This document shows positions 1-64,000 of a DNA stretch of 64,000 nt, piece after piece. The notes beneath the pieces are model-generated. The model had not been told where the DNA came from. It saw only the letters and a program-made list of their open reading frames with translations, and did not search any database. The translations under genes and the position numbers were made by a program. Position 1 is the stretch's first letter, and the number at the start of each line of letters is the position of its first letter. The DNA comes from Pararhodobacter sp. SW119 (GTDB taxonomy: Bacteria; Pseudomonadota; Alphaproteobacteria; Rhodobacterales; Rhodobacteraceae). The DNA is taken from contig NZ_JADDJF010000002.1 in assembly GCF_017811755.1 (NCBI RefSeq), positions 1 to 64,000 of the forward strand, in the 5' to 3' direction.

Positions 1-30
1 GCGGGCGCATGACGCGGGTGTGGGCGGGCT

Positions 31-97
31 GCACGCAGGTGTGCGAAAATTTGTCTAAATGATTGATCCGTATATATATTATCCGTGATCTTAACCG
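31..97 (-). repeat. Diverged copy of the palindrome/CGGTTAA intergenic element
   Basis: On the minus strand this reads CGGTTAA (97-91), 24 nt, an 11-nt box TCAATCATTTA (66-56), 11 nt, then an imperfect palindrome at 44-31 with arms GCAC/GTGC. The heptamer, the 24-nt spacing and the TCAAT start of the box match the better copies at 5227, 27512, 39271 and 52409. The TTG of the box is TTA, and the palindrome is imperfect and shifted by 4 nt, so this is a tentative, decayed member. It lies about 80 bp beyond the 3' end of thrS. The rest of 1-177 is AT-rich around 48-115 and holds no gene I can support. Confidence 0.4.
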
Positions 98-177
98 AAT
101 TTTAAGCGCCGCAACCGGGTGCGCCGCTGTTCTGCACCGGCCGCAACGCAGGGCTATGCGACGCGGCCAGTGTTCCG

Positions 178-2133
178 TTACGCGCCGCTGCGCAGGTCCG
201 GCGGCAGCGCGTCGTCCGCCAGTTGCGCGATCACCGCATCGAGCGACAGGGTCTCGGTCCGGTTCTCGCCCAGGCGGCGCAGGCTGACGCTGCGCTCGGA
301 CACCTCGCGCGCGCCGATGGCCAGGATCGCGGGCACCTTGCCCATCGAATGCTCGCGCACCTTGTAGTTGATCTTTTCATTCCGCGTGTCAGCTTCGGCC
401 CGCAAGCCCTTGGCACGCAATGCGGACACGACCTCCGCCACGTAGTCGTCAGCCTCGGACACGATGGAGGCCACGACCACCTGCCGCGGCGCCAGCCAGA
501 ACGGCAGCTTGCCGGCGTAGTTCTCGATCAGGATGCCGATGAAGCGCTCGAACGAGCCCAGGATCGCACGGTGCAGCATGACCGGGCGGTGCTTCTTGCC
601 GTCGACGCCGACATACTCCGCGTCCAGACGCTCGGGTAGCATGAAATCGGCCTGGAAGGTGCCGCATTGCCATTCCCGCCCGATGGCGTCAGTCAGCTTG
701 AAATCCAGCTTCGGGCCGTAGAAGGCGCCCTCGCCCGGGTCGAGTTCGAAATCGTTGCGCACGTTCAGGATCGCGCGCTCCAGCGCGGCCTCGGCCTTGT
801 CCCAGACCTCGTCGGATCCCACCCGCAATTCGGGCCGGGTCGACAGCTTGATGTCGAACTTCTGGAAGCCGAGGTCGGCATAGACCGACGACAGCAGTTC
901 CAGGAACCCGGCGCATTCGCTTTCGATCTGGTCCTCGGTGCAGAAGATATGCGCGTCGTCCTGGGTGAATCCGCGCACGCGCATCAGCCCGTGCATCGAC
1001 CCCGAAGGCTCATAGCGGTGGCACGAGCCGAACTCGGCCAGCCGTAGCGGCAGGTCGCGGTAGCTTTTCAGTCCGTGGTTGTAGATCTGCACATGGCAGG
1101 GGCAGTTCATCGGCTTGAGCGCATTGGTGCGCTTTTCCTTCGCCCCCTCCTCGTCGACCTCGACCAGGAACATGTGTTCGCGATAGGCCTCCCAGTGGCC
1201 GGACTTCTCCCAAAGCACGCGGTCGACGACCTGCGGGGTGCGGATTTCGCGGTAGCCCGCCGCGGTCAGGCGGCGGCGCATGTAGTCCTCCAGCGCGCGG
1301 TAGACGGTCCAGCCGTTGGGATGCCAGAAGACCATGCCCGGCGCTTCGTCCTGCAGGTGAAAGAGCGCCATTTCGCGGCCCAGACGGCGGTGGTCGCGCT
1401 TCGCGGCCTCCTCCAGCATGGTCAGATGCGCCTTGAGCGCCTCGCGGTTCTTGAACGCGACGCCATAGATGCGCTGCAGCATCGGGCGATCGGAATCGCC
1501 GCGCCAGTAGGCGCCGGCGACGTTCATCAGCTTGAAGGCGTCGGCCGGCACCTGGCCGGTGTGCTGCAGGTGCGGGCCGCGGCAGAGGTCCTGCCAATGC
1601 CCGTGCCAGTACATGCGGATCTTCTGGTCCGCGGGGATCGCCTCGACCAGCTCGACCTTGAAGTTCTCGCCGTTCGCGCGGTAATGCGCCAGCGCGCGCT
1701 CACGCTCCCACACCTCGGTGCGGACCGGGTCGCGGGCGTTGATGATCTCCTTCATCTTCTTCTCGATGGCGCCCAGATCCTCGGGCGTGAAGGGCTCTGC
1801 GCGGTCGAAATCGTAGTACCAGCCATGCTGGATCACCGGGCCGATGGTGACCTTCACGTCCGGCCAGATCTCCTGCACCGCGCGGGCCATGATGTGCGCA
1901 AGGTCGTGGCGGATCAGCTCCAGCGCCGGGCCGTCATCGGCGAGCGTGTGCAGGGTGATCGCGGCGTCGCGGTCGATCGGCCACTGCAGGTCCCAGTGCG
2001 CGCCGTCCACCGTGGCCGAAATCGCCTTCTTGCCCAGCGAGGTCGAGATCGCGCTCGCCACCTCGGCCGCGGTCACCCCGGCGGGGAAGTTGCGCACATT
2101 GCCATCGGGGAAGGTCAGGGAAATCTGGGCCAT
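178..2133 (-). CDS. thrS: Threonine--tRNA ligase
   Basis: Cytosolic class II aminoacyl-tRNA synthetase that charges tRNA-Thr. The 651-residue product has the full domain order: N-terminal TGS domain (about 1-60), the second additional/editing domain with HDLAH and CRGPH metal-site motifs, a catalytic core with PMNCPCH, the motif-2 region CHRYEPSG and motif-3 [12 protein letters not shown], then a C-terminal anticodon-binding domain (HGTP type). The reading frame stays open 43 codons further upstream, but MAQISLTF is the proper start: it follows a strong AGGAG at about 8 nt, and the upstream residues are unlike the family. It is monocistronic and diverges from the TRAP operon across 2134-2318, which must hold both promoters. 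No T-box was seen or expected in this group. Confidence 0.97.
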
Positions 2134-2318
2134 CGGCCACTCCTCGTCGTTTCGGCGCCCACGGAACGCCCGGCTGCGGGTATGTCGGCGGGCTTTCTGC
2201 GCGCGGCCGGCGCCGGTGTCAAGCCGGCGGCGGCTGCTTGTCATCGCGCCGGGCCGCGGCATAGAGTGCCGGCAGGACGTGCGACACCGCGCGCCGCAGC
2301 GACAAGGGAGGGAATGCG

Positions 2319-3275
2319 ATGTTCGAGATGAAGGCGCCGGTCATGGCCGGGATCGTGGGGGCGGCGGTCGCCCTGGGGGGCGCGGCCGCGGCCGAAACGC
2401 GGGTGACGCTGAAATCGGCGTCCTCGACCAGTTCGTACTACGTGATGATGGTGCAGCTGGGCGAGGTGATCCTGAACCAGTCGGACGGCCAGATCCTGCC
2501 GACGGTCGAGGAAAGCCAGGGATCGGTGCAGAACGTGGCCGAGGCGGGCCGCCGCCCCGGCGCCTTCCTGTTCACCACGCCGCCGAACCTGATCAGCAAC
2601 GCGCTGGCCGGCGAGGCGCCGTTCGAGCGCGGCAACTACGAGGAAATCCGCACGCTTTTCCCGATGCCCTTCGTCACCGTTCATCTGGTGGTGCGCGGCG
2701 ACAGCGACATCGAAAGCGTCGCCGATCTGGCCGGGCGCAGCTTCATCGCCGGCGGCACCGGCACCTTCTGCCAAGGCCAGGTCGCCGCGATCTTCGAGAC
2801 GCTGGGCGTCGCCGATGAAGTCACCTATGCCGAGATGGAGCTTTCGGGCGCCTCGGGCGCCTTGCGCAACAACCAGGTCGACGGCTTCGCCACCTGTTCG
2901 GCCCATCCGACGCCGCAACTGCAGGAACTGTCGGCCACGCTGCCCATCCGCGTCCTGTCGTTCACCGAAGAAGAGCGCGACGCGATCATCGAGGCCAATC
3001 CGGGCGCGGGCAAGGTCTCCATCGCCGCGGGCACCTATACCGGGATCGAGGGCGCGATCGAAACGATGGCGGTGCCGGTCGGCGCCTATGCCACCAACAT
3101 GGACGAGGATACCGCGCTGGCGATCGTCAGCGCCTTCTGGGAACAGCGCGACGCGATGGCGGAAACCAACCCCTGGTGGGCGGGCGTCTCGCCGGACCTG
3201 GTGCCGCAACTGGGCGCGCCGCTGCACGAAGGCGTGGTCGCGTTCTACGAAGAACGCGGCATCAGCATGGACTGA
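2319..3275 (+). CDS. TAXI family TRAP transporter solute-binding protein
   Basis: Periplasmic binding protein of a tripartite ATP-independent transporter. The 318-residue product starts with a short secretion signal (hydrophobic run about 8-22 ending AAAA|ET), then an NMT1/TAXI-type periplasmic binding fold (ATRVTL-like start, [19 protein letters not shown], late [17 protein letters not shown]). The start ATG sits 6-7 nt after AAGGGAGGGA. The next gene encodes the fused permease, so the two form one transporter. A terminator-like hairpin separates them, which would favour more binding protein than permease. The substrate cannot be read from the sequence; characterised TAXI systems take up dicarboxylates such as glutamate or alpha-ketoglutarate. 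Confidence 0.88.
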
Positions 3276-3292
3276 GCCGCCCCAGCGGTACG

Positions 3293-3316
3293 GGGGCGGC
3301 CGCGGCCGCCCCTTTT
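3293..3316 (+). terminator. Intercistronic terminator/attenuator hairpin
   Basis: GGGGCGGCC (3293-3301) pairs perfectly with GGCCGCCCC (3304-3312) and is followed at once by TTTT and more pyrimidines. It lies between the binding protein stop and the permease start of the same operon. Partial termination here, or 3'-end protection of the upstream message, would give the usual excess of binding protein over permease. This is inferred from structure only. Confidence 0.65.
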
Positions 3317-3350
3317 CCTTTTCCGATCCCTCCCGATAGCCGAGGCCTCG

Positions 3351-5171
3351 ATGACCGCATCCCCCCGCGCGCTCTTTTCCGCCGAGGTCGACGGCGTGCG
3401 CTTCGGCGCGGTGGCGATCCTGGCCGCGGTGGCCCTGGTCGGCTTTCACCTGTGGAACGCCTTTGCCGGGCTGATCCCCAACCTGATCACGCGCCCCGCG
3501 CATCTGGCGCTGGCGCTGCCCTGGATCTTCGTCTTCGGCCTGCGCCCGGATGCCTCAGCACTCTACCGCTGGTCGGGCTGGGTGCTGGCCGCGGCGGGGG
3601 CGCTGGCCTGCGCCTATGTCATGATCTACCGGCGCCAGCTGGTCTTTCAGTACGGCGCGCTGGACGGCTGGACGCAGATCCTGATCGCGGTGGTGCTGAT
3701 CCTGGTGGTGCTGGAAATGGCGCGCCGGGCGATCCGCATCGTGCTGCCGGCGGTGGCGGCGCTGGTGCTGGCCTATGCGTTCCTGGGCGACCTGATCCCC
3801 GGCCGCTTCGGCCATTCCGGCATGCCGGTCGACTACCTGCTGGGCACGATGATGATCACCGAAGGCGGGCTCTGGGGCACGCTGACCGGCACCTCGGTCG
3901 ACACGATCGCGATGTTCGTGATCCTCGGCGGGTTCATCTCGGCCGGGCAGGCGGGCGCTGGGTTCATGGCCTTTGCGACGCAGATCGCCGGGCGGCTGCG
4001 CGCCGGGGCGGCCAAGGTCGCGATCCTCAGTTCGGCCTTCTATGGCTCGATCTCGGGCGTGGCGGCGGCGAACACGGCGACCACCGGCATGATCACGATC
4101 CCGGCGATGAAGCGGCTGGGATACCCCCCGCAACTGGCCGCCGCGACCGAGGCGGTAGCCTCCACCGGGGGGCAGATTCTGCCGCCGGTAATGGGCGCGG
4201 GCATCTTCGTCATGGCCGAACTGGTGCGCGTGCCCTACACCGAGATCATGGTGGCGGCGCTGCTGCCGGCGATCCTGTTCTTCGTCGCGGCCTGGTTCGG
4301 CGTGCATGTCTATGCGCTGCGCTACGACCTGGCGGCGCTGCCGAAATCGGCGCTGCCCGGCTGGGCCGCGGTGGCGAAATCGGTGCCGTTTTTCCTTTTG
4401 CCCTTCAGCATCCTGATCGGCACGCTGGCCTTTACCAGCTACACGCTGGCCTATGCGGCGGTTTTCGCCGCGCTCGTCACCTGGGTCACGTTGATTTTCG
4501 AGCCGAACGGGCGGATGTCCCTGATCGGCTGGTGGCGGCGCACGCTGGTGGCGCTGGTCACCGCGGCGCAGCAGGTCGCGATCATCGCCGCGGTGATCAT
4601 CTGCGCCGGGATCGTGGTCGGCGTCTTCAACATGACGGGGCTGGGGGTGAAGCTGACCTCACTGATCCTGTCGGCCTCGGGCGATACGCTGTGGATAGCA
4701 CTCCTGTTGACGGCGCTGGCCGGGCTAGTGCTGGGGATGGAACTGCCGACGACCGCCGCCTACGTGATCTGCGCCGCCGTCGCCGCGCCGGCGCTGGTCG
4801 GCATGGGCGTGCCCGAGCTTTACGCGCATCTATTTGTCTTCTGGTACGCGCTTCTGTGCACCATCACGCCGCCGGTCTGCGGCAATGTCTTCATCGCCGC
4901 CGGCATCGCGCAGACGCCCTGGCTGCCGGTCGCGGGAAATGCGATGCGGCTGGGGGTGGGGCTGTTCATCGTGCCGCTCGGGTTCATCGCCAACCCGGCG
5001 CTTCTGGAACTGGCCGCCACGCCCATCGCGGCGCTGGCGGTGATGGCCAAGATCGCGGCGGGCCTGTGGCTGATCAGCTATGCGGTGATCGGCGCGCAGA
5101 AGACCCCGCTCTGGGAATGGCTCCGGCTGCCTGCCCTGCCGCTGGGGCTGGCGGTGATCTTTGTGGTCTGA
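3351..5171 (+). CDS. TRAP transporter fused 4TM/12TM permease (DctQM type)
   Basis: Inner-membrane permease of 606 residues in which the small (Q) and large (M) TRAP subunits are one chain, as is usual for TAXI systems. About 14-16 hydrophobic helices can be seen. The M-domain carries conserved segments such as GGFISAGQAGAGF, SGVAAANTATTG, GGQILPPVMGAG and the late LCTITPPVCGNVFIAAGIA, matching the fused TRAP permease family. It uses a cation gradient together with the binding protein encoded just upstream to import an organic acid. The stop is 86 bp from the convergent lpxB stop. No frameshift was seen. Confidence 0.92.
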   Translation: MTASPRALFSAEVDGVRFGAVAILAAVALVGFHLWNAFAGLIPNLITRPAHLALALPWIFVFGLRPDASALYRWSGWVLAAAGALACAYVMIYRRQLVFQYGALDGWTQILIAVVLILVVLEMARRAIRIVLPAVAALVLAYAFLGDLIPGRFGHSGMPVDYLLGTMMITEGGLWGTLTGTSVDTIAMFVILGGFISAGQAGAGFMAFATQIAGRLRAGAAKVAILSSAFYGSISGVAAANTATTGMITIPAMKRLGYPPQLAAATEAVASTGGQILPPVMGAGIFVMAELVRVPYTEIMVAALLPAILFFVAAWFGVHVYALRYDLAALPKSALPGWAAVAKSVPFFLLPFSILIGTLAFTSYTLAYAAVFAALVTWVTLIFEPNGRMSLIGWWRRTLVALVTAAQQVAIIAAVIICAGIVVGVFNMTGLGVKLTSLILSASGDTLWIALLLTALAGLVLGMELPTTAAYVICAAVAAPALVGMGVPELYAHLFVFWYALLCTITPPVCGNVFIAAGIAQTPWLPVAGNAMRLGVGLFIVPLGFIANPALLELAATPIAALAVMAKIAAGLWLISYAVIGAQKTPLWEWLRLPALPLGLAVIFVV

Positions 5172-5226
5172 GCGAGCCCGAGAGGGGCCGAACGGCCGCG
5201 CCGGGGCGGCCCGCGCGGTAAAAATC

Positions 5227-5289
5227 CGGTTAACGAAGAAACACTTTCTGTTTTAAATCAGCGACTTGCTTCGCGGTCCAAATTTGGAC
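5227..5289 (+). repeat. Palindrome/CGGTTAA intergenic element, copy A
   Basis: Modules in order: CGGTTAA (5227-5233), 24 nt, TCAGCGACTTG (5258-5268), 7 nt, perfect palindrome GTCCAAATTTGGAC (5276-5289, 16 bp if the flanking G/C pair at 5275/5290 is counted). The same palindrome and module spacing recur at 39271-39332. The element lies at the convergent TRAP permease/lpxB junction and overlaps the lpxB coding end: the TCA of the box is the lpxB stop codon. Confidence 0.65.
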
Positions 5290-6463
5290 CGGCCGCGCCG
5301 CGCCGCCCCCGCGCCAGAAAATCCAGGACCGAGCGTGCCGCCCGCAGCCCCGGCGGCGGGCCATCCCGGCCCAGGCGCGCCATCGTCAGATCCATCGCGG
5401 CCCGCTGCGCATCGCGCGCGCCGGACTCGTCCAGCAGGCGCAGCAGCGCGGGCGCGATCAGGTCGGGCCGGCAGTCCCCGAACAGGAACTCCGGGATTGC
5501 CCGCGTCTCGGACACGAGGTTGACCAGCGTCGCGCTCTCGATCCGCGCCATCCGGCGGATCAGTGCGCGAGTCAGCAGGTGAAAGTCATAGGCGATCACC
5601 ATCGGCACCCCATTCGCCGCCAGTTCCAGCGACACGGTGCCCGACGCCGCCAGCGCCACGTCCGCGGCGCGGAACGCCGCGCGCTTGGCCTCGGGCGGGG
5701 TGGTCGCCGCATCCAGCAGGACCGGCGCGCCCGGCCAATCCGCGATCAGCCCGCGCAGCTGCGCCGCCTGCGCGGCAACCGCGGGAACGACCACGCGGGC
5801 CTGCGGATGCCGGGCGATCACCCGCGCCAGCGCCGGACCGAAGCGCGGCGCCAGCCGCTCGACCTCGCCCCGGCGCGAACCGGGCAGGGTCAGGATCAGC
5901 GGCGCCTCCCCGATCCCGTGCGCGACGCGAAAGGCACGCACCTCCTCGGGCGTCGCCAGCGGTTCGGCGACGACCGGGTGGCCGACGAAATCGCAACTCA
6001 TCCCGGCGGCCTGCATGAAGGGCGGCTCGAACGGCAGAAGGGCCAAGACATGATCGACCAGCGGCGCCATCCGCGCCGCCCGCCCCGGCCGCCAGGCCCA
6101 GACCGAGGGCGCGACGTAGTGGACTGTCGGCAGGTCCGGCCGGGCGGCGCGGGCGATCTTCAGGACGCGCAGGCAGAAATCGGGGCTGTCGATGGTGACG
6201 ACGACATCCGGCGCGGCGGCCAAGATCGCCTCTGCCGCCTGCGCGATCCGGCGCTTGAGCGCGAAGTAGCGCGGCAGCACCTCGGCCAGGCCCATGACCG
6301 ACAGCTCCTCCATCGGAAAGAGGCTGCGCAACCCCTGCCCCGCCATCTCGGCCCCGCCGATGCCGTCAGAGCGGACGTCAGGCTGAAACTGCCGCAACCC
6401 GGCCATCAGCGCCCCGCCCAGCCGGTCGCCCGAAGGCTCGCCTGCGATCAGGAAGACCTTCAC
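5258..6463 (-). CDS. lpxB: Lipid-A-disaccharide synthase
   Basis: Membrane-associated GT19 glycosyltransferase that joins 2,3-diacylglucosamine-1-phosphate to its UDP form to make lipid A disaccharide-1-phosphate. The 401-residue product starts MKVFLIAGEPSGDRLG, the LpxB signature, and keeps the central YVAPSVWAWRPGRA and the LTLPGSRRGEVE nucleotide-sugar region. The start overlaps the lpxI stop by 4 nt, so translation is probably coupled, and the three lpx genes form one unit. The last ten codons and the stop lie inside an intergenic repeat element (copy A), so the final residues (about GPNLDREASR) are probably acquired sequence rather than conserved LpxB. Confidence 0.96.
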   Translation of the reverse strand: MKVFLIAGEPSGDRLGGALMAGLRQFQPDVRSDGIGGAEMAGQGLRSLFPMEELSVMGLAEVLPRYFALKRRIAQAAEAILAAAPDVVVTIDSPDFCLRVLKIARAARPDLPTVHYVAPSVWAWRPGRAARMAPLVDHVLALLPFEPPFMQAAGMSCDFVGHPVVAEPLATPEEVRAFRVAHGIGEAPLILTLPGSRRGEVERLAPRFGPALARVIARHPQARVVVPAVAAQAAQLRGLIADWPGAPVLLDAATTPPEAKRAAFRAADVALAASGTVSLELAANGVPMVIAYDFHLLTRALIRRMARIESATLVNLVSETRAIPEFLFGDCRPDLIAPALLRLLDESGARDAQRAAMDLTMARLGRDGPPPGLRAARSVLDFLARGRRGAAGPNLDREASR

Positions 6464-7263
6464 GGCGCCGCCCAGAGGGCGATGCCCGCTGCATCGGCGG
6501 CGGCAACGGTCCGCGCGCGATCAAGGATGACCACATGACCCGCCTGCAGGCAGATGCCGGACAACCGCGCCGCCCGCGCCGCGCCGATGGTCGCCGGCCC
6601 GATGGCGGGCAGATCCATCCGCAAGTCCTGCCCGACCTTGGCGCGCTTGACCAGCACACCCCCCGCGCGCGGCTCTCGCAGATCGCGGCTGGCGGCAACA
6701 TGGGCGAGCATGGCGTCCGTGCCATAGAGCGCCTCGACCGCGAGGTAGAGGCCGCCCGCGACGACACAGCCCTGCCCCATGTCGAGCGGCGCGAGCGTTC
6801 GCAGGATCTCGGTCCCGCGCGCGGCGTCGGCCGTTTGCGCGGCATCGGGCGCGGTGGAACCAAGCACGCCCGCGCCGGCGAGGAGAGAGGGGGCGCAGTC
6901 CGCCATCCCGACGACGGTCAGGCCGTAATCCTCGAACACCGCGATGACGGCCCGCAGCAGGGCGTCGTCCCCCTTCCCCAGCGCGGGCAGGAGATGCGGC
7001 ATCAGCGCAGCGGTTTCGGGGTCGAAAAGCCCGGGGTCGAGACGCGGGCGGTGCACGACCCCGGCGAAGAGAACCTGCGCCACACCCTCGTCCTGCAAGC
7101 GGCGCAGAAGGGGGACAAGCCGTTCGATGCGGAAGGTCAGATCGGGGGTAAGGCCCGCCGGCGGATAGCCCTCGACCGCGCACACGAGGGGGCGTTGGGG
7201 CAGATGCGTCAGCAGTTCGGCCGGCAGGTCGCCCGCCCCGGCGATGAGGGCGAGCCGGGTCAT
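6460..7263 (-). CDS. lpxI: UDP-2,3-diacylglucosamine diphosphatase LpxI
   Basis: LpxI (former DUF1009) hydrolyses UDP-2,3-diacylglucosamine to 2,3-diacylglucosamine-1-phosphate, the step before LpxB; alphaproteobacteria use it in place of LpxH. The 267-residue product starts MTRLALIAGAGDLPAEL and has the family's VVGMADCAPSLLAGAG and late ARAARLSGICLQAGHVVI segments. It overlaps lpxA and lpxB by 4 nt at each end, giving a tight lpxA-lpxI-lpxB run. The protein is cytoplasmic. Confidence 0.94.
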   Translation of the reverse strand: MTRLALIAGAGDLPAELLTHLPQRPLVCAVEGYPPAGLTPDLTFRIERLVPLLRRLQDEGVAQVLFAGVVHRPRLDPGLFDPETAALMPHLLPALGKGDDALLRAVIAVFEDYGLTVVGMADCAPSLLAGAGVLGSTAPDAAQTADAARGTEILRTLAPLDMGQGCVVAGGLYLAVEALYGTDAMLAHVAASRDLREPRAGGVLVKRAKVGQDLRMDLPAIGPATIGAARAARLSGICLQAGHVVILDRARTVAAADAAGIALWAAP

Positions 7264-8057
7264 TTCGGGATCAGGAAGGACCGGTCGGAGGCGGACAGGA
7301 TGAAATCCGTCATCTCGCGCACATGGCGGCTTTCGGTCTCGTCACCGAGCCGCCGCGCGCGGTCCAGGAAAGTCCCCTCGCCCTGCGCCAGCATCTGGTA
7401 GGCCGCCCGCAGTGCCGTGATCTCGGCGCGTTCGACGCCGCGACGCTTCAGCCCGACAAGGTTCAGCCCGTCCAGCTCACCCCGCTGCGACTGCACCAGA
7501 CCGTGGGGAACGACGTCGTTCGTCACCATCGTGACCGCGCCGATGATCGCGCCGCGGCCGACGCGCACCCACTGGTGAACGCCGGCAAGGCCGCCAATGA
7601 TCACGTCATCGCCGATCACGCAGTGACCGGCAACGGCGGCCTGGTTGGCCATGATCACCCGGTTGCCCACCTGCGCGTCGTGCCCGACATGTGCGCCGGT
7701 CATGAACAGGCAATCATCGCCGACCCGCGTTATCCCGCCACCGCCGGCGGTGCCGGTGTTCAGCGTTGCGCCCTCGCGGATGCGGCAGCGCGCCCCGACG
7801 GTCAGGCGCGTACGCTCGCCGGCGAATTTCAGGTCCTGCGGCACCTCGCCGACGACGGCGAAGGGAAAGATCGTGGTTTCCGCGCCGATCTCGGTCCAGC
7901 CGGTGATGACGGCGTGGCTTTTTACCTCGACGCCTGCCGCCAGCGTTACCTCGGGGCCGATCAGGGCGAAGGGGCCGACGCGGCAGCCGGCGCCGATCTC
8001 GGCGCCGTCCTCGACAATAGCGGCGGGATGAACCTGCGCCGATGGATGAACCGCCAT
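7260..8057 (-). CDS. lpxA: UDP-N-acetylglucosamine O-acyltransferase
   Basis: First enzyme of lipid A synthesis: it moves a 3-hydroxyacyl chain from ACP to UDP-GlcNAc. The 265-residue product is a left-handed beta-helix of hexapeptide repeats (about 3-180) followed by an alpha-helical C-terminus. The active-site motif GAHVGHD has His123 and the catalytic His126, and GDDVIIGGLAGVHQ(W) follows. It starts 4 bp after fabZ, which competes for the same 3-hydroxyacyl-ACP pool, so co-transcription would balance lipid A against fatty acid synthesis. Confidence 0.97.
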   Translation of the reverse strand: MAVHPSAQVHPAAIVEDGAEIGAGCRVGPFALIGPEVTLAAGVEVKSHAVITGWTEIGAETTIFPFAVVGEVPQDLKFAGERTRLTVGARCRIREGATLNTGTAGGGGITRVGDDCLFMTGAHVGHDAQVGNRVIMANQAAVAGHCVIGDDVIIGGLAGVHQWVRVGRGAIIGAVTMVTNDVVPHGLVQSQRGELDGLNLVGLKRRGVERAEITALRAAYQMLAQGEGTFLDRARRLGDETESRHVREMTDFILSASDRSFLIPK

Positions 8058-8061
8058 GACC

Positions 8062-8553
8062 TCAGTCCCGGCCGTTCAGGTCAATCATCGCCATGAATTC
8101 CGCCTCGGCGGCGACTTCGTCCCCGACGCGGGCGACGCCGTCGAACTTCCAGATCTTCGACGAGCCGCGCTTGACCGTCACGTCCAGTTCCAGCACGTCG
8201 CCGGGCACGACCTTGCGGCGAAAACGCGCCTTTTCGATCGACATGAAGTAGACCAGCGGATTGCGGTCGACGAGGCCCAGTGTCAGCCCGACAAGGACCG
8301 CCGAGGTCTGCGCCATCGCTTCGATGATGGTGACGCCGGGCATGATCGGCACACCGGGAAAATGACCCTGGAAATGCGGTTCGTTGAAGGTGACGTTCTT
8401 GATGCCGGTCGCCCCCTTGCCCAGTCGGATGTCCCGCAGCTTGTCGATCAAGAGGAAGGGATAGCGATGCGGGATGATTCGCTGGATCAGGGCAAGGTCG
8501 GCCTCGGTCGTGCCTGACCAGTCCTGCGCCGTCTCCTTGGCGGTATCGGGCAT
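8062..8553 (-). CDS. fabZ: 3-hydroxyacyl-ACP dehydratase FabZ
   Basis: Hot-dog fold dehydratase of fatty acid elongation, 163 residues. It has HRYPFLLID, the catalytic His64 in [12 protein letters not shown] and Glu78 in the following helix. The order ompH-fabZ-lpxA is standard, but lpxD, which in many proteobacteria lies between ompH and fabZ, is absent here. The 83 bp to the upstream ompH stop are long enough for a minor internal promoter, though none was identified. Confidence 0.97.
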
Positions 8554-8636
8554 CTGGGCTCTCTCCGTTGCGCTGGGCTTCGCTCGACGCCAGCGTTAGC
8601 AATTTCGCCCCAGCACGGCAAGGCAGCCGGCGGTGG

Positions 8637-9179
8637 TCAGTCGGCGAGCGGCGGCGGCTCGCGGTCGCCAAAGGCCGAATCCAGCCGTTCGATCACGCGA
8701 TCCGTCATGTCCAGCCAGTCGGCACCGAGGATCAGCGCATCCGGGCGAAGGATCGCAACAAGACCATCCTCGGACATCAGTTCCAGAAGCACTGGCAGCG
8801 CCTCGTCGAAGAAACGCGAGGCCGCGGCGTCGGACTGTCGGGCAAGCTCGAGGCTGAGTTCGTTGCGCTCGGCGCGGATCGCCTCGACCCTGCGGTCGAA
8901 CTCGTCGGCGCGAAGGCGGAATTCCTCGGGGGAAAGTTCGGCGCGCGCTTCGGTCAGGGCGCGTTCCGCGGCGGCCAATTCGCCGGCTATGCGTTCGTTC
9001 TCGGCCTCGAGCCGGCGCTCGGCGTCGCGCACACCGGCCAGCACGGCTTGCCCGTATCGCGATTCGCGCAGCAGGCGTTCCTCATTCAGGATGCGGAAAT
9101 CGGCATCCTGGGCGGATGCCGCACCGCCGAGGCAGACGACGGCCGCGGCAAGCAGCGCGCCGCGGAGCCTGCCCGGCAT
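8637..9179 (-). CDS. OmpH/Skp family periplasmic chaperone
   Basis: Small secreted chaperone that holds unfolded outer-membrane proteins on their way to BamA. The 180-residue product has a signal peptide (cleavage near AASA|QDA, about residue 24) and a long charged helical middle (about 50-130, rich in Glu, Arg and Ala) as expected for the Skp tentacles. Sequence identity in this family is low, so the call rests on size, the signal, the coiled-coil body and the position between bamA and fabZ. Its ATG shares one base with the bamA stop (TGATG), indicating translational coupling. Confidence 0.88.
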   Translation of the reverse strand: MPGRLRGALLAAAVVCLGGAASAQDADFRILNEERLLRESRYGQAVLAGVRDAERRLEAENERIAGELAAAERALTEARAELSPEEFRLRADEFDRRVEAIRAERNELSLELARQSDAAASRFFDEALPVLLELMSEDGLVAILRPDALILGADWLDMTDRVIERLDSAFGDREPPPLAD

Positions 9180-11530
9180 CAGAAACGCGAAGAGATGGTC
9201 AGGTCGAACCGCTGGATCCGGTCAAAGTCTTCGCGGCGAACCGGGGTCGAGAAGTTGAACCGCAGCGGCCCGATGGGCGTGTCCCAGAAAAGCGAGAGCC
9301 CCGCCGTGGCGCGCAGCGACCGGTTGCCGCCCAGAAGGGTTACGCCCGGACTGTCGACCCCCCAGAGCGAGCCGACATCGAAGAACGCCCCGCCGGAGAT
9401 GTTGTATTCCTGCGGTAAGCCCAGTGGAAATTCGGCCTCGAGCCGTGCGACGGCGTAGTAGTTGCCGCCCAACCCGTCGAGGGTGTTCGCGTCCCGCGGC
9501 CCGATGCCGTACGGTCGGAAGCCGCGGATTTGGTCGGGACCCAGTTCGAAACGCTCGGTGATGCGGCTCGCACCGGACCGGTGCCAGATCCCGCCGGCCT
9601 CGGCCTCGGCGCGCAGCGTCACGTCGCCGCCAAGGATACGATGTTCGTATCCCACCAGTGCGGTCGAACGTGCCCATTTCCGGTCGCCGCCGAGTCCGGC
9701 GATATCCGAATCGAATCGCAGGACGAAGCCGCGATCCGGATCGGGACCAATACGGCGCGTGTCGTAAATGTAAGAAAACCCGACCGACGACGTCACCACG
9801 CTGCCCAGTAGCGCATCCTGCTGGATCCGGGGCGACGCGGCGGGGTCGACATTGCGAATCTCGTCCCGTGCAATCGAATAGCGCACGCCCAGCCGCCCGA
9901 ACTCGGAAACCGGGACGGTGAGCGAGGGCGAGAACTGCAGCATCCGGGTATCGAACTGCGAATAGCGGCTGCCGGTCGTGGCGCTGAGCCCTGCGCGGAT
10001 GCCGAATTCCAGATCGCGGCCGAGAAGCGCAGGCTCGACGAAGGACAGGTTGAAACTGCGCGCGCGCCGCTCGGTCGACAGATTCAGCGAAACGCGCTGG
10101 CCGCGCCCGAGGAAGTTGGATTCGGAGAACTGGATGTTGGCGCCGATCCCTTCGCGCGCGCCGTAGCTGACGCCAAGGCCGAGCGAGCCGGTCGTCGTTT
10201 CCTCGACCTGGACGTCGACAATCGCCTGGTCCGGGGCGCTGCCACCCTGAACGTCGACATTGGCGTCGGCGAAATAGTTCAACTCGCGGATGCGCGTGGC
10301 CGCCTCGCGGATCTTCCGCGGGTTCAGCGGGTCGCCCTCGGCAAGGTCGAACTGGCGCCGGATCACACGGTCCTGCGTGGTGGCGTTGCCCTGGATGTCG
10401 ATCCGTTCGACGAAGATGCGTTCGCCACGGACGATCGCGAATTCGACATCGATGGTCCGCGCGCGCTCGTTGCGGGACAGGCGCGGTTCAACGCGCAGGA
10501 AGCGTTCTCCGGACCGTTCGCCTACGCGTTCCATCCGGTCGACCGCCGAATCCAGAACCACGGGCGAAAAGATTGCGCCGGCGCGCAGCCCCATCTCGGC
10601 CCGGTAGGGCGCCGGGTCGATCCCGGCGATCTCGGACACGACCGAAGTCTGGCCCAGGCGGTACTGCTGCCCTTCGCGGACGGTGAAGGTGACGAAGGCC
10701 GCGTCGCGTTCACGGGCAACCTCGGTCACGGCGGCGGTCACCTGCGCGTCGACGAAGCCACGCGACAGGTAGAAGTCCTGCAATAGTTGCCGGTCGTTGG
10801 CGACGCGCGCCTCGTTGAAGTTGTCGGACTGGAACAGAAAGCTCAGCACGCCGGCCTGGCTGGTCTGCAGTGCGTTGCGCAACCTGCGGTCCGAGAACGA
10901 GCGGTTGCCGACGAAGCTGACCCGCTGCACCTCGACCACCCGGCCCTCGACGATCTCGAAGGCGAGATCGACACGGCCGTCGCCGCGCTCGATCAGGCGC
11001 GGATTGACGCGCGCGGCAAGCCGACCTTGCGCGGCATAGACTTCGGCAACCGCGGTGGCGTCCGCTTCGGCCTGCGCGGGCGAAAAGACGCGACCCGCAC
11101 GCAGGACGACCACCTCGCGCAGCACATCGTCGTTGACGCGGCGATTGCCCTCGAAATTCACCTGGTTGAGGATAGGATACTCTTCGACCCGAATGACAAG
11201 GCGGTTGCCCGAGGGAATGAAATCGACCGACCGGAAAAAACCGCTCGACGCGACACGCTGATAGGCGGCGTTCAGTTCGGCCGCCGAAAGGCTGCGGTTG
11301 CGCGCGATTCTGGCAAAGCCCGCGACGCTTTGCGCGTCGATCTGCCGGTTACCCTCGACCGCGATGGTCGAGAAGTTGTAGGTCTGAGCCGCACTCGGTG
11401 CCGCGGCCAGCAGCGAAAGCGCTGCAATCGCGGCGAGAACCGCCATGCAGGCAGATCCGGGGCGCAATGCCCGGACAATTTCCCGCGCCATTCCGGTCAG
11501 GTTGATCACGCGCATTCCGAAGCCCCGCAT
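9179..11530 (-). CDS. bamA: Outer membrane protein assembly factor BamA
   Basis: Omp85-family core of the BAM complex. The 783-residue product has a signal peptide ending near PSAAQ|TYN, five POTRA domains (about 45-420) starting with NFSTIAVEGNRQID, then a 16-strand barrel. The barrel has the loop-6 motif IRGFRPYG and ends in Phe (ISSRF), the outer-membrane insertion signal. The frame is open further upstream; I chose MRGFGM, just after GAGGGT. MRVINL, five codons later, is a close alternative because the GAGG is only 2 nt from the first ATG. Both leave the signal peptide intact. Confidence 0.95.
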   Translation of the reverse strand: MRGFGMRVINLTGMAREIVRALRPGSACMAVLAAIAALSLLAAAPSAAQTYNFSTIAVEGNRQIDAQSVAGFARIARNRSLSAAELNAAYQRVASSGFFRSVDFIPSGNRLVIRVEEYPILNQVNFEGNRRVNDDVLREVVVLRAGRVFSPAQAEADATAVAEVYAAQGRLAARVNPRLIERGDGRVDLAFEIVEGRVVEVQRVSFVGNRSFSDRRLRNALQTSQAGVLSFLFQSDNFNEARVANDRQLLQDFYLSRGFVDAQVTAAVTEVARERDAAFVTFTVREGQQYRLGQTSVVSEIAGIDPAPYRAEMGLRAGAIFSPVVLDSAVDRMERVGERSGERFLRVEPRLSRNERARTIDVEFAIVRGERIFVERIDIQGNATTQDRVIRRQFDLAEGDPLNPRKIREAATRIRELNYFADANVDVQGGSAPDQAIVDVQVEETTTGSLGLGVSYGAREGIGANIQFSESNFLGRGQRVSLNLSTERRARSFNLSFVEPALLGRDLEFGIRAGLSATTGSRYSQFDTRMLQFSPSLTVPVSEFGRLGVRYSIARDEIRNVDPAASPRIQQDALLGSVVTSSVGFSYIYDTRRIGPDPDRGFVLRFDSDIAGLGGDRKWARSTALVGYEHRILGGDVTLRAEAEAGGIWHRSGASRITERFELGPDQIRGFRPYGIGPRDANTLDGLGGNYYAVARLEAEFPLGLPQEYNISGGAFFDVGSLWGVDSPGVTLLGGNRSLRATAGLSLFWDTPIGPLRFNFSTPVRREDFDRIQRFDLTISSRF

Positions 11531-11629
11531 ACCCTCGTTCTTTTGATCGTGAGTAGCCGCTGAGCAGCGCAATGTCAAAGAGCAGTCGGCAGTTCCTGTG
11601 GGGCTGTGGCGCGCGTGGAACGGCCGGGA

Positions 11630-11794
11630 TCAGCCGCGCGCGCCGGGGGGCAGATCGATCGCCTCAATCGCAAGCCCGCCAAGCCATCCGGCCAGCAACA
11701 GACCGACAAGCACGGCGAGGAAGAACCAGAGCCAGTCGCCGCCAAGCTGGTAGACGGTTCGCAGACCGTTTTGATCTGGGCCAAGCGGTGTCAT
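11630..11794 (-). CDS. Small single-pass membrane protein, 54 residues
   Basis: Short gene between rseP and bamA. It starts MTPLGPDQNGLRTVYQ; residues 20-43 form one hydrophobic span (DWLWFFLAVLVGLL then AGWLGGLAIE), and it ends IDLPPGARG. The ATG follows AGGGAGC by about 8 nt on the minus strand, and the frame runs to a TGA. The leading aromatic residues, clean hydrophobic segment and short polar ends look selected. It lies in the same direction as its neighbours, about 110 bp after rseP and 100 bp before bamA. I do not recognise a family. From position, a role in envelope protein quality control or in BamA or RseP regulation is possible; this is inference. Confidence 0.68.
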   Translation of the reverse strand: MTPLGPDQNGLRTVYQLGGDWLWFFLAVLVGLLLAGWLGGLAIEAIDLPPGARG

Positions 11795-11904
11795 ATGGGC
11801 GCTCCCTGCATCGACGCGCCTGCAAGATGGCAGGCGCCGATGACCCGGTCAGGGCGCCGCGGGGGCGAAAGAATGGCATGGTTGACGGATGATGAACGCC
11901 GTTT

Positions 11905-13239
11905 CTAGCACATGAGGTCGTTGAAGACGGCGAAGGCCATCAATGACAGAAGCAGCATGAGCCCGACGGTCATCATGGCACCGACCACGCGTTCGTTTGG
12001 CGGACGCCCGGTAATCGCCTCATAGGCATGAAAGACAAGATGCCCGCCATCTAGGACGGGGATCGGGAACAGGTTCAGCAACCCCACGGCCGTCGACAAC
12101 ACCGCGATGAACCAGATGAAGTTCCAGATCCCGTCCGCCGCCATCGCCCCCGAGACACGGGCGATGCCGATGGGACCGGAAAGGTTGCAGGTGCTGATCG
12201 CCCCGACCACCATATGATATAGTCCGTCGAAACTGCGCGCCACCACGGACCAGGTTTGCGCGGCGGCCATCGGCAGCACCTCGACGGGGCCGGGACGCCG
12301 CACCGGATGGTCGAAGAAGGCGCCGCTTTCCAGTCCGATCAGCCAACGCGTCTCGAACCCGCCGCCGGGCACGGGCAGATCGGTGCGGCGCGGCGTCAGG
12401 GCGAGGTCCAGTTCCTCTCCGTCGCGCCAGATCCGCAACGCGACCGGATCGCCTTCGGCGGCACCGACGATCGGCGGCAGTTCGCTGAACGCATGGATCG
12501 GTGTGTCGGCGACGCTCAGGATCACGTCGCCCGGTTGCATGCCGGCATCGCGCGCGGCCGAGTTGAGCGAGATCCCGGCGGCGCGCGGTGGCACCGGGAA
12601 GGGCCCGGCCACCTCGGTCCGCTGGCCCGCACGCTCGACCGTGTAGTCGACAATGGGCGCCGGTTCGATCTCGCCCGAGACGGCGAAGAAATCAGCCAGC
12701 GTCTCCGTCGGCCTGCCTTCGATGGCAAGGATGCGATCACCCTCGCGCAGTTCCTGCACCGTCGCCGGAAGCGGATGGATCTCGCCGATCACCGGGGTGT
12801 CTTCGGCGATGCCGCGCACGCCGATGAACAGCGCGAAGACGAGGATCGAAAAGATGAAGTTGAAGACCGGACCCGCCGCCACCGTTGCCGAGCGCGCCCA
12901 GAGCGGCGCACCGGGCATGCTGCGGCGTCGCTGCGCCCGGTCCATGCGGGCGACGGCGTCCGCATCCGTGGCCGAGGCGGCGTTGCTGTCACCCAGGAAC
13001 TTGACATAGCCGCCGAACGGCAAGGCCGCGACCTGCCAGCGCGTTCCGTGCTGGTCAACGCGGCTGAACAGGACCGGTCCGAAGCCGATCGAGAAGACCT
13101 CGGCATGGATGCCGGACCAGCGGCCGACGATGTAGTGGCCATACTCGTGCACCGCGACGATCACCGACAGCGCCACGACGAAGGCGCCGAGCGTGAAGAA
13201 CACGTTGCCGAACTCCGGCAGCAACCCGAACAGGTCCAT
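11905..13239 (-). CDS. rseP: RIP metalloprotease RseP (site-2 protease)
   Basis: Inner-membrane zinc protease that cuts membrane-bound anti-sigma factors and leftover signal peptides. The 444-residue product has HEYGH (31-35) in the first helix, a GFGPVLFS membrane loop, PDZ domain sequence in the middle (about 160-300, including GMQPGDVILSV) and the C-terminal LFPIPVLDGGHL motif that supplies the third zinc ligand. The start follows AAGGAG at 6 nt and lies 9 bp after dxr. Its placement beside bamA fits the sigma-E type envelope stress circuit, but no rpoE is in the window. Confidence 0.96.
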   Translation of the reverse strand: MDLFGLLPEFGNVFFTLGAFVVALSVIVAVHEYGHYIVGRWSGIHAEVFSIGFGPVLFSRVDQHGTRWQVAALPFGGYVKFLGDSNAASATDADAVARMDRAQRRRSMPGAPLWARSATVAAGPVFNFIFSILVFALFIGVRGIAEDTPVIGEIHPLPATVQELREGDRILAIEGRPTETLADFFAVSGEIEPAPIVDYTVERAGQRTEVAGPFPVPPRAAGISLNSAARDAGMQPGDVILSVADTPIHAFSELPPIVGAAEGDPVALRIWRDGEELDLALTPRRTDLPVPGGGFETRWLIGLESGAFFDHPVRRPGPVEVLPMAAAQTWSVVARSFDGLYHMVVGAISTCNLSGPIGIARVSGAMAADGIWNFIWFIAVLSTAVGLLNLFPIPVLDGGHLVFHAYEAITGRPPNERVVGAMMTVGLMLLLSLMAFAVFNDLMC

Positions 13240-13248
13240 GAAGTCTCC

Positions 13249-14424
13249 TTAAGCGGCGGGATAGCCGGCGCCGATCACCTCGACCGCATGGCGCCGCGCC
13301 GCGGTATCGATATCCAGCACGTCCTGCAATGAATTCGGGGCGATTCCAAGGCCACCGTGTGACTCGTATCGCTCCAGCGTATCCTCGACCGCATGGGCCA
13401 TGTCCAGAAAACCGATGCGTCCGTCGATGAAATGGTCGAGAGCGACCTCCTTCGCCGCATTGAAGACCGCTCCCGCCGCACCGCCGCGTTGCATGACAAC
13501 CCTGGCCAGCCCCAGGGCGGGATAGCGGCGCGGATCGACCTCGAAGAAGTCGAGGCGGCCGGCAGCAGCAAGGTCCAGCCGCGCCACAGGAAGCGCGGCG
13601 CGGGCGGGCCAGTTGAGCGCATAACCGATGGGATGGCGCATATCGGGACTGCCGAGATGCGCCAGCACGCCTCCGTCGCGGAAGGCGACCAGCGCATGCA
13701 CCAGCGATTGCGGATGGATCAGCACGCGGATCTGCTCGGGCGAGAGGCCGAAGAATTCGCGCGCCTCGATAACCTCCATCGCCTTGTTGAACATCGTCGC
13801 GGAATCGATGGTGATCCGCTGGCCCATCGCCCAGTTGGGATGGTTGCCGGCATCCGTGACCGTCGCCTCGGCAAGTTTCTCCAGCGGCCAGTCGCGCAAA
13901 CCCCCGCCGGAAGCGGTTAGCGTCACCTCTTCGACCGTCTCGATCGTCTCGCCGACCAGCGCCTGGAAAACGGCGGAATGCTCGCTGTCCACCGGAAGCA
14001 GCGTCGCGCCATGCGCGCGGGCCTCGGCCAGCAGCAACGGGCCGGCGGTGACCAGGCTTTCCTTGTTGGCCAACGCCAGGATGAGGCCTTGCGACAGCGC
14101 GGCGAACCCTGGCGCCAACCCCGCCGCGCCGACGATGGCGGACATGACCCAGTCGGCCGGACGATAGGCGGCCTCGACCACCGCGCCAGGGCCGGCGGCG
14201 ACCTCGATGCCGGACCCCGCCAGCGCTGCGTTGAGCGGGCGGTAGCATTCCTCATAGGCGGTGACGACAAGCTCGGCTCGATGGGCGCGCGCAAGTTCGG
14301 CAAGCCGGTCGACCTGCCGCCCGCCGGTCAGCGCCACGACCGCGACGTCCTCGCGCCGCGAGATCAGGTCGAGCGTGCTTTCCCCAACCGAGCCCGTCGC
14401 GCCGAAGACCGTGATCCGGCGCAT
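13249..14424 (-). CDS. dxr: 1-deoxy-D-xylulose-5-phosphate reductoisomerase
   Basis: Second enzyme of the MEP isoprenoid pathway: it converts DXP to MEP with NADPH. The 391-residue product begins with the Rossmann motif TVFGATGSVGEST, has LALANKESLV, the metal-site PVDSEHSA and SGGGLRDWP motifs, and a C-terminal helical domain. It is 1 bp from cdsA, in the pathway-logical order uppS (which uses the isoprenoids), cdsA, dxr. Confidence 0.97.
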   Translation of the reverse strand: MRRITVFGATGSVGESTLDLISRREDVAVVALTGGRQVDRLAELARAHRAELVVTAYEECYRPLNAALAGSGIEVAAGPGAVVEAAYRPADWVMSAIVGAAGLAPGFAALSQGLILALANKESLVTAGPLLLAEARAHGATLLPVDSEHSAVFQALVGETIETVEEVTLTASGGGLRDWPLEKLAEATVTDAGNHPNWAMGQRITIDSATMFNKAMEVIEAREFFGLSPEQIRVLIHPQSLVHALVAFRDGGVLAHLGSPDMRHPIGYALNWPARAALPVARLDLAAAGRLDFFEVDPRRYPALGLARVVMQRGGAAGAVFNAAKEVALDHFIDGRIGFLDMAHAVEDTLERYESHGGLGIAPNSLQDVLDIDTAARRHAVEVIGAGYPAA

Positions 14425-14425
14425 C

Positions 14426-15229
14426 TCAGCCCGCGGCCCCGGCGACCGCGCGCAGAAGCCCCAGGTTCGCCATGACCAGCGCGACCAGCGCCACGGCGAT
14501 CATCGCGTCGAACCGGTCCAGCGCGCCGCCGTGACCGGGGATCAGGGCGGAGCTGTCCTTGACGCCCATCCGCCGCTTGATCGCGCTTTCGGCGATGTCG
14601 CCCATCTGCCCGGCGAACGCCAGCAGAACCGACAGGACGATCAGCCCTGCCCCGACGCCGAGCACCGGCATGAAGGCGGCCCCCACCGCTGCGCCGACGA
14701 ACCAGCCCGCAATCGTCCCCGACCAGGTCTTCTTCGGGCTCACCTTCGGCCAGAATTTCGGCCCGCCCATGACGCGGCCGGCGAAATAGCCCGCCACGTC
14801 CGAGCCGACGACGATCAGGATCAGCCACAGCACCCAGTCCGCGCCGTAATCCCACCGAAACACGATCAGCGCGTGCCCCGCCAGCAGGATCAGCGCGAGA
14901 TAGGCGCCGAAGATGCGCCGGTCGCCCGACACCCGCCCGGCGATGAGTGCTGCAGCCGCCAGCAGTCCCAGAACCGAGACCCAGCCGCCCCAGGTGTAGC
15001 TGAAGACAGCGACCAGGATCGCAGCGACCACGCCATGCGCCTCGGCGCGCGCGGGCGGCGCGTCCGGCACCATCATCCGGTAAAGTTCCCAGGCCATGAG
15101 ACCGGCCAGCGCGATCGCCAGCGCCGCGAAGACATGACCGCCCAGCCAGAGCGCGCCCAGCCCCACCGCCACCATCGCCAGAGCCGAAAGGACACGCACG
15201 CGCAGATCCGCGAAGCGCGCGTCACTCAT
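14426..15229 (-). CDS. cdsA: Phosphatidate cytidylyltransferase
   Basis: Polytopic inner-membrane enzyme that makes CDP-diacylglycerol from phosphatidate and CTP. The 267-residue product has about seven or eight hydrophobic helices and the family signature near the C-terminus: SAIKRRMGVKDSS followed by PGHGGALDRFD. The start overlaps the uppS stop by 4 nt. Confidence 0.96.
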   Translation of the reverse strand: MSDARFADLRVRVLSALAMVAVGLGALWLGGHVFAALAIALAGLMAWELYRMMVPDAPPARAEAHGVVAAILVAVFSYTWGGWVSVLGLLAAAALIAGRVSGDRRIFGAYLALILLAGHALIVFRWDYGADWVLWLILIVVGSDVAGYFAGRVMGGPKFWPKVSPKKTWSGTIAGWFVGAAVGAAFMPVLGVGAGLIVLSVLLAFAGQMGDIAESAIKRRMGVKDSSALIPGHGGALDRFDAMIAVALVALVMANLGLLRAVAGAAG

Positions 15230-15954
15230 GCAGTCACCCCCCCGAAGCGCCGCTCCCGCAGGCCGTAGGCGTCGAGTATCGTCTCGAACTCGGCGCGCGT
15301 GAATTCGGGCCAGAGGACCGGTGTGAACTCGAACTCCGAGTACGCGGACTGCCAGGGCAGGAAGTTCGAGGAGCGCACCTCGCCCGACGTGCGGATGACC
15401 AGATCGGGATCGGGCAGGTCGCGTGTGTCCAGTTGCGCCGCGATAAGCTCCTCGTTCACCGCCTCGGGCCTCAGGGTGCCGGCAGCGACAGCGGCGCAGA
15501 TCGCCCGCGTGGCGCGCACCAGTTCGTCCCGCCCCCCGTAGTTGATCGCCACCGTCATGTGCAGTCGGGTGTTGCCGGCAGTCAGATCCTCGATCCAGGC
15601 GAAAAGGTCCTGCAGCACGGGGCTGAGGCCGGTCCGGTCGCCGACAAAGCGCATCCGCACGCCCTGCTTCAGCAGTTCGCGCGCCTCGCGGCGGATCGAA
15701 CGGGCGAACATGCTCATCAATCCGGTCACCTCGCGACGCGACCGGCGCCAGTTCTCGGTCGAGAAGGCATAGACCGTCAGGTACTGCACGCCCAGGTCAG
15801 GGCAGGCGCGCACGACCTCCTTCAGGCGGCGCACCCCTTCGCGATGCCCCATCAGACGCGGAAGGCCACGGCTCTGCGCCCAGCGGCCATTGCCGTCCAT
15901 GATGATCGCCACATGGAGCCCACGAAGAGCCTTCCTGTCCGCCGTGTTCAACAC
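15226..15954 (-). CDS. uppS: Isoprenyl (di-trans,poly-cis-undecaprenyl) diphosphate synthase
   Basis: cis-Prenyltransferase that builds the C55 carrier lipid for peptidoglycan and polysaccharides. The 242-residue product has the active-site IIMDGNGRWAQSRG, the GHREGV helix, YAFSTENWRR, and the late DLVIRTSGEVRSSNFLPWQ. The start codon is GTG (GTG-TTG-AAC). It lies 36 bp after frr and overlaps cdsA by 4 nt. Confidence 0.96.
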   Translation of the reverse strand: MLNTADRKALRGLHVAIIMDGNGRWAQSRGLPRLMGHREGVRRLKEVVRACPDLGVQYLTVYAFSTENWRRSRREVTGLMSMFARSIRREARELLKQGVRMRFVGDRTGLSPVLQDLFAWIEDLTAGNTRLHMTVAINYGGRDELVRATRAICAAVAAGTLRPEAVNEELIAAQLDTRDLPDPDLVIRTSGEVRSSNFLPWQSAYSEFEFTPVLWPEFTRAEFETILDAYGLRERRFGGVTA

Positions 15955-15990
15955 CTTACTCCCGTGCAGCTGCGCGAGGCCGGCCTGGGA

Positions 15991-16554
15991 TCAGACCTGC
16001 ATGATTTCTTCCTGCTTGACCTCCAGCGCCTCGTCGATGCGGGCGATATACTTGTCGGTCAGTTCCTGGATCTCGTCGGACCAGAGTTTCTGCTCGTCCT
16101 CGCCCATGCCCGCGGACTTGGCCTTCTTCAGTTGGTCCATGCCGTCGCGCCGGACGTTGCGGATGGCGACGCGCGCGTGCTCGGCGTATTGCGAGGCGAC
16201 CTTGGTCAATTCGCGGCGACGCTCCTCGTTCAGTTCGGGAATCGGCAGCATGATGATCGTGCCATTTAGTTGAGGATTTATGCCCAGCCCCGATTCACGG
16301 ATGGCCTTCTCGACCTTGCTGACCATCGACTTGTCCCAGACGTTGATCGTGACCATGCGCGGTTCGGGCACGTTGACTGTGCCCAGTTGGTTGATCGGAC
16401 TCATCTGGCCGTAGGATTCGACCTGGATGGGCTCGAGCATCGACGCCGAGGCGCGGCCCGTGCGGAGCGATCCGAATTCGGTGCGCAAGGCAACCAGAGC
16501 GCCGTCCATGCGCCGCTTCAGGTCATTTATGTCGATATCTAGATCGTCGGACAT
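15991..16554 (-). CDS. frr: Ribosome recycling factor
   Basis: Splits post-termination ribosomes together with EF-G. The 187-residue product has normal length and conserved segments: [40 protein letters not shown], and the final [17 protein letters not shown]. It lies 110 bp after pyrH, a nearly universal neighbour pairing. Confidence 0.98.
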
Positions 16555-16664
16555 GGAGGTACCTGCATCTTCACTTCGCCGTCCGGCACTGTCTGCCGTC
16601 CTGGCGACGGGTTGAAAACTCTGTTTATCGATCTACACGCAGGCCCGCCCGAAAGCCACACCCA

Positions 16665-17390
16665 TCAATCCTGCACACGCGTGTAAGTCCCCTCGCCGCG
16701 CAGAATTCCGCGAAAACCGCCGGGTTCGTCCAGCGAAAACACGATGATCGGCAGATTGTTGTCGCGGGCCAGCGCGATGGCCGAGGCGTCCATGACATTG
16801 AGATGCTTCGCCAGCACCTCGTCATAGGTGATCCTGTCGTAGCGCTTGGCGCCCGAATGCTTGTGGGGGTCCTTGTCGTAGACCCCGTCGACCTTGGTGC
16901 CCTTGAAGATCGCCTCGCAGGACATCTCGTTCGCGCGCAGGGTCGCTGCGGTATCCGTGGTGAAATAGGGATTGCCCGTCCCGGCGGCAAAGATGCAGAC
17001 GCGCTTCTTTTCCAGGTGCCGGACCGCGCGGCGCCGGATGTAGGGCTCGCAGACCTGGTCCATCGGGATCGCACTGATCACCCGGGTAAAGACGCCCAGC
17101 GACTCCAGCGCCGCCTGCATGGCCAGCGCGTTCATCACCGTCGCCAGCATGCCCATGTAATCGGCCGTCGTCCGCTCCATCCCCTGGGCCGAACCCTGCA
17201 GCCCGCGGAAGATGTTTCCGCCGCCGATAACCATGCAGATCTCGACGCCCATGTCGTGGACCGATTTCACCTCTTCGGCGATCCGCCTGACGGTTGGCGG
17301 ATGCAGCCCGTACCCCTGATCACCCATCAAGGCCTCGCCCGAGATCTTCAACATGACGCGCCGATAGGTAACGGGGGTCTCGTCCAGCAT
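16665..17390 (-). CDS. pyrH: Uridylate kinase
   Basis: Makes UDP from UMP; hexameric amino-acid-kinase fold. The 241-residue product has [21 protein letters not shown], the [14 protein letters not shown] stretch and [16 protein letters not shown]. The frame is open for 18 further codons; I chose [12 protein letters not shown] because AGGAAAG lies 7 nt before it and the upstream residues are not conserved. It diverges from miaA. rpsB-tsf, often upstream of pyrH in bacteria, is not here. Confidence 0.97.
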
Positions 17391-17544
17391 CCGCGCCTTT
17401 CCTGCCCGGTCGCGCCCGGACGGGCCGCCACACCGGATCATCAACCATGAGGTGTTTCAATCGCGCGGAAAATGTCGGAAAAGGTGCGCGGGTTCAACGG
17501 TCAATCCGCATACCGGCCCGTTTTCGCTCAATGACGCGCAGGCC

Positions 17545-18435
17545 ATGCCACCTCTTGCCCAGCTTCTGCCCGACCCTGACCTTCCGGTGCTTATCGCCGG
17601 GCCGACGGCCAGCGGCAAGTCCGCGCTCGCCCTGAACATCGCCGCGGCGCAAGGCCGCGTCGTCGTCAACGCCGATGCGCTGCAGGTCTACGACGCATGG
17701 CGCGTCCTCACCGCCCGTCCGACACCGGACGAGGCGGCGCGAGTGCCGCACCTCCTCTACGGCCATGTCGCGCGCGATGCCGACTATTCGGTGGGCCATT
17801 GGTTGCGAGAGGTCGGCGCCATCCTCGACACCCATCCGAACGCGGTGGTGGTCGGCGGCACGGGCCTTTATTTCGCCGCCCTCACCGAGGGCCTCGCGAC
17901 GATACCGCCCGTCCCTGCCGAAGTGCGCGCGACGGCCGAGGCGCGTCTGCGCGCGGAAGGCGCCGGCGCGCTGCTGGCCGAACTCGACCCGCCGACCGCG
18001 CTTCGGATCGACCGGCAGAACCCCGCGCGCATCCAGCGCGCCTGGGAAGTGCTGGCGGCAACCGAACGGGGCCTCGCACAGTGGCAGGAGGACACCGATC
18101 CGCCGATCCTGCCGCTGTCACGGACGTCGGCCTATCTCATCACGCCCGACCGCGAATGGCTGGCACGGCGAATCGCCCGGCGATTCGCCGCGATGCTGCG
18201 CGAGGGCGCAATCGAGGAGGCGCGCACCGCCCTGCCTCACTGGCCGGCCAGCGAACCTATGCCGCCCTGGACCCGTGCGATCGGGGCGACGGAACTGATC
18301 GCGCATCTGAGGGACCAGATGTCGTTGCCGGAAGTCGAAGCCGCCGCAACATTGGCCACGCGGCAGTACGCCAAGCGGCAGCGCACCTGGTTCCGGAACC
18401 GGATGAGGGCATGGCGTCCGCTCGATCCCGCGTGA
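17545..18435 (+). CDS. miaA: tRNA dimethylallyltransferase MiaA
   Basis: Adds the isopentenyl group to A37 of tRNAs reading UNN codons. The 296-residue product has the P-loop IAGPTASGKSALAL, VVNADALQVY, VVGGTGLYFAAL, RIDRQNPARIQRAWEV and the late YAKRQRTWFRNRM. The start MPPLAQLL gives normal family length; the frame continues 31 codons upstream with non-conserved residues. It diverges from pyrH, so 17391-17544 should hold two promoters. Confidence 0.95.
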   Translation: MPPLAQLLPDPDLPVLIAGPTASGKSALALNIAAAQGRVVVNADALQVYDAWRVLTARPTPDEAARVPHLLYGHVARDADYSVGHWLREVGAILDTHPNAVVVGGTGLYFAALTEGLATIPPVPAEVRATAEARLRAEGAGALLAELDPPTALRIDRQNPARIQRAWEVLAATERGLAQWQEDTDPPILPLSRTSAYLITPDREWLARRIARRFAAMLREGAIEEARTALPHWPASEPMPPWTRAIGATELIAHLRDQMSLPEVEAAATLATRQYAKRQRTWFRNRMRAWRPLDPA

Positions 18436-18561
18436 AAGCCCGGTCGCATTTCTGCAACCATTTCGGTTGCCTGCGTTGGAATACTGGCCCCTTTCTTTCA
18501 CATTTCCGTTGGCGTTCTGGGCGTGACTGCCTAGTCTGTCCCGAAATCTGATCGGATCACC

Positions 18562-19398
18562 ATGACCATTGTTCCTGGCACACCCTCCGCGCTGCGGATC
18601 ACGCCGATCTCGCGTCTGGCCTCGGGCGGGCGCTGGCGGGTCGAGGCGATGCGCGCCCTGAGAGAGGCGGTGTTGCTGTGGTTCACCCAGGGTCAGGGCC
18701 GCATCACCATCGCGGGAACGACCCGCGGCTACGGACCGCACAACGCGATCTTCATTCCGCCGGGCACGATGCACGGGTTCGAGGTCACGCCGCGCGTTCA
18801 GGGCACGGCGATCTTCTTCGGGCGCGATCACGGGCTCGATCTTCCCGGTGCGGTGCAGATCCTGCGGCTACCCGATCCGGTGTCCCAGAAGGAACTGGTC
18901 GGCATCCTTGAGAACATCCAGCGCGAAATCGAAGGCAATCGCCCGGGCGCCGCGCGCGCCGCCCAGCACCATCTGGGCCTTCTCAGCGTCTGGCTGGAAC
19001 GGCAGATCCTGCGCGCCGGCGCGCCGGACCCGCTGCCCGGCCGCTCGGTGGCGGCGCAACGGCTGGTCGCGCGGTTTGCGACGCTTCTGGAACGCGATTT
19101 CCGGTCGAACGTGTCGGTCGCGGATTACGCCGCGGCGCTTGGGGTAACGCCCACGCATCTCAGCCGCGCGTGCCGGATGACCAGCGGGCGCAGCGCGCAT
19201 ATGCTGCTGGAGGATCGGATCCTGTTCGAAGCCCGGCGGCTGCTGACCGAGACCCGGTTGCCGGTCAAGGCGGTGGCCGAGCATCTGGGCTACAACTCGG
19301 CCGGCTACTTCACGCGTGCGTTCCAGAAATCGGCGGGGCTGACACCGTCGGCCTTTCGCAAGGGGCCGGCACGCCCGCCAGTGGTGCCGAACGCCTGA
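18562..19398 (+). CDS. AraC family transcriptional regulator
   Basis: 278-residue DNA-binding regulator: N-terminal cupin-like sensor (about 20-110, with IFIPPGTMHGFEV) and a C-terminal double helix-turn-helix (about 175-270, with NVSVADYAAALGVTPTHLSR and VKAVAEHLGYNSAGYFTRAF). The ligand is unknown. No adjacent gene is obviously its target; the neighbours are miaA upstream and a convergent lytic transglycosylase 14 bp downstream. Just before the gene is a short hairpin GCAACC...GGTTGC (18454-18470), possibly the end of the miaA transcript. Confidence 0.9.
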   Translation: MTIVPGTPSALRITPISRLASGGRWRVEAMRALREAVLLWFTQGQGRITIAGTTRGYGPHNAIFIPPGTMHGFEVTPRVQGTAIFFGRDHGLDLPGAVQILRLPDPVSQKELVGILENIQREIEGNRPGAARAAQHHLGLLSVWLERQILRAGAPDPLPGRSVAAQRLVARFATLLERDFRSNVSVADYAAALGVTPTHLSRACRMTSGRSAHMLLEDRILFEARRLLTETRLPVKAVAEHLGYNSAGYFTRAFQKSAGLTPSAFRKGPARPPVVPNA

Positions 19399-19412
19399 TC
19401 GCGACCCACCGC

Positions 19413-20012
19413 TCAGCCAGAGCCGAGGATGATCCGAACGTATTGCGTGGTTTCGGCATAGGGCGGCACGCCGCCGTGGCGCTGCACCGCCTCGGGGCCG
19501 GCGTTGTAGGCCGCCAGCGCCAGCCGCCAGTTGCCGAAACGATCGTACATCATGCGCAGGTAGCGCGCGCCGCCGTCCAGGTTCTGGCGCGGATCGTCGG
19601 GATCGACACGCAAAAGGCGCGCCGTGTCAGGCATCAACTGCGCCAGTCCGCGCGCACCCTTGGGCGAGATGGCGCCGGCGTTCCAGCGGCTTTCCTGGTG
19701 TACGAGGCGCAGGAACATGTCTTCGGGGATGTTGTGCCGGCGCGCGGCGGTGCGCGCCATGTCCAGGAACGGTCCGGCATTGGGACCGGTGTAGCGCGGC
19801 GCGCGCGCGTCGACCGGCTGCGGCAGGTTGGGCAGATGGCGCTCTGACGCCGAGTACTGGCGGGCGAGTCGCGTTTCCATCAACCGGGTCTGCTGGCGCG
19901 CGACGACCTCCGCGCCGGCGTTGCCACCCAGCCGCAACCCGTTGGCCACTCCCGGCCCGGCCAGCGGAACGATCCCCAGCGACAGGACCACGATGGCGAT
20001 GGTTGTCCGCAA
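19413..20012 (-). CDS. Secreted lytic transglycosylase (SLT domain)
   Basis: Periplasmic peptidoglycan lyase making 1,6-anhydromuropeptides. I chose a TTG start at 20012: it follows GGGGAAAGGAAAG at about 7 nt and gives a clean signal peptide (MRTTIAIVVLSLGIVPLAG, cleavage near GVANG). A GTG 18 codons upstream would put basic residues before the signal. The 199-residue protein has the SLT core: catalytic Glu107 in HQESRWN, then SPKGARGLAQLMP, LDGGARYLRMM and LAAYNAGPEAV. It ends 14 bp from the convergent AraC gene. Confidence 0.9.
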   Translation of the reverse strand: MRTTIAIVVLSLGIVPLAGPGVANGLRLGGNAGAEVVARQQTRLMETRLARQYSASERHLPNLPQPVDARAPRYTGPNAGPFLDMARTAARRHNIPEDMFLRLVHQESRWNAGAISPKGARGLAQLMPDTARLLRVDPDDPRQNLDGGARYLRMMYDRFGNWRLALAAYNAGPEAVQRHGGVPPYAETTQYVRIILGSG

Positions 20013-20244
20013 AGCCGCTTTCCTTTCCCCAGCCTGCGCGCCGCTGCGAAAAGTTGCGCGCCGCACCGATTAGTGCCCGGAATCACCGCTCAAGGCAAGC
20101 CGGAGATGCCAGCGAGGGGCGCGGGACGGGTGCGGACCCGCAGGATTTGGCGCGGCTGGCCGCGCCCGACGCGCGGTTTCCTCTGTCGTCGCGCCGACAG
20201 TCGTGCTACCGCGGGGCGAGTTCAGATTCGACGGAGAAAGCGGC

Positions 20245-20721
20245 ATGGCGGGTTCGGTCAACAAGGTCATCCTCATCGGCAATCTGGGCCGCGACCCCGA
20301 GGTGCGGACCTTTCCCGATGGCGGCAAGCTGTGCAACCTGCGCATCGCGACGTCGGAAAACTGGCGCGACAAGGCAACCGGAGAGCGGCGCGAGCGGACC
20401 GAGTGGCACTCGGTCGTGCTACGCGGCGAGGGGCTGGTGCGGGTGGCCGAGCAGTATCTGAAGAAGGGCTCCAAGGTCTATATCGAGGGCCAGCTGCAGA
20501 CCCGGAAATGGCAGGACCAGTCCGGGGCCGACCGCTATTCGACCGAGGTCGTGGTCAGCGGCATCGGCGGCACGATGACCATGCTCGACGGCCGCGGCGG
20601 CGAGGGCGGCGGCGGTGGCGGCTATCCTGATCAGGGCGGCCGGGACAGCGGTTATGGCGGCGGCTCCAGCGGCGGCTTCGACCGCGGTTCCGCCGACATG
20701 GACGACGAGATCCCGTTCTGA
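20245..20721 (+). CDS. ssb: Single-stranded DNA-binding protein
   Basis: OB-fold protein for replication, repair and recombination. The 158-residue product starts [21 protein letters not shown], has the [20 protein letters not shown] and [16 protein letters not shown] segments, a Gly-rich linker (about 112-145) and the acidic interaction tip MDDEIPF. The ATG follows GGAGAAAG; upstream in-frame codons are not conserved. It is monocistronic and followed by tRNA-Gly. Confidence 0.97.
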
Positions 20722-20772
20722 GGCCACGCGCCCTTGACGGAATCGGGGGGCGGCGCTAGAGCACGCCTCAGC

Positions 20773-20846
20773 GCGGGTATGATGTAATGGTAGCCTGTCA
20801 GCTTCCCAAGCTGAACGCGCGGGTTCGATTCCCGCTACCCGCTCCA
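20773..20846 (+). tRNA. tRNA-Gly (anticodon CCC)
   Basis: A 74-nt cloverleaf with encoded CCA. The acceptor stem is GCGGGTA (20773-20779) with TACCCGC (20836-20842). The anticodon stem TCAGC/GCTGA closes the 7-nt loop TTCCCAA, so the anticodon is CCC, reading GGG. The T-loop GTTCGATTC is present. It lies 51 bp after ssb on the same strand. Confidence 0.97.
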
Positions 20847-20959
20847 CTCCCAATGAGCCGCGGCCGATGCGTGCGCCGGCTTCGCGGAACACTCGGCCCT
20901 TCCAGCCGCGAGCGGGCTTTTCGACCTGTTTGGCTGTAGGTCGGACGTTACGGGGGCGC

Positions 20960-21021
20960 GTCCGCATGCGGACACGCAATCAATATATTGATGCAGAACG
21001 ATAAAATTCGTGATCGGATTG
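20960..21021 (-). repeat. Palindrome intergenic element, diverged copy lacking CGGTTAA
   Basis: Perfect palindrome GTCCGCATGCGGAC (20960-20973), 7 nt, then box CAATATATTGA (20981-20991), which differs from CAANNCRYTGA at one fixed position. The 7-nt spacing equals that of the full copies, and the GTCC...GGAC ends match copies A and B. The heptamer expected 23-24 nt further on is not recognisable (CGGATTG at 21015-21021). It lies between the convergent tRNA-Gly and VPLPA gene. Confidence 0.5.
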
Positions 21022-21096
21022 CATCGAGCGCTCTGACAAGTCGCTTCCGCCCCCAGCCCGGCCCGCGCCGTTGCCCGTCCCCGCGCGCGCAGCGAA

Positions 21097-21126
21097 AAGC
21101 CGACGCCGGGGGGATGGCGTCGGCTT
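21097..21126 (-). terminator. Rho-independent terminator of the VPLPA gene
   Basis: AAGCCGACGCC (21097-21107) and GGCGTCGGCTT (21116-21126) form a perfect 11-bp stem with an 8-nt loop. Read on the minus strand it is followed by TTCGC, giving a short T run at the stem base. It lies 56 bp past the stop of the VPLPA gene. Confidence 0.75.
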
Positions 21127-21182
21127 CGCGGGTCGGTCGGCGACCGCTGGCGAGGCGGCGCGTGCGTCGCCCCGGCCCGCCT

Positions 21183-22745
21183 TCACGCAGCGCGACGCCG
21201 GCGCAGTGCGACCAGCGCGCCGAGGCCACCCAGCACCAGCCATACGCCGGCCGGCAGCGGGATCGGGGCGACGCCGTTCTCGGACAGCATGGCCGCGAAC
21301 TGCCGTGCGTTGTACCGCGCGCCGCCGAAATCGACGCCGCGCACCCCGAAGAGGTCGAACCGCAGCATCCCCGCGCCCGCACTCATTTCCAGCGAGAGGC
21401 GGTTGTCGCCCAGGCCGAACCGCCCGAAATCCGCCAGCGACACGGCCGCGTCGAACTGCAGCTCGAACCCGCCCGAGAGCCCGGCGAAGTCCGAAAGCCC
21501 GGCGGTCAGATCCCCGGCTGTCCGCGCGCCGATCCGGCCCGCCATTTCCGCGCCCTCGTCGAAGAGGCCGAGTTCCAGCGTGTTCCGGCCACCGTCACCG
21601 AACAGGATATCCCCCAGAACCCGGCTGCCGCCGGAAAGCGCGATGGTCGTGTCGCCCTGCCCCGGCGCGAGGTCGATGGCGATCCCGCTGCGGCCGGAAA
21701 GCGTGCCGGTATTGGCGATGTCGATGGGCGCGATGCTGTCCAGCGCGGAGACGATGGCGCGCGGCCCTTCGATGAAACCTTCGTTGATGACGCTCACCCG
21801 GCCCGCCGGCGGATGTTCGGCGCCGGGAAGGCCGGGGATCTGCAGGACCGGGTCGATGTCGATCCCGCCGCTGCTGCGCACCGTGTCGGGCCCGGCCGAG
21901 ATGATGACGCCGCTGGCGTGGTTGTGCACGACGCCCTCGTCGATATCGACGCCGTCATCGGTCGACATGATGATGCCGTGGTTGTCGATCCGGCCGCTGG
22001 CGAACTGCACGCCGTCCTCATCGGCAACTGCGCCGGTGTCGGTCCAGGTCATCGTCGCGCGGTCGAAGCTCAGACCATGCAGCGCGATCAGGCCGTGGTT
22101 CTCGACCGTGAAGTCCAGCCGCCCCTCGATCACCTCTTCACCGCCCAGAAGGGTGCCGTGGTTGATGACCGTGGATCCGGTGCCGCGCATCTGGACCGCG
22201 CGGCCGTTGCTGCTGTCGATCAGGCCGTGGTTTTCGACCCGGCCGTTCATCGACGCCGTCTCGTCCTCGGTGCGGACCGCCTGGCGGCGGGCGCGGATCT
22301 GGCCCCCGGCGCGATTCAGCAGGGTGAAATCGCGCGCCCCGCCCAGCACATGCACCGCCCGGTCGCCGCTTTCGATCATGCCGGCATTGTCGACCGTCAG
22401 CGCGTTGCCGGTCCCGGCGATGGCGTTGGTGTTGTTGCGCGGATCGCTGTTGCGGATCAGCCCGTCGTTGAACACCGTCTGGTTGGTCCCACCCAGCGCC
22501 AGGGGCGGCGCATCGCGCGTGTCAGAGAGGATCGAGGCCCCGGCCTCTACCGTGACCTGCAGATCGTCGGTATCGCTGGCTACCGGCGGGGTGCCGGCAT
22601 CGGGGCAGGTCAGGGTCGGAAGCCCGCCCGCGACCCCGTCGGTGCAGGTCTGCGCCTGGACGGTTGCCGCAGGCGCCGCGACGAGGAGAAGGGCCAGGGC
22701 GGTGGTGGAGAGCGCAAGCCGGCGCGGGGTGGGAACGGGCATCAT
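21183..22745 (-). CDS. Secreted beta-helix-like protein with VPLPA-type C-terminal sorting tail
   Basis: 520-residue exported protein. A signal peptide (about 1-31, ending TVQA|QTC) is followed by about ten repeats built on N-x-G-x-[IL] (NDGLIRN, NAGMIES, NHGLIDS, NHGTLLG, NHGLIAL, NHGIIMS, NEGFIEG, NTGTLSG) between about 93 and 355, as in parallel beta-helix passengers. The C-terminus is the tripartite IPLPAGVWLVLGGLGAL plus RRRR, a VPLPA-CTERM-like tail that an exosortase-type enzyme would process. No exosortase is in the window. The start is ATG at 22745 (a second ATG follows at once) after AGGAAGGAAG. It probably coats the cell or matrix; function unknown. Confidence 0.85.
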   Translation of the reverse strand: MMPVPTPRRLALSTTALALLLVAAPAATVQAQTCTDGVAGGLPTLTCPDAGTPPVASDTDDLQVTVEAGASILSDTRDAPPLALGGTNQTVFNDGLIRNSDPRNNTNAIAGTGNALTVDNAGMIESGDRAVHVLGGARDFTLLNRAGGQIRARRQAVRTEDETASMNGRVENHGLIDSSNGRAVQMRGTGSTVINHGTLLGGEEVIEGRLDFTVENHGLIALHGLSFDRATMTWTDTGAVADEDGVQFASGRIDNHGIIMSTDDGVDIDEGVVHNHASGVIISAGPDTVRSSGGIDIDPVLQIPGLPGAEHPPAGRVSVINEGFIEGPRAIVSALDSIAPIDIANTGTLSGRSGIAIDLAPGQGDTTIALSGGSRVLGDILFGDGGRNTLELGLFDEGAEMAGRIGARTAGDLTAGLSDFAGLSGGFELQFDAAVSLADFGRFGLGDNRLSLEMSAGAGMLRFDLFGVRGVDFGGARYNARQFAAMLSENGVAPIPLPAGVWLVLGGLGALVALRRRRAA

Positions 22746-22889
22746 TCGCTTCCTTCCTGATGACAAGATGCAGGGCGACGCGCGCCGAAGCCCGGCCGCG
22801 CATTGTCCCGTCCTTGCCCGCCAAGATCACGGCCCGGTGACAGACGGGTCAAGAATTCATGAAATTTTCCGGCGGGTGCCGGGGGGGCG

Positions 22890-24005
<1,116 letters not shown>

Positions 24006-24015
24006 GGGCAGCACC

Positions 24016-24573
24016 TCAGGCGGGGGGCAGGACATCAGGGCGCGCGGCAAGCGCGGCGCGCACCTGCAGCGCGGTCTCCTCGATCGAGGCGTCGGGGCGC
24101 ACCTCGACGATCAGGTCGGCTTTCGCATAGGCGGGTTCGCGCGCCGCCATCAACTCGGCCAGGGTGCGCTGCGGATCGGGGGTGCGCAGCAGCGGACGCG
24201 TGTCCTTGCGCCTCACCCGGCTCCACAGCAGCTCCAGGCTGGCCTTCAGCCAGACCGCAACGCCGCGGTCGTGCACCAGCTGGCGCGTCCCGGCGTTCAG
24301 GAACGCCCCGCCGCCGACCGACAGCACGCCCGGCGCCCCGCTCAGCAGCCGACCGATCACCTGCGCCTCCTTCTCGCGGAAGAAGGGCTCACCGTCGCGG
24401 GCGAAGATTTCGGCGATGCTGGCATTCGCGGCCATCTCGATCTCGGCATCCGAATCGAGGAAGGGGACGCCGAGGATCCGGGCCAGCTCCCCCCCCACCG
24501 CGGTCTTGCCCACACCCATCATGCCGACCATGACCACCGTCTTCCTCAGCCTGCCGCTTCTTGCCGCTGCCAT
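24016..24573 (-). CDS. aroK: Shikimate kinase
   Basis: Phosphorylates shikimate at O3. The 185-residue product has the P-loop MVGMMGVGKTAVG, the substrate-binding FLDSDAEIE, FFREKEAQVI, VLSVGGGAFLN and the lid region RRKDTRPLL. It is the first gene of aroK-aroB and diverges from a small membrane protein gene; 24574-24752 holds both promoters and is AT-rich near 24655-24690. Confidence 0.95.
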   Translation of the reverse strand: MAAARSGRLRKTVVMVGMMGVGKTAVGGELARILGVPFLDSDAEIEMAANASIAEIFARDGEPFFREKEAQVIGRLLSGAPGVLSVGGGAFLNAGTRQLVHDRGVAVWLKASLELLWSRVRRKDTRPLLRTPDPQRTLAELMAAREPAYAKADLIVEVRPDASIEETALQVRAALAARPDVLPPA

Positions 24574-24752
24574 GCCGCGCTGCCGGTTCCAACCTTCGGC
24601 CCGACGATGCCGCCGGGCATGTTTTCTCTTGTGCGTGCATTCAATGGCGTGATCTTGACGCGAGTACCATATATAAATCGTCCGGAAATGGCAGGGGCGC
24701 CGCCGGCAGGGCGCGCGCCCGGCCCCTCAGAAAAGAAGGCGCAAGCAGCTAT

Positions 24753-24917
24753 ATGCCCCGACACGTCGACCGCCCCGGCTTTCTTGGTTACCTCTTCCGT
24801 GCGTTATTGCTGCTGGTGGTGATCGCCGGCCTCGGGTTTCTCGCGTTCGCCTATCTCGGCAACCTCGACAGGCCGACCGAGCCGCGCAGCGTCCCGGTCG
24901 AGCTGGGAACGGGATAG
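24753..24917 (+). CDS. Conserved-looking small membrane protein, 54 residues
   Basis: Product starts MPRHVDRPGFLGYLFRALLL, with a single transmembrane span (about 13-36) and a short polar tail ending PVELGTG. The stop is 5 bp before the next ATG, so it is co-transcribed with the hypothetical protein and xerD. The ribosome site is weak (AGAAGGCGC, somewhat far). Composition and position are convincing for a real gene, but I cannot name a family or function. Confidence 0.7.
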   Translation: MPRHVDRPGFLGYLFRALLLLVVIAGLGFLAFAYLGNLDRPTEPRSVPVELGTG

Positions 24918-24922
24918 GCGGC

Positions 24923-26497
24923 ATGTGGCACGGCGCGGCACATCCGAAGCCGATCCGCGTGGTCGTCGCGGTGGCGCTTGCTGCAGGGCTTTGCCCCCTG
25001 CCGCTGGCGGCGCAGGGTCCGCTTTCGGCCATCGAATGGCTGCAGGACTCGGTCCTCGTGCCCGATCCGGACGGGCTGCAGCCGGTGACACCGCCGACCG
25101 GCGATGCCTGGATGGACGGCGTGATTACCATGCGCCCGCTGGACCGGGTGCAGCCGGATGCGGTCGGCCTTTTCCCGGCGGCGCGGGTCGGGCTGCCGCG
25201 CGACTTCTGGCAACCCAGCACGGCCGCGCAACTGGCGCCCTTGGTTCTTGATCTGCCCGAGGATACGCTGCCCGCGCTCAGGACCTTGGCCTATCGGCTG
25301 CTGCTGGCCGAATTCGAGGCCCCGGCGGGCGACGCGACCGACGCGCAGACCTCGCCCCTTTTGTCCGCGCGCATCGACAAGCTTTACGAATTCGGCGCGC
25401 TCGACCAGGCGGTGGCGCTGCTCGATACGCTCGATTCGCGCGATGCGGCGCTGAAACTGCGCTGGCTGGAAATCGCCCTGCTGCTGGGGGACGAAACCCC
25501 GGTCTGCACGCGCGTCCTGCAATCCGAGGCGCCGTTTCCCTTCGAAGCCGCGCGCATCTATTGCCAGGCGCGCAGCGGCGACTGGGCCGGCGCCGAAAGC
25601 GCCTACATGGCGGCCGAGGACAGCCTGCCCGCCCCCTATGACCAACTGCTGGCCCGCTTCCTCGAAGTCGAGGGGCATGTCGACCACGAACCCTTGCCCC
25701 CCCTCGCCGGACTGCCCGCGCAGTTGAGCCCGCTTGCCTGGCGCATGCGCGAAGCGATCGGCGAATCGGTAGCGACGCATGGTCTGCCGGTCGCCTTCGC
25801 GCATGCCGACCTGCGCGGCACCGTTGGCTGGCGCGCGCAGATCGAGGCCGCCGAGCGGCTGGTGCGCTCGGGCGCGCTGACGCCGAACCGGCTGCTGGGC
25901 CTTTATACCGAGCGTGCGGCAGCGGCGTCAGGCGGGATCTGGGACCGCGTGCGCACCGTCCAGCGGCTGGAGGCCGCATTGTCGCGCGATGATCCGGACG
26001 AGATCGGCGCGGCGCTGATCCATGCCTGGACGCAGATGGCCGCGGCGGAACTCGAAATGGTTCTGGTGTCGCTCTTTACCGGGGCCCTGCGCGACATCCC
26101 GCTGGACGGCGACGCGGCCGCGGTCGCGCGCGCGATGAACTACCTGTCCGACGACTACGAGGAGATCGCGCTGGCCGAAACCGGCGAGGATGCGCGCTCC
26201 CGCTTGCTCGCCGCCGTGGCGCGTGGACTGCCGCCCGACCCCGAAACCGCCGGCGATCCCACGCAGGCCGCGGTGGTCGAGGCCTTTGCCGAAACGCCGG
26301 AAATTCCCGCGACCTCGCACGAGCGCCTGACCGAGGGGCGCAACGGCGAGGAGGCGCTGCGCGTCCTAGGCCGGATCGGCAGCGGCAGCGACCCGCGCAT
26401 GCTGGGCGAGGGTCTCGCGTTGCTGCGCTATCTGGGGTTCGAGGATATCGCCCGCCGGACCGCCCTGCAGGCGCTGCTGCTGGAACGACGGGGCTAG
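24923..26497 (+). CDS. Secreted hypothetical protein (alpha-helical, TPR-like)
   Basis: 524 residues with a signal peptide (about 12-31, ending LPLAAQ|GPL) and a long Ala/Leu/Glu-rich helical body. It contains segments such as LDQAVALLDTLDSRDAALKL and YCQARSGDWAGAESAYMAAE that resemble TPR or solenoid repeats. I do not recognise a named family. The gene lies between a small membrane protein (5-bp gap) and xerD (2-bp gap) and reads as one operon with them. A periplasmic scaffold role is plausible but unproven. Confidence 0.75.
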   Translation: MWHGAAHPKPIRVVVAVALAAGLCPLPLAAQGPLSAIEWLQDSVLVPDPDGLQPVTPPTGDAWMDGVITMRPLDRVQPDAVGLFPAARVGLPRDFWQPSTAAQLAPLVLDLPEDTLPALRTLAYRLLLAEFEAPAGDATDAQTSPLLSARIDKLYEFGALDQAVALLDTLDSRDAALKLRWLEIALLLGDETPVCTRVLQSEAPFPFEAARIYCQARSGDWAGAESAYMAAEDSLPAPYDQLLARFLEVEGHVDHEPLPPLAGLPAQLSPLAWRMREAIGESVATHGLPVAFAHADLRGTVGWRAQIEAAERLVRSGALTPNRLLGLYTERAAAASGGIWDRVRTVQRLEAALSRDDPDEIGAALIHAWTQMAAAELEMVLVSLFTGALRDIPLDGDAAAVARAMNYLSDDYEEIALAETGEDARSRLLAAVARGLPPDPETAGDPTQAAVVEAFAETPEIPATSHERLTEGRNGEEALRVLGRIGSGSDPRMLGEGLALLRYLGFEDIARRTALQALLLERRG

Positions 26498-26499
26498 CC

Positions 26500-27444
26500 A
26501 TGCTCCTGTCCGCGCTGGATGCCCGCCACATCAGCACGTTCCTCGAGGCGATGGCCGCGGAAAGCGGCGCGGCGCGCAACACGCTGCTGGCCTATGGGCG
26601 CGACCTGCGCGATGCGGCCGGCTGGCTTCAGTCCCGCGGCAGCGATCTGGACCGCGCCGGGCGGGCCGACATCGAAGGCTATCTCATCGCCCTCGACACC
26701 GCGGGCATGTCGCGGGCGACACGGGCGCGCCGGCTTTCCGCGCTGAAGCGGTATTTCCGCTTCGCCGTGGAAGAGGGCTGGCGCGCGGATCATCCGGCGC
26801 TGCGCATCGACGGCCCCGGCCGCGCCCAGCGACTGCCCGGTACGCTGACCGAGGACGAGGTCGCCGCCCTGCTGGAGGCGGCGCGCACGCATGGCTCCGA
26901 TGCGGCTAGCCGGGCACGGAACACCTGCCTGTTCGAATTGCTGTATGCGACCGGGCTGCGCGTGTCCGAACTGGTCAGCCTGCCCCATACCGCGCTGCGC
27001 GGCGCGCCCGAGATGATGCTGGTGCGCGGCAAGGGGGGCAAGGACCGGATGGTGCCGCTTTCGGATGCCGCGCGCGCGGCGGTCGCCATCTGGCTGGCGC
27101 ATCGCGACCGTACCGAAGCCGCGGCGCAGAAGCAGGGACGCCCGCCCTCGCGCTTCCTGTTTCCGGCGCGCGGGGCGGCGGGACATCTGAGCCGCGTGCG
27201 CTTTCATACGCTGGTCAAGGAAGTCGCTGTCCGCGCCGGGATCGACCCCGACCGTGCCAGTCCGCATGTGCTGCGTCACGCCTTCGCCACGCATCTGCTG
27301 GCCGGCGGCGCCGACCTGCGGGTGATCCAGTTGCTGCTGGGCCACGCGGATCTCTCCTCGACCGAGATCTACACCCATGTGCTGGACGCCCGCCTGCGCG
27401 CGCTGGTGATGGCCCATCATCCGCTGGCGCGCGAGGGAAGCTAA
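26500..27444 (+). CDS. xerD: Site-specific tyrosine recombinase XerD
   Basis: Resolves chromosome dimers at dif together with XerC. The 314-residue product has the N-terminal SAM-like DNA-binding domain (about 5-100) and the catalytic domain with Arg154 in TGLRVSELVSL, Lys in the GKGGKDR loop (178-183), His256 and Arg259 in HVLRHAFATHL, His282 in LLGHADLSSTEIYTHV, and nucleophile Tyr291. All active-site residues are present, and the length fits XerD. The ATG is 2 bp after the preceding stop. Confidence 0.93.
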   Translation: MLLSALDARHISTFLEAMAAESGAARNTLLAYGRDLRDAAGWLQSRGSDLDRAGRADIEGYLIALDTAGMSRATRARRLSALKRYFRFAVEEGWRADHPALRIDGPGRAQRLPGTLTEDEVAALLEAARTHGSDAASRARNTCLFELLYATGLRVSELVSLPHTALRGAPEMMLVRGKGGKDRMVPLSDAARAAVAIWLAHRDRTEAAAQKQGRPPSRFLFPARGAAGHLSRVRFHTLVKEVAVRAGIDPDRASPHVLRHAFATHLLAGGADLRVIQLLLGHADLSSTEIYTHVLDARLRALVMAHHPLAREGS

Positions 27445-27820
27445 GGGGGCACCAGCGGATCGCGGCGCAGGCGTCGGACCTGCATGCCCCCCGCGTGAAC
27501 AGGTGTACGCCCGGTTAACGCCGGAAATTTTGTCTATCTTTTTCAGTGCGTTGAAAAGGGTGTGCAACTTGCACAACCCCCCGCCACCAGGCTTCCGACG
27601 CCCCGCGACCCTCTGCGGCGACCGCGGCAACCCTCCGGCGCGGCGCGCACCTGCGGTCGCGGCCGTGCCGCTGCCCGGCCCCGCGGACAGGCGGGCCATC
27701 CACTTGTGGAGGGATATGCCTGATCCGGCCCCTGTCGGTGGTCGGGGGAAGGGCCGCGCCCCTTTTCCTCGCTCGCGCAACGCCCTAGAACGTGTCGTAC
27801 CGCTTGCAAGAAGGATCGCC
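27445..27820. other. 376-bp gap between xerD and the amidotransferase gene
   Basis: Contains repeat element copy D (27512-27575). The rest (27576-27820) is GC-rich, with a GGGGGAAGGG patch and no convincing gene. The frame of the downstream gene is open through this gap, but the residues are low-complexity and unlike the family, so I do not count them as coding. A promoter for the downstream gene should be here. Confidence 0.55.
27512..27575 (+). repeat. Palindrome/CGGTTAA intergenic element, copy D
   Basis: CGGTTAA (27512-27518), 24 nt, TCAGTGCGTTG (27543-27553), 7 nt, palindrome TGTGCAACTTGCACA (27561-27575; perfect 7-bp arms around a central C). Spacing is identical to copy A, but the palindrome sequence is unrelated to GTCCAAATTTGGAC. 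It is the only copy between co-directional genes, 67 bp after the xerD stop. Confidence 0.65.
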
Positions 27821-28585
27821 ATGCCGCGCCCGCGCCCCGTTGTCGGCATCATCGGCAACAGCCACATGATCAACGACCAGTACCCCGCCCATGCCGGCGG
27901 TACGATGAACAGCCAGGCCATCGCCGAGGTCGCGAACGCGCTGCCCCTGCTTATCCCCTCGGACCCGCGCTTCGTTTCGGTCAACGAGTTGCTGGAGGTC
28001 TGCGACGGTTTCCTGCTGACCGGCGGCCGGCCGAACGTCCACCCCGAGGAATACGGCGAGGACCCGACCCCCGCGCACGGCGATTTCGACCGCGGCCGCG
28101 ATGCCATTGCCCTGCCCCTGGTCCGCGCCTGCGTCGAGCGCGGGCAGCCCTTCCTTGGCGTCTGCCGCGGCTTTCAGGAGGTCAACGTGGCACTGGGCGG
28201 CACCCTGCATCCGGAGATCCGCGATCTGCCCGGCCGCATGAACCACCGCATGCCCCCCGACGGCACGATCGAGGAGAAGTTCGCGCTGCGCCATTCGGTC
28301 CGCTTCACCGACGGGGGCGTGTTTCACCGGATCCTCGGCGCGGAGGAGGTGATGACGAATTCCCTTCATGGACAGGGCATCAAGACGCCCGGCAAGCGGA
28401 TCGTAATCGACGGCCACGCCCCGGACGGGACGCCCGAGGCGATCTACGTGAACGACGCTCCCGGCTTTTCCCTGTCCGTTCAGTGGCATCCGGAATGGAA
28501 TGCGGCCCACGACCCGGTGTCGCGCCCGTTGTTCCAGAAGTTCGGCGAGGCCGTGGGGGAGTGGGCGGCGCGCCGGCGGGGATAA
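27821..28585 (+). CDS. Class I glutamine amidotransferase, PuuD-like gamma-glutamyl-GABA hydrolase family
   Basis: 254-residue peptidase C26-type hydrolase. The nucleophile Cys115 is in GVCRGFQEVN, and the partner residues His223 and Glu225 are in SVQWHPEW; GFLLTGGRPNVHPEEY is the substrate-side motif. Family members split gamma-glutamyl-GABA or related gamma-glutamyl amides in polyamine breakdown. The ATG follows AAGGATCGCC. It stands directly before the glycolate oxidase operon but is separated by a putative operator. The true substrate is not shown by the sequence. Confidence 0.86.
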   Translation: MPRPRPVVGIIGNSHMINDQYPAHAGGTMNSQAIAEVANALPLLIPSDPRFVSVNELLEVCDGFLLTGGRPNVHPEEYGEDPTPAHGDFDRGRDAIALPLVRACVERGQPFLGVCRGFQEVNVALGGTLHPEIRDLPGRMNHRMPPDGTIEEKFALRHSVRFTDGGVFHRILGAEEVMTNSLHGQGIKTPGKRIVIDGHAPDGTPEAIYVNDAPGFSLSVQWHPEWNAAHDPVSRPLFQKFGEAVGEWAARRRG

Positions 28586-28612
28586 GGACGGGAGGGCTGG
28601 ACGCACGCACCG

Positions 28613-28635
28613 ATTGGTAATATGTTTTTACCAAT
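28613..28635. promoter_or_regulatory. Perfect inverted repeat before glcD (putative operator)
   Basis: ATTGGTAA (28613-28620) and TTACCAAT (28628-28635) are perfect 8-bp arms around TATGTTT. The right arm ends just before the glcD ribosome site (GGAGGGGGAGA). TGGT...ACCA half sites are typical of GntR/FadR-family regulators such as GlcC and PdhR, although the N11 spacing here is wider than the usual box. Binding would block glcD transcription or translation start. No regulator gene lies next to it. Confidence 0.6.
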
Positions 28636-28650
28636 GGAGGGGGAGACGCC

Positions 28651-30087
28651 ATGCAGATGCCGGTACCGAATCCGGCCGTGCTGGACCGGCGCGACTGGCT
28701 CGTCGCGCGCTTGCAGGAGGTCCTGCCGGCCGACGCCGTGATCCACGACCCGGCCGAGACGCGCGCCTATGAATGCGATGCGCTGACCGCCTATCGCTGC
28801 CCGCCGCTGGCCGTCGTGCTGCCCTATACGACCGAGCAGGTCGCCGCGGCGCTGAAGGTCTGTCACGACGCCGGCGTGCCGGTGGTGCCGCGCGGCTCGG
28901 GCACCTCGCTGGCCGGGGGCGCGATGCCGACCGCCGACAGCGTGATCCTGGGCGTCGCGCGCCTGCGCGAGGTGCTGGAGGTCGACACACTGAACCGCGC
29001 GATCCGGGTGCAGGCGGGGATCACCAACCTCGCCGTCTCGGGCGCGGTCGAGGAGGCGGGCTTTTTCTACGCCCCCGACCCGTCGAGCCAACTGGCCTGC
29101 GCCATCGCCGGCAACATCGCGATGAATTCGGGCGGGGCGCATTGTCTGAAATACGGGGTCACCACCAACAACCTGCTGGGCGTGACGATGGTCCTGATGG
29201 ACGGCACGGTGGTCGAACTGGGCGGGCCATACATGGATGCCGGCGGGCTGGACCTGCTGGGCGTCGTCTGCGGCTCCGAAGGGCAGCTGGGCGTGGTGAC
29301 CGAAGCCTGGTTGCGCATCCTGCCCAAGCCCGAGGGCGCGCGCCCCGTGCTGATCGGCTTTGATTCCAACGAGGTGGCGGGCGCCTGCGTGTCGGACATC
29401 ATCAAGGCAGGCGTCCTGCCGGTGGCGATCGAGTTCATGGACCGGCCCTGCATCCGCGCCACCGAGGATTTCGCTAAGGCCGGCTACCCGGACTGCGAGG
29501 CGCTGCTGATCGTCGAGGTGGAGGGCAGCGGTCCCGAGATCGACGAGCAGCTAGGCCTGATCCGCCAGATCGCGGCGAAGCACGCCCCGGTCGAGTTCCG
29601 CGAAAGCGGGTCCGAGGCCGAGTCGGCGCGCATCTGGCTGGGGCGCAAGTCGGCCTTCGGCGCGATGGGCAACATCAACGACTACATGTGCCTCGACGGG
29701 ACGATCCCGGTTTCCGCCCTGCCCTTCGTGCTCAAGCGCATCAAGGAGATGAGCGGCGAGGTCGGGCTGGATGTCGCCAATGTTTTCCACGCCGGCGACG
29801 GCAACATGCACCCGCTGATCCTGTTCGACGCCAACAAGCCCGGCGATCTGGAGAAATGCGAGGCGTTCGGGGCCGAGATCCTGAAGCTCTGCGTCGAGGT
29901 AGGCGGCTGCCTGACCGGCGAGCACGGCGTGGGGATCGAGAAGCGCGACCTGATGACGGTGCAATACGATCCGGCCGATCTGGAGGCGCAGATGCGCATC
30001 AAGGATGTCTTCGATCCGCGCTGGCTCCTTAACCCCGCCAAGGTCTTTCCGCTGGCGGCGAGCGATACGCGCCGGGCGGCGGCGTGA
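28651..30087 (+). CDS. glcD: Glycolate oxidase subunit GlcD (FAD-linked)
   Basis: Catalytic flavoprotein of the membrane-linked glycolate dehydrogenase, oxidising glycolate (and D-lactate) to glyoxylate. The 478-residue product has the FAD-binding PCMH domain with VPRGSGTSLAGGAMP and NIAMNSGGAHCLKYGVT, then a C-terminal cap with VFHAGDGNMHPLI and CLTGEHGVGIEKRDLM. The ribosome site is very strong. glcE and glcF follow, completing the three-subunit enzyme; the 224-bp glcD-glcE gap is unusual for this operon and shows no gene. Confidence 0.95.
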   Translation: MQMPVPNPAVLDRRDWLVARLQEVLPADAVIHDPAETRAYECDALTAYRCPPLAVVLPYTTEQVAAALKVCHDAGVPVVPRGSGTSLAGGAMPTADSVILGVARLREVLEVDTLNRAIRVQAGITNLAVSGAVEEAGFFYAPDPSSQLACAIAGNIAMNSGGAHCLKYGVTTNNLLGVTMVLMDGTVVELGGPYMDAGGLDLLGVVCGSEGQLGVVTEAWLRILPKPEGARPVLIGFDSNEVAGACVSDIIKAGVLPVAIEFMDRPCIRATEDFAKAGYPDCEALLIVEVEGSGPEIDEQLGLIRQIAAKHAPVEFRESGSEAESARIWLGRKSAFGAMGNINDYMCLDGTIPVSALPFVLKRIKEMSGEVGLDVANVFHAGDGNMHPLILFDANKPGDLEKCEAFGAEILKLCVEVGGCLTGEHGVGIEKRDLMTVQYDPADLEAQMRIKDVFDPRWLLNPAKVFPLAASDTRRAAA

Positions 30088-30311
30088 ACGTTGCGGCGGT
30101 TCTGCCCGGGTGCGCGGCCCGAAAGCCGGACCATTCCGCCGGACCTGCCGCAGCTTCGGCATCACGTCTATACGCGATTTTCGCACAGAGCTGCGCGCAC
30201 CGCTCATCCATGCGCAACGCGGGCGGTGACGCAGGCGCCCTGCCCCCGGCCGATCGGTTCGCAAACCGACAGTTTCCGCAATGGATATTTAGGGACAGAT
30301 GAAGGGGCGAG

Positions 30312-31433
30312 ATGAGGGTGGAGGCGATGCGTCCGAGCGATGAGGCGGAACTGGCCGAGGCGGTCCGGGGGGCCGGCGGGGCGCTGCGGATCGTCGGCGG
30401 CGGCACGCGGCCGGTGGGGCGGCCGGTCTCGGGCGCGGCGCTGTCCACGGCGGGGCTGGCGGGCATCCGGCTTTACGAGCCCGGCGCGCTGACGCTGGTC
30501 GCCGGGGCGGGCACGCCCTTGGCCGAGGTCGAGGCGGCGCTGGCGGCCGAGGGGCAGCGGCTGCCCTTCGAGCCGATGGATCATCGCGGTCTGCTGGGCA
30601 CCGAAGGCGAGCCGACCATCGGGGGCGTCGTGGCGGCCAATGCCTCGGGGCCGCGGCGGGTGCAGGCGGGGGCGTGCCGGGACAGCCTGATCGGGGCGCG
30701 CTTTGTCGACGGTTCGGGCCAGGTCACACGCAACGGCGGGCGGGTGATGAAGAACGTCACCGGCTATGACCTGGTGAAGCTGATGGCGGGGTCCTGGGGC
30801 ACGCTGGGGGTGCTGACCGAGGTCGCCTTCAAGGTCCTGCCCGCGCCCGAGGCCGCGACGACGCTGGTGCTGGAGGGGCTGGCGCCCGAAGCGGCGGTGG
30901 CGGCGATGGCAGCGGCCCTGGGGTCACCTTTCGAGGTCAATGGCGCGGCGCACTTGCCCGACGGGCGGACGCTGCTGCGGCTGGATGGGTTCGCGGCGTC
31001 GGTCGCCTACCGGGCCGGCGCGCTGGCGGCGCATCTGGGCCGGTTCGGCGCGGCCGGGCGGGTCGAGGGCGCGGAGAGCGCGGCGCTGTGGGTCGCGGTG
31101 CGCGATGTGGCTGCGTTTCACGGCGCGGCGGGCAATGTCTGGCGGCTGGCCACGCGCCCCTCGGACGCGCCGGGGCTCGCGGCCAAGGCCGGCGGGCAGG
31201 CGCTGTACGACTGGGGCGGGGGCCTTCTGTGGCTGCTGCTGCCTGAGGGCACGGACTTACGCGCGAAGCTGGGGCCGTTTGCCGGCCATGCGACGCTGGT
31301 GCGCGCGTCCCACGCGACGCGCGCCACGATTGCGCCCTTCCCGCCCGAACCCGCGCCGGTGGCGGCGCTGTCGGCAGGGCTGCGGGCGCGGTTCGATCCA
31401 CGCGGCATCCTCAATCCCGGGCTGATGGAGTAG
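30312..31433 (+). CDS. glcE: Glycolate oxidase subunit GlcE (FAD-binding)
   Basis: Second flavin-binding subunit, 373 residues and shorter than GlcD. It has IVGGGTRPVGRPV, TIGGVVAANASGPRRVQAG and NGGRVMKNVTGYDLVKLMAGS, typical of GlcE. The start lies after GAAGGGGCGAG. Codons here are extremely GC-rich even for the window. It ends 2 bp before glcF. Confidence 0.93.
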   Translation: MRVEAMRPSDEAELAEAVRGAGGALRIVGGGTRPVGRPVSGAALSTAGLAGIRLYEPGALTLVAGAGTPLAEVEAALAAEGQRLPFEPMDHRGLLGTEGEPTIGGVVAANASGPRRVQAGACRDSLIGARFVDGSGQVTRNGGRVMKNVTGYDLVKLMAGSWGTLGVLTEVAFKVLPAPEAATTLVLEGLAPEAAVAAMAAALGSPFEVNGAAHLPDGRTLLRLDGFAASVAYRAGALAAHLGRFGAAGRVEGAESAALWVAVRDVAAFHGAAGNVWRLATRPSDAPGLAAKAGGQALYDWGGGLLWLLLPEGTDLRAKLGPFAGHATLVRASHATRATIAPFPPEPAPVAALSAGLRARFDPRGILNPGLME

Positions 31434-31435
31434 AC

Positions 31436-32728
31436 ATGCAGACGAATTTCTCGGCCAGGCAGTTGCAGGACCCGGCGATCGCGCGGTCGAACGAGGTGCT
31501 GCGCGCCTGCGTGCATTGCGGTTTCTGCACGGCGACCTGCCCGACCTATGCGGTGCTGGGGGATGAGTTGGACAGCCCGCGCGGGCGCATCTACCTGATC
31601 AAGGACATGCTGGAGAGCGGGCGGCCGGCGGACGAGAAAACCGTCAAGCACATCGACCGCTGCCTCAGTTGCCTCGCCTGCATGACCACCTGCCCGTCGG
31701 GCGTGCATTACATGCATCTGGTTGACCATGCGCGGGTGCATATCGAGCGGACCTACCGGCGGCCCTGGCGCGACCGGGCGCTGCGCTGGGTGCTGGCGCA
31801 GGTGATCCCCTACCCCACGCGGTTCCGGCTGGCGCTGCTGGGCGCAAAGATCGGGCGGCCGTTCGCGCGGCTGATGCCGGATGCGCGGCTGCGCGCGATG
31901 CTGGCGATGGCGCCGCGCCAAGTGCCGCCGGTCAGCCGCAACGACGACCCGCAGGTGTTCCCGGCGCAGGGCGAACGGCGGATGCGGGTGGCGCTGATGA
32001 CCGGCTGCGCGCAGAAGGCGCTGAACACCGACATCAACGACGCGACGATCCGCCTGCTGACGCGGCTGGGCTGCGAGGTCGTGGTGGCCGAGGGCGCCGG
32101 CTGCTGCGGGGCGCTGACGCATCACATGGGGATGGAGGGCGCGGCGCACCGGGCGGCGGCGGCGAATATTCGCGCCTGGATGAAGGAAAAGCACGGCGCG
32201 GGGCTGGATGCGGTGGTGATCAACACCAGCGGTTGCGGGACCACGGTCAAGGACTACGGCCACATGTTCCGCACCGATGCGCGACTGGCCGAGGATGCGG
32301 CGACGGTGGCGGGGCTGGCGAAGGATGTGAGCGAGGTGCTGGTGCGCTTGAGCCCCGAGGCCCGCGCGCCCGAGCCGCTGCGCGTGGCCTACCACGCCGC
32401 CTGCTCGCTCCAGCACGGCCAGCAGATCAAGACCGCACCGAAGGATCTGCTGCGGGCGGCGGGGTTCGAGGTGGTGGAGCCGAAGGATCCGCATCTCTGC
32501 TGCGGCTCGGCCGGGACCTACAACCTGCTCCAGCCAGAGATCTCGGCCGAGTTGAAGCGGCGCAAGATCGCGACGCTGGAGGCGAAGGCGCCGCAGGTGA
32601 TCGCCGCAGGCAATATCGGCTGCATGATGCAGATCGGCGGCGGCACCAGCGTTCCGGTGGTGCATACGGTGGAGTTGATGGACTGGGCCACCGGCGGACC
32701 GAAGCCGCGAGCGATGATCGCTGACTGA
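31436..32728 (+). CDS. glcF: Glycolate oxidase iron-sulfur subunit GlcF
   Basis: 430-residue subunit that passes electrons from the flavin subunits to the quinone pool. Two ferredoxin clusters are seen near the N-terminus (CVHCGFCTATCPTY and CLSCLACMTTCPSG), then two CCG-type cysteine-rich domains with GAGCCGALTHHMG and LCCGSAGTYNLLQP. It completes glcDEF. Membrane attachment is peripheral; no transmembrane helices are obvious. Confidence 0.95.
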   Translation: MQTNFSARQLQDPAIARSNEVLRACVHCGFCTATCPTYAVLGDELDSPRGRIYLIKDMLESGRPADEKTVKHIDRCLSCLACMTTCPSGVHYMHLVDHARVHIERTYRRPWRDRALRWVLAQVIPYPTRFRLALLGAKIGRPFARLMPDARLRAMLAMAPRQVPPVSRNDDPQVFPAQGERRMRVALMTGCAQKALNTDINDATIRLLTRLGCEVVVAEGAGCCGALTHHMGMEGAAHRAAAANIRAWMKEKHGAGLDAVVINTSGCGTTVKDYGHMFRTDARLAEDAATVAGLAKDVSEVLVRLSPEARAPEPLRVAYHAACSLQHGQQIKTAPKDLLRAAGFEVVEPKDPHLCCGSAGTYNLLQPEISAELKRRKIATLEAKAPQVIAAGNIGCMMQIGGGTSVPVVHTVELMDWATGGPKPRAMIAD

Positions 32729-33193
32729 CCGATTTCATGGCAAGGCCCGACCGGCGGCCCTGCGTCGAGGGGGCACGGACAGGATCTGTCGGAATTGTGG
32801 TGCGTTCTGAACGGTTGTGAAATATTCTCATTCTAGAACGGAGCCGCGCCTGCTTTGGGCGTGCCGAGGGATATTAGCGTGTGTCTGGAGTGAGTCGCGT
32901 TGTCATGCAGCATTACCAGGACAGGGGGGTGTACCCCCTAGCCGGAAGCGACCTTGCCGGTCGGGCGGTAGCCCGGCGGCAGGCGCGCGCGGCCCCCGGG
33001 CGGTGCGGGGCGGCTCGGGTTGCCGTGGCAAGCGCAGCCCGCAAGGCGGTTCATCAATCCGTGATTCGCCTTGACCTCGAACTTCTGGCTGATAACGGCT
33101 TGATTTTCGAGGTCGTGCCCGGCCCCGGCGGGATCGGGCGTGGACAAGGGCTCCGGCAGGGCGTGAGCTTCGCGCCGCCCGGAGGGAGATACG
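32729..33193. other. 465-bp leader before the wzz-like gene
   Basis: No supportable gene. It is AT-richer at 32805-32880 (GAAATATTCTCATTCTAG), where a promoter is likely. A near-palindrome GGGGGT/ACCCCC (32925-32938, 2-nt mismatch core) and several GC hairpins follow. The length suggests a long untranslated leader or regulatory region for polysaccharide genes. Confidence 0.5.
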
Positions 33194-34756
33194 ATGACGA
33201 TTGACCTGCGTTTTCTGTTCAAGCTCTTCCTGCGGCGGCTCCATTATCTGCTGCTGGTGGCGCTGCCCGTCGCGGTGGCGGGCGTCTGGCTGGCCTACAA
33301 CCTGCCGCCCAGCTACAGCGCCGAGGCGCGGCTGCTGGTGGAATCGCCGCAGGTGCCGTCGGATCTTGCCGCCTCGACAATGCGCGCCGAAACCGCCGAG
33401 GTGCTTCAGGTGATCTCGCAGCGGATCCTGACGCGGGCGAACATGCTGGACCTGTCGCGCGAGTTCCGCCTGCATGCCGACCAGGCCGACATGAACGCCG
33501 ACGCGATCGTGGCCGACATGCGCCGGCGCGCACGGATCAGCCTGCCCGGTCGCGGCGCGGCGGCGAGTTTCGTCAATGTCTCGTTTACGGGCAGCAATCC
33601 GCGCGTCGTGACCGAGGTGACAAACGAACTGGTCACGCGGATCCTGCGCGAGAACGTCGCGCTGCGCACCGCTACCACAACCCAGACCCTGCAATTCTTC
33701 GACGAGGAAGTGAGCCGGCTGGAAGACGATCTGACCCGCCAGACCGGGCGGATCATCGAGTTCCAGGAAGCCAACCGCGACGCCCTGCCCGACAGCCTCG
33801 CGTTCCGGCGGGCGCGGCAGACCACGCAGCAGGAACGGCTGTTGCAGCTTGAACGTGACCTGGCCTCCTTGCGCGACCGGCGGGAGCGGCTGGTGTCGTT
33901 GTTCGAGCGGACAGGACGCATCGACGTGGACCCCGCCACGTTGACGGCCGAGCAGCGCCAGCTGCGCGAGTTACAGAACCAGCTGTCGAATGCGCAGGCG
34001 ATCTTTGCGCCCGACAACCCGCGCATCCGCGTGCTGCGCCGCCAGATCGAGGCGCTGGAGGAAACGGTCGCCACTCAGGCGGCGGACATGCCCGGCGAAT
34101 CCGAGGGCATGACGCTTTACGACATGCAGCTTTCCGACATCGACGGACAAATCCAATTCATTCGGGCCCAGATCGACTCTATCCAGGCCGAGGTGGAGGG
34201 TTTGCGCGTCACCATCGAGGCGACACCCTCGAACGCGATTGCGCTGAATGCGCTGGAACGCGACCTGGCCAATATCCAGGCGCAGTACAACCAGGCCATC
34301 GCCCGCCGGGCCCAGGCGCGCACGGGCGAGCGGATCGAAGCGCAATCGCGCGGGCAGCGCATCATCGTTCTGGAATACGCCTCGGTTCCCGACGAGCCGA
34401 GTCGGCCGAACCGGCGCGCCCTGGCGGCCGCCGGAGTTGGCGGCGGGTTGGCCATGGGATTCGGTTTCGTCACGCTGCTGGAGCTTCTGAAAACCGCCGT
34501 GCGCCGCCCCGCTGAGATCACCGCGCGCATGGGCGTGCCGCCCTTCGCCAGCATTCCCTATCTGCGCAGCCGCCGGCAGATCCTGGTTCGGCGCGTGACG
34601 ATCTGGGGGCTCCTGATACTCGTCTCCGTGGGTGCGGCGGCGGGACTTTATGTGTTCGATCAACAAGTGATGCCGCTTGACATGGCTTTCGACCGCGTGC
34701 TGAGCCGCACCGGCATCGAGGGCCTTATCGCGCTTTTCCGCGGCGCGGCGCAGTAA
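33194..34756 (+). CDS. Wzz/GumC-type polysaccharide chain-length/export protein
   Basis: 520-residue inner-membrane polysaccharide co-polymerase. Transmembrane helix 1 is at about 17-38 (LLLVALPVAVAGVWLAYNLP), a large periplasmic coiled-coil region covers about 150-400 (many Arg/Glu/Gln heptads), the PNRRALAAAGVGGG stretch follows, and a second membrane helix lies at about 467-490. It works with the tyrosine-kinase-like ATPase encoded 13 bp downstream to set length or export of a polysaccharide. The ATG follows GGAGGGAGATACG. No glycosyltransferase or Wzx/Wzy gene is nearby. Confidence 0.88.
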   Translation: MTIDLRFLFKLFLRRLHYLLLVALPVAVAGVWLAYNLPPSYSAEARLLVESPQVPSDLAASTMRAETAEVLQVISQRILTRANMLDLSREFRLHADQADMNADAIVADMRRRARISLPGRGAAASFVNVSFTGSNPRVVTEVTNELVTRILRENVALRTATTTQTLQFFDEEVSRLEDDLTRQTGRIIEFQEANRDALPDSLAFRRARQTTQQERLLQLERDLASLRDRRERLVSLFERTGRIDVDPATLTAEQRQLRELQNQLSNAQAIFAPDNPRIRVLRRQIEALEETVATQAADMPGESEGMTLYDMQLSDIDGQIQFIRAQIDSIQAEVEGLRVTIEATPSNAIALNALERDLANIQAQYNQAIARRAQARTGERIEAQSRGQRIIVLEYASVPDEPSRPNRRALAAAGVGGGLAMGFGFVTLLELLKTAVRRPAEITARMGVPPFASIPYLRSRRQILVRRVTIWGLLILVSVGAAAGLYVFDQQVMPLDMAFDRVLSRTGIEGLIALFRGAAQ

Positions 34757-34769
34757 CGGAGGCGTGGCG

Positions 34770-35624
34770 ATGGACTTCATCCAGGCGGCGATCGAGCGCG
34801 CCCGCGAGGAGCGGCGACGCCGAACCGAGAACGCGCGCGAAGCACCCGCGCGCCCCCGGTCACCGCACAAGGCCACCGTCGCGAACGTCGAGACGCCACC
34901 GGACCGGGACGCGCTCTGGGCCGAACTGACCGAGTTTCAACCGCGCGACAAGCGGCTGGAGCGCAACTTGATCGTGTCGCAGCGCGCCGGTCCGCAAGCC
35001 AAGCATTTCGACATGATCCGCACGCGCCTGCTGCACCAGTTGCGGGCGAACAACTGGCGGCGAGTGGCGATCACCTCGCCCGGCAGCGCCTGCGGCAAGA
35101 CGACGCTTGCGCTGAACCTGGCCCTGAGCCTGGGACGGCAGCCCGATCTCTACACGTTGCTGGCCGAGTTCGATCTGCGCCGCCCCGCGATGGCCGATCT
35201 CATCGGACTGGGGGGCGGGCGGCAATTCTCGAACGTGCTGGCGGGCGACGCGAGCGCCGAGGAACATCTGATCCGGATCGGCAGCAACCTGGCGCTGGCT
35301 ACGAACCGGCGGCCGGTGCCCGATGCGGCGGAACTGCTGCAGGGGGTGAAGGCGGGCCTGGCGATGGACGCGATCGAGGCGAAGTTCGCGCCCGACGTGG
35401 TGATCTGCGATATGCCTCCCCTGCTGCTGACCGATGACACGATGGCCTTCATCGACCAGATCGATTGCGTGCTGCTGGTCGCCGCCGCCGAACGGACCAA
35501 CATGGAAGAGATCGAGAAATGCAGCGCGGAACTGGCCGCGCGCTGCAATTTCCTGGGCGTCGTTCTGAACAAGTGCCGCTATCTGGAACGGTCCGAATCC
35601 TACGGCTACGGCTACGGCTACTGA
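34770..35624 (+). CDS. BY-kinase / CpsD-CapB family tyrosine autokinase
   Basis: 284-residue cytoplasmic P-loop ATPase partnering the Wzz-like protein. It has Walker A TSPGSACGKTTLALNLALSL, Walker A' LLAEFDLRRPAM and Walker B VVICDMPPLL, and ends in the Tyr-rich tail SYGYGYGY, the classic autophosphorylation cluster. The ATG at 34770 is preceded by GGAGG at 7 nt; a GTG two codons earlier is less likely. Phosphorylation of the tail probably controls polysaccharide export. Confidence 0.87.
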   Translation: MDFIQAAIERAREERRRRTENAREAPARPRSPHKATVANVETPPDRDALWAELTEFQPRDKRLERNLIVSQRAGPQAKHFDMIRTRLLHQLRANNWRRVAITSPGSACGKTTLALNLALSLGRQPDLYTLLAEFDLRRPAMADLIGLGGGRQFSNVLAGDASAEEHLIRIGSNLALATNRRPVPDAAELLQGVKAGLAMDAIEAKFAPDVVICDMPPLLLTDDTMAFIDQIDCVLLVAAAERTNMEEIEKCSAELAARCNFLGVVLNKCRYLERSESYGYGYGY

Positions 35625-35707
35625 CCCGACGCCCTGCCCGGCTGGCGGGACGGACGTCGCCCGTCGACGCTACGGAAAGCGCGCCCATCCGCCCAGCCAA
35701 GACGTGA

Positions 35708-35738
35708 AAACGCCCGCGCCGGACCGGCGCGGGCGTTT
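35708..35738. terminator. Bidirectional rho-independent terminator
   Basis: AAACGCCCGCGCCGG (35708-35722) and CCGGCGCGGGCGTTT (35724-35738) are perfect complements, giving at least a 13-bp stem with a 5-nt loop. An A run precedes it and a T run ends it, so it works in both directions. It serves the convergent kinase (ends 35624) and protease (ends 35786). Confidence 0.9.
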
Positions 35739-35785
35739 CGTGTCTCGCTTCCCGGCGTCGACTTGCGCAGGCTCAAAGCAGCGCT

Positions 35786-37288
35786 TCAGTCCTCCAGCGA
35801 CAGCGCAACGAAGCGCGGATCCTCGCCCCGGCGCACCATCAGCAGGATCGTGCGCCGCCCGGCATCGCGCGCTTCCTGCACACGGTCCTGGAAATCGGCG
35901 ACCGATGCGACCGGCTGCTGACCGGCCTCGGTGATCAGATCCCCGGGGCGCAGGCCCTTCGATTCGGCATCGGTGCCGGCCTCGACAGACCGGACCAGGA
36001 GGCCCTCCATGCCGGCGGGCAAGCCCAGTTCCTGGCGCGCTTCCGGGGTCAGCGGGGCAAGCTCCATGCCCATGACCTGCGCCGGGGCTACCGGGGCCGA
36101 GGGGCGCGGCGCAACGGCAGTGCCATCCTCGCGCAGGCCGAGCACGACCTCGATCGTCGCCTCCGAGCCGTCGCGGAAGACCACCACCTCGACCGCACGG
36201 CCGACGCCGGCGTCGGCAACGCGCCGCACCAGATCGCGCGTGTCGGCCACGTCCCCGCCATCGAAGCGCAGGATCACGTCGCTGGCCTGCATGCCCGCAT
36301 CGCGCGCGGGGCCGTCCATCACTTCGGTCACCAGCGCGCCGTTCGGCCGGTCCAGACCCAGCGCGTCGGCCACGTCATCGGTCACGTCCTGAATGCGCAC
36401 ACCCAGCCAGCCGCGCCGCGTCGCGCCGAATTCGCGTAACTGGTCGACGACGCGCGTCGCCACCGCCGAGGACATGGCAAAGCCGATGCCGATCGAGCCG
36501 CCGGTGGGTGACAGGATCGCGGTGTTCACGCCGATCACCTCGCCATCCATGTTGAACAGTGGCCCGCCCGAGTTGCCGCGGTTGATCGCCGCGTCGGTCT
36601 GCAGGAAGTCATCGAAATTGCCCTGCAGCGCCCGCCCCTTGGCCGAGATGATCCCGGCCGAGACCGAAAAGCCCTGCCCCAACGGGTTGCCGACCGCGAT
36701 GACCCATTCACCGACGCGCGCGGCTTCGCTGTCGCCCCACATCACATGCGGCAGCTCGTCATCCGGTTCGACCTTGAGAAGCGCGATATCGGTGGCCGGG
36801 TCGGTGCCGACCAGTTCGGCGATCAAGGTGCGGCCCGAAAAGAACTCGACCGAAATCTCGTCCGCGCCTTCGATCACGTGGTTGTTGGTCACGATGTAGC
36901 CGTCGCCCGAGATCACGAAGCCCGATCCCAGCGACTGGCTTTGCCGCGGGCGCGGCTGCTGCGGCTGCCCCTCGCGGTTGAAGAACTCCTCGAAGAATTC
37001 CTGAAAGGGCGACCCTTCGGGCAGGCGGGGGGCACCCGGCGCCAGTTCGGTCGCGACCCGCGTCGAGGTGGTGATGTTCACCACCGCCGGGCTGACCTCC
37101 TCGGCCAGGTCGGCAAAGCTGATCGGGCGATCCTGCGGCTCCTGTGCGAAGGCCGGCAAGGCCAGCGCCAGAACCATGAGCATCACCAGAAGATGCGCGA
37201 AAAGCGGCCAGCCCTGTCGTTGCGGCCGCGCGGCGGCCAGCGCGACGGCGGGTTTGCCGGCCGCGGATTGATCACGATCTGTCGTCAT
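35786..37288 (-). CDS. Deg/HtrA family periplasmic serine protease
   Basis: 500-residue DegP/DegQ/MucD-type protease. The N-terminal membrane anchor or signal (about 30-49) ends LPAFAQ|E. The trypsin-like domain has His137 (TNNHVIEG), Asp167 (DPATDIALLKV) and Ser240 (NRGNSGGPLFN). Two PDZ domains follow (about 285-375 and 400-495). MTTDRDQ was chosen over earlier in-frame starts because AGAGG lies 6-7 nt upstream. It diverges from the glucosidase across 37289-37505. It probably handles misfolded envelope proteins. Confidence 0.94.
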   Translation of the reverse strand: MTTDRDQSAAGKPAVALAAARPQRQGWPLFAHLLVMLMVLALALPAFAQEPQDRPISFADLAEEVSPAVVNITTSTRVATELAPGAPRLPEGSPFQEFFEEFFNREGQPQQPRPRQSQSLGSGFVISGDGYIVTNNHVIEGADEISVEFFSGRTLIAELVGTDPATDIALLKVEPDDELPHVMWGDSEAARVGEWVIAVGNPLGQGFSVSAGIISAKGRALQGNFDDFLQTDAAINRGNSGGPLFNMDGEVIGVNTAILSPTGGSIGIGFAMSSAVATRVVDQLREFGATRRGWLGVRIQDVTDDVADALGLDRPNGALVTEVMDGPARDAGMQASDVILRFDGGDVADTRDLVRRVADAGVGRAVEVVVFRDGSEATIEVVLGLREDGTAVAPRPSAPVAPAQVMGMELAPLTPEARQELGLPAGMEGLLVRSVEAGTDAESKGLRPGDLITEAGQQPVASVADFQDRVQEARDAGRRTILLMVRRGEDPRFVALSLED

Positions 37289-37505
37289 GCGAACCTCTCT
37301 CATTTCGTCGCGGCCGGCCTGTGCGCACGCCGGGAAAACGCGATTCTGCCTGCAAGATAGGCACAAAATCGGCAGACGCAAATCGCCTCGCGTCTTCTCA
37401 AGCGATGGTGAAGGCGCGTGGTTCCCGCGATTGACAGCGCCCGGCGCTTGCAGGCAAAGCAGAATCCCCGATGAACGGCCTGACCGAACCAACGCAGAGG
37501 ACGCC

Positions 37506-39170
37506 ATGAACCTGAGCAGCCGGATCGCAGCCCCGCGGACAGGTACGGAATGGTGGCGCGGCGCGGTCATCTATCAGATCTATCCGCGCAGCTTTCAGGA
37601 TTCCAACGGGGATGGAATCGGCGATCTTGGCGGCATCCTCGACCGGTTGGAGCATGTGTCGAAGCTGGGCGCCGACGCGATCTGGATCTCGCCCTTCTTC
37701 CCCTCGCCGATGCGAGATTTCGGTTATGACGTTTCGGATTACTGCGAGGTCGATCCGATGTTCGGCACGCTCGCCGATTTCGACCGCGTCATCGCGCAGG
37801 CGGGCGAACTGGGCCTGAAGGTGCTGATCGACCTCGTTTTCAACCATACCTCGGACCAGCATCCATGGTTCCGCGAAAGCCGCGCCAGCCGCGACAATCC
37901 GCGGTCGAACTGGTATGTCTGGTCCGATCCGCGCCCGGACGGCACGCCGCCCAACAACTGGCTGTCCATCTTCGGCGGGACGGCCTGGCAGTGGGACTCG
38001 CGGCGCTGCCAGTACTACCTGCATAACTTCCTGACCTCGCAGCCCGACCTGAACTTTCACGAGCCGGCGGTGCAGGACGCGCTTCTGGATGTCGCACGCT
38101 TCTGGCTGGATCGCGGGGTCGCGGGTTTCCGGCTGGACACGATCAATTTCTATGCCCACGACGCCGAGTTGCGCGACAATCCGGCGCTGCCGCCGGAGCG
38201 GCGCAACGACACGATCGCCCCGGCAGTGAACCCCTACAATCACCAGGAACATCTCTACAGCAAGAACCGGCCCGAGACGCCGCTGTTCCTGGGGCGCCTG
38301 CGTGTGCTGCTGGACGAATACGACGCGATTGCTCTGGGCGAGGTCGGCGACGCGCAACACGGCATCGAGCTTCTGGGCGAATACACGGCCGGGTCTGACC
38401 GCGTGCAGATGTGCTACGCGTTCGAATTCCTGGCGCCCGAGGCCCCCGACGCGGCAAGCGTGGCCGCGGTGATCAACCGCATGGACCAGGTGGCCGCCGA
38501 CGGCTGGGCCTGCTGGGCGTTCTCCAACCACGATGTCGCGCGCCACGTCAGCCGCTGGCACCTGAGCCCCGCGGCGTTGCGGGCCTATGCGAAGCTGATG
38601 ATCTGCCTGCGCGGTACGGTCTGCCTCTACCAGGGCGAGGAACTGGGTCTGGCCGAGGCCGAACTGCCCTTCGAAGCCCTGCGCGACCCCTACGGGATCG
38701 AATTCTGGCCCGAATATCGCGGACGCGACGGTTGCCGCACCCCGATGGTATGGGACGAACACGCGCCCGCTGGCGGGTTCAGCACCGGGCTCCCGTGGTT
38801 GCCGGTGTCGCCCGCGCATCTGCCGCTGGCAACGGCGACGCAGGAAGCCGATCCCGGCGCGTTGCTGCATCATTATCGGCGGGCCATCGCCCTGCGCCAC
38901 GCGCACCCGGCGCTGGCCATCGGCAGTATCGCGCGGGCGCGGGCGGAGGGTTCGGTCCTGACCTTCGATCGCCGGCACGCGGGCGAGGAGATCCGCTGCG
39001 CCTTCAACCTTTCGGACCGGCCGACCAGCGTTGATCTGCCAGGCGGGTCATGGCTCGCGATCGACGCGGAACCAGCCGTTGGACAGGTGCACGCCGGGGG
39101 GCCGATGGAACTCGGCCCCTGGCAAGCCTGCCTGCTGCTGCGGCAGGAGGCGCCGAGCAGCACCGCGTGA
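37506..39170 (+). CDS. GH13 family alpha-glucosidase
   Basis: 554-residue cytoplasmic-looking glycosidase without a signal. The TIM barrel has GAVIYQIYPRSFQDSNGDG, DLVFNHTSDQHPWF, the nucleophile Asp211 in GFRLDTINFYAHD, acid/base Glu279 in ALGEVGDAQHG, and Asp343 in FSNHDVARHV. A small C-terminal beta domain follows. It hydrolyses alpha-1,4 or alpha-1,6-linked glucose or sucrose-like substrates; the exact specificity is not readable. It stands alone, without a sugar ABC transporter beside it. Confidence 0.9.
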   Translation: MNLSSRIAAPRTGTEWWRGAVIYQIYPRSFQDSNGDGIGDLGGILDRLEHVSKLGADAIWISPFFPSPMRDFGYDVSDYCEVDPMFGTLADFDRVIAQAGELGLKVLIDLVFNHTSDQHPWFRESRASRDNPRSNWYVWSDPRPDGTPPNNWLSIFGGTAWQWDSRRCQYYLHNFLTSQPDLNFHEPAVQDALLDVARFWLDRGVAGFRLDTINFYAHDAELRDNPALPPERRNDTIAPAVNPYNHQEHLYSKNRPETPLFLGRLRVLLDEYDAIALGEVGDAQHGIELLGEYTAGSDRVQMCYAFEFLAPEAPDAASVAAVINRMDQVAADGWACWAFSNHDVARHVSRWHLSPAALRAYAKLMICLRGTVCLYQGEELGLAEAELPFEALRDPYGIEFWPEYRGRDGCRTPMVWDEHAPAGGFSTGLPWLPVSPAHLPLATATQEADPGALLHHYRRAIALRHAHPALAIGSIARARAEGSVLTFDRRHAGEEIRCAFNLSDRPTSVDLPGGSWLAIDAEPAVGQVHAGGPMELGPWQACLLLRQEAPSSTA

Positions 39171-39270
39171 TAGGCGCGGCCTGAAGTCGGGGCCTGATTC
39201 TTGGCGTTTCCGTGCTACCGGGGGCCGGTGTCGCACCACGTCGACAGGGCTTCGGTCAAAAGTTTCATTG

Positions 39271-39332
39271 CGGTTAATTTTGCGACTTTTCATATTTATA
39301 TCAATGCTTTGTCGAAGCGTCCAAATTTGGAC
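39271..39332 (+). repeat. Palindrome/CGGTTAA intergenic element, copy B
   Basis: CGGTTAA (39271-39277), 23 nt, TCAATGCTTTG (39301-39311), 7 nt, perfect palindrome GTCCAAATTTGGAC (39319-39332), the same palindrome as copy A. Its left edge shares the exact 19-mer TTTCATTGCGGTTAATTTT (39263-39281) with copy C on the other strand (52460-52478). It lies between the convergent glucosidase and dGTPase genes. Confidence 0.65.
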
Positions 39333-39396
39333 ACCTGCGCCACGGTGCCCGCTGGAACGCTTGTAGGCAAGAATTACCGAGGAAGCGACGCGCCGG

Positions 39397-40617
39397 TCAG
39401 CCCTGCCCCGAAACGATGTAGCGCGTGAAGCGCGCCGCGTCCGAGCCCAGCAGGCGCGCGTGTTCCTGCAGCGCGAAGCGGTCGGTCATTCCGGCGACGT
39501 AGTCCGCGACGACGCGGGCCAGCGCCGCCTCGTCCCCTGCCCCCGCCACATCGGCGCGCCATTCCGCGGGCAGCAGGTCCGCGTCGCGCAGATAGAGCAG
39601 GAAGAGATCGCGCACGACCTCGGTCACCTCGGCCCGCATCGCCACGACCTTGGGGGCGCGGTACATCCGTTCAAAAAGGAAGCGCCGGATCACCTTCAAT
39701 TCGCGGAACAGACGGTCGGAGAAGCGAATGATGGTGACGCCCAGGGCGCGCACCGCATCCGCGTCCGTCGGCTCCGCCGCCTGCAGCCGGTGGCGCGCGA
39801 CGGCAATCACATCCTCGACCATCGTGCCGAAGACGCGGCGCAGCGCCTCGTGTCGGCGTCGCATGGGCTCGATCCCGGGATAGAGCGAGTCGACCTCGGC
39901 AAAGGCAGGCCCGGTGATCGGCAGGTCGATCAGGTCGTCCTCGGTGAAAAGACCGGAACGCAGCCCATCATGCAGGTCATGGTGATTGTAGGCCACATCG
40001 TCGGCAATCGCCGCGACCTGCGCTTCGGCCGAGGCATGGGTGTGCAGGTCCAGATCGTGCAGGGCGTTGTAATCGACCAGCGCCGCCGGCAACGGCCCCT
40101 TGCGCGGCGTGCCCTCGGCGTCGACCAGCGGACCGTTGTGCTTGGCGATGCCTTCCAGCGTCTCCCAGGTCAGGTTCAACCCGTCGAACTCGGCATAGTG
40201 CCGCTCAAGCCGTGTCACGATGCGCAGCGCCTGGGCGTTGTGGTCGAACCCGCCATAGGGTGCCATCAGCTCGGCCATCGCCTCCTCTCCGGTATGGCCG
40301 AAGGGGGTATGGCCCAGATCATGGGCCAGCGCGATTGCCTCGGCCAGATCGGTGTTCAATCCCAGCGCAGCGGCCAGCGTCCGCGCCACCTGCGCCACCT
40401 CGATCGAATGGGTAAGCCGCGTGCGGTAATAGTCCCCCTCGTGCTCGATGAAGACCTGCGTCTTGTGCTTGAGCCGCCGAAAGGCCGAGGAGTGGATGAT
40501 CCGGTCGCGGTCTCGCTGGAACTCCGAGCGAAAGGTCGAGATCCGCTCAGGATGTAGCCGGCCACGACTGAGAGCCGGATCGGCGGCGAAGGCGGCGGTC
40601 GTCTGGCTGACGGTCAT
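39397..40617 (-). CDS. dgt: Deoxyguanosinetriphosphate triphosphohydrolase-like protein
   Basis: 406-residue HD-domain dNTPase, removing triphosphate from dGTP or other dNTPs. It has RSEFQRDRDRIIHSSAFRRL, His70 (LTHSIEVAQ), His99-Asp100 (ALAHDLGHTPFGHTGE) and ETLEGIAKHNGPL, the Dgt signatures. The ATG at 40617 follows AGGAG at 6 nt; a TTG just before it is disregarded. It diverges from the Fe-S carrier gene with only 95 bp between the starts. Confidence 0.94.
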   Translation of the reverse strand: MTVSQTTAAFAADPALSRGRLHPERISTFRSEFQRDRDRIIHSSAFRRLKHKTQVFIEHEGDYYRTRLTHSIEVAQVARTLAAALGLNTDLAEAIALAHDLGHTPFGHTGEEAMAELMAPYGGFDHNAQALRIVTRLERHYAEFDGLNLTWETLEGIAKHNGPLVDAEGTPRKGPLPAALVDYNALHDLDLHTHASAEAQVAAIADDVAYNHHDLHDGLRSGLFTEDDLIDLPITGPAFAEVDSLYPGIEPMRRRHEALRRVFGTMVEDVIAVARHRLQAAEPTDADAVRALGVTIIRFSDRLFRELKVIRRFLFERMYRAPKVVAMRAEVTEVVRDLFLLYLRDADLLPAEWRADVAGAGDEAALARVVADYVAGMTDRFALQEHARLLGSDAARFTRYIVSGQG

Positions 40618-40712
40618 CAAGGCTCCTGTCGGGGGCGGGCTTGTCCGACGCCGCCCGTCCGCTTATATCCGAGCGAGCCTATCGGATAAATGTCGAAAGC
40701 AGCAGCCAACGC

Positions 40713-41039
40713 ATGAACCTTCCCCCGAAAGTGACTGATCGCGCCTTTGCCCGGCTTGCCGAGATTGCAGAGGATGCCGGCGAAGCGCGGCCCCTGCGAG
40801 TCGCCGTCGCCGGTGGCGGCTGTTCGGGCTTTCAGTACGAGATCACCTTGGACGAGCCTGCCGAGGATGACCTGGTGCTGGAAAAGGACGGCCAGCGTGT
40901 GCTGGTCGATCCGGTCTCACTGCCCTTTCTGTCGAACGCGGTGATCGATTTCTCCGACGAGTTGATCGGCGCCCGGTTCGTGATCGAGAACCCGAACGCC
41001 GCGTCGAGCTGCGGCTGCGGTATCAGTTTCTCGATGTAA
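40713..41039 (+). CDS. A-type iron-sulfur carrier protein (IscA/ErpA family)
   Basis: 108-residue protein that carries Fe-S clusters to apo-enzymes. The three ligand cysteines are present: Cys37 (GGGCSGFQY) and Cys100/Cys102 (SSCGCGISF). The start MNLPPKVTDRAF fits the family; longer in-frame starts are not conserved. IscA and ErpA cannot be separated with certainty by eye. The stop codon abuts the stop of the convergent deacetylase with no base between. Confidence 0.93.
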   Translation: MNLPPKVTDRAFARLAEIAEDAGEARPLRVAVAGGGCSGFQYEITLDEPAEDDLVLEKDGQRVLVDPVSLPFLSNAVIDFSDELIGARFVIENPNAASSCGCGISFSM

Positions 41040-42425
41040 TCATCTTCGGGCCGCCGCAACGACCGCGCTGAGGGGCGCAGGCGTGGCGGATGTCCCGGCA
41101 GTACGGCCGGCGCGCTGCATCAACGCCTCCAGCATCAACGAATGTGCCGCACGTCCCAGCAGCGCGACCGACGCGCCGCCGCTGGCTGCCTTCGCCGTCA
41201 GATCGAAGCGCGAAAGGACAGCGGCGCGGTCCGCCGACGCCGCATCGATCTGCTCGAACACGCGCACTGTCGTTTCAGACTCGGGGAAGCTTGTATTCCC
41301 GTCTCGCACCACGATCGCCAAGCCCGACGCCTCGAGTGTTCCCAAGAGCCTCTCTCGCGTAGCTGGATCGGCGGGCCACGAAGCGGCCGGCGGGGCGATC
41401 CATCCCACCGCGTAGGGCAACGCCCGGCGTTGGTTCGAAATTGCGCCGGTGGTGATCGGCGCCGTCGCCAGAATTGCCACCTCATGCCCGGCAGAACGGT
41501 AGCCGCCGGCGCGGCGTGGTGCATCCGGATCCGACGGATCCAGCGCAACCGTAACTGGCGCTGCCAGCGTCAGAAGGTCGGCTTCGGCCTGCGGATCTGC
41601 CGGCGCGTCGATCACGATGACCGCATAGATCGGACGTCCCTCGGGCGCGTCGAACGCCGCCGCGAACTGGCGCCACGCGGGCAAGGGTTCGGCGGAGCGA
41701 TCGACAGATGTCTCGGGACCGGCCAGGGGCATCTCCCCCTCTTTCGTAAATTCGATTGCCGCTTCAGGCGACCCTGCCGGAGCCAGTCGCGCCGCTTCAG
41801 TCGCCAGCGCCCGCACCTCGCCTGACGATTCGACTTCAGGCTCCTGCTCACCGCTGTTCAGTGCAGATTGCGTCGCGTCTGGCTCTTGCTCCCGCGGATG
41901 TGCCGTTGCCGAATCGGGCGTCGGCTCGGGTGCTTCGCCTGTCGATGACGTGGCTGGTGGAGGCACCGATTCAACCGTTGGAGTGTCAGGCGCCGCTGGA
42001 TCAGGTGGTGACCGGGTTGCGCCCAATTCCGTCCCGGGTGACGCAAGCGCGGTCGCAGGGGGATCGGCGGCTCCGTTGGCTTCCGTCCTACCCTTCGGTC
42101 TGTCAGCTGCGTCACCAGCATCTGAACCGGGCACCGACGCACTCAGATCATGGGCTTCCAGAGCAGTCGTATCTTCAACATCTTCAATAGTGGCGCGCAT
42201 TTCCGAAGGATCTTGAGCGGACTCCTCGACGCCGGATAGCTCTGGGGCGCGTAGAACATCGGTTTCTTCGACCAGCGTCTGCGAAGAAGCATCTTCGATT
42301 GGCGTGGTCTCGCCGGACAAGAGCGGCGGCGTCTCGGGAACCGGCGGCAGCGTCAACGAAAGCGCCACGAAACCTGCCGTAACGACAGCCAATCCCGTCA
42401 CGATACCTCCGAAAACTCCGCTCAT
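41040..42425 (-). CDS. Divergent polysaccharide deacetylase family protein, membrane-anchored
   Basis: 461 residues. One N-terminal transmembrane helix (about 4-28) is followed by a long low-complexity linker (about 30-240, rich in Glu, Pro, Ala, Thr, Asp) and a C-terminal domain starting [18 protein letters not shown]. That domain matches the divergent polysaccharide deacetylase fold (PF04748 type) with the late [10 protein letters not shown] region. The catalytic metal residues of true deacetylases are often missing in this family. The ATG follows GGAGAGGCACGCA. It is likely periplasmic and tethered. It diverges from trpG. Confidence 0.82.
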
Positions 42426-42581
42426 TGCGTGCCTCTCCATGTTTCGTGCTTCGTTTACCGGTCGATGGCCATGGATTCGACCCTTTTCTACCAAGGCAGC
42501 ACCCCGATGAGCGCCAAGCCGCACTTGACCCTGCCGCGTGCAGAAGGGCATGAAAGGGCTCGCCCGGCGAAAGGTCGCGGA

Positions 42582-43163
42582 ATGCTGCTGCTCATCGATA
42601 ATTTCGACAGTTTTACCTACAACCTCGTTCATTATCTGGGCGAACTGGGCGCCGAGGTGACGGTTCGGCGAAACAACGCGCTGGATGTGCAGGCAGCGAT
42701 GGCGCTACATCCCGCCGGCATCGTGCTGAGCCCTGGTCCGTGCGATCCGGACCGCGCAGGCATCTGTCTGCCGCTTATCGCCGCCGCGGCCGAGGCGCGC
42801 ATCCCGCTCCTGGGCGTCTGCCTTGGACATCAGGCCATTGGGCAGGCGTTCGGAGGAAATGTGGTCCGCGCGCGGGACATCGTCCATGGCAAGCTGGGCC
42901 AAGTGCATCACGACGGTAGCGGGGTTTTCAACGCCTTGCCGTCGCCTTTCGCCGCCACGCGCTATCACAGTCTGGTCGTTGATCCGGAAACCTTGCCCGC
43001 GGCGCTGACGATCAATGCCTGGCTGGAAGATGGCACGATCATGGGTCTTCGCCACCGCGAATTGCTGATCGAGGGCGTCCAGTTCCATCCCGAAAGCATT
43101 GCCTCGCAGCACGGGCACGCGCTGCTTCGCAATTTCCTTTCCCGACTGCCGGTCGCCGCATGA
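42582..43163 (+). CDS. trpG: Anthranilate synthase component II (glutamine amidotransferase)
   Basis: 193-residue amidotransferase that feeds ammonia to TrpE. It starts [20 protein letters not shown], has the nucleophile Cys80 in [11 protein letters not shown], and His169 and Glu171 in [10 protein letters not shown]. The ATG follows GCGAAAGGTCGCGG. The frame is open upstream for 51 non-conserved codons. trpE, which normally directly precedes it in this bacterial group, is absent; the upstream gene is the divergent deacetylase. It overlaps trpD by 4 nt. Confidence 0.94.
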
Positions 43164-44188
43164 GCACCGACCTGAAGCCGCTGATCGCAATGGCGATCGA
43201 ACGCCCCCTGACCCGTGCAGAGGCGGAACGTGCCTTCGACATCCTGTTCGAGGGCGAAGCAACCCCCGCGCAGATGGGCGGGCTGTTGATGGTGCTGCGC
43301 ACGCGCGGTGAAACGGTCGATGAATATGCCGCCGCCGCGAGCGTGATGCGCCAGAAATGCCTGAAAGTGCTTGCGCCGGACGGGGCGATGGACATTGTCG
43401 GCACGGGTGGTGACGGCAAAGGGACGCTCAACATCTCGACCGCCACGGCGTTCGTGGTGGCGGGTGCGGGCGTGCCTGTCGCGAAGCACGGAAACCGCAA
43501 TCTGAGTTCGAAATCGGGGGCGGCGGATGCGCTGGCCGCGCTGGGGATCAACGTCATGGTCGGTCCCGCCGAAGTGGAAAGGGCACTGGCGACCACCGGT
43601 ATCGGCTTCATGATGGCGCCAATGCACCACCCGGCGATGCGCCATGTCGGACCCGTGCGCGCAGAACTTGGCACGCGCACGGTGTTCAACATTCTGGGGC
43701 CGCTGACCAACCCGGCGGGCGTGAAGCGGCAATTGACCGGTGCCTTTTTACCCGATCTGCTGCGCCCGATGGCCGAGGTCTTGCAGGCATTGGGGTCCGA
43801 ACGGGCCTGGCTGGTGCATGGCGACGACGGAACGGATGAACTGTCGATCGCAGGCGGCAGCAAGGTCGTCGCACTTGAGGACGGCGTCATCCGCGAATTC
43901 ACACTGCACCCCGAGGCCGCAGGACTGCCGATTCACCCTTTCGAGGAATTGCTGGGCGGAGAAGCCGCGGACAACGCCGCGGAACTTCGCGCCGTCCTGA
44001 CGGGTGGCGGACGGCCCGCCTACCGCGACGCAGTACTGCTGAATGCCGCGGCGGCGCTGGTTGTCGCCGAGCGAGTCGCAAACCTCATAGAAGGCGTGGC
44101 GCTTGCCCGCGAAGTGATTGGGACAGGCGCGGCGATGGCCAAAGTCGAGGCCTTAGCGGCCGCTGTGCCCTTGCAGGTCCGCGCCTGA
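43160..44188 (+). CDS. trpD: Anthranilate phosphoribosyltransferase
   Basis: 342 residues; second step of tryptophan synthesis, anthranilate plus PRPP. It has [40 protein letters not shown], and [15 protein letters not shown]. The ATG overlaps the trpG stop, so the two are translationally coupled. Unlike the usual Rhodobacterales order, no trpC follows; the next gene is convergent. Confidence 0.96.
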
Positions 44189-44214
44189 CCGGCCCGCGCA
44201 AGAGGCCTTTGCCG

Positions 44215-44427
44215 TCAACGTGATCCACCACTGCGCGGACATGTCGAAATGCCGACCAGTGTGTAGGCCGGGCACCAGCCGATGACCGAGGTGACCAGCG
44301 GAATCACACCGATCCATAGAACCCAGCGCCAGGACAGGTCAGGCAACAGGAAAAACGCCAGTATCAGCGCGACGCCGACCGCAGCGCGTAAGATCCGATC
44401 AATGCTTCCCATATTTGTTTCGAGCAT
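44215..44427 (-). CDS. DUF2892 (YgaP-like) small membrane protein
   Basis: 70 residues: MLETNMGSIDRILRAAVGV, two hydrophobic helices (about 11-28 and 33-50), then GWCPAYTLVGISTC. This is the DUF2892 pattern, found alone or fused to rhodanese domains and often linked with sulfide/persulfide stress. The ATG at 44427 follows TGGAGG; an in-frame GTG inside that ribosome site is rejected as the start. The upstream region is strongly AT-rich. The biochemical role of the family is not established. Confidence 0.87.
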   Translation of the reverse strand: MLETNMGSIDRILRAAVGVALILAFFLLPDLSWRWVLWIGVIPLVTSVIGWCPAYTLVGISTCPRSGGSR

Positions 44428-44457
44428 GCGTGCCTCCACAGAAAAATTCTAATTCTT

Positions 44458-44467
44458 ATATGCATAT
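44458..44467. promoter_or_regulatory. AT-rich palindrome upstream of the DUF2892 gene
   Basis: ATATGCATAT is a perfect 10-bp palindrome 31 bp before the DUF2892 start, in an AT-rich stretch (44440-44485) that stands out from the GC-rich window. It is well placed for a promoter or operator. ArsR-type sulfur sensors (BigR/SqrR) bind AT-rich palindromes at DUF2892-type genes in related bacteria, so such control is possible; no regulator is adjacent. Confidence 0.4.
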
Positions 44468-44536
44468 GTTATTCTTTAGTTCAATAACTCTTTGAGAGTT
44501 GGCGCCGGGAAAGCACTGCAGCGGAGACGGATGCAG

Positions 44537-44565
44537 AACGCCGCGCACCAAAAGTGCGCGGCGTT
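44537..44565 (-). terminator. Terminator-like hairpin after the DUF6456 gene
   Basis: AACGCCGCGCAC (44537-44548) pairs perfectly with GTGCGCGGCGTT (44554-44565) around the 5-nt loop CAAAA. It begins 27 bp past the stop of the minus-strand DUF6456 gene. There is no good T run after the stem, so termination may be weak or the hairpin may serve as a 3' stabiliser. Confidence 0.6.
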
Positions 44566-44591
44566 GGTAATTGATTGGCCTGCAGTTCGAC

Positions 44592-45644
44592 TCAGCCGAT
44601 CATATTGGCTGCATCGCCCTGAGACTCGTAATGTCGCTTCAGGCGCTGCAGCGCGATCCGCAAGACGATCTTGCCTGATCTCGCCGACCAGCCCATTGCC
44701 TGCTCGGCGGTTTCCAACCCTTCAAGATGGCAACAACAGCGTAGCGCGACCTCGCCGAGACCGGGGCCGAGTTCGGACAGTGCGGCAGCCAGTCTTTCCC
44801 GTGCAGCGGCGGGGCCACGACCGGCGCCGCTCCCAACCATTCCATTGCTGGTTCCCGCGGTAAGAAAGCGGCCCCAGTCCTGCGTGACCTGCGGACCAGT
44901 CTGTGAAACCTCGAAATCCTCACGCAGCCTTTCGGCCGCGATCAGCAGATCGGCACCCAGGAACGGCTTGCCGTCCTTGTCGCGGCGCCGCGCCAGCACG
45001 GCGACCGGCGATTCGATCTGGCAGTAGCGCCCCCGCGCGCGATCTTCATCGTCATCATCGTCGCGTTCGATCCCATCAACGAGGCGTCGATAGGCTGCGC
45101 GCCCCTGCGCGGTGATGGTGTAGCGGGCGACCCTGCCGGGTTTACTGCACGAAATCCATTCGCGCAGCGCGAAGGCCTCGGCCACCGGACGGTCGAGAAC
45201 GCAAAGACGGATCGCCCCATCCACGCCGTCACGCAGCACTACCGCACGATCCATGTCGGCGGCGACGGCCATGATCACCCCCGGCTCTACCAAGCGGCGT
45301 AGGACGCGCAGCGCCTCGGCGTTCAGTCGGTCCTCGTCCAGCAGGCCGCCGGGTTCGCGCGGGGCAGAGCGGATGTGAAGGGTCATGTCTCGATTTTCCT
45401 TGATTTCGCGAAGGTCGGGCGTTCGGACGATTTGTTGCAGTCGCCCCAGGGCGCAGTCGATCAAAGGATCGTCGCGACGATTTTCGAACCGACGGACCTG
45501 ACGCATGACGGTTGAGGCATGCACGCCCTTTTCGCGTGCAATCGCCCGCAATGATTGCCCGTCTTCAGTATGTGTCAGGTAAGTCCTCGCGGAAGACGGC
45601 ACCCAGTCGGGCAGCGGTGACTTGAGTTTCGCGTTGGCTGACAT
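44592..45644 (-). CDS. Helix-turn-helix protein, DUF6456 family
   Basis: 350-residue probable DNA-binding protein. The N-terminal HTH is at about 30-54 (SLRAIAREKGVHASTVMRQV), followed by a winged-helix-like middle (GRVARYTITAQGRAAYRRL) and a C-terminal helical domain including AARERLAAALSELGPGLGEVAL and IALQRLKRHYE, the part conserved in DUF6456 proteins. The start follows AAAGGTCGCC. It is divergent from the DUF6477-like gene with a 23-nt palindrome between them. The function is not known to me; autoregulation through that palindrome is plausible. Confidence 0.78.
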   Translation of the reverse strand: MSANAKLKSPLPDWVPSSARTYLTHTEDGQSLRAIAREKGVHASTVMRQVRRFENRRDDPLIDCALGRLQQIVRTPDLREIKENRDMTLHIRSAPREPGGLLDEDRLNAEALRVLRRLVEPGVIMAVAADMDRAVVLRDGVDGAIRLCVLDRPVAEAFALREWISCSKPGRVARYTITAQGRAAYRRLVDGIERDDDDDEDRARGRYCQIESPVAVLARRRDKDGKPFLGADLLIAAERLREDFEVSQTGPQVTQDWGRFLTAGTSNGMVGSGAGRGPAAARERLAAALSELGPGLGEVALRCCCHLEGLETAEQAMGWSARSGKIVLRIALQRLKRHYESQGDAANMIG

Positions 45645-45691
45645 GGCGACCTTTATGGGTTGGATACCGCGCGCTCGGCGGCCAGAACTCT

Positions 45692-45714
45692 ATTGTTCTC
45701 GATTCGAAAACAAT
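45692..45714. promoter_or_regulatory. 23-nt palindrome in the DUF6456/DUF6477 divergent region
   Basis: Arms ATTGTTCTCGA (45692-45702) and TCGAAAACAAT (45704-45714) are inverted repeats with 10 of 11 positions matching around one central base. It is 48 bp before the DUF6456 start, in an AT-rich promoter-like region. A perfect GGTTAACC lies at 45744-45751. It is probably an operator for a dimeric regulator, possibly DUF6456 itself. Confidence 0.55.
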
Positions 45715-45900
45715 ACACCCTTTGTCGCATTTGGTTTCACTCAGGTTAACCGCTCCCGCCCACAAGATTCCTGCAATTCGTTAAACGGATGTTGAATCGA
45801 GCGCTCTCAAGGCGCGCCATTCGGAAACGCAGTCTCTGATTTCATGGCTTTGCCATCGAATGGTGCACAATTTACAATGAAACCGAAGGGAGATGACCGG

Positions 45901-46263
45901 ATGAGCTGCCACTTCCGTGACTCTATTGTTTCCACACTAGATGCTCTTGCGCGGGCGCACCGACCGAAGCTGCTGCTACGCGCCGCGCGCATGGGCACGA
46001 TGGAGTATCGCCGCGAAATCGATCTGCGGCGCATCTTGTCGCAACCTTCAACACCCGCGCCGGGTCCGGCCATCGTCCGCCGACTGATCGCACTGGAGGC
46101 CGAGCAGGAGATGCTGCGCATGAGGCCATGCAACGAAACCGGCGAGACATGGCGGCCGGCGCGCCATGTGGACGTGATGATCGCCCTCATGGCCGAGGCC
46201 CGTCTGATGGCCGAAGCCGTCGAGGTCCGCGCCCAGTTGCTGCCCGTGCCCGAGGCGGTCTGA
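45901..46263 (+). CDS. DUF6477-like protein
   Basis: 120-residue protein: STLDALARAHRPKLLLRAAR, then YRREIDLRRIL, ending RHVDVMIALMAEARLMAEA. The RPKLLLRAAR...YRR...DLRR pattern and RHVDVMIALMAEARL fit the small DUF6477 family found beside DUF6456 proteins in Rhodobacteraceae. I chose ATG 45901 because GGGAG lies about 9 nt upstream; in-frame ATGs at 45844 and 45877 are possible but less good. No function is known to me. Confidence 0.68.
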   Translation: MSCHFRDSIVSTLDALARAHRPKLLLRAARMGTMEYRREIDLRRILSQPSTPAPGPAIVRRLIALEAEQEMLRMRPCNETGETWRPARHVDVMIALMAEARLMAEAVEVRAQLLPVPEAV

Positions 46264-46398
46264 CCCCTGCATCCCTAAGCCCGATCCGTCTGCGCATGAT
46301 GCCACGTCGCTTTCTCTCGGGCTTGGGTCGCAAAGCCGCTTTCAACTTGAGCGGCGACGCTTATGTTGCGCCTGTCGTTCATGGTAGGCGGGCGCAAC

Positions 46399-48432
46399 AT
46401 GTCCGAGGCACTGGTTATCTTTACGCCATCGGGCAAGCGCGGACGTGTGCCCCTCGGCACGCCGGTCCTGACCGCAGCGCGTCAGCTGGGCGTCGATCTC
46501 GATTCGGTCTGCGGCGGACGCGGCATCTGCTCGAAATGTCAGGTCTCGCCGGGGCTGGGCGAGTTTGCCAAGCACGGCGTGACGGTCGCACCTGATGCGC
46601 TGAGCGCGTGGAACGCGGTCGAGCAACGCTACAAGGACAAGCGCGGCATGCTCGACGGCCGGCGCCTCGGCTGCCAGGCGCGCATCATGGGCGATGTGGT
46701 CATTGACGTGCCGCCTGAAAGCCAGTTGCACCGACAGGTCGTGCGCAAGGCCGCATCCGCCCGGCGGATCGCGATGGACCCGGCGACGCGGCTTTTCTTC
46801 GTCGAGGTCGCACAACCCGACATGCATGAACCGTCGGGCGACTTGGAGCGCCTCGCCGACGCCTTGCGCGATCAGTGGCAAGTCGACCCGCTCATCGCCG
46901 GCCCGCATGCCTTGCGGAAACTGCAACCGGCTCTTCGCAAGGGCAACTGGGGCGTTTCCGTAGCCGTCTACCGCGACCACACCGGAGGGCCGTGGCGTCT
47001 GCTCGACATCTGGCCCGGCCTGTACGAAGGCGGGCTCTACGGTCTGGCAATCGATCTTGGTTCGACCACCATCGCCGCTCATCTGACCGACCTGACCGAT
47101 GGCCGGGTCATTGCCGCCGGCGGCATCATGAACCCACAGATCCGCTTTGGCGAAGACCTGATGAGCCGCGTCAGCTACGCGATGATGAATCCGGGCGGCG
47201 ATACCGAGATGACCGCCACCGTGCGCCAGGCCCTAGATGCGCTGACCCACTCGGTTTCAGTCGAGGCGGGGATCGACCCATCCCTGATCCTTGAAGTCGT
47301 GGTCGTCTGCAATCCAGTGATGCACCACCTCTTTCTGGGCATCGATCCGGTTGAGTTGGGGCAGGCGCCGTTCGCACTCGCGACCTCCTCGTCGCTTGCC
47401 CTGCCTGCCCGCGATCTGGGGCTTACCACGATCAACCCCGAAGCACGTCTTTACACGCTGCCCTGCATCGCCGGGCATGTCGGCGCGGATGCCGCGGCCG
47501 TCGCGCTTTCAGAAGCGCCGCACCTGAGCGACGACCTTGTTCTTGTGGTCGATGTCGGCACCAATGCCGAGATCCTGCTGGGCAACTGCGATCGCGTCCT
47601 CGCCTGCTCATCGCCAACCGGCCCCGCCTTTGAAGGGGCGCAGATATCCAGCGGCCAGCGCGCCGCGCCCGGCGCTATCGAGCGGCTGGAAATCGACCCC
47701 GAAACGAAAGAGCCGCGCTTCAAGGTCATCGGTTGCGATCTCTGGTCAGACGATCCGGGCTTCGCGGAAGCCACGGAAAAGCTGGGCGTTACCGGCATAT
47801 GCGGCTCGGGCATCATCGAAGCCGTGGCCGAAATGCGCATGGCCGGTATCGTCGACGGCGCCGGGCTGATCGGCGGGGCGGAACAGACCGGCACCGCGCG
47901 CTGCATCCCCGAAGGACGCACGCATGCCTATCTGATCCACGACGCCACCGCGCAGGGCGGCCCGCGCATCACCGTGACGCAGGGCGACATCCGCGCGATC
48001 CAGTTGGCGAAATCGGCACTCTACGCCGGTGCGCGCCTGCTGATGGATGAGCTTGGCGTCGACCGCGTGGATCGCGTGGTGCTGGCGGGGGCGTTCGGCG
48101 CGCATATCAGCTCCAAACACGCGATGGTCCTGGGCATGATTCCCGACTGCCATCTGGACAAAGTCAGCAGCGCCGGAAACGCCGCGGGAACCGGCGCGCG
48201 CCTCGCGCTTTGCAACATCGCCGCCCGCGCCGGGATCGAACGTGAGGTAAAGCGCATCCATAAAGTCGAAACCGCCATCGAGCCGCGGTTTCAGGAGCAT
48301 TTCGTCAACGCTTCCGCGATGCCGCATGCGATCGACCCCTTTCCCGAACTGGCAAAGATCGTGACCCTGCCGCAGGTCAGCCACAACACCGGCGGCGGCG
48401 AGGGGGCCGGGCGGCGGCGACGCGCGCGTTAG
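46399..48432 (+). CDS. Corrinoid activation protein (ferredoxin-ASKHA/RACE, DUF4445)
   Basis: 677-residue ATP-dependent reductive activator of corrinoid methyltransferases. The N-terminal 2Fe-2S domain has cysteines 38, 44, 47 and 92 (CGGRGICSKC...GC), a linker follows, then the ASKHA ATPase with YGLAIDLGSTTIAAHL, VDVGTNAEILLG, VLAGAFGAHI and DCHLDKVSSAGNAAGTGAR. The start MSEALVIF follows AGGCGGGC; two ATGs upstream are less likely. Partners (corrinoid protein, methyltransferase) are usually adjacent but are absent here, so it may activate B12 enzymes encoded elsewhere. A basic RRRRAR tail ends the protein. Confidence 0.9.
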   Translation: MSEALVIFTPSGKRGRVPLGTPVLTAARQLGVDLDSVCGGRGICSKCQVSPGLGEFAKHGVTVAPDALSAWNAVEQRYKDKRGMLDGRRLGCQARIMGDVVIDVPPESQLHRQVVRKAASARRIAMDPATRLFFVEVAQPDMHEPSGDLERLADALRDQWQVDPLIAGPHALRKLQPALRKGNWGVSVAVYRDHTGGPWRLLDIWPGLYEGGLYGLAIDLGSTTIAAHLTDLTDGRVIAAGGIMNPQIRFGEDLMSRVSYAMMNPGGDTEMTATVRQALDALTHSVSVEAGIDPSLILEVVVVCNPVMHHLFLGIDPVELGQAPFALATSSSLALPARDLGLTTINPEARLYTLPCIAGHVGADAAAVALSEAPHLSDDLVLVVDVGTNAEILLGNCDRVLACSSPTGPAFEGAQISSGQRAAPGAIERLEIDPETKEPRFKVIGCDLWSDDPGFAEATEKLGVTGICGSGIIEAVAEMRMAGIVDGAGLIGGAEQTGTARCIPEGRTHAYLIHDATAQGGPRITVTQGDIRAIQLAKSALYAGARLLMDELGVDRVDRVVLAGAFGAHISSKHAMVLGMIPDCHLDKVSSAGNAAGTGARLALCNIAARAGIEREVKRIHKVETAIEPRFQEHFVNASAMPHAIDPFPELAKIVTLPQVSHNTGGGEGAGRRRRAR

Positions 48433-48528
48433 CCCCTGTTTCAGCCTGTCATCGACAGTGATCGGCTGCGCGCTTGCAACGGGACAGGCGTCGGATAAAA
48501 CGGTCGCATCGCAATCAGGGAAGTATTG

Positions 48529-49872
48529 ATGCCCGTATCGCTCGTTATCCTGGCCGCCGGGCTGGGCAGCCGGATGAATTCCGATCTGCCGAAAGTTCTG
48601 CATACGCTGGCCGGGGCGCCGCTACTTGCGCATGCGATGCGGGCCGGTGCGGCGCTTGGCCCGGAACGTGTCGTGGTGGTTACGGGGCACGGGGCCGATC
48701 AGGTCGCATCAACTGCGCGCAGTGAAAACCCCGATGTCCTCATCGCCCATCAGGCTGGACAGCTGGGCACCGCCCATGCCGTCGCGCAGGCGCGCACCGC
48801 GCTCGACGGCTTCTCCGGCGACGTGGTCGTCCTCTACGGCGATACGCCGTTTGTTTGCGTGGAGACACTGGAGGCCATGCGCGAGGCCCGGGCGCGCCAT
48901 GCGGTTGTCGTGCTGGGCTTCGAGGCCGCCGATCCTGGACGCTACGGTCGGCTCATGATGTCGGGTGAGCAGTTGGAGCGGATCGTCGAATTCAACGATG
49001 CGTCGGCTGAGGAACGGTTGATAACCCTCTGTAATTCCGGCGTGGTCTGCGCGGATTCGACAACCCTCTTCGATCTGATCGACAATGTCGGAAACGACAA
49101 TGCGAAAGGTGAATACTACTTGACGGACATCGTGGCGCTGGCCCGCAAACGGGGCCTTTCAGCCGGCGTCGTCACCTGCCCCGAATCCGAAACCCTGGGC
49201 ATCAATACCCGCACAGAACTCGCCGCGGCCGAGGGCGCCTTTCAGGCCCGCGCGCGTGTCGAAGCGCTGGAAACCGGTGTCACGCTCACCGCGCCCGAAA
49301 CCGTCTTCTTCGCGCTCGACACCGTCATCGGCCGCGACGCGGTGATCGAGCCGAATGTCGTCTTCGGCCCCGGCGTCACCATCGAATCCGGCGCACGAAT
49401 CCGCGCGTTCTGTCATCTCGAGGGCTGTCATGTCAGTCGTGGCGCGGTGGTCGGGCCCTACGCCCGCCTGCGTCCCGGCGCGGAACTGGCCGAAGACACG
49501 CGCGTCGGCAACTTCGTGGAGATCAAGAACGCGATCCTCGACGAAGGCGCGAAGGTCAACCACCTCAGCTACATCGGCGATGCGCATGTCGGGGAACGCG
49601 CCAATGTCGGCGCAGGGACGATCACCTGCAACTACGATGGCGTGATGAAGCACCACACCGAGATCGGCGCACGCGCCTTCATCGGCTCAGACACGATGCT
49701 GGTGGCGCCGGTGCGCGTTGGCGCCGATGCGATGACCGGGTCAGGGTCGGTGATCACCGCGGATGTGCCCGACGGCGCGCTCGCGCTCGCCCGCGCGCGG
49801 CAGGACAACAAATCCGGTCTGGCGCTTCGCCTGATGGAACGGTTGCGCGCCATAAAGGCACGGAAAGGATAG
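48529..49872 (+). CDS. glmU: Bifunctional UDP-N-acetylglucosamine pyrophosphorylase / glucosamine-1-phosphate acetyltransferase
   Basis: Makes UDP-GlcNAc for peptidoglycan and lipid A. The 447-residue product has the N-terminal uridylyltransferase (LAAGLGSRMNSDLPKVLH, VVLYGDTPFV, EFNDAS) and a C-terminal left-handed beta-helix acetyltransferase (about 245-447, with RPGAELAEDTRVGNFVEIKN and GAGTITCNYDG). The ATG at 48529 follows CAGGGAAG; a TTG one codon earlier is rejected. It starts a glmU-glmS operon (3-bp gap). Confidence 0.96.
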   Translation: MPVSLVILAAGLGSRMNSDLPKVLHTLAGAPLLAHAMRAGAALGPERVVVVTGHGADQVASTARSENPDVLIAHQAGQLGTAHAVAQARTALDGFSGDVVVLYGDTPFVCVETLEAMREARARHAVVVLGFEAADPGRYGRLMMSGEQLERIVEFNDASAEERLITLCNSGVVCADSTTLFDLIDNVGNDNAKGEYYLTDIVALARKRGLSAGVVTCPESETLGINTRTELAAAEGAFQARARVEALETGVTLTAPETVFFALDTVIGRDAVIEPNVVFGPGVTIESGARIRAFCHLEGCHVSRGAVVGPYARLRPGAELAEDTRVGNFVEIKNAILDEGAKVNHLSYIGDAHVGERANVGAGTITCNYDGVMKHHTEIGARAFIGSDTMLVAPVRVGADAMTGSGSVITADVPDGALALARARQDNKSGLALRLMERLRAIKARKG

Positions 49873-49875
49873 AGC

Positions 49876-51693
49876 ATGTGCGGCATTGTCGGCGTCCTTG
49901 GCAAGCACGAGGTTGCCCCCCTGATCCTGGAAGCGCTGAAACGGCTGGAGTATCGCGGCTATGACAGTGCGGGCATCGCGACGGTGCAGGACGGCACGCT
50001 CGACCGACGCCGCGCGGTTGGCAAACTGATCAACCTCAGCGATCTCTTGGTGCACGATCCGCTGGCGGGAAAGGCCGGGATCGGCCATACCCGCTGGGCG
50101 ACACATGGCGCGCCCTCGGTGGTCAACGCGCACCCGCACCGGGCAGGCGGCGTCGCGGTGGTACACAATGGGATCATAGAGAATTTCAAGGCACTGCGCG
50201 CCGAAATCGAAGCCGCCGGCCTGACCCCGGAATCCCAGACGGACACCGAAACGGTCGCCCTGCTGACCCGCCTCCACCTCGATCAGGGCATGTCGCCGGT
50301 CGAGGCCGCGGCAGCGACGCTCAAGAAGCTCGAGGGCGCTTTCGCGCTGGCCTTCCTCTTCAGCGGCGAAGACGATCTGATGATCGGCGCGCGCAAGGGT
50401 TCCCCGCTGGCCGTGGGTCATGGCGACGACGAGATGTTCCTCGGCTCGGACGCGATCGCGCTGGCGCCTATGACCGATCGCATCACCTATCTGGAAGAGG
50501 GCGACTGGGTCGTCCTGACCCGCAAGGGCGCCGAGATCTTCGATGCCGAAGGCCGGCGCGCCAACCGCCCGGTCAGCCGGATCGTGATGGATCAGACCCG
50601 GGTCGACAAGGCCGGGCACCGCCACTTCATGTCCAAGGAGATCGTGGAACAGCCGACGATCATCGAAGCCGCCCTTGCCCGTCACACGACCGCGCGCGGC
50701 GACGCGCTGGATTTCCCGGCGCCGGTGGATTTCACCGAATGCGATCGCGTCATCCTTGTTGCCTGCGGAACGGGGTTCTACGCGGCGCAGGTCGCGAAAT
50801 ACTGGTTCGAACGCTTTGCCGGCATCCCCACCGATATCGACATCGCCTCGGAATTCCGGTATCGGGAGCCGGTGTTGTCGAACCGGGCGGTGGCCATCTT
50901 CGTCAGCCAGTCCGGTGAAACCGCCGACACGCTGGCCGCCCTGCGCCATGTTGTCGATACGGTCGCGCGCACCATTGGCGTGGTCAATGTCGAAACCTCT
51001 TCGATCGCGCGCGAATGCGACGTGGCGCTGCCGATCATGGCGGGCCCCGAGATTGCCGTCGCCTCGACCAAGGCGTTCACCGCGCAGCTCATGGTGCTGG
51101 CGCTGCTGGCGCTCAAGGCCGGAATCGACCGGGGAAAACTCTCTGCCGAGGACGCGGCGGAACAACTGGCGATCCTGCGCACGGCCCCCGGGATGCTGCG
51201 CCAGGCGCTGGACCGCGAGGGCGAGATCGAGCGCATCGCCGGCCGGCTGGCACAGTCGCGCGACGTGCTGTTCCTGGGCCGGGGAACGATGTATCCGCTG
51301 GCGCTGGAAGCCGCGCTCAAGCTGAAAGAAATCAGCTATATCCACGCCGAAGGCTACGCGTCGGGCGAACTGAAGCACGGACCCATCGCGCTGATCGACG
51401 AGCATATGCCGGTGGTCGTCCTGGCCCCCCGCGACGGCCTGTTCGAAAAGACCGTCTCGAACATGCAGGAGGTCATGGCAAGGCAGGGACGCGTGCTGCT
51501 TATCTCCGACCAGGCGGGCCTGGACGAGGCCGGAAAGGTCTGGGCGCAGATCGTCATGCCGACCGTGCCCGAACTGCTGACGCCCTTCGTCTATGCGGTG
51601 CCGGCGCAGCTTCTGGCCTACCACACCGCGCTGGCCCGCGGCACCGATGTCGACCAACCGCGGAATCTGGCGAAGTCCGTGACGGTGGAATGA
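49876..51693 (+). CDS. glmS: Glutamine--fructose-6-phosphate aminotransferase (isomerizing)
   Basis: First hexosamine step: fructose-6-P plus glutamine to glucosamine-6-P. The 605-residue product starts MCGIVGVLG with the catalytic Cys2, has GYDSAGIAT and HTRWATHG in the glutaminase domain, then two SIS domains (SQSGETADTLAAL; SGELKHGPIALI) and ends RNLAKSVTVE. It is paired with glmU, so both ends of UDP-GlcNAc synthesis are co-expressed. No glmS ribozyme was seen. Confidence 0.97.
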   Translation: MCGIVGVLGKHEVAPLILEALKRLEYRGYDSAGIATVQDGTLDRRRAVGKLINLSDLLVHDPLAGKAGIGHTRWATHGAPSVVNAHPHRAGGVAVVHNGIIENFKALRAEIEAAGLTPESQTDTETVALLTRLHLDQGMSPVEAAAATLKKLEGAFALAFLFSGEDDLMIGARKGSPLAVGHGDDEMFLGSDAIALAPMTDRITYLEEGDWVVLTRKGAEIFDAEGRRANRPVSRIVMDQTRVDKAGHRHFMSKEIVEQPTIIEAALARHTTARGDALDFPAPVDFTECDRVILVACGTGFYAAQVAKYWFERFAGIPTDIDIASEFRYREPVLSNRAVAIFVSQSGETADTLAALRHVVDTVARTIGVVNVETSSIARECDVALPIMAGPEIAVASTKAFTAQLMVLALLALKAGIDRGKLSAEDAAEQLAILRTAPGMLRQALDREGEIERIAGRLAQSRDVLFLGRGTMYPLALEAALKLKEISYIHAEGYASGELKHGPIALIDEHMPVVVLAPRDGLFEKTVSNMQEVMARQGRVLLISDQAGLDEAGKVWAQIVMPTVPELLTPFVYAVPAQLLAYHTALARGTDVDQPRNLAKSVTVE

Positions 51694-51694
51694 T

Positions 51695-52396
51695 TTGTCC
51701 GTCCGTGCCGGGATACCGCCTGAGGCGGCGATGGGTGAACTGAAGGCCCTCGCCGATCCGGTGAAGGCGGCCGAGATGGCTGCGTACCACAAGACGGCGC
51801 GCCCTTTTTTGGGCGTGCCCGTTCCTGCCGTCGAGGCGCTGGCCAAGGACTGGCGCGCGGCCTGTTCGCTGGCAGAACGCATCGCGCTGGCCGCGGCGCT
51901 GTGGGACAGCGACGTGCATGAGGCGCGGGTCGCCGCGGCGAAGCTACTGACGCAGGCGCGCATCCGGCCGGACGATGCCGCGGTGTGGGAACTGATCGCG
52001 GGCTGGGCCGAGGGGTTCGACAGCTGGGCGCTGGCCGATCACGCCGCGGCGGCGGGGGGTCGGCGGCTGGTGGCCGATCCGGCGCGGCTGGACAGGGTCG
52101 AGGGCTGGCTGGACCACCCCAACATGTTGACCCGGCGGGCGACGCTGGTCATGACCCTGCCCTGGACCCGGCTGACGCATCCCAAACCGGCCGAGCTTGC
52201 CGTGCGCCGGCGCGTCCTGGGCTGGTGCGCCCACCACGCGACTGACCGCGATTGGTTCATGCAAAAGGCCGTGGGCTGGTGGCTGCGCGACCTTTCGCGC
52301 CACGACCCGCAGGCGGTCCGCGACTGGCTTTCCGACCATGGCGCGCGGCTCAAGCCCTTCGCCCGGCGCGAGGCGGAGCGGCGCCTGCCCGGCTGA
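51695..52396 (+). CDS. DNA alkylation repair protein (AlkD-like HEAT fold)
   Basis: 233 residues: YHKTARPFLGVPVPAVEALA, then tandem amphipathic helices with DSWALADHAAAA and WFMQKAVGWWLRDLSRHDP, matching AlkC/AlkD-type HEAT-repeat glycosylases of the PF08713 family. It begins one base after the glmS stop, with a probable TTG start (GGTGGA upstream), so it is coupled to glmS; ATG 51731 is the fallback start. The link with cell wall sugar genes looks accidental. Whether it excises alkylated bases is inferred from the family. Confidence 0.82.
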   Translation: MSVRAGIPPEAAMGELKALADPVKAAEMAAYHKTARPFLGVPVPAVEALAKDWRAACSLAERIALAAALWDSDVHEARVAAAKLLTQARIRPDDAAVWELIAGWAEGFDSWALADHAAAAGGRRLVADPARLDRVEGWLDHPNMLTRRATLVMTLPWTRLTHPKPAELAVRRRVLGWCAHHATDRDWFMQKAVGWWLRDLSRHDPQAVRDWLSDHGARLKPFARREAERRLPG

Positions 52397-52408
52397 AGGG
52401 TGTAGATT

Positions 52409-52470
52409 GCGCGCATGCGCGCATTCGCGCAACCATTTGTCTTGTATACATAATTCTTAAAAATTAACCG
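52409..52470 (-). repeat. Palindrome/CGGTTAA intergenic element, copy C
   Basis: On the minus strand: CGGTTAA (52470-52464), 23 nt, box ACAAATGGTTG (52440-52430), 7 nt, perfect palindrome GCGCGCATGCGCGC (52422-52409). The spacing equals copy B, the TTG of the box keeps its place, but the palindrome sequence is different. It shares the exact 19-mer around CGGTTAA with copy B. It lies between the convergent alkD-like and gntP-like genes. Confidence 0.62.
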
Positions 52471-52512
52471 CAATGAAAGGTTTGGGCCGCCGCCCGCACA
52501 CGCCCCAAGGCG

Positions 52513-53892
52513 TCAGAAACTGCCGAAAAGCGTGCCCAGCGTCACCAGCACGACCAGCGCCAGGATCGGGATGACGACGGCAACCATGGCGATGTCGCGA
52601 TACGCCTCCCGGTGGGTCAGGCCGCAGATCGTCAGGAGCGTGATCACCGCGCCGTTGTGCGGCAGCGCGTCCAAGCCCCCGGTCGCCACCGCCGTCACCC
52701 GGTGCAGCAGGTCCGGCGCGATGCCCGCGGCCTGCCCCATCTCCAGATAGGTCTCGCCCAGTGTCGACAGCGCGATCGACATCCCGCCCGAGGCCGAACC
52801 GGTCATCCCCGCCAGCAGGCTCGTCCCCACCGCGAGCGAGATCAACGGGTTGTCGCCGCCGACCGTCACAACCCAGTCGCGGATCACGCCAAAGGCCGAA
52901 AGCGAGGCGATGACCGCGCCAAACCCGACGAGGCTGGCGGTGTTGAAGATCGGCTTGAGCGAGTCCTTCGCGCCCTCGTCCAGCGTCGCGCCCAGTCCCT
53001 CGACCAGCCGCCGCCAGTTGAGGGCGACCAGAACCAGCGAAGCGAAGGTCAGCGCCGCGATGATCGACCAGACGCCGCGCAAGGATCCCACATCGGTCGC
53101 GCCATAGGCCGGCAGGGCCAGATAGGACGTGTCCATGCGCGGGATCAGCACGAAGGTGAAGACCAGGTTCAGGCCCAGGACCAACACCAGCGGCGCCGCC
53201 GCCACCGCCAGCCCAGGCGTGTCCCGTGCCGGCGCGCGCGCCGCACCCTCGCCCACCTCGCCGTAACCCGGCCCCAACACGCGCGCGCGCCGTTCCAGCC
53301 AGGCCCAGCCCAGGCCCAGCATCATCGCGCCGGTGATGATGCCCAGCCCCGGGGCGGCGAAGGGCGTGGTGCCGAAATACGGCATCGGGATCGCGTTCTG
53401 GATCGCCGGCGTGCCGGGCAGCGCGGTCATCGTGAAGGTGAACGCCCCCAGCGCGATGGTCGCCGGGATCAGCACCTTGGGCAGTTCCGCCTCGCGGAAC
53501 AGCGCCGAGGCGATGGGCCAGACAGCGAAGGCCACGACGAACAGCGACACCCCGCCATAGGTCATCACCGCGCAGGACAGGATCACCGCCAGGATCGCGC
53601 GCGCCGGCCCCAGCCCGCGGATGATTCCGTCGGCCAGCACCCGCGCCGAGCCCGACGCCTCCATCAGCTTGCCGAAGACCGCTCCCAGCAGGAAAAGCGG
53701 GAAATACTGGATGATGAAGCCGCCGGTAGCCTGCATGAAGACCTGCGTGTAGCTGGCCAGCAGCGGACCGCCCTCGGCCACGAGCACCGCAAGAACCGCC
53801 AGCGCCGGGGTCAGCAGCAGCAGGCTGAGCCCGCGATAGGCCAGGTACATCAGCGCCGCCAGCGCGGCGACGATGACCAGGATGCCGGTCAT
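52513..53892 (-). CDS. GntP family permease
   Basis: 459-residue inner-membrane proton-coupled carrier with about 12 hydrophobic helices. Conserved GntP segments include FPLFLLGAVFGKLMEASG, MTALPGTPAIQNAIP, MTGSASGGMSIAL and GGLDALPHNGAVITLL. Family members carry gluconate or short hydroxy acids; next to a patatin-like enzyme, D-3-hydroxybutyrate is a good guess. The start overlaps the patatin stop by 4 nt. Confidence 0.9.
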   Translation of the reverse strand: MTGILVIVAALAALMYLAYRGLSLLLLTPALAVLAVLVAEGGPLLASYTQVFMQATGGFIIQYFPLFLLGAVFGKLMEASGSARVLADGIIRGLGPARAILAVILSCAVMTYGGVSLFVVAFAVWPIASALFREAELPKVLIPATIALGAFTFTMTALPGTPAIQNAIPMPYFGTTPFAAPGLGIITGAMMLGLGWAWLERRARVLGPGYGEVGEGAARAPARDTPGLAVAAAPLVLVLGLNLVFTFVLIPRMDTSYLALPAYGATDVGSLRGVWSIIAALTFASLVLVALNWRRLVEGLGATLDEGAKDSLKPIFNTASLVGFGAVIASLSAFGVIRDWVVTVGGDNPLISLAVGTSLLAGMTGSASGGMSIALSTLGETYLEMGQAAGIAPDLLHRVTAVATGGLDALPHNGAVITLLTICGLTHREAYRDIAMVAVVIPILALVVLVTLGTLFGSF

Positions 53893-54941
53893 CGCCGACC
53901 GCCCGGCGCCTGCACCGAATCGTCGAAGAATTTCTCCAGGTCGAACGAGGATTCATGCCCGATCTTGTCGAAATGCGCCGCCAGCCAGGTATCGGCCCAG
54001 CTGCGGCCGCGCTGGAACAGCATCTCCAGGTAGCCCCATTCCGCGTTCATCTTGCTGGAGGCGGCCAGATCCTGCACTTCGGTATCGGCGTGGATCAGAT
54101 GGATATGGGTCTTTCCGGCCGCCCCCAGATCGACGCCCTTCTCGGCCACGACCTGCTGCATCAGCGCGATGGTGCGCAATTCCTTGATCAGCGCGGTGTT
54201 GAAGCTGATCTCGTTCACGCGGTTGATGATCTCGCGCGCCGACATCGGGCATTCCTCGCGCAGGATCGGGTTGATCTGCACGATCACGATATCCGGGCTC
54301 TCGTCGCTGGTGACCAGCGGCATCAGGGCCGGATTGGCGCTGAAGCCGCCGTCCCAGTAATGCTCGCCCTCGATCTCGACGGCGGGAAACAGCTGCGGCA
54401 GGCAGGCCGAGGCGATCACCGCATCGAGGGTCACCCCGCCGCGCGAAAAGACCCGCGCGCGCCCGGTCCGCACATGCGTGGCGGTCACATGCACGGCGAT
54501 CTGGCGGCAACGGTTCACGTTGTCGAAATTGACCTGCGCTTCCAGCACGCGGCGCAACGGGTTCACGCCCATAGGGTTCAACTGGTAGGGCGAAAAAAGC
54601 CGACTCATGCTTTCGGCCAGCAGATAGCCGGGTGAATTGTCCAGGCTCCAGCGGCCCAGTGCCCGGTCCACCGGGCTGCGCTGCATCGGCGAAAACAGCG
54701 ACGCGCGGCTGATAGCGCGCCAGAACGCCGCAAGCGCCTGGCGCGCGCCGTCGCGCCCGCCGCGTTCGTAGCCATCGGCCAGCACGACGGCGTTCATCGC
54801 CCCGGCGCTGGTTCCGCTGATCTCGGCGATTTCCAGTCGCGGGTCTTCCAGCAGCCGGTCGAGGACCCCCCAGGTCAACGCCCCGTGCGAACCCCCGCCC
54901 TGGAGGGCCAGATTGATCCGCTTCATGCCGCGTTCGCTCAT
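53889..54941 (-). CDS. Patatin-like phospholipase/esterase
   Basis: 350-residue Ser-Asp dyad hydrolase. The oxyanion motif GGGSHGA, nucleophile Ser45 in GTSAG, and Asp197 in WDGGFSANP are all present. A C-terminal extension (about 280-350) follows the patatin core. The ATG at 54941 has GGAG 8 nt upstream. In related bacteria such proteins sit with 3-hydroxybutyrate genes and are candidate intracellular PHB depolymerases; here it is coupled to a GntP carrier. Lipid hydrolysis is the alternative. Confidence 0.87.
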   Translation of the reverse strand: MSERGMKRINLALQGGGSHGALTWGVLDRLLEDPRLEIAEISGTSAGAMNAVVLADGYERGGRDGARQALAAFWRAISRASLFSPMQRSPVDRALGRWSLDNSPGYLLAESMSRLFSPYQLNPMGVNPLRRVLEAQVNFDNVNRCRQIAVHVTATHVRTGRARVFSRGGVTLDAVIASACLPQLFPAVEIEGEHYWDGGFSANPALMPLVTSDESPDIVIVQINPILREECPMSAREIINRVNEISFNTALIKELRTIALMQQVVAEKGVDLGAAGKTHIHLIHADTEVQDLAASSKMNAEWGYLEMLFQRGRSWADTWLAAHFDKIGHESSFDLEKFFDDSVQAPGGRR

Positions 54942-55207
54942 TTTATCGCTCCGTATTTTCTGCGGCGCAGCATAAACCGGCGGCCGGCAGGCGTAAACCC
55001 GCGCAAACGCCCGCCCCGCGGCATCCGCAAACTGCATGCATCGGCGGCACCGCGCCGCAATGGGCGTCTTTCTGCCGCCGTCACGTTGTCGTTATGCGGC
55101 TCAAGCATGCTGCGACTTGCGCCAGATCATTGTATCGCTAAGCACTCGCTGGTTGCATGACGAAGCCACCACAGCGACTGCAACACGAATCAGGAGGAGG
55201 AGGAACC

Positions 55208-55468
55208 ATGGACCGCCGCAACCAACCCGTCGAGTTCTGGGGTCAGGGCATGACCTACTGGTTTCGACTCTGGCAAAGTCAGATCGAATATTCGATGCGC
55301 TTCTGGGGCGCGATGGCCGAACGCCTGCCGCATCCCAGCGCCGCCGACCTCGCCGCCGAGGCCGAGGCCATGCGCGAGATCCGCGCCCGGCACGCGGCGC
55401 GCAGCACCTGCACGACCAGCCCCGCGCGGTCGAAGTCCCCGGCCCAGAAGTCGCAGCAACTCCACTAG
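55208..55468 (+). CDS. Small phasin-like protein, 86 residues
   Basis: Starts MDRRNQPVEFWGQGMTYWFR, with many aromatic and Met residues up to about 40, then a charged helix (AADLAAEAEAMREIRARHAA) and a basic Ser/Pro/Lys/Gln tail. The ribosome site AGGAGGAGGA is excellent. The aromatic-rich start plus a helix and a basic tail is like proteins that coat PHA granules, and the divergent neighbour is a patatin-like hydrolase. I do not recognise the family by sequence; the phasin idea is inference. Confidence 0.6.
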   Translation: MDRRNQPVEFWGQGMTYWFRLWQSQIEYSMRFWGAMAERLPHPSAADLAAEAEAMREIRARHAARSTCTTSPARSKSPAQKSQQLH

Positions 55469-55574
55469 GCGCGCGGGCGGCAGGCAGCCGGTCCACCGCG
55501 GCCCTTGAATCTTGCGACGGGCTGGCCGAACCTGCCCGCGCAGGACAGGGCAGCGGGGGCGGAGATGCGGGCGG

Positions 55575-57113
55575 ATGTCGACACCGGGGGGCGCCGTCCT
55601 GCGCGCAACGTCGATGGTTGAGCGTCGGCCCGACGGCAACGTGCTCTTCATCACCATGGACCAGTTGCGCGCCGACGTGCTGTTCGGCGCGCTGGGCCGC
55701 GCGGTCGCCCTGCCCAATTTCGACCGGCTGCGGGCGCGGTCGGCGGAATTCGTCAACTGCTGGACGGCGGCGGTTCCCTGCGGCCCCTCGCGCGCCTCGC
55801 TGCTGACCGGGCTTTTCGCCTTCAACCACCGCGCCATCCGCAACGGCACGCCAATGGCGCGCCACCACGCGACCCTGGCCACCGAACTGCGCCACCTTGG
55901 GCGCGAGCCGCTCCTCTTCGGCTATTGCGACATCGCCGCCGATCCGACCGGGCGCGACCCCGCCGATCCGGATTTCCGCACCTACGAGTTGCCCGCCGCC
56001 GGCTTCACGACCCTCGCCGCCTTCCCGATGGAGGCGCCGGTCGACTGGATCGGCCATCTGCGCGGGCGCGGCTACGCCCTGCCCGGCCCCCAGCCGCAGA
56101 ACTGGCCGCAGCTTTTCCGCCCGGTCGGCGACGGGTTGCGCGCGCCACCGATCTACGCGGCAGAGGACAGCGACACGGCCTGGCTGACCGACCAGGCCCT
56201 GACCGCGCTGGAGGGGCGGCGCGACAGCCCCTGGACCGCGCATCTGACCTATCTGCGCCCGCATCCGCCGCTGGTCGCGCCCGCGCCCTACAACCACCTC
56301 GTCGCCGCGGCGGATGTGCCGCCCCCTGCCCCGCCGCCGTCCTCGGACCATCCGTTCCGGCGAGCCTGGTTCTCGGCGCCCTCGGCCTTTGATCTGCATT
56401 GGGGGTTCGACGGCGACTGCGCCGCGCTGGCGCCGCAGGACGTCCAGACCCTGCGGGCGCTCTACCTGGGGCTGGTCGCGGAACTCGACCACCACCTCTG
56501 CCGGTTGCTGGACTGGCTGGCCGCGACCGGCCAGGACGAGCGCACGCTGATCGTGCTGGCCGCCGACCATGGCGAGATGCTGGGCGATCAGGGCTACTGG
56601 GGCAAGGACAACGTCCTCGCCCCGGCGCATCATGTGCCGCTGCTGATCGCCGCGCCCGGGGGGCGGCCCGGCCAGCGCACCGGGATCGCGCGCAGCATCG
56701 ACATCGCGCCCACGATCCTCGACTGGCTGGGCGGCCGCGCACCGCCGGCGATGGACGGCGCCTCGCTCCTGCCGTCGCTGGCCGATCCGGGCGCGCCGCT
56801 GGCCGATCACGCGCTGACCGAGATCGACCTGGCGCTGCCGCATCGGCAGACCCGCTTCCAGCGCGCCCTGAACCTGCCCGAGGCGCAGGCCAATGCCGCC
56901 ATCCTGCGCGACGCGCGCTGGACCTATGTGCATTTCAACGGCGGCCTGCCGCCCCTGCTGTTTGACCGGCAGGCCGACCCAGGCGAACGCCACGACCTGA
57001 CCGCGGACCCCGCCGCGGCCGCGCAGATCAGCCGCCTGCGCGCGGCGCTGATCGACCTGCGCATGACCCGCGCCGACCGGCGACTGACCGGGCACAGCTT
57101 CGGCATCGCCTGA
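55575..57113 (+). CDS. Sulfatase / phosphonate monoester hydrolase family enzyme
   Basis: 512-residue alkaline-phosphatase-superfamily hydrolase. The metal site NVLFITMDQLRADVL is followed by the modification motif C69-G-P-S-R in VPCGPSRASLLTG, where Cys is expected to become formylglycine, and by VLAADHGEMLGDQGYWGKDN. The length fits phosphonate/phosphate monoester hydrolases as well as arylsulfatases. No signal peptide is seen, so it is cytoplasmic. The start is uncertain: 55575 has GGAG at 10 nt, while 55614 (MVERRPDGNV) lacks a ribosome site. Confidence 0.87.
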   Translation: MSTPGGAVLRATSMVERRPDGNVLFITMDQLRADVLFGALGRAVALPNFDRLRARSAEFVNCWTAAVPCGPSRASLLTGLFAFNHRAIRNGTPMARHHATLATELRHLGREPLLFGYCDIAADPTGRDPADPDFRTYELPAAGFTTLAAFPMEAPVDWIGHLRGRGYALPGPQPQNWPQLFRPVGDGLRAPPIYAAEDSDTAWLTDQALTALEGRRDSPWTAHLTYLRPHPPLVAPAPYNHLVAAADVPPPAPPPSSDHPFRRAWFSAPSAFDLHWGFDGDCAALAPQDVQTLRALYLGLVAELDHHLCRLLDWLAATGQDERTLIVLAADHGEMLGDQGYWGKDNVLAPAHHVPLLIAAPGGRPGQRTGIARSIDIAPTILDWLGGRAPPAMDGASLLPSLADPGAPLADHALTEIDLALPHRQTRFQRALNLPEAQANAAILRDARWTYVHFNGGLPPLLFDRQADPGERHDLTADPAAAAQISRLRAALIDLRMTRADRRLTGHSFGIA

Positions 57114-57181
57114 GGCGCAGCGCGCACGGCATTGCGCGCGGCCCGTCGCGCTGGCATCGTGCCCGCAATCTGCCCTGCGCC

Positions 57182-57218
57182 TGCCAGACGTCTGCCAGAC
57201 GTTTGCCAGACGTTTGCC
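57182..57218. repeat. 11-bp tandem repeat, 3 copies, upstream of the HAD gene
   Basis: TGCCAGACGTC, TGCCAGACGTT and TGCCAGACGTT run head to tail (57182-57214), followed by a partial TGCC. They end 21 bp before the haloacid dehalogenase start. The unit is one helical turn long. A related array with unit TGCCATACGYY lies at 59294, just past the next gene pair. Confidence 0.8.
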
Positions 57219-57239
57219 CGCCCCGCAGAAAGGACCCCC

Positions 57240-57929
57240 ATGCCGATCACCGCCTGCATCTTCGACGCCTACGGCACCCTCTTCGATGTCGGCGCCGCCG
57301 CCCGCGTCGCCGCCTCGGAACCGGGGGCCGAGGCCTGGTCCACCCGCTGGCCCGAACTCGCCGCCGACTGGCGGCGCAAGCAACTGGAATATACCTGGAT
57401 TCGCGCCGGCGCCGACGCCCATCTGGACTTCTGGCAGGTGACGCAGGACGGGCTCGACTGGGCGCTGGAACGCCACGGGCTGACCGAGCCGGACCTGCGC
57501 GAACGCCTGCTCGCGCTCTACATGGAACTGGCCGCCTATCCCGAGGTTCCGGAAATGCTGGCCGGGCTGCAGAAGGCCGGAAAGCGCTGCGCCATCCTGT
57601 CGAACGGCACCCCCGACATGCTGGCCGCGGCGATCCGTTCCGCCGGGCTCGACGATCTGCTGGAGGCCGCGCTGTCGGTCGAGGATGTAGGCGTCTTCAA
57701 GCCCGATGCCCGCGTGTATGACCTGGTCGAGGCGAAGCTGGGCGTCGCGCCGGACGCGGTGCTGTTCGTCTCGTCGAACGGCTGGGACGCCTGCTCCGCC
57801 GCGGCCTACGGCTTCACCACCGTCTGGGTCAACCGCGAGGGGGCGCCGCTGGACCGCCTGCACGAAAAGCCGGCGCATGTCCTGCCCGACCTGACCGGCC
57901 TGCCCGATCTGGTCGCGCGGATCGCTTAA
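57240..57929 (+). CDS. Haloacid dehalogenase, type II
   Basis: 229-residue HAD-superfamily hydrolase. The nucleophile Asp9 is in IFDAYGTLFDV, with Arg in STRWPELAADWRRKQLEYTW, SNGTPDML, the Lys in VGVFKPDARVY, and SSNGWDACSAAAYGF. These match L-2-haloacid dehalogenases, which hydrolyse C2-halogenated acids. The ATG follows GAAAGGACC. It precedes an MFS carrier that could import or export the substrate. Tandem 11-bp repeats lie directly upstream. Confidence 0.88.
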   Translation: MPITACIFDAYGTLFDVGAAARVAASEPGAEAWSTRWPELAADWRRKQLEYTWIRAGADAHLDFWQVTQDGLDWALERHGLTEPDLRERLLALYMELAAYPEVPEMLAGLQKAGKRCAILSNGTPDMLAAAIRSAGLDDLLEAALSVEDVGVFKPDARVYDLVEAKLGVAPDAVLFVSSNGWDACSAAAYGFTTVWVNREGAPLDRLHEKPAHVLPDLTGLPDLVARIA

Positions 57930-58014
57930 CCTGTTCAATTGACCACTGGACAGTGCCGGCGCGGCATCTAGTGTGGCGTCGACTTCAACGCCCTGCCAGA
58001 AGCCCCTCGCATCC

Positions 58015-59244
58015 ATGTCCGACCTTCTCGACAGCCGCTATTCCTGGACGCGCCTTGCGCTGTCGCTGGGCATCGCCACGGTCGGCAATGTCGGGATGTG
58101 GTCGGTGATCGTGGTCATGCCGGCGGTCCAAGCCGAGTTCGGCACCGGCCGCGGCGAAGCCTCCCTGCCTTACACGCTGACGATGCTGGGCTTCGCGCTG
58201 GGAAATCTGCTGATCGGACGCGTCGTCGACCGGCGCGGCGTCACCTTCGCGCTGTCGGCGGCGGCGCTGCTGTCGGCGGCGGGGTACCTTGCAGCGGCGG
58301 CGAGCGGTTCGATCCTGATGCTGGCGCTGGCGCAGTTCGTCATCGGGCTGGGCACCGCGGCCTTCTTCGGCCCGCTGATCGCCGATGTCTCGCTCTGGTT
58401 CCGGCGGCGGCGCGGCATCGCCGTCGCGATCACCGCCAGCGGCAACTACCTCGCTGGCGCGATCTGGCCGGTGGCGCTGGCCGGCGTGCTGGCCGGCCCG
58501 GGCTGGCGGACGGTCTATCTGATTCTGGCGCTTCTGGTCGCCGGGGCGGTCCTGCCGCTGGCGCAACTGCTGCGCCGCCGCCTGCCCGAGACCAGCCTCA
58601 GTGCCAGCGCGCAGGCCTCGCCCTTCGTGCCGCGCAGCGTGCCGTGGTCGCCGCGCGCGCTGATGTGGCTGCTGGCGCTGGCCGGGGTCGCCTGCTGCGT
58701 GGCGATGTCGATGCCGCAGGTCCATATCGTGGCACTTTGCGTCGACATGGGCTTCGGACCCGCCGTGGGGGCCGAGATGCTGGCCCTGATGCTGATGGGC
58801 GGGGTGGTCTCGCGCCTCGTCTCGGGGGTGATCGCGGACCGGCTTGGGGGCGTGATGACGCTGCTCATCGGGTCGGTCCTGCAGATGCTGGCTCTGGTCC
58901 TCTATCTGCCGGCGAACGGTCTGGCCTCGCTCTATGTCGTCAGCCTCGTCTTCGGGCTGGCGCAGGGCGGCATCGTGCCGGCCTACGCGATCATCGTGCG
59001 CGAATACATGCCCGCGCGCGAGGCCGGCGCGCGCGTCGGCTTCGTCATCATGGCGACGATCCTCGGCATGGCGCTGGGTGGCTGGATGTCGGGCTGGATC
59101 TACGACCTGACCGGCTCCTACCAGCTTGCCTTCCTCAACGGGATCGCCTGGAACGGGCTCAACATCGCGATCATGCTGCTGATCCTGCTGCGCTCGCGCC
59201 CCGCCGTGCCGCGCGCCGCGCCGGTCCCGGCAAGCGCCGCCTGA
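58015..59244 (+). CDS. MFS transporter (OFA/monocarboxylate-like)
   Basis: 409 residues with 12 hydrophobic helices in two halves. It has GNLLIGRVVDRRGVTFAL between helices 2 and 3 and VIADRLGGVMTLL in the second half, typical MFS loops. It resembles MFS carriers for small acids. It lies 85 bp after the haloacid dehalogenase and is probably co-transcribed, so haloacid or carboxylate uptake is a reasonable inference. The start MSDLLDSRYSW was chosen over a GTG 14 codons earlier. Confidence 0.88.
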   Translation: MSDLLDSRYSWTRLALSLGIATVGNVGMWSVIVVMPAVQAEFGTGRGEASLPYTLTMLGFALGNLLIGRVVDRRGVTFALSAAALLSAAGYLAAAASGSILMLALAQFVIGLGTAAFFGPLIADVSLWFRRRRGIAVAITASGNYLAGAIWPVALAGVLAGPGWRTVYLILALLVAGAVLPLAQLLRRRLPETSLSASAQASPFVPRSVPWSPRALMWLLALAGVACCVAMSMPQVHIVALCVDMGFGPAVGAEMLALMLMGGVVSRLVSGVIADRLGGVMTLLIGSVLQMLALVLYLPANGLASLYVVSLVFGLAQGGIVPAYAIIVREYMPAREAGARVGFVIMATILGMALGGWMSGWIYDLTGSYQLAFLNGIAWNGLNIAIMLLILLRSRPAVPRAAPVPASAA

Positions 59245-59293
59245 ACCGAAACCCGCGCGTAAAGCGCCCTGACAGGCCGGAAAGGTGGCAAAC

Positions 59294-59337
59294 TGCCATA
59301 CGTTTGCCATACACTTGCCATACGCCTGCCATACGCT
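59294..59337. repeat. 11-bp tandem repeat, 4 copies, downstream of the MFS gene
   Basis: TGCCATACGTT, TGCCATACACT, TGCCATACGCC and TGCCATACGCT run head to tail. An inverted half unit (GGTGGCAAAC) stands before the array and TGCTGGCAGGCA follows it. It is related to the array at 57182 (TGCCAGACGTY). It lies between the convergent MFS and smc genes. The rest of 59245-59480 shows no gene. Confidence 0.8.
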
Positions 59338-59480
59338 TGCTGGCAGGCAAAAATCTCAGGATTTCAGGGGATTGGACCGGAAAGCGCAGTTCAGCATTGC
59401 CTGCCCGCGCACGCCGCGAAAAGTTTTCGTAAACCACCCCGATCCGCGGCGCATTGCCCGCGCGCCGCGCCCGTGCCGGC

Positions 59481-62400
59481 TCAGGCGACCAGCGCCTCGG
59501 CCCGCTTCAGATCCACGCTGACCAGCTGGCTCACGCCCATCTCGGCCATGGTCACGCCGAACAGCCGATCCATCCGCGCCATGGTGATGGCGTTGTGGGT
59601 GATGATCAGGAACCGCGTCTCCGTGCGCCGCGTCATCTCGTCCAGCAGGTCGCAGAAGCGCACCACGTTGGCATCGTCCAGCGGCGCATCGACCTCGTCC
59701 AGCACGCAGATCGGCGCGGGGTTCGCCAGGAACACCCCGAAGATCAGCGCCAGCGCCGTCAGCGTCTGCTCTCCCCCCGACAAGAGGCTGAGCGAGCTGA
59801 GCTTTTTCCCCGGCGGCTGGCACAGGATCTCCAGCCCCGCCTCCAGCGGATCGTCGGATTCGACCAGCACCAGGCGGGCCTCGCCGCCCCCGAAAAGATG
59901 CGTGAAAAGCGTGCCGAAATTGGCGTTCACCTGGTCGAAGGCCGCCAGCAGCCGCTCGCGCCCCTCGCGGTTCAGCGCCCCGATCCCGGCCCGCAGCTTG
60001 CCCACCGCAGCCTCCAGATCGGCGCGCTCGCGCACCAGAAGGTCGTGCTCGCCCTGCAACTCCCGCGCGTCCTCCTCGGCGCGCAGGTTCACCGCACCCA
60101 GCGCGTCGCGGGCCCGGCGCAGGCGCGCGATCTCGTGCTCCAGCGCCTCGGCCTCGGGCATCGCCTCGGTGTCGGTATCGATCCGCGCCAGCAGCGCCTG
60201 CGGGGTGGTTTCCAGTTCTTCCTCAATGCGTTGCGCCGCGGCCTGCACCGCCTCCACCGCCGCATCGACCCGCGCCTCGGCCCGCGCCCGCCCCTCCCGC
60301 GCCTCCCCCGCCGCGCGCTCGGCGGCGCGCTCGGAATCCTGCGCCTGCCGCAGCGCCGCCTCGCCGGCATTCAACGCCTCGATCGCGTCGGTGCGCCGGC
60401 GCTCGGCGGCGGCGATCGCCTCGGCGAGTTCGGCGCGCTTCTCGGCAATCTCCTCGGGCGCAGCGCGGGCTTTCTCCAGCTCGATCTCGGCGGCCTCGGC
60501 GCGGCGTTCGAACTCCTCGATCCGGTCGGCGGCGCTGGCCTTGCGGGCCCGCCATGACTGAACCTCTCTCGTCACTTCCTGTGCGCGCTTCACGCGCGCC
60601 GCCCCATCGCGGCGCAGTTCGTCCTGCGCGGCGCGGCGCGACATCATCGCGATGCGCGCGGCCTCGACCCGCATGCGCAGCGAATCGAGGCCCTCGCGCG
60701 CGGCGCCGAGATCGGCAAGCCCTTCAAGCGCGCGCTCGGCCTCGTTCAGACGCGCTCCGGCAGCCATCGCCGTCTCGCGCATCCGCTGCATCGTCAGTTC
60801 GGCGCTTTCGCGGCGGGTATGCGCCAGGCTCACGTCGGCCTCGGCCCGGGTCAGCGCGCGGGCGGCGTCGGTCACGCGCGCCTCGGCGGCACGGCGGCCA
60901 TCGCGCGCGGCGCGGTCCGCCTCGGTCGCCGCGGTGAGTCCGGCCTGCGCCGCGTCATGCGCGGATCGGGCGCTCGTCAGCAGGTCCTCGGCCGCCTGCA
61001 AATCGATGCGCAGCTGCGCCAGCCGGTTCATCTGCTCCAGCCTTTGCGCCGCGGCACTGGGCGCGTCTTCGGCCCGTTGCATCAATCCGTCCCAGCGCCA
61101 CAGGTCGCCCGCCCGCGTCACCAACCGCTGGCCCGGCGCCAAGCGGGCGTGAAGCGCCCGGGCCTCGGTCGGTTCCACAAGGCCGATCTGGGACAGCCGC
61201 CGCGCCAGGGCCTCCGGCGCGGACACCTGCGCCGCCAGCGGGGACGCCCCCTCGGGCAGGGGCGCCGGCGCGTCATAGGCCGGCAGGACATGCCAGCCGC
61301 TGCCTTCGGAAACCGCGGGCGCGCGCAGATCTTCAGCCAGCGCCGCGCCCAGCGCCCGCTCGAACCCCGGCGTGACGGTAATTGCATCCAGAACGGCGCC
61401 ACCGTCCTTCCGATCCCGTGCCAGCAAGCGTTCGAGCGCGTTCACCTCGGCCGCAAGCGCGCTGACCGCGCCCTCGGTCTCCGCCCGGCGCGAGCGTGCC
61501 TCGGCCTCAAGCGCGATATGCTGGGATCGGTCGGCCTCGGCCATGCCCAGTGCGTCTTCGGCCGCTTCCAGCGCCGCAGCGGCTTCTTCCTGAGCCGCGG
61601 TCGCGGCGTCCTGTGTTTCGCGGGCGCCGGCTTCGGCTTCGGCGGCGGTCTCGGCCTCGGCGCGCGCTTTCTCCGCCTCAAGCTCGGCGTGCGACTGATC
61701 GGTCCGCGCATCCTGTGCCGCGCGCGTCAGCGACTGGTGCCGGGCCGAGAGGCGCGCAATATCCTCGGTCTGCTCGCTCAGATGCGATTCCAGATTGCGT
61801 AATGCCTCTGCGGCTTCCGAGGCTGCCGCTTCGGCCTCGCTCAGGTTCGCCTCGTGCCCTTCGCCCGCCTTGGCCAGGGCCTCGGCTTCCCAGTCCAGCC
61901 GTGCGATCGTCTCGTCGGCATCCGCGGCCAGCCCCCCCTCGCGCTGCGCATCGGCGCGCAACTGATCGATCCGCTTGACCAGCGCCTCGACCGTCTCGCG
62001 GGCGCGGAGTTCCTGATCCACCAGGGTGTCGCGCTGAACCTGCAGACGCTGCAGGACGGCGCCGGCAATCGCCTCTTCCTCGCGCAGGGGCGGCAGCGCG
62101 GTCTCGGCGCTTTCGCGCACCGCGCGGGCGCAGATGGCGGCGCGTTCACTGATCGCGGCCTGATGCACGGCCTCCGACAGCAGCGCTTGCATCGCGGCCT
62201 GCGCGCTTTCGGCGTCGCGCCACCGGATATAGAGCGCCAGACCCTCGGCCTTGCGCAAGGCGGTCGCAATCTCGCGGTAGCGGGCGGCCTGGCGGGCTTG
62301 GCGGGCCAGTACCTGCAACTGCTGCGCCAACTGGTCCACTGTGTCACCGACGCGTCCGAGGTTGGTCTCGGTCGCCTGCAGTTTCAACTCGGCCTCATGC

Positions 62401-63005
62401 CTTCGCTGATAGAGGCCCGAGATTCCGGCCGCTTCCTCCAGCACACGGCGGCGCGCCTTGGGGCGGGCGTTGATCAATTCCGAGATCTGCCCCTGCCGGA
62501 CCAGGGCCGGGCTGTGCGCGCCGGTCGAGGCATCGGCGAACATCATCTGCACGTCGCGGGCGCGCACGTCCTTGCCGTTGACCTTGTAGGCAGAGCCCGC
62601 GTCACGGGTGATCCGGCGGGTAATCTCCAGCAGGTCGGCATCGTTGAATCCCGCGGGCGCGAGACGCTCGGAATTGTCGACCTGCAGCGCCACCTCGGCG
62701 AAGGATCGCGCGTTGCGGCTGGAAGTGCCGGCGAAAACCACGTCCTCCATCCCGGACCCGCGCATCGCCGTGGGGCGATTCTCGCCCATCACCCAGCGCA
62801 GCGCTTCGAGAAGATTGGATTTGCCGCAGCCATTGGGGCCGACCACGCCGGTCAACCCCTCGCGGATAATCAGATCCGTGGGGTCGACGAAGCTCTTGAA
62901 TCCGTTCAGCCGCAGCCGCGAGAAGCGCAAATGGATGCCTGTCCGAGTTTGTTGTCTGCTCGATTTTTTTTCAGTTTCAGGCACGAGAAGGGTTGAGTCA
63001 AGCAT
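59481..63005 (-). CDS. smc: Chromosome segregation protein SMC
   Basis: Condensin-like ATPase of 1174 residues. The Walker A VGPNGCGKSN is at about 55-63 and QGQISELINARP follows. Two long coiled coils rich in Ala/Glu/Arg flank a hinge (about 515-665, with GFERALGAALAEDL). The C-terminal head has LSGGEQTLTALAL at 1075 and Walker B CVLDEVDAPLDD at about 1100. The start is uncertain: ATG 63005 lacks a good ribosome site, and family homology begins near residue 27 (LRFSRLRLNGFKSFVDP), where a TTG is a possible start. No scpA or scpB is nearby. Confidence 0.95.
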   Translation of the reverse strand: MLDSTLLVPETEKKSSRQQTRTGIHLRFSRLRLNGFKSFVDPTDLIIREGLTGVVGPNGCGKSNLLEALRWVMGENRPTAMRGSGMEDVVFAGTSSRNARSFAEVALQVDNSERLAPAGFNDADLLEITRRITRDAGSAYKVNGKDVRARDVQMMFADASTGAHSPALVRQGQISELINARPKARRRVLEEAAGISGLYQRRHEAELKLQATETNLGRVGDTVDQLAQQLQVLARQARQAARYREIATALRKAEGLALYIRWRDAESAQAAMQALLSEAVHQAAISERAAICARAVRESAETALPPLREEEAIAGAVLQRLQVQRDTLVDQELRARETVEALVKRIDQLRADAQREGGLAADADETIARLDWEAEALAKAGEGHEANLSEAEAAASEAAEALRNLESHLSEQTEDIARLSARHQSLTRAAQDARTDQSHAELEAEKARAEAETAAEAEAGARETQDAATAAQEEAAAALEAAEDALGMAEADRSQHIALEAEARSRRAETEGAVSALAAEVNALERLLARDRKDGGAVLDAITVTPGFERALGAALAEDLRAPAVSEGSGWHVLPAYDAPAPLPEGASPLAAQVSAPEALARRLSQIGLVEPTEARALHARLAPGQRLVTRAGDLWRWDGLMQRAEDAPSAAAQRLEQMNRLAQLRIDLQAAEDLLTSARSAHDAAQAGLTAATEADRAARDGRRAAEARVTDAARALTRAEADVSLAHTRRESAELTMQRMRETAMAAGARLNEAERALEGLADLGAAREGLDSLRMRVEAARIAMMSRRAAQDELRRDGAARVKRAQEVTREVQSWRARKASAADRIEEFERRAEAAEIELEKARAAPEEIAEKRAELAEAIAAAERRRTDAIEALNAGEAALRQAQDSERAAERAAGEAREGRARAEARVDAAVEAVQAAAQRIEEELETTPQALLARIDTDTEAMPEAEALEHEIARLRRARDALGAVNLRAEEDARELQGEHDLLVRERADLEAAVGKLRAGIGALNREGRERLLAAFDQVNANFGTLFTHLFGGGEARLVLVESDDPLEAGLEILCQPPGKKLSSLSLLSGGEQTLTALALIFGVFLANPAPICVLDEVDAPLDDANVVRFCDLLDEMTRRTETRFLIITHNAITMARMDRLFGVTMAEMGVSQLVSVDLKRAEALVA

Positions 63006-63132
63006 GGACTACATCATCTGACCTGATCGCCCAGAACGTACGCTAGATATTGCCGGGACGTCCGCCCGCGTGGGTCTTTCACGACGCCCGGCGCTGCGGT
63101 ATCGAGGAACACGGAACAGAGGAGGAGAACGC

Positions 63133-64000
63133 ATGTTCAGGGCCCTGCTGGTGGAAAAGAACGCTGACGGCCAGACGCGAGCTGGCGTGCAGGAACTGGC
63201 TGACGAGCGGCTGCCCGAAGGCGACTTGACGGTCGCGGTCGAGCATTCGACGCTGAACTACAAGGACGGGCTGTGCCTGACCATCGGCGGCGGGCTGGTG
63301 AAGTCCTATCCGCACGTGCCGGGGATCGACTTTGCCGGGACCGTCGAGACTTCGGAGGATCCGCGCTACAGCCCCGGCGACAAGGTAATCCTGACTGGCT
63401 GGCATGTCGGTGAACGGCACTGGGGCGGCTATGCGACGCGGGCACGGGTGCGCGCCGACTGGCTGGTGCCGCTGCCCGAAGGGATGACGACACGGCAGGC
63501 CATGGCGATCGGCACGGCGGGATTCACCGCGATGCTGGCGGTGATCGCGCTGGAGGATCACGGACTGGCGCGAGGCGACGGCGAGGTGCTGGTCACCGGC
63601 GCGGCGGGCGGCGTCGGGTCGGTAGCGGTGGCGTTGTTGGGCGCGTTGGGGCACGAGGTGGTGGCGGTGACGGGGCGGCCGGAGACGGAAGCCTATCTGC
63701 GCGACCTGGGGGCGACGCGGATCGTGCCGCGGGCGGACCTGGCGGAGACCGTGAAGCGGCCCTTGGAGGCCGAGACTTGGGCGGGCTGCATCGATGCGGT
63801 GGGCGGCGCGATGCTGGCGCGAGTGCTGGGGCAGATGAAGTATCGCACCTCGGTCGCGGCGGTGGGGCTGGCGGGAGGCGCCACGCTGCCGGCGACGGTG
63901 GTGCCGTTTCTGCTGCGCGGCGTGAACCTGCTGGGGATCGATTCCGTCCTGCGCCCCTATGCCGACCGGGTCCGCGCCTGGGACCGGCTGGCGCGCGATC
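63133..64000 (+). CDS. acuI: Acrylyl-CoA reductase AcuI / YhdH-type oxidoreductase (3' end cut by window)
   Basis: Medium-chain zinc-free NADPH reductase, first 289 codons only. It starts MFRALLVEKNADGQ after GGAGGAGAACGC, has STLNYKDGLCLTIGGG, HVPGIDFAGTVE, the cofactor loop VTGAAGGVGSVAVALLGALG, and GVNLLGIDSVLRPYADR. AcuI reduces acryloyl-CoA to propionyl-CoA in 3-hydroxypropionate and DMSP breakdown, common in Rhodobacterales. It diverges from smc with 127 bp between. The gene runs off the right edge. Confidence 0.88.
   Translation, partial: MFRALLVEKNADGQTRAGVQELADERLPEGDLTVAVEHSTLNYKDGLCLTIGGGLVKSYPHVPGIDFAGTVETSEDPRYSPGDKVILTGWHVGERHWGGYATRARVRADWLVPLPEGMTTRQAMAIGTAGFTAMLAVIALEDHGLARGDGEVLVTGAAGGVGSVAVALLGALGHEVVAVTGRPETEAYLRDLGATRIVPRADLAETVKRPLEAETWAGCIDAVGGAMLARVLGQMKYRTSVAAVGLAGGATLPATVVPFLLRGVNLLGIDSVLRPYADRVRAWDRLARD

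Follow-up and report, generated by a model that had tools for sequence, protein, structure and literature searches.

The 64-kb window, the whole stretch of DNA analysed here, carries several copies of a dispersed repeat that we interpret, with a probability of roughly 45%, as a composite site in double-stranded DNA, about 75-100 bp long and located downstream of genes. Its modules follow the order TTAA-containing left module, AT-rich stretch, IHF-type box, 7 bp and perfect 14-bp dyad. Our analysis supports the original prediction that a repeat scattered near gene 3' ends carries a compensating palindrome, and direct inspection of the window letters confirmed its four full copies at the coordinates given. 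In all of them the heptamer (CGGTTAA) is separated from the box by 23 or 24 nt, and the box from the palindrome by exactly 7 nt. The repeat reaches further 5' than the proposed ~62 bp: the ~14 nt preceding CGGTTAA also belong to it (consensus CAAAAGTTTCATTG, from a position profile of the copies in this genome, G000). We found no description of the element in the open-licence literature.

Copy A (5203..5305, plus strand; heptamer 5227-5233, IHF-like box 5258-5268, dyad GTCCAAATTTGGAC at 5276-5289; E = 1.5e-14 with the full model, R1) lies between a DctM-family gene (3351-5171, plus) and a gene of the LpxB family (5258-6463, minus) that faces it with its 3' end. The palindrome of copy A sits within the 3'-terminal part of the called lpxB ORF, for which the TCA of the copy A box provides the stop codon; therefore, not every copy is strictly beyond a gene. 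Copy B (27488..27590, plus; heptamer 27512-27518, box 27543-27553, dyad TGTGCAACTTGCACA at 27561-27575; R1 E = 2e-11) occupies a tandem junction 3' of a tyrosine-recombinase-family gene (26500-27444, plus). Copy C (39247..39348, plus; heptamer 39271-39277, box 39301-39311, dyad GTCCAAATTTGGAC at 39319-39332; R1 E = 6.6e-23) is flanked by convergent alpha-amylase-family and HD-domain genes. Copy D (52393..52494, minus; heptamer 52470-52464, box 52440-52430, dyad GCGCGCATGCGCGC at 52422-52409; R1 E = 1.6e-17) adjoins a DNA-alkylation-repair-family gene ending at 52396 and a convergent gene (52513-53892, minus); the corresponding junction in a sister species, G014, holds an outward pair of copies. 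Two further sites, at 20960 and 31, had been listed as diverged; with R1, they and the four full copies score as members of a single family. Copy E (20944..21008, minus) has a diverged heptamer, the box ATCAATATATTG and the dyad GTCCGCATGCGGAC at 20973-20960 (R1 E = 3.8e-6; E = 6.9e-7 with the core model, R2). Copy F (15..121, minus) is degenerate, with a heptamer at 97-91, the box ATCAATCATTTA and an imperfect inverted repeat, GCACACCTGCGTGC; it was missed by R2 and scored by R1 only (E = 1.8e-5).

Genome-wide, a covariance model identified at least 150 copies, and other high-copy genomes exist (147 copies in G014, 83 in G008 and 82 in G021, which belongs to another genus). A loose pattern searched genome-wide gave 53+61 matches, compared with 8+7 for the reversed control. 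In 658 kb of this genome, a sample gathered around pattern matches and hence enriched, 85 of 107 CGGTTAA words were followed at the right offset by a dyad with arms of at least 6, as opposed to 0 of 329 sites for a set of nine control heptamers and 348 of 100,000 positions drawn at random; palindromes at this fixed offset are indeed more frequent than expected. Within the window alone, the dyad was present for 4 of 6 words. When copies were retrieved with a profile lacking the dyad, 90 of 93 showed a dyad centre at heptamer +55/56, with no fewer than 6 of 7 positions paired. Chance is ruled out as the origin of the heptamer-dyad spacing.

The box TCARYGNNTTG is present as the original prediction described it; what went unnoticed there is that it fits the IHF consensus WATCAANNNNTTR given in the excerpted text of PMC10380432, a consensus that comes from E. 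coli. The full consensus occurs in 26 of 93 copies in this genome (0.03% of random windows), and CARNNNNTTR in 80 of 93 (0.56% of random windows), the profile that retrieved these copies itself including the box. The 5' side of the box is 64% AT. Just 4 of 36 copies in G014 and 3 of 21 in G008 carry the full consensus. Genes of the IHF/HU family number three each in G000, G014 and G008, and two in G021. Three genomes have a third half-site, in direct orientation, at a fixed place 42 bp upstream of the dyad and beyond the box: G159 (7/7 copies, 6 exact), G106 (6/12) and G003 (2/3). No such half-site was detected in the window's genus (5.12 observed, 5.12 permuted). Tentatively, G021 shows a permutation signal (2/2000) for a third half-site with no fixed place.

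Copies are placed mainly between convergent genes (69/93 in this genome). The dyad side points toward a gene 3' end for 83 of 92 copies in G000, 24 of 33 in G014, 17 of 20 in G008 and 24 of 28 in G021, where gene context rests on a gene call made with the G000 codon table; a first G021 call, trained on that genome's own small sample, had placed 12 of 28 copies between divergent genes and was replaced. G106 is weaker in this respect (5/12 toward a gene 3' end, 7/12 toward a gene start), and at tandem junctions of G000 the orientation is mixed (11 vs 9). Divergent, promoter-containing junctions are avoided: 0 of 89 copies lie there in G000, and in the G014 stretches 2 of 58 divergent junctions are occupied, as compared with 33 of 46 convergent ones.

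The element is patchily spread within one family, across many genera. The box-plus-dyad core was found in 25 of 295 Rhodobacteraceae genomes; 14 of these have at least three copies. Among the other genomes of a class draw, 1 of 288 has it. Named Rhodobacterales yielded no profile match in 80 loci, nor were box-dyad combinations enriched at the right offset over 0.99 Mb. Within the window's genus, 3 of 18 genomes are high-copy and the remaining 15 have 0-3 matches, indicating that the element is not essential. Left modules differ by genus. This distribution, together with copies that are present in one species and missing from the matching junction of another, would be expected of a non-autonomous mobile repeat, MITE- or REP-like and not RAYT-driven, in which dyad, third half-site and IHF site would together be recognised by a recombinase or transposase encoded elsewhere. 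We regard such an origin as possible, if somewhat unlikely; the recombination site suggested in the original prediction is likewise a candidate. The half-site/IHF/dyad layout is reminiscent of recombinase and partition sites, and the avoidance of divergent junctions could mean that intergenic gene ends simply tolerate insertions. However, no Y1 transposase was found in G014, G008, G021 or G003 (assemblies 80-97% complete). Closely spaced copies form 11 pairs, of which three enclose one gene each: an acyl-CoA dehydrogenase, a carbamoyl-phosphate synthase and a 94-aa frame lacking a Pfam match. None of these three is a mobility gene. No target duplication was seen, the empty sites being too diverged to show one.

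The likeness of paired copies in the sister species also argues against a mobile repeat. For 12 of 15 mapped G000 copies, the G014 junction holds a copy in the same orientation, where about 40% would be expected in that sample (16 and 21 of 46 convergent junctions occupied per strand); since the G014 stretches were picked for holding copies, and a copy was counted only with GTTAA kept, retention and heptamer constraint are overestimated. Across 16 paired copies, identity exceeded that of permuted pairings in the AT stretch (0/5000) and the dyad (2/5000), and was no better than permuted in the flank (678/5000). Where dyad pairs differ between G000 and G014, both sides are altered in 26 of 39; divergence is 29% in the arms vs 61% in the flanks. 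Copies at matching junctions are related by descent, though their flanks have lost similarity. Because place, spacer letters and dyad letters are kept despite diverged flanks, the sites look to be maintained by selection; alternatively, the modules may be kept through gene conversion from copy to copy.

The position of the copies also fits a bidirectional terminator or mRNA 3'-end hairpin, whose dyad would fold in both convergent transcripts and stop polymerase or exonucleases, with IHF as a roadblock. The median distance from dyad end to called gene end is about 40 nt, outward pairs supply each convergent gene with its own copy, some copies have stems of 10-14 bp, and two-way transcription would disfavour G-U pairs on the other strand. 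Canonical T-run terminators are rare (19/319 gene ends), and accompany 0 of 10 tandem sense copies as against 11 of 144 copy-less tandem ends, a difference that is not significant. We nevertheless consider a terminator decidedly unlikely. In the G000 profile, neither side of the dyad has a T-run; most copies pair the two central bases as well, a pairing that a hairpin loop could do without; and tandem copies, in addition to their mixed orientation, are nearly free of wobbles (1 A-C and 0 G-T of 140 cells). Element and T-run do not exclude each other at convergent ends (T-run terminators within 130 nt of 2/61 ends with a sense copy vs 4/89).

Pairing in the dyad is strict and symmetric with respect to the two strands. 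In this genome, 1031 of 1050 dyad cells are Watson-Crick and 6 are of wobble type (3 G-T, 3 A-C); in G021, 224 cells include 0 G-T and 2 A-C. Covariation between the arms reveals strong compensation: 0.558 in G000, compared with 0.201 +/- 0.013 in shuffles, and, when several genomes are aligned together, 0.769 compared with 0.226 +/- 0.017. Among 91 copies there are 28 distinct 7-nt arms, which a homodimer of a single specificity cannot explain. The view that selection acts on structure rather than on one protein site agrees with the variable palindromes of the window's genus and G021, but not with those of G159 (8/8 read) and G029 (7/9 matches), which are constant or nearly so; these near-constant palindromes, together with the third half-site of G159, G106 and G003, indicate sequence reading. 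Perfect pairing could alternatively be kept by template-switch (quasi-palindrome) correction, which copies arm onto arm, rather than by selection on pairing. Consistent with this, wobble intermediates are missing, and the central two bases, out of the correction's reach, mismatch most among the seven core pairs. We think it highly improbable, given the restricted alphabet (mostly G-Y-N-C-R-M arms), the fixed dyad-to-box distance, the sharp fall in pairing beyond 7 bp and arms less diverged than flanks. The suggestion of a one-strand structured RNA is disfavoured because wobble pairs are all but missing, and Rfam 15 covariance models gave no match at the window elements or five element-bearing loci.

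At somewhat under even odds, we favour a composite protein-DNA site, bent by IHF and placed at gene ends, that would work like RIB/BIME-1 without being one. IHF binding, a dyad-binding protein, the boundary function and the origin of the copies are what we infer: IHF would bind the predicted box and fold the DNA, bringing the left module (in some genera, the third dyad half-site 42 bp off) to the dyad, which a putative symmetric DNA-binding protein would hold. The complex could serve as a boundary where transcription units end, chiefly between convergent genes, and might act alike on transcription from either side. A more specific proposal, which we hold to be rather doubtful, is a family-specific class of IHF-organised three-half-site sites, read by a fast-changing putative DNA-binding protein or recombinase; each lineage would have its own dyads, and in the window's genus and G021 each genome would have combinatorial palindrome alleles kept perfect site by site. 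If the three-half-site reading is true, these sites would constitute a new chromosome-wide system marking gene ends. To our knowledge, no single known mechanism easily explains many compensated palindrome alleles in one genome. Co-changing palindromes, apparently kept by descent at matching loci, offer a natural mutational series on what such repeats do; candidate roles to probe include limiting convergent transcription, nucleoid organisation and serving a recombinase.

Several known systems share features with the element. In P1/P7 parS, a single plasmid site, an IHF bend separates a set of inverted half-sites from further half-sites. Similarly, the dyad and, in some genera, the further half-site lie on opposite sides of the IHF-type box, but carrier genomes have 80 to at least 150 copies; the P1 ParB family (PF08775) matched 0 of 24 genomes and likewise 0 of 14 controls. 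A plasmid origin was rejected, as no plasmid matched the one window copy searched. A phage origin was also rejected: 15 IMG/VR contigs share a 16-mer, about chance level by estimate, no box and dyad were seen by eye after the shared 16-mer, and R1 scores three IMG/VR contigs weakly (best 22.7 bits). Caulobacter CIR, according to excerpts of PMC2229807, are alphaproteobacterial intergenic repeats with inverted repeats, as is our element, and a conserved GANTC; we rejected this assignment, since GANTC occurs in 20 of the 150 elements listed, close to the background rate (0.10 per 78 bp). Correia elements (CREE/NEMIS), described in the same excerpts (PMC2229807) as having an IHF site, terminal inverted repeats and target duplications, are like other MITEs comparable as small dispersed repeats with a predicted IHF site, but the G000 element profile has no terminal inverted repeats. 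REPs, in the available portions of PMC3733652 and PMC2817692, are high-copy, extragenic and palindromic with compensatory changes, and are prevalent between convergent and unidirectional genes. The element shares these properties, but its dyad is of fixed length and tied to an IHF-type box, and in the G000 position profile the palindrome foot bears neither a GTAG nor a CGTC tag. Mobility by a REP-type Y1 transposase (REP/RAYT) was rejected, as PF01797 is absent from the high-copy genomes G014, G008 and G021; G000 has two matches, a 144-aa frame and a 93-aa fragment, and of the copies listed on the contig of the 144-aa frame, the closest is about 12 kb away from it.

Enterobacterial IHF-type sites at gene ends travel with REPs and a REP transposase. 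The element would represent an independent IHF-type repeat family, in Rhodobacteraceae, with no Y1 transposase in three high-copy genomes. Its closest parallel may be the RIB/RIP elements of E. coli, reportedly described by Boccard and Prentki in 1993. BIME-1, in the excerpts of PMC2817692, consists of two REPs around an IHF site, in repeats at transcription-unit 3' ends. Whereas BIME-1 has a REP on each side of its IHF site, the two in opposite orientation, our element has one dyad on one side of the box, a TTAA module and, in some genera, a third half-site; like RIB/RIP (BIME-1), it is dispersed, lies at the 3' ends of transcription units and combines a predicted IHF site with a palindrome.

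The four full copies of the original prediction, and the spacing it gave for them, were confirmed on the window sequence. Its two diverged sites (20944-21008 and 15-121, both minus strand) were also recovered, one by both the model of the whole element (full model) and the model of AT stretch, box, 7 nt and dyad (core model), the other by the full model only. A covariance-model search of the whole genome (G000) yielded at least 150 copies. A profile made without the palindrome was applied to 658 kb of G000, a non-random sample of 61 loci, the window among them, selected by loose-pattern matches, and gave 93 usable copies; in 90 of these the centre of a dyad, paired at 6 or more of its 7 positions, lay 55 or 56 nt past the heptamer. 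A dyad at the right offset accompanied 85/107 CGGTTAA words in this sample and 0/329 occurrences of nine control heptamers. One CGGTTAA in the window, at 45752, has no dyad at the usual place; the imperfect inverted repeat that comes after it, ATTGTTTTCGAATCGAGAACAAT (45714-45692, minus strand), does not fit the element family.

The G000 consensus begins with CAAAAGTTTCATTG CGGTTAA YGGCG..., passes into an AT-rich stretch and continues with WWTCARYGNCTTG, 7 nt, the dyad and a C-rich stretch. A second form, or subfamily, has another 5' module, with TTGAAATC ahead of the heptamer, and one extra nucleotide ahead of the box; G000 copies shaped TTGAAATCCGGTTAA (e.g. at loci L031, L054, L059 and L087) represent it. 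In sequence the box, TCARYGNNTTG, corresponds to the core part of WATCAANNNNTTR, the IHF consensus given in PMC10380432 and PMC3281130. The full consensus was present in 26/93 copies in G000 and in 4/36 and 3/21 copies in G014 and G008, two genomes of the same genus, and the core CARNNNNTTR in 80/93, 27/36 and 17/21, compared with 0.03% and 0.56% of random windows, respectively; these counts lean toward the box, which is included in the seed and profile. IHF/HU-family genes occur in the genome, by a family match that does not separate IHF from HU.

By approximate gene calls from a simple home-made caller, we found that 69/93 G000 copies lay between convergent genes, although only 108 of that sample's 570 junctions were convergent. 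Of the 92 copies with a gene on the dyad side, 83 had that side toward its 3' end, and no divergent junction occurred among the 89 copies flanked by genes on both sides. Elsewhere, the dyad side faced a gene 3' end in 24/33 (G014), 17/20 (G008) and 24/28 copies (G021, of another genus, whose gene context shifted with the choice of codon table), with two, one and one copies, respectively, in divergent placement. In G014 stretches selected for containing copies, a copy was held by 33/46 convergent, 17/113 tandem and 2/58 divergent junctions (gap at least 60). Tandem junctions in G000 held both orientations (11 versus 9). Close pairs of copies in G000 are oriented outward, which gives both convergent genes a dyad of their own. 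A further genome, G106, deviates, with the dyad toward a gene start in 7/12 copies.

A tyrosine-recombinase-family gene (Phage_integrase and SAM-like N domain; window 26500-27444, plus strand) ends beside copy B, an adjacency that is probably coincidental. In G004, locus L372 has a GTAG-headed REP-like hairpin pair, GTAGGGTGGGCAATCCTTGCCCACC and GGGGTGGGCATATTGCCCACCCTAC, past the 3' end of the gene orthologous to window 52513-53892, a gene end at which G000 and G014 carry the element. An Rfam match to PYLIS_3 (mttB pyrrolysine insertion element; 50.8 bits) at L076 3368-3466 (plus strand) possibly reflects mere coding similarity of a trimethylamine-methyltransferase-type gene.

Judged from sequence, the layout is that of a putative composite DNA-protein site: half-site, IHF bend and dyad. 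Our preferred reading, to which we assign a probability of about 0.45, is an IHF-bent boundary at gene ends, in which putative IHF bending and a candidate dyad-binding protein would together establish the boundary.

The full model matched 9/60 genomes, the window's own included, with many matches only in G000, G008 and G014; the core model gave 147 copies in G014, 83 in G008 and 82 in G021. In the family, 25/295 genomes matched, the window's own included, and at least 14 of the 295 had three or more copies among the best 20 candidates per genome. No copy was found in 80 loci from named Rhodobacterales. A class draw of 289 genomes gave, besides the window's own, a single match in one genome, which gauges the false-positive rate. 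Some of the assemblies are incomplete (G008, 82%; G159, 84%; G003, 80%). Left modules, the part around TTAA, vary by genome: CGTTAACACTTTTATC in G021, CTTGCCAAAA-CTTAACG in G029 and CTTAAG in 2/3 G003 copies. The G029 dyad is nearly constant, AACACGCGTGTT with small changes in 7/9 matches (L306, L309, L312, L314, L317, L320, L322), whereas dyads in the window's genus vary; the weak matches L324 and L326 differ from the G029 dyad. Five G028 loci (L308, L310, L313, L315, L318) are weak relatives, four of them with GNNCA and TGNNC-like arms round a constant, loop-like ATCC centre.

Some genomes have a third half-site. All 8 G159 copies examined have the dyad GTGCACATGTGCAC, and its arm GTGCACA recurs 42 bp upstream, outside the search model, in 7/7 tested copies (6 exact, 1 with a mismatch). 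This distance is about four helical turns, and the IHF-type box lies within it. An equivalent half-site, GTCCAC, stands at 6/12 G106 copies, and GTCCGCA or GTCCACG at exactly -42 in 2/3 G003 copies, each in agreement with its own dyad; the third G003 copy has none at -42. In G021, arms agreed more closely with the left flanks of their own copies than with permuted flanks (5.39 versus 5.00 +/- 0.115; 2/2000), at no fixed place, and tests of element copies in the window's genus revealed no third half-site.

Both flanks allowed 15 G000 copies to be mapped in G014, where 12 had a counterpart with matching orientation, 1 had one that was reversed and 2 had none, and of 18 G014 copies mapped in G000 the numbers were 12, 3 and 3; the few comparisons of G008 gave 4/5 copies kept in each direction with G014 and 0/1 and 0/3 with G000, all overestimates of retention because the stretches were selected for holding copies. 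In these stretches 16 or 21 of the 46 convergent junctions, depending on the strand, hold a copy, a base rate that the observed 12/15 exceeds. Over 16 distinct pairs, the flank (61%) and the box's four free bases (59%) had diverged most, followed by the AT stretch (47%), the dyad (29%), the left module (24%) and the heptamer (3%), the last value being partly by construction, as detection demanded GTTAA; a few rows are shifted by one owing to odd-length dyads. Among dyad pairs 39/112 had changed, 26 of them on both sides, and the 14-bp core was unlike between partners in 14/16 pairs. True pairs were closer than permuted ones in the AT stretch (identity 0.529 versus 0.397; 0/5000 permutations), the dyad (0.710 versus 0.569; 2/5000) and the 7-nt spacer (89/5000), with no excess likeness in the box's free bases (411/5000), left module (1123/5000) or flank (678/5000). 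It follows that many paired copies share one ancestor though their flanks are no longer similar, which speaks for selection on individual sites; two pairs with unlike left modules (window copy D, 52393-52494, minus strand; L047) may not be related by descent. Because the descent test holds, we kept the odds of our readings despite the weaker retention argument. Second-ranked, and rather doubtful, is a mobile repeat that would use the same half-site/IHF/dyad layout as a recombination site; it is compatible with a boundary function, and both may hold.

Dyad pairs showed strong covariation. Dyads in G000 mostly have outer parts GTCC, GTGC, GCTC, GCGC or GCAC and inner parts AAATTT, ACGCGT, GCATGC, AAGCTT or AACCTT. 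Across 150 copies from three genomes, 1031/1050 cells in the seven core pairs were Watson-Crick, with 3 G-T and 3 A-C; beyond the core, 71% of copies were paired at position 8 and 56% at the next, and positions further out approached chance. These figures are biased upward by picking dyad centres for best pairing. Since an RNA hairpin acting on one strand is expected to tolerate G-U, we read the symmetry as probably that of double-stranded DNA or of both strands. A bidirectional terminator, which ranks third, we consider unlikely.

The original prediction had also raised a REP-like unit, and we reject membership in a REP system because a REP-type Y1 transposase was not found in G014, G008 or G021. 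We likewise do not assign the element to E. coli RIB/BIME-1, because the two flanking REPs that are a feature of RIB/BIME-1 are missing here; in its location at gene ends and its pairing with a putative IHF site, the element parallels RIB/BIME-1 as described in PMC2817692.
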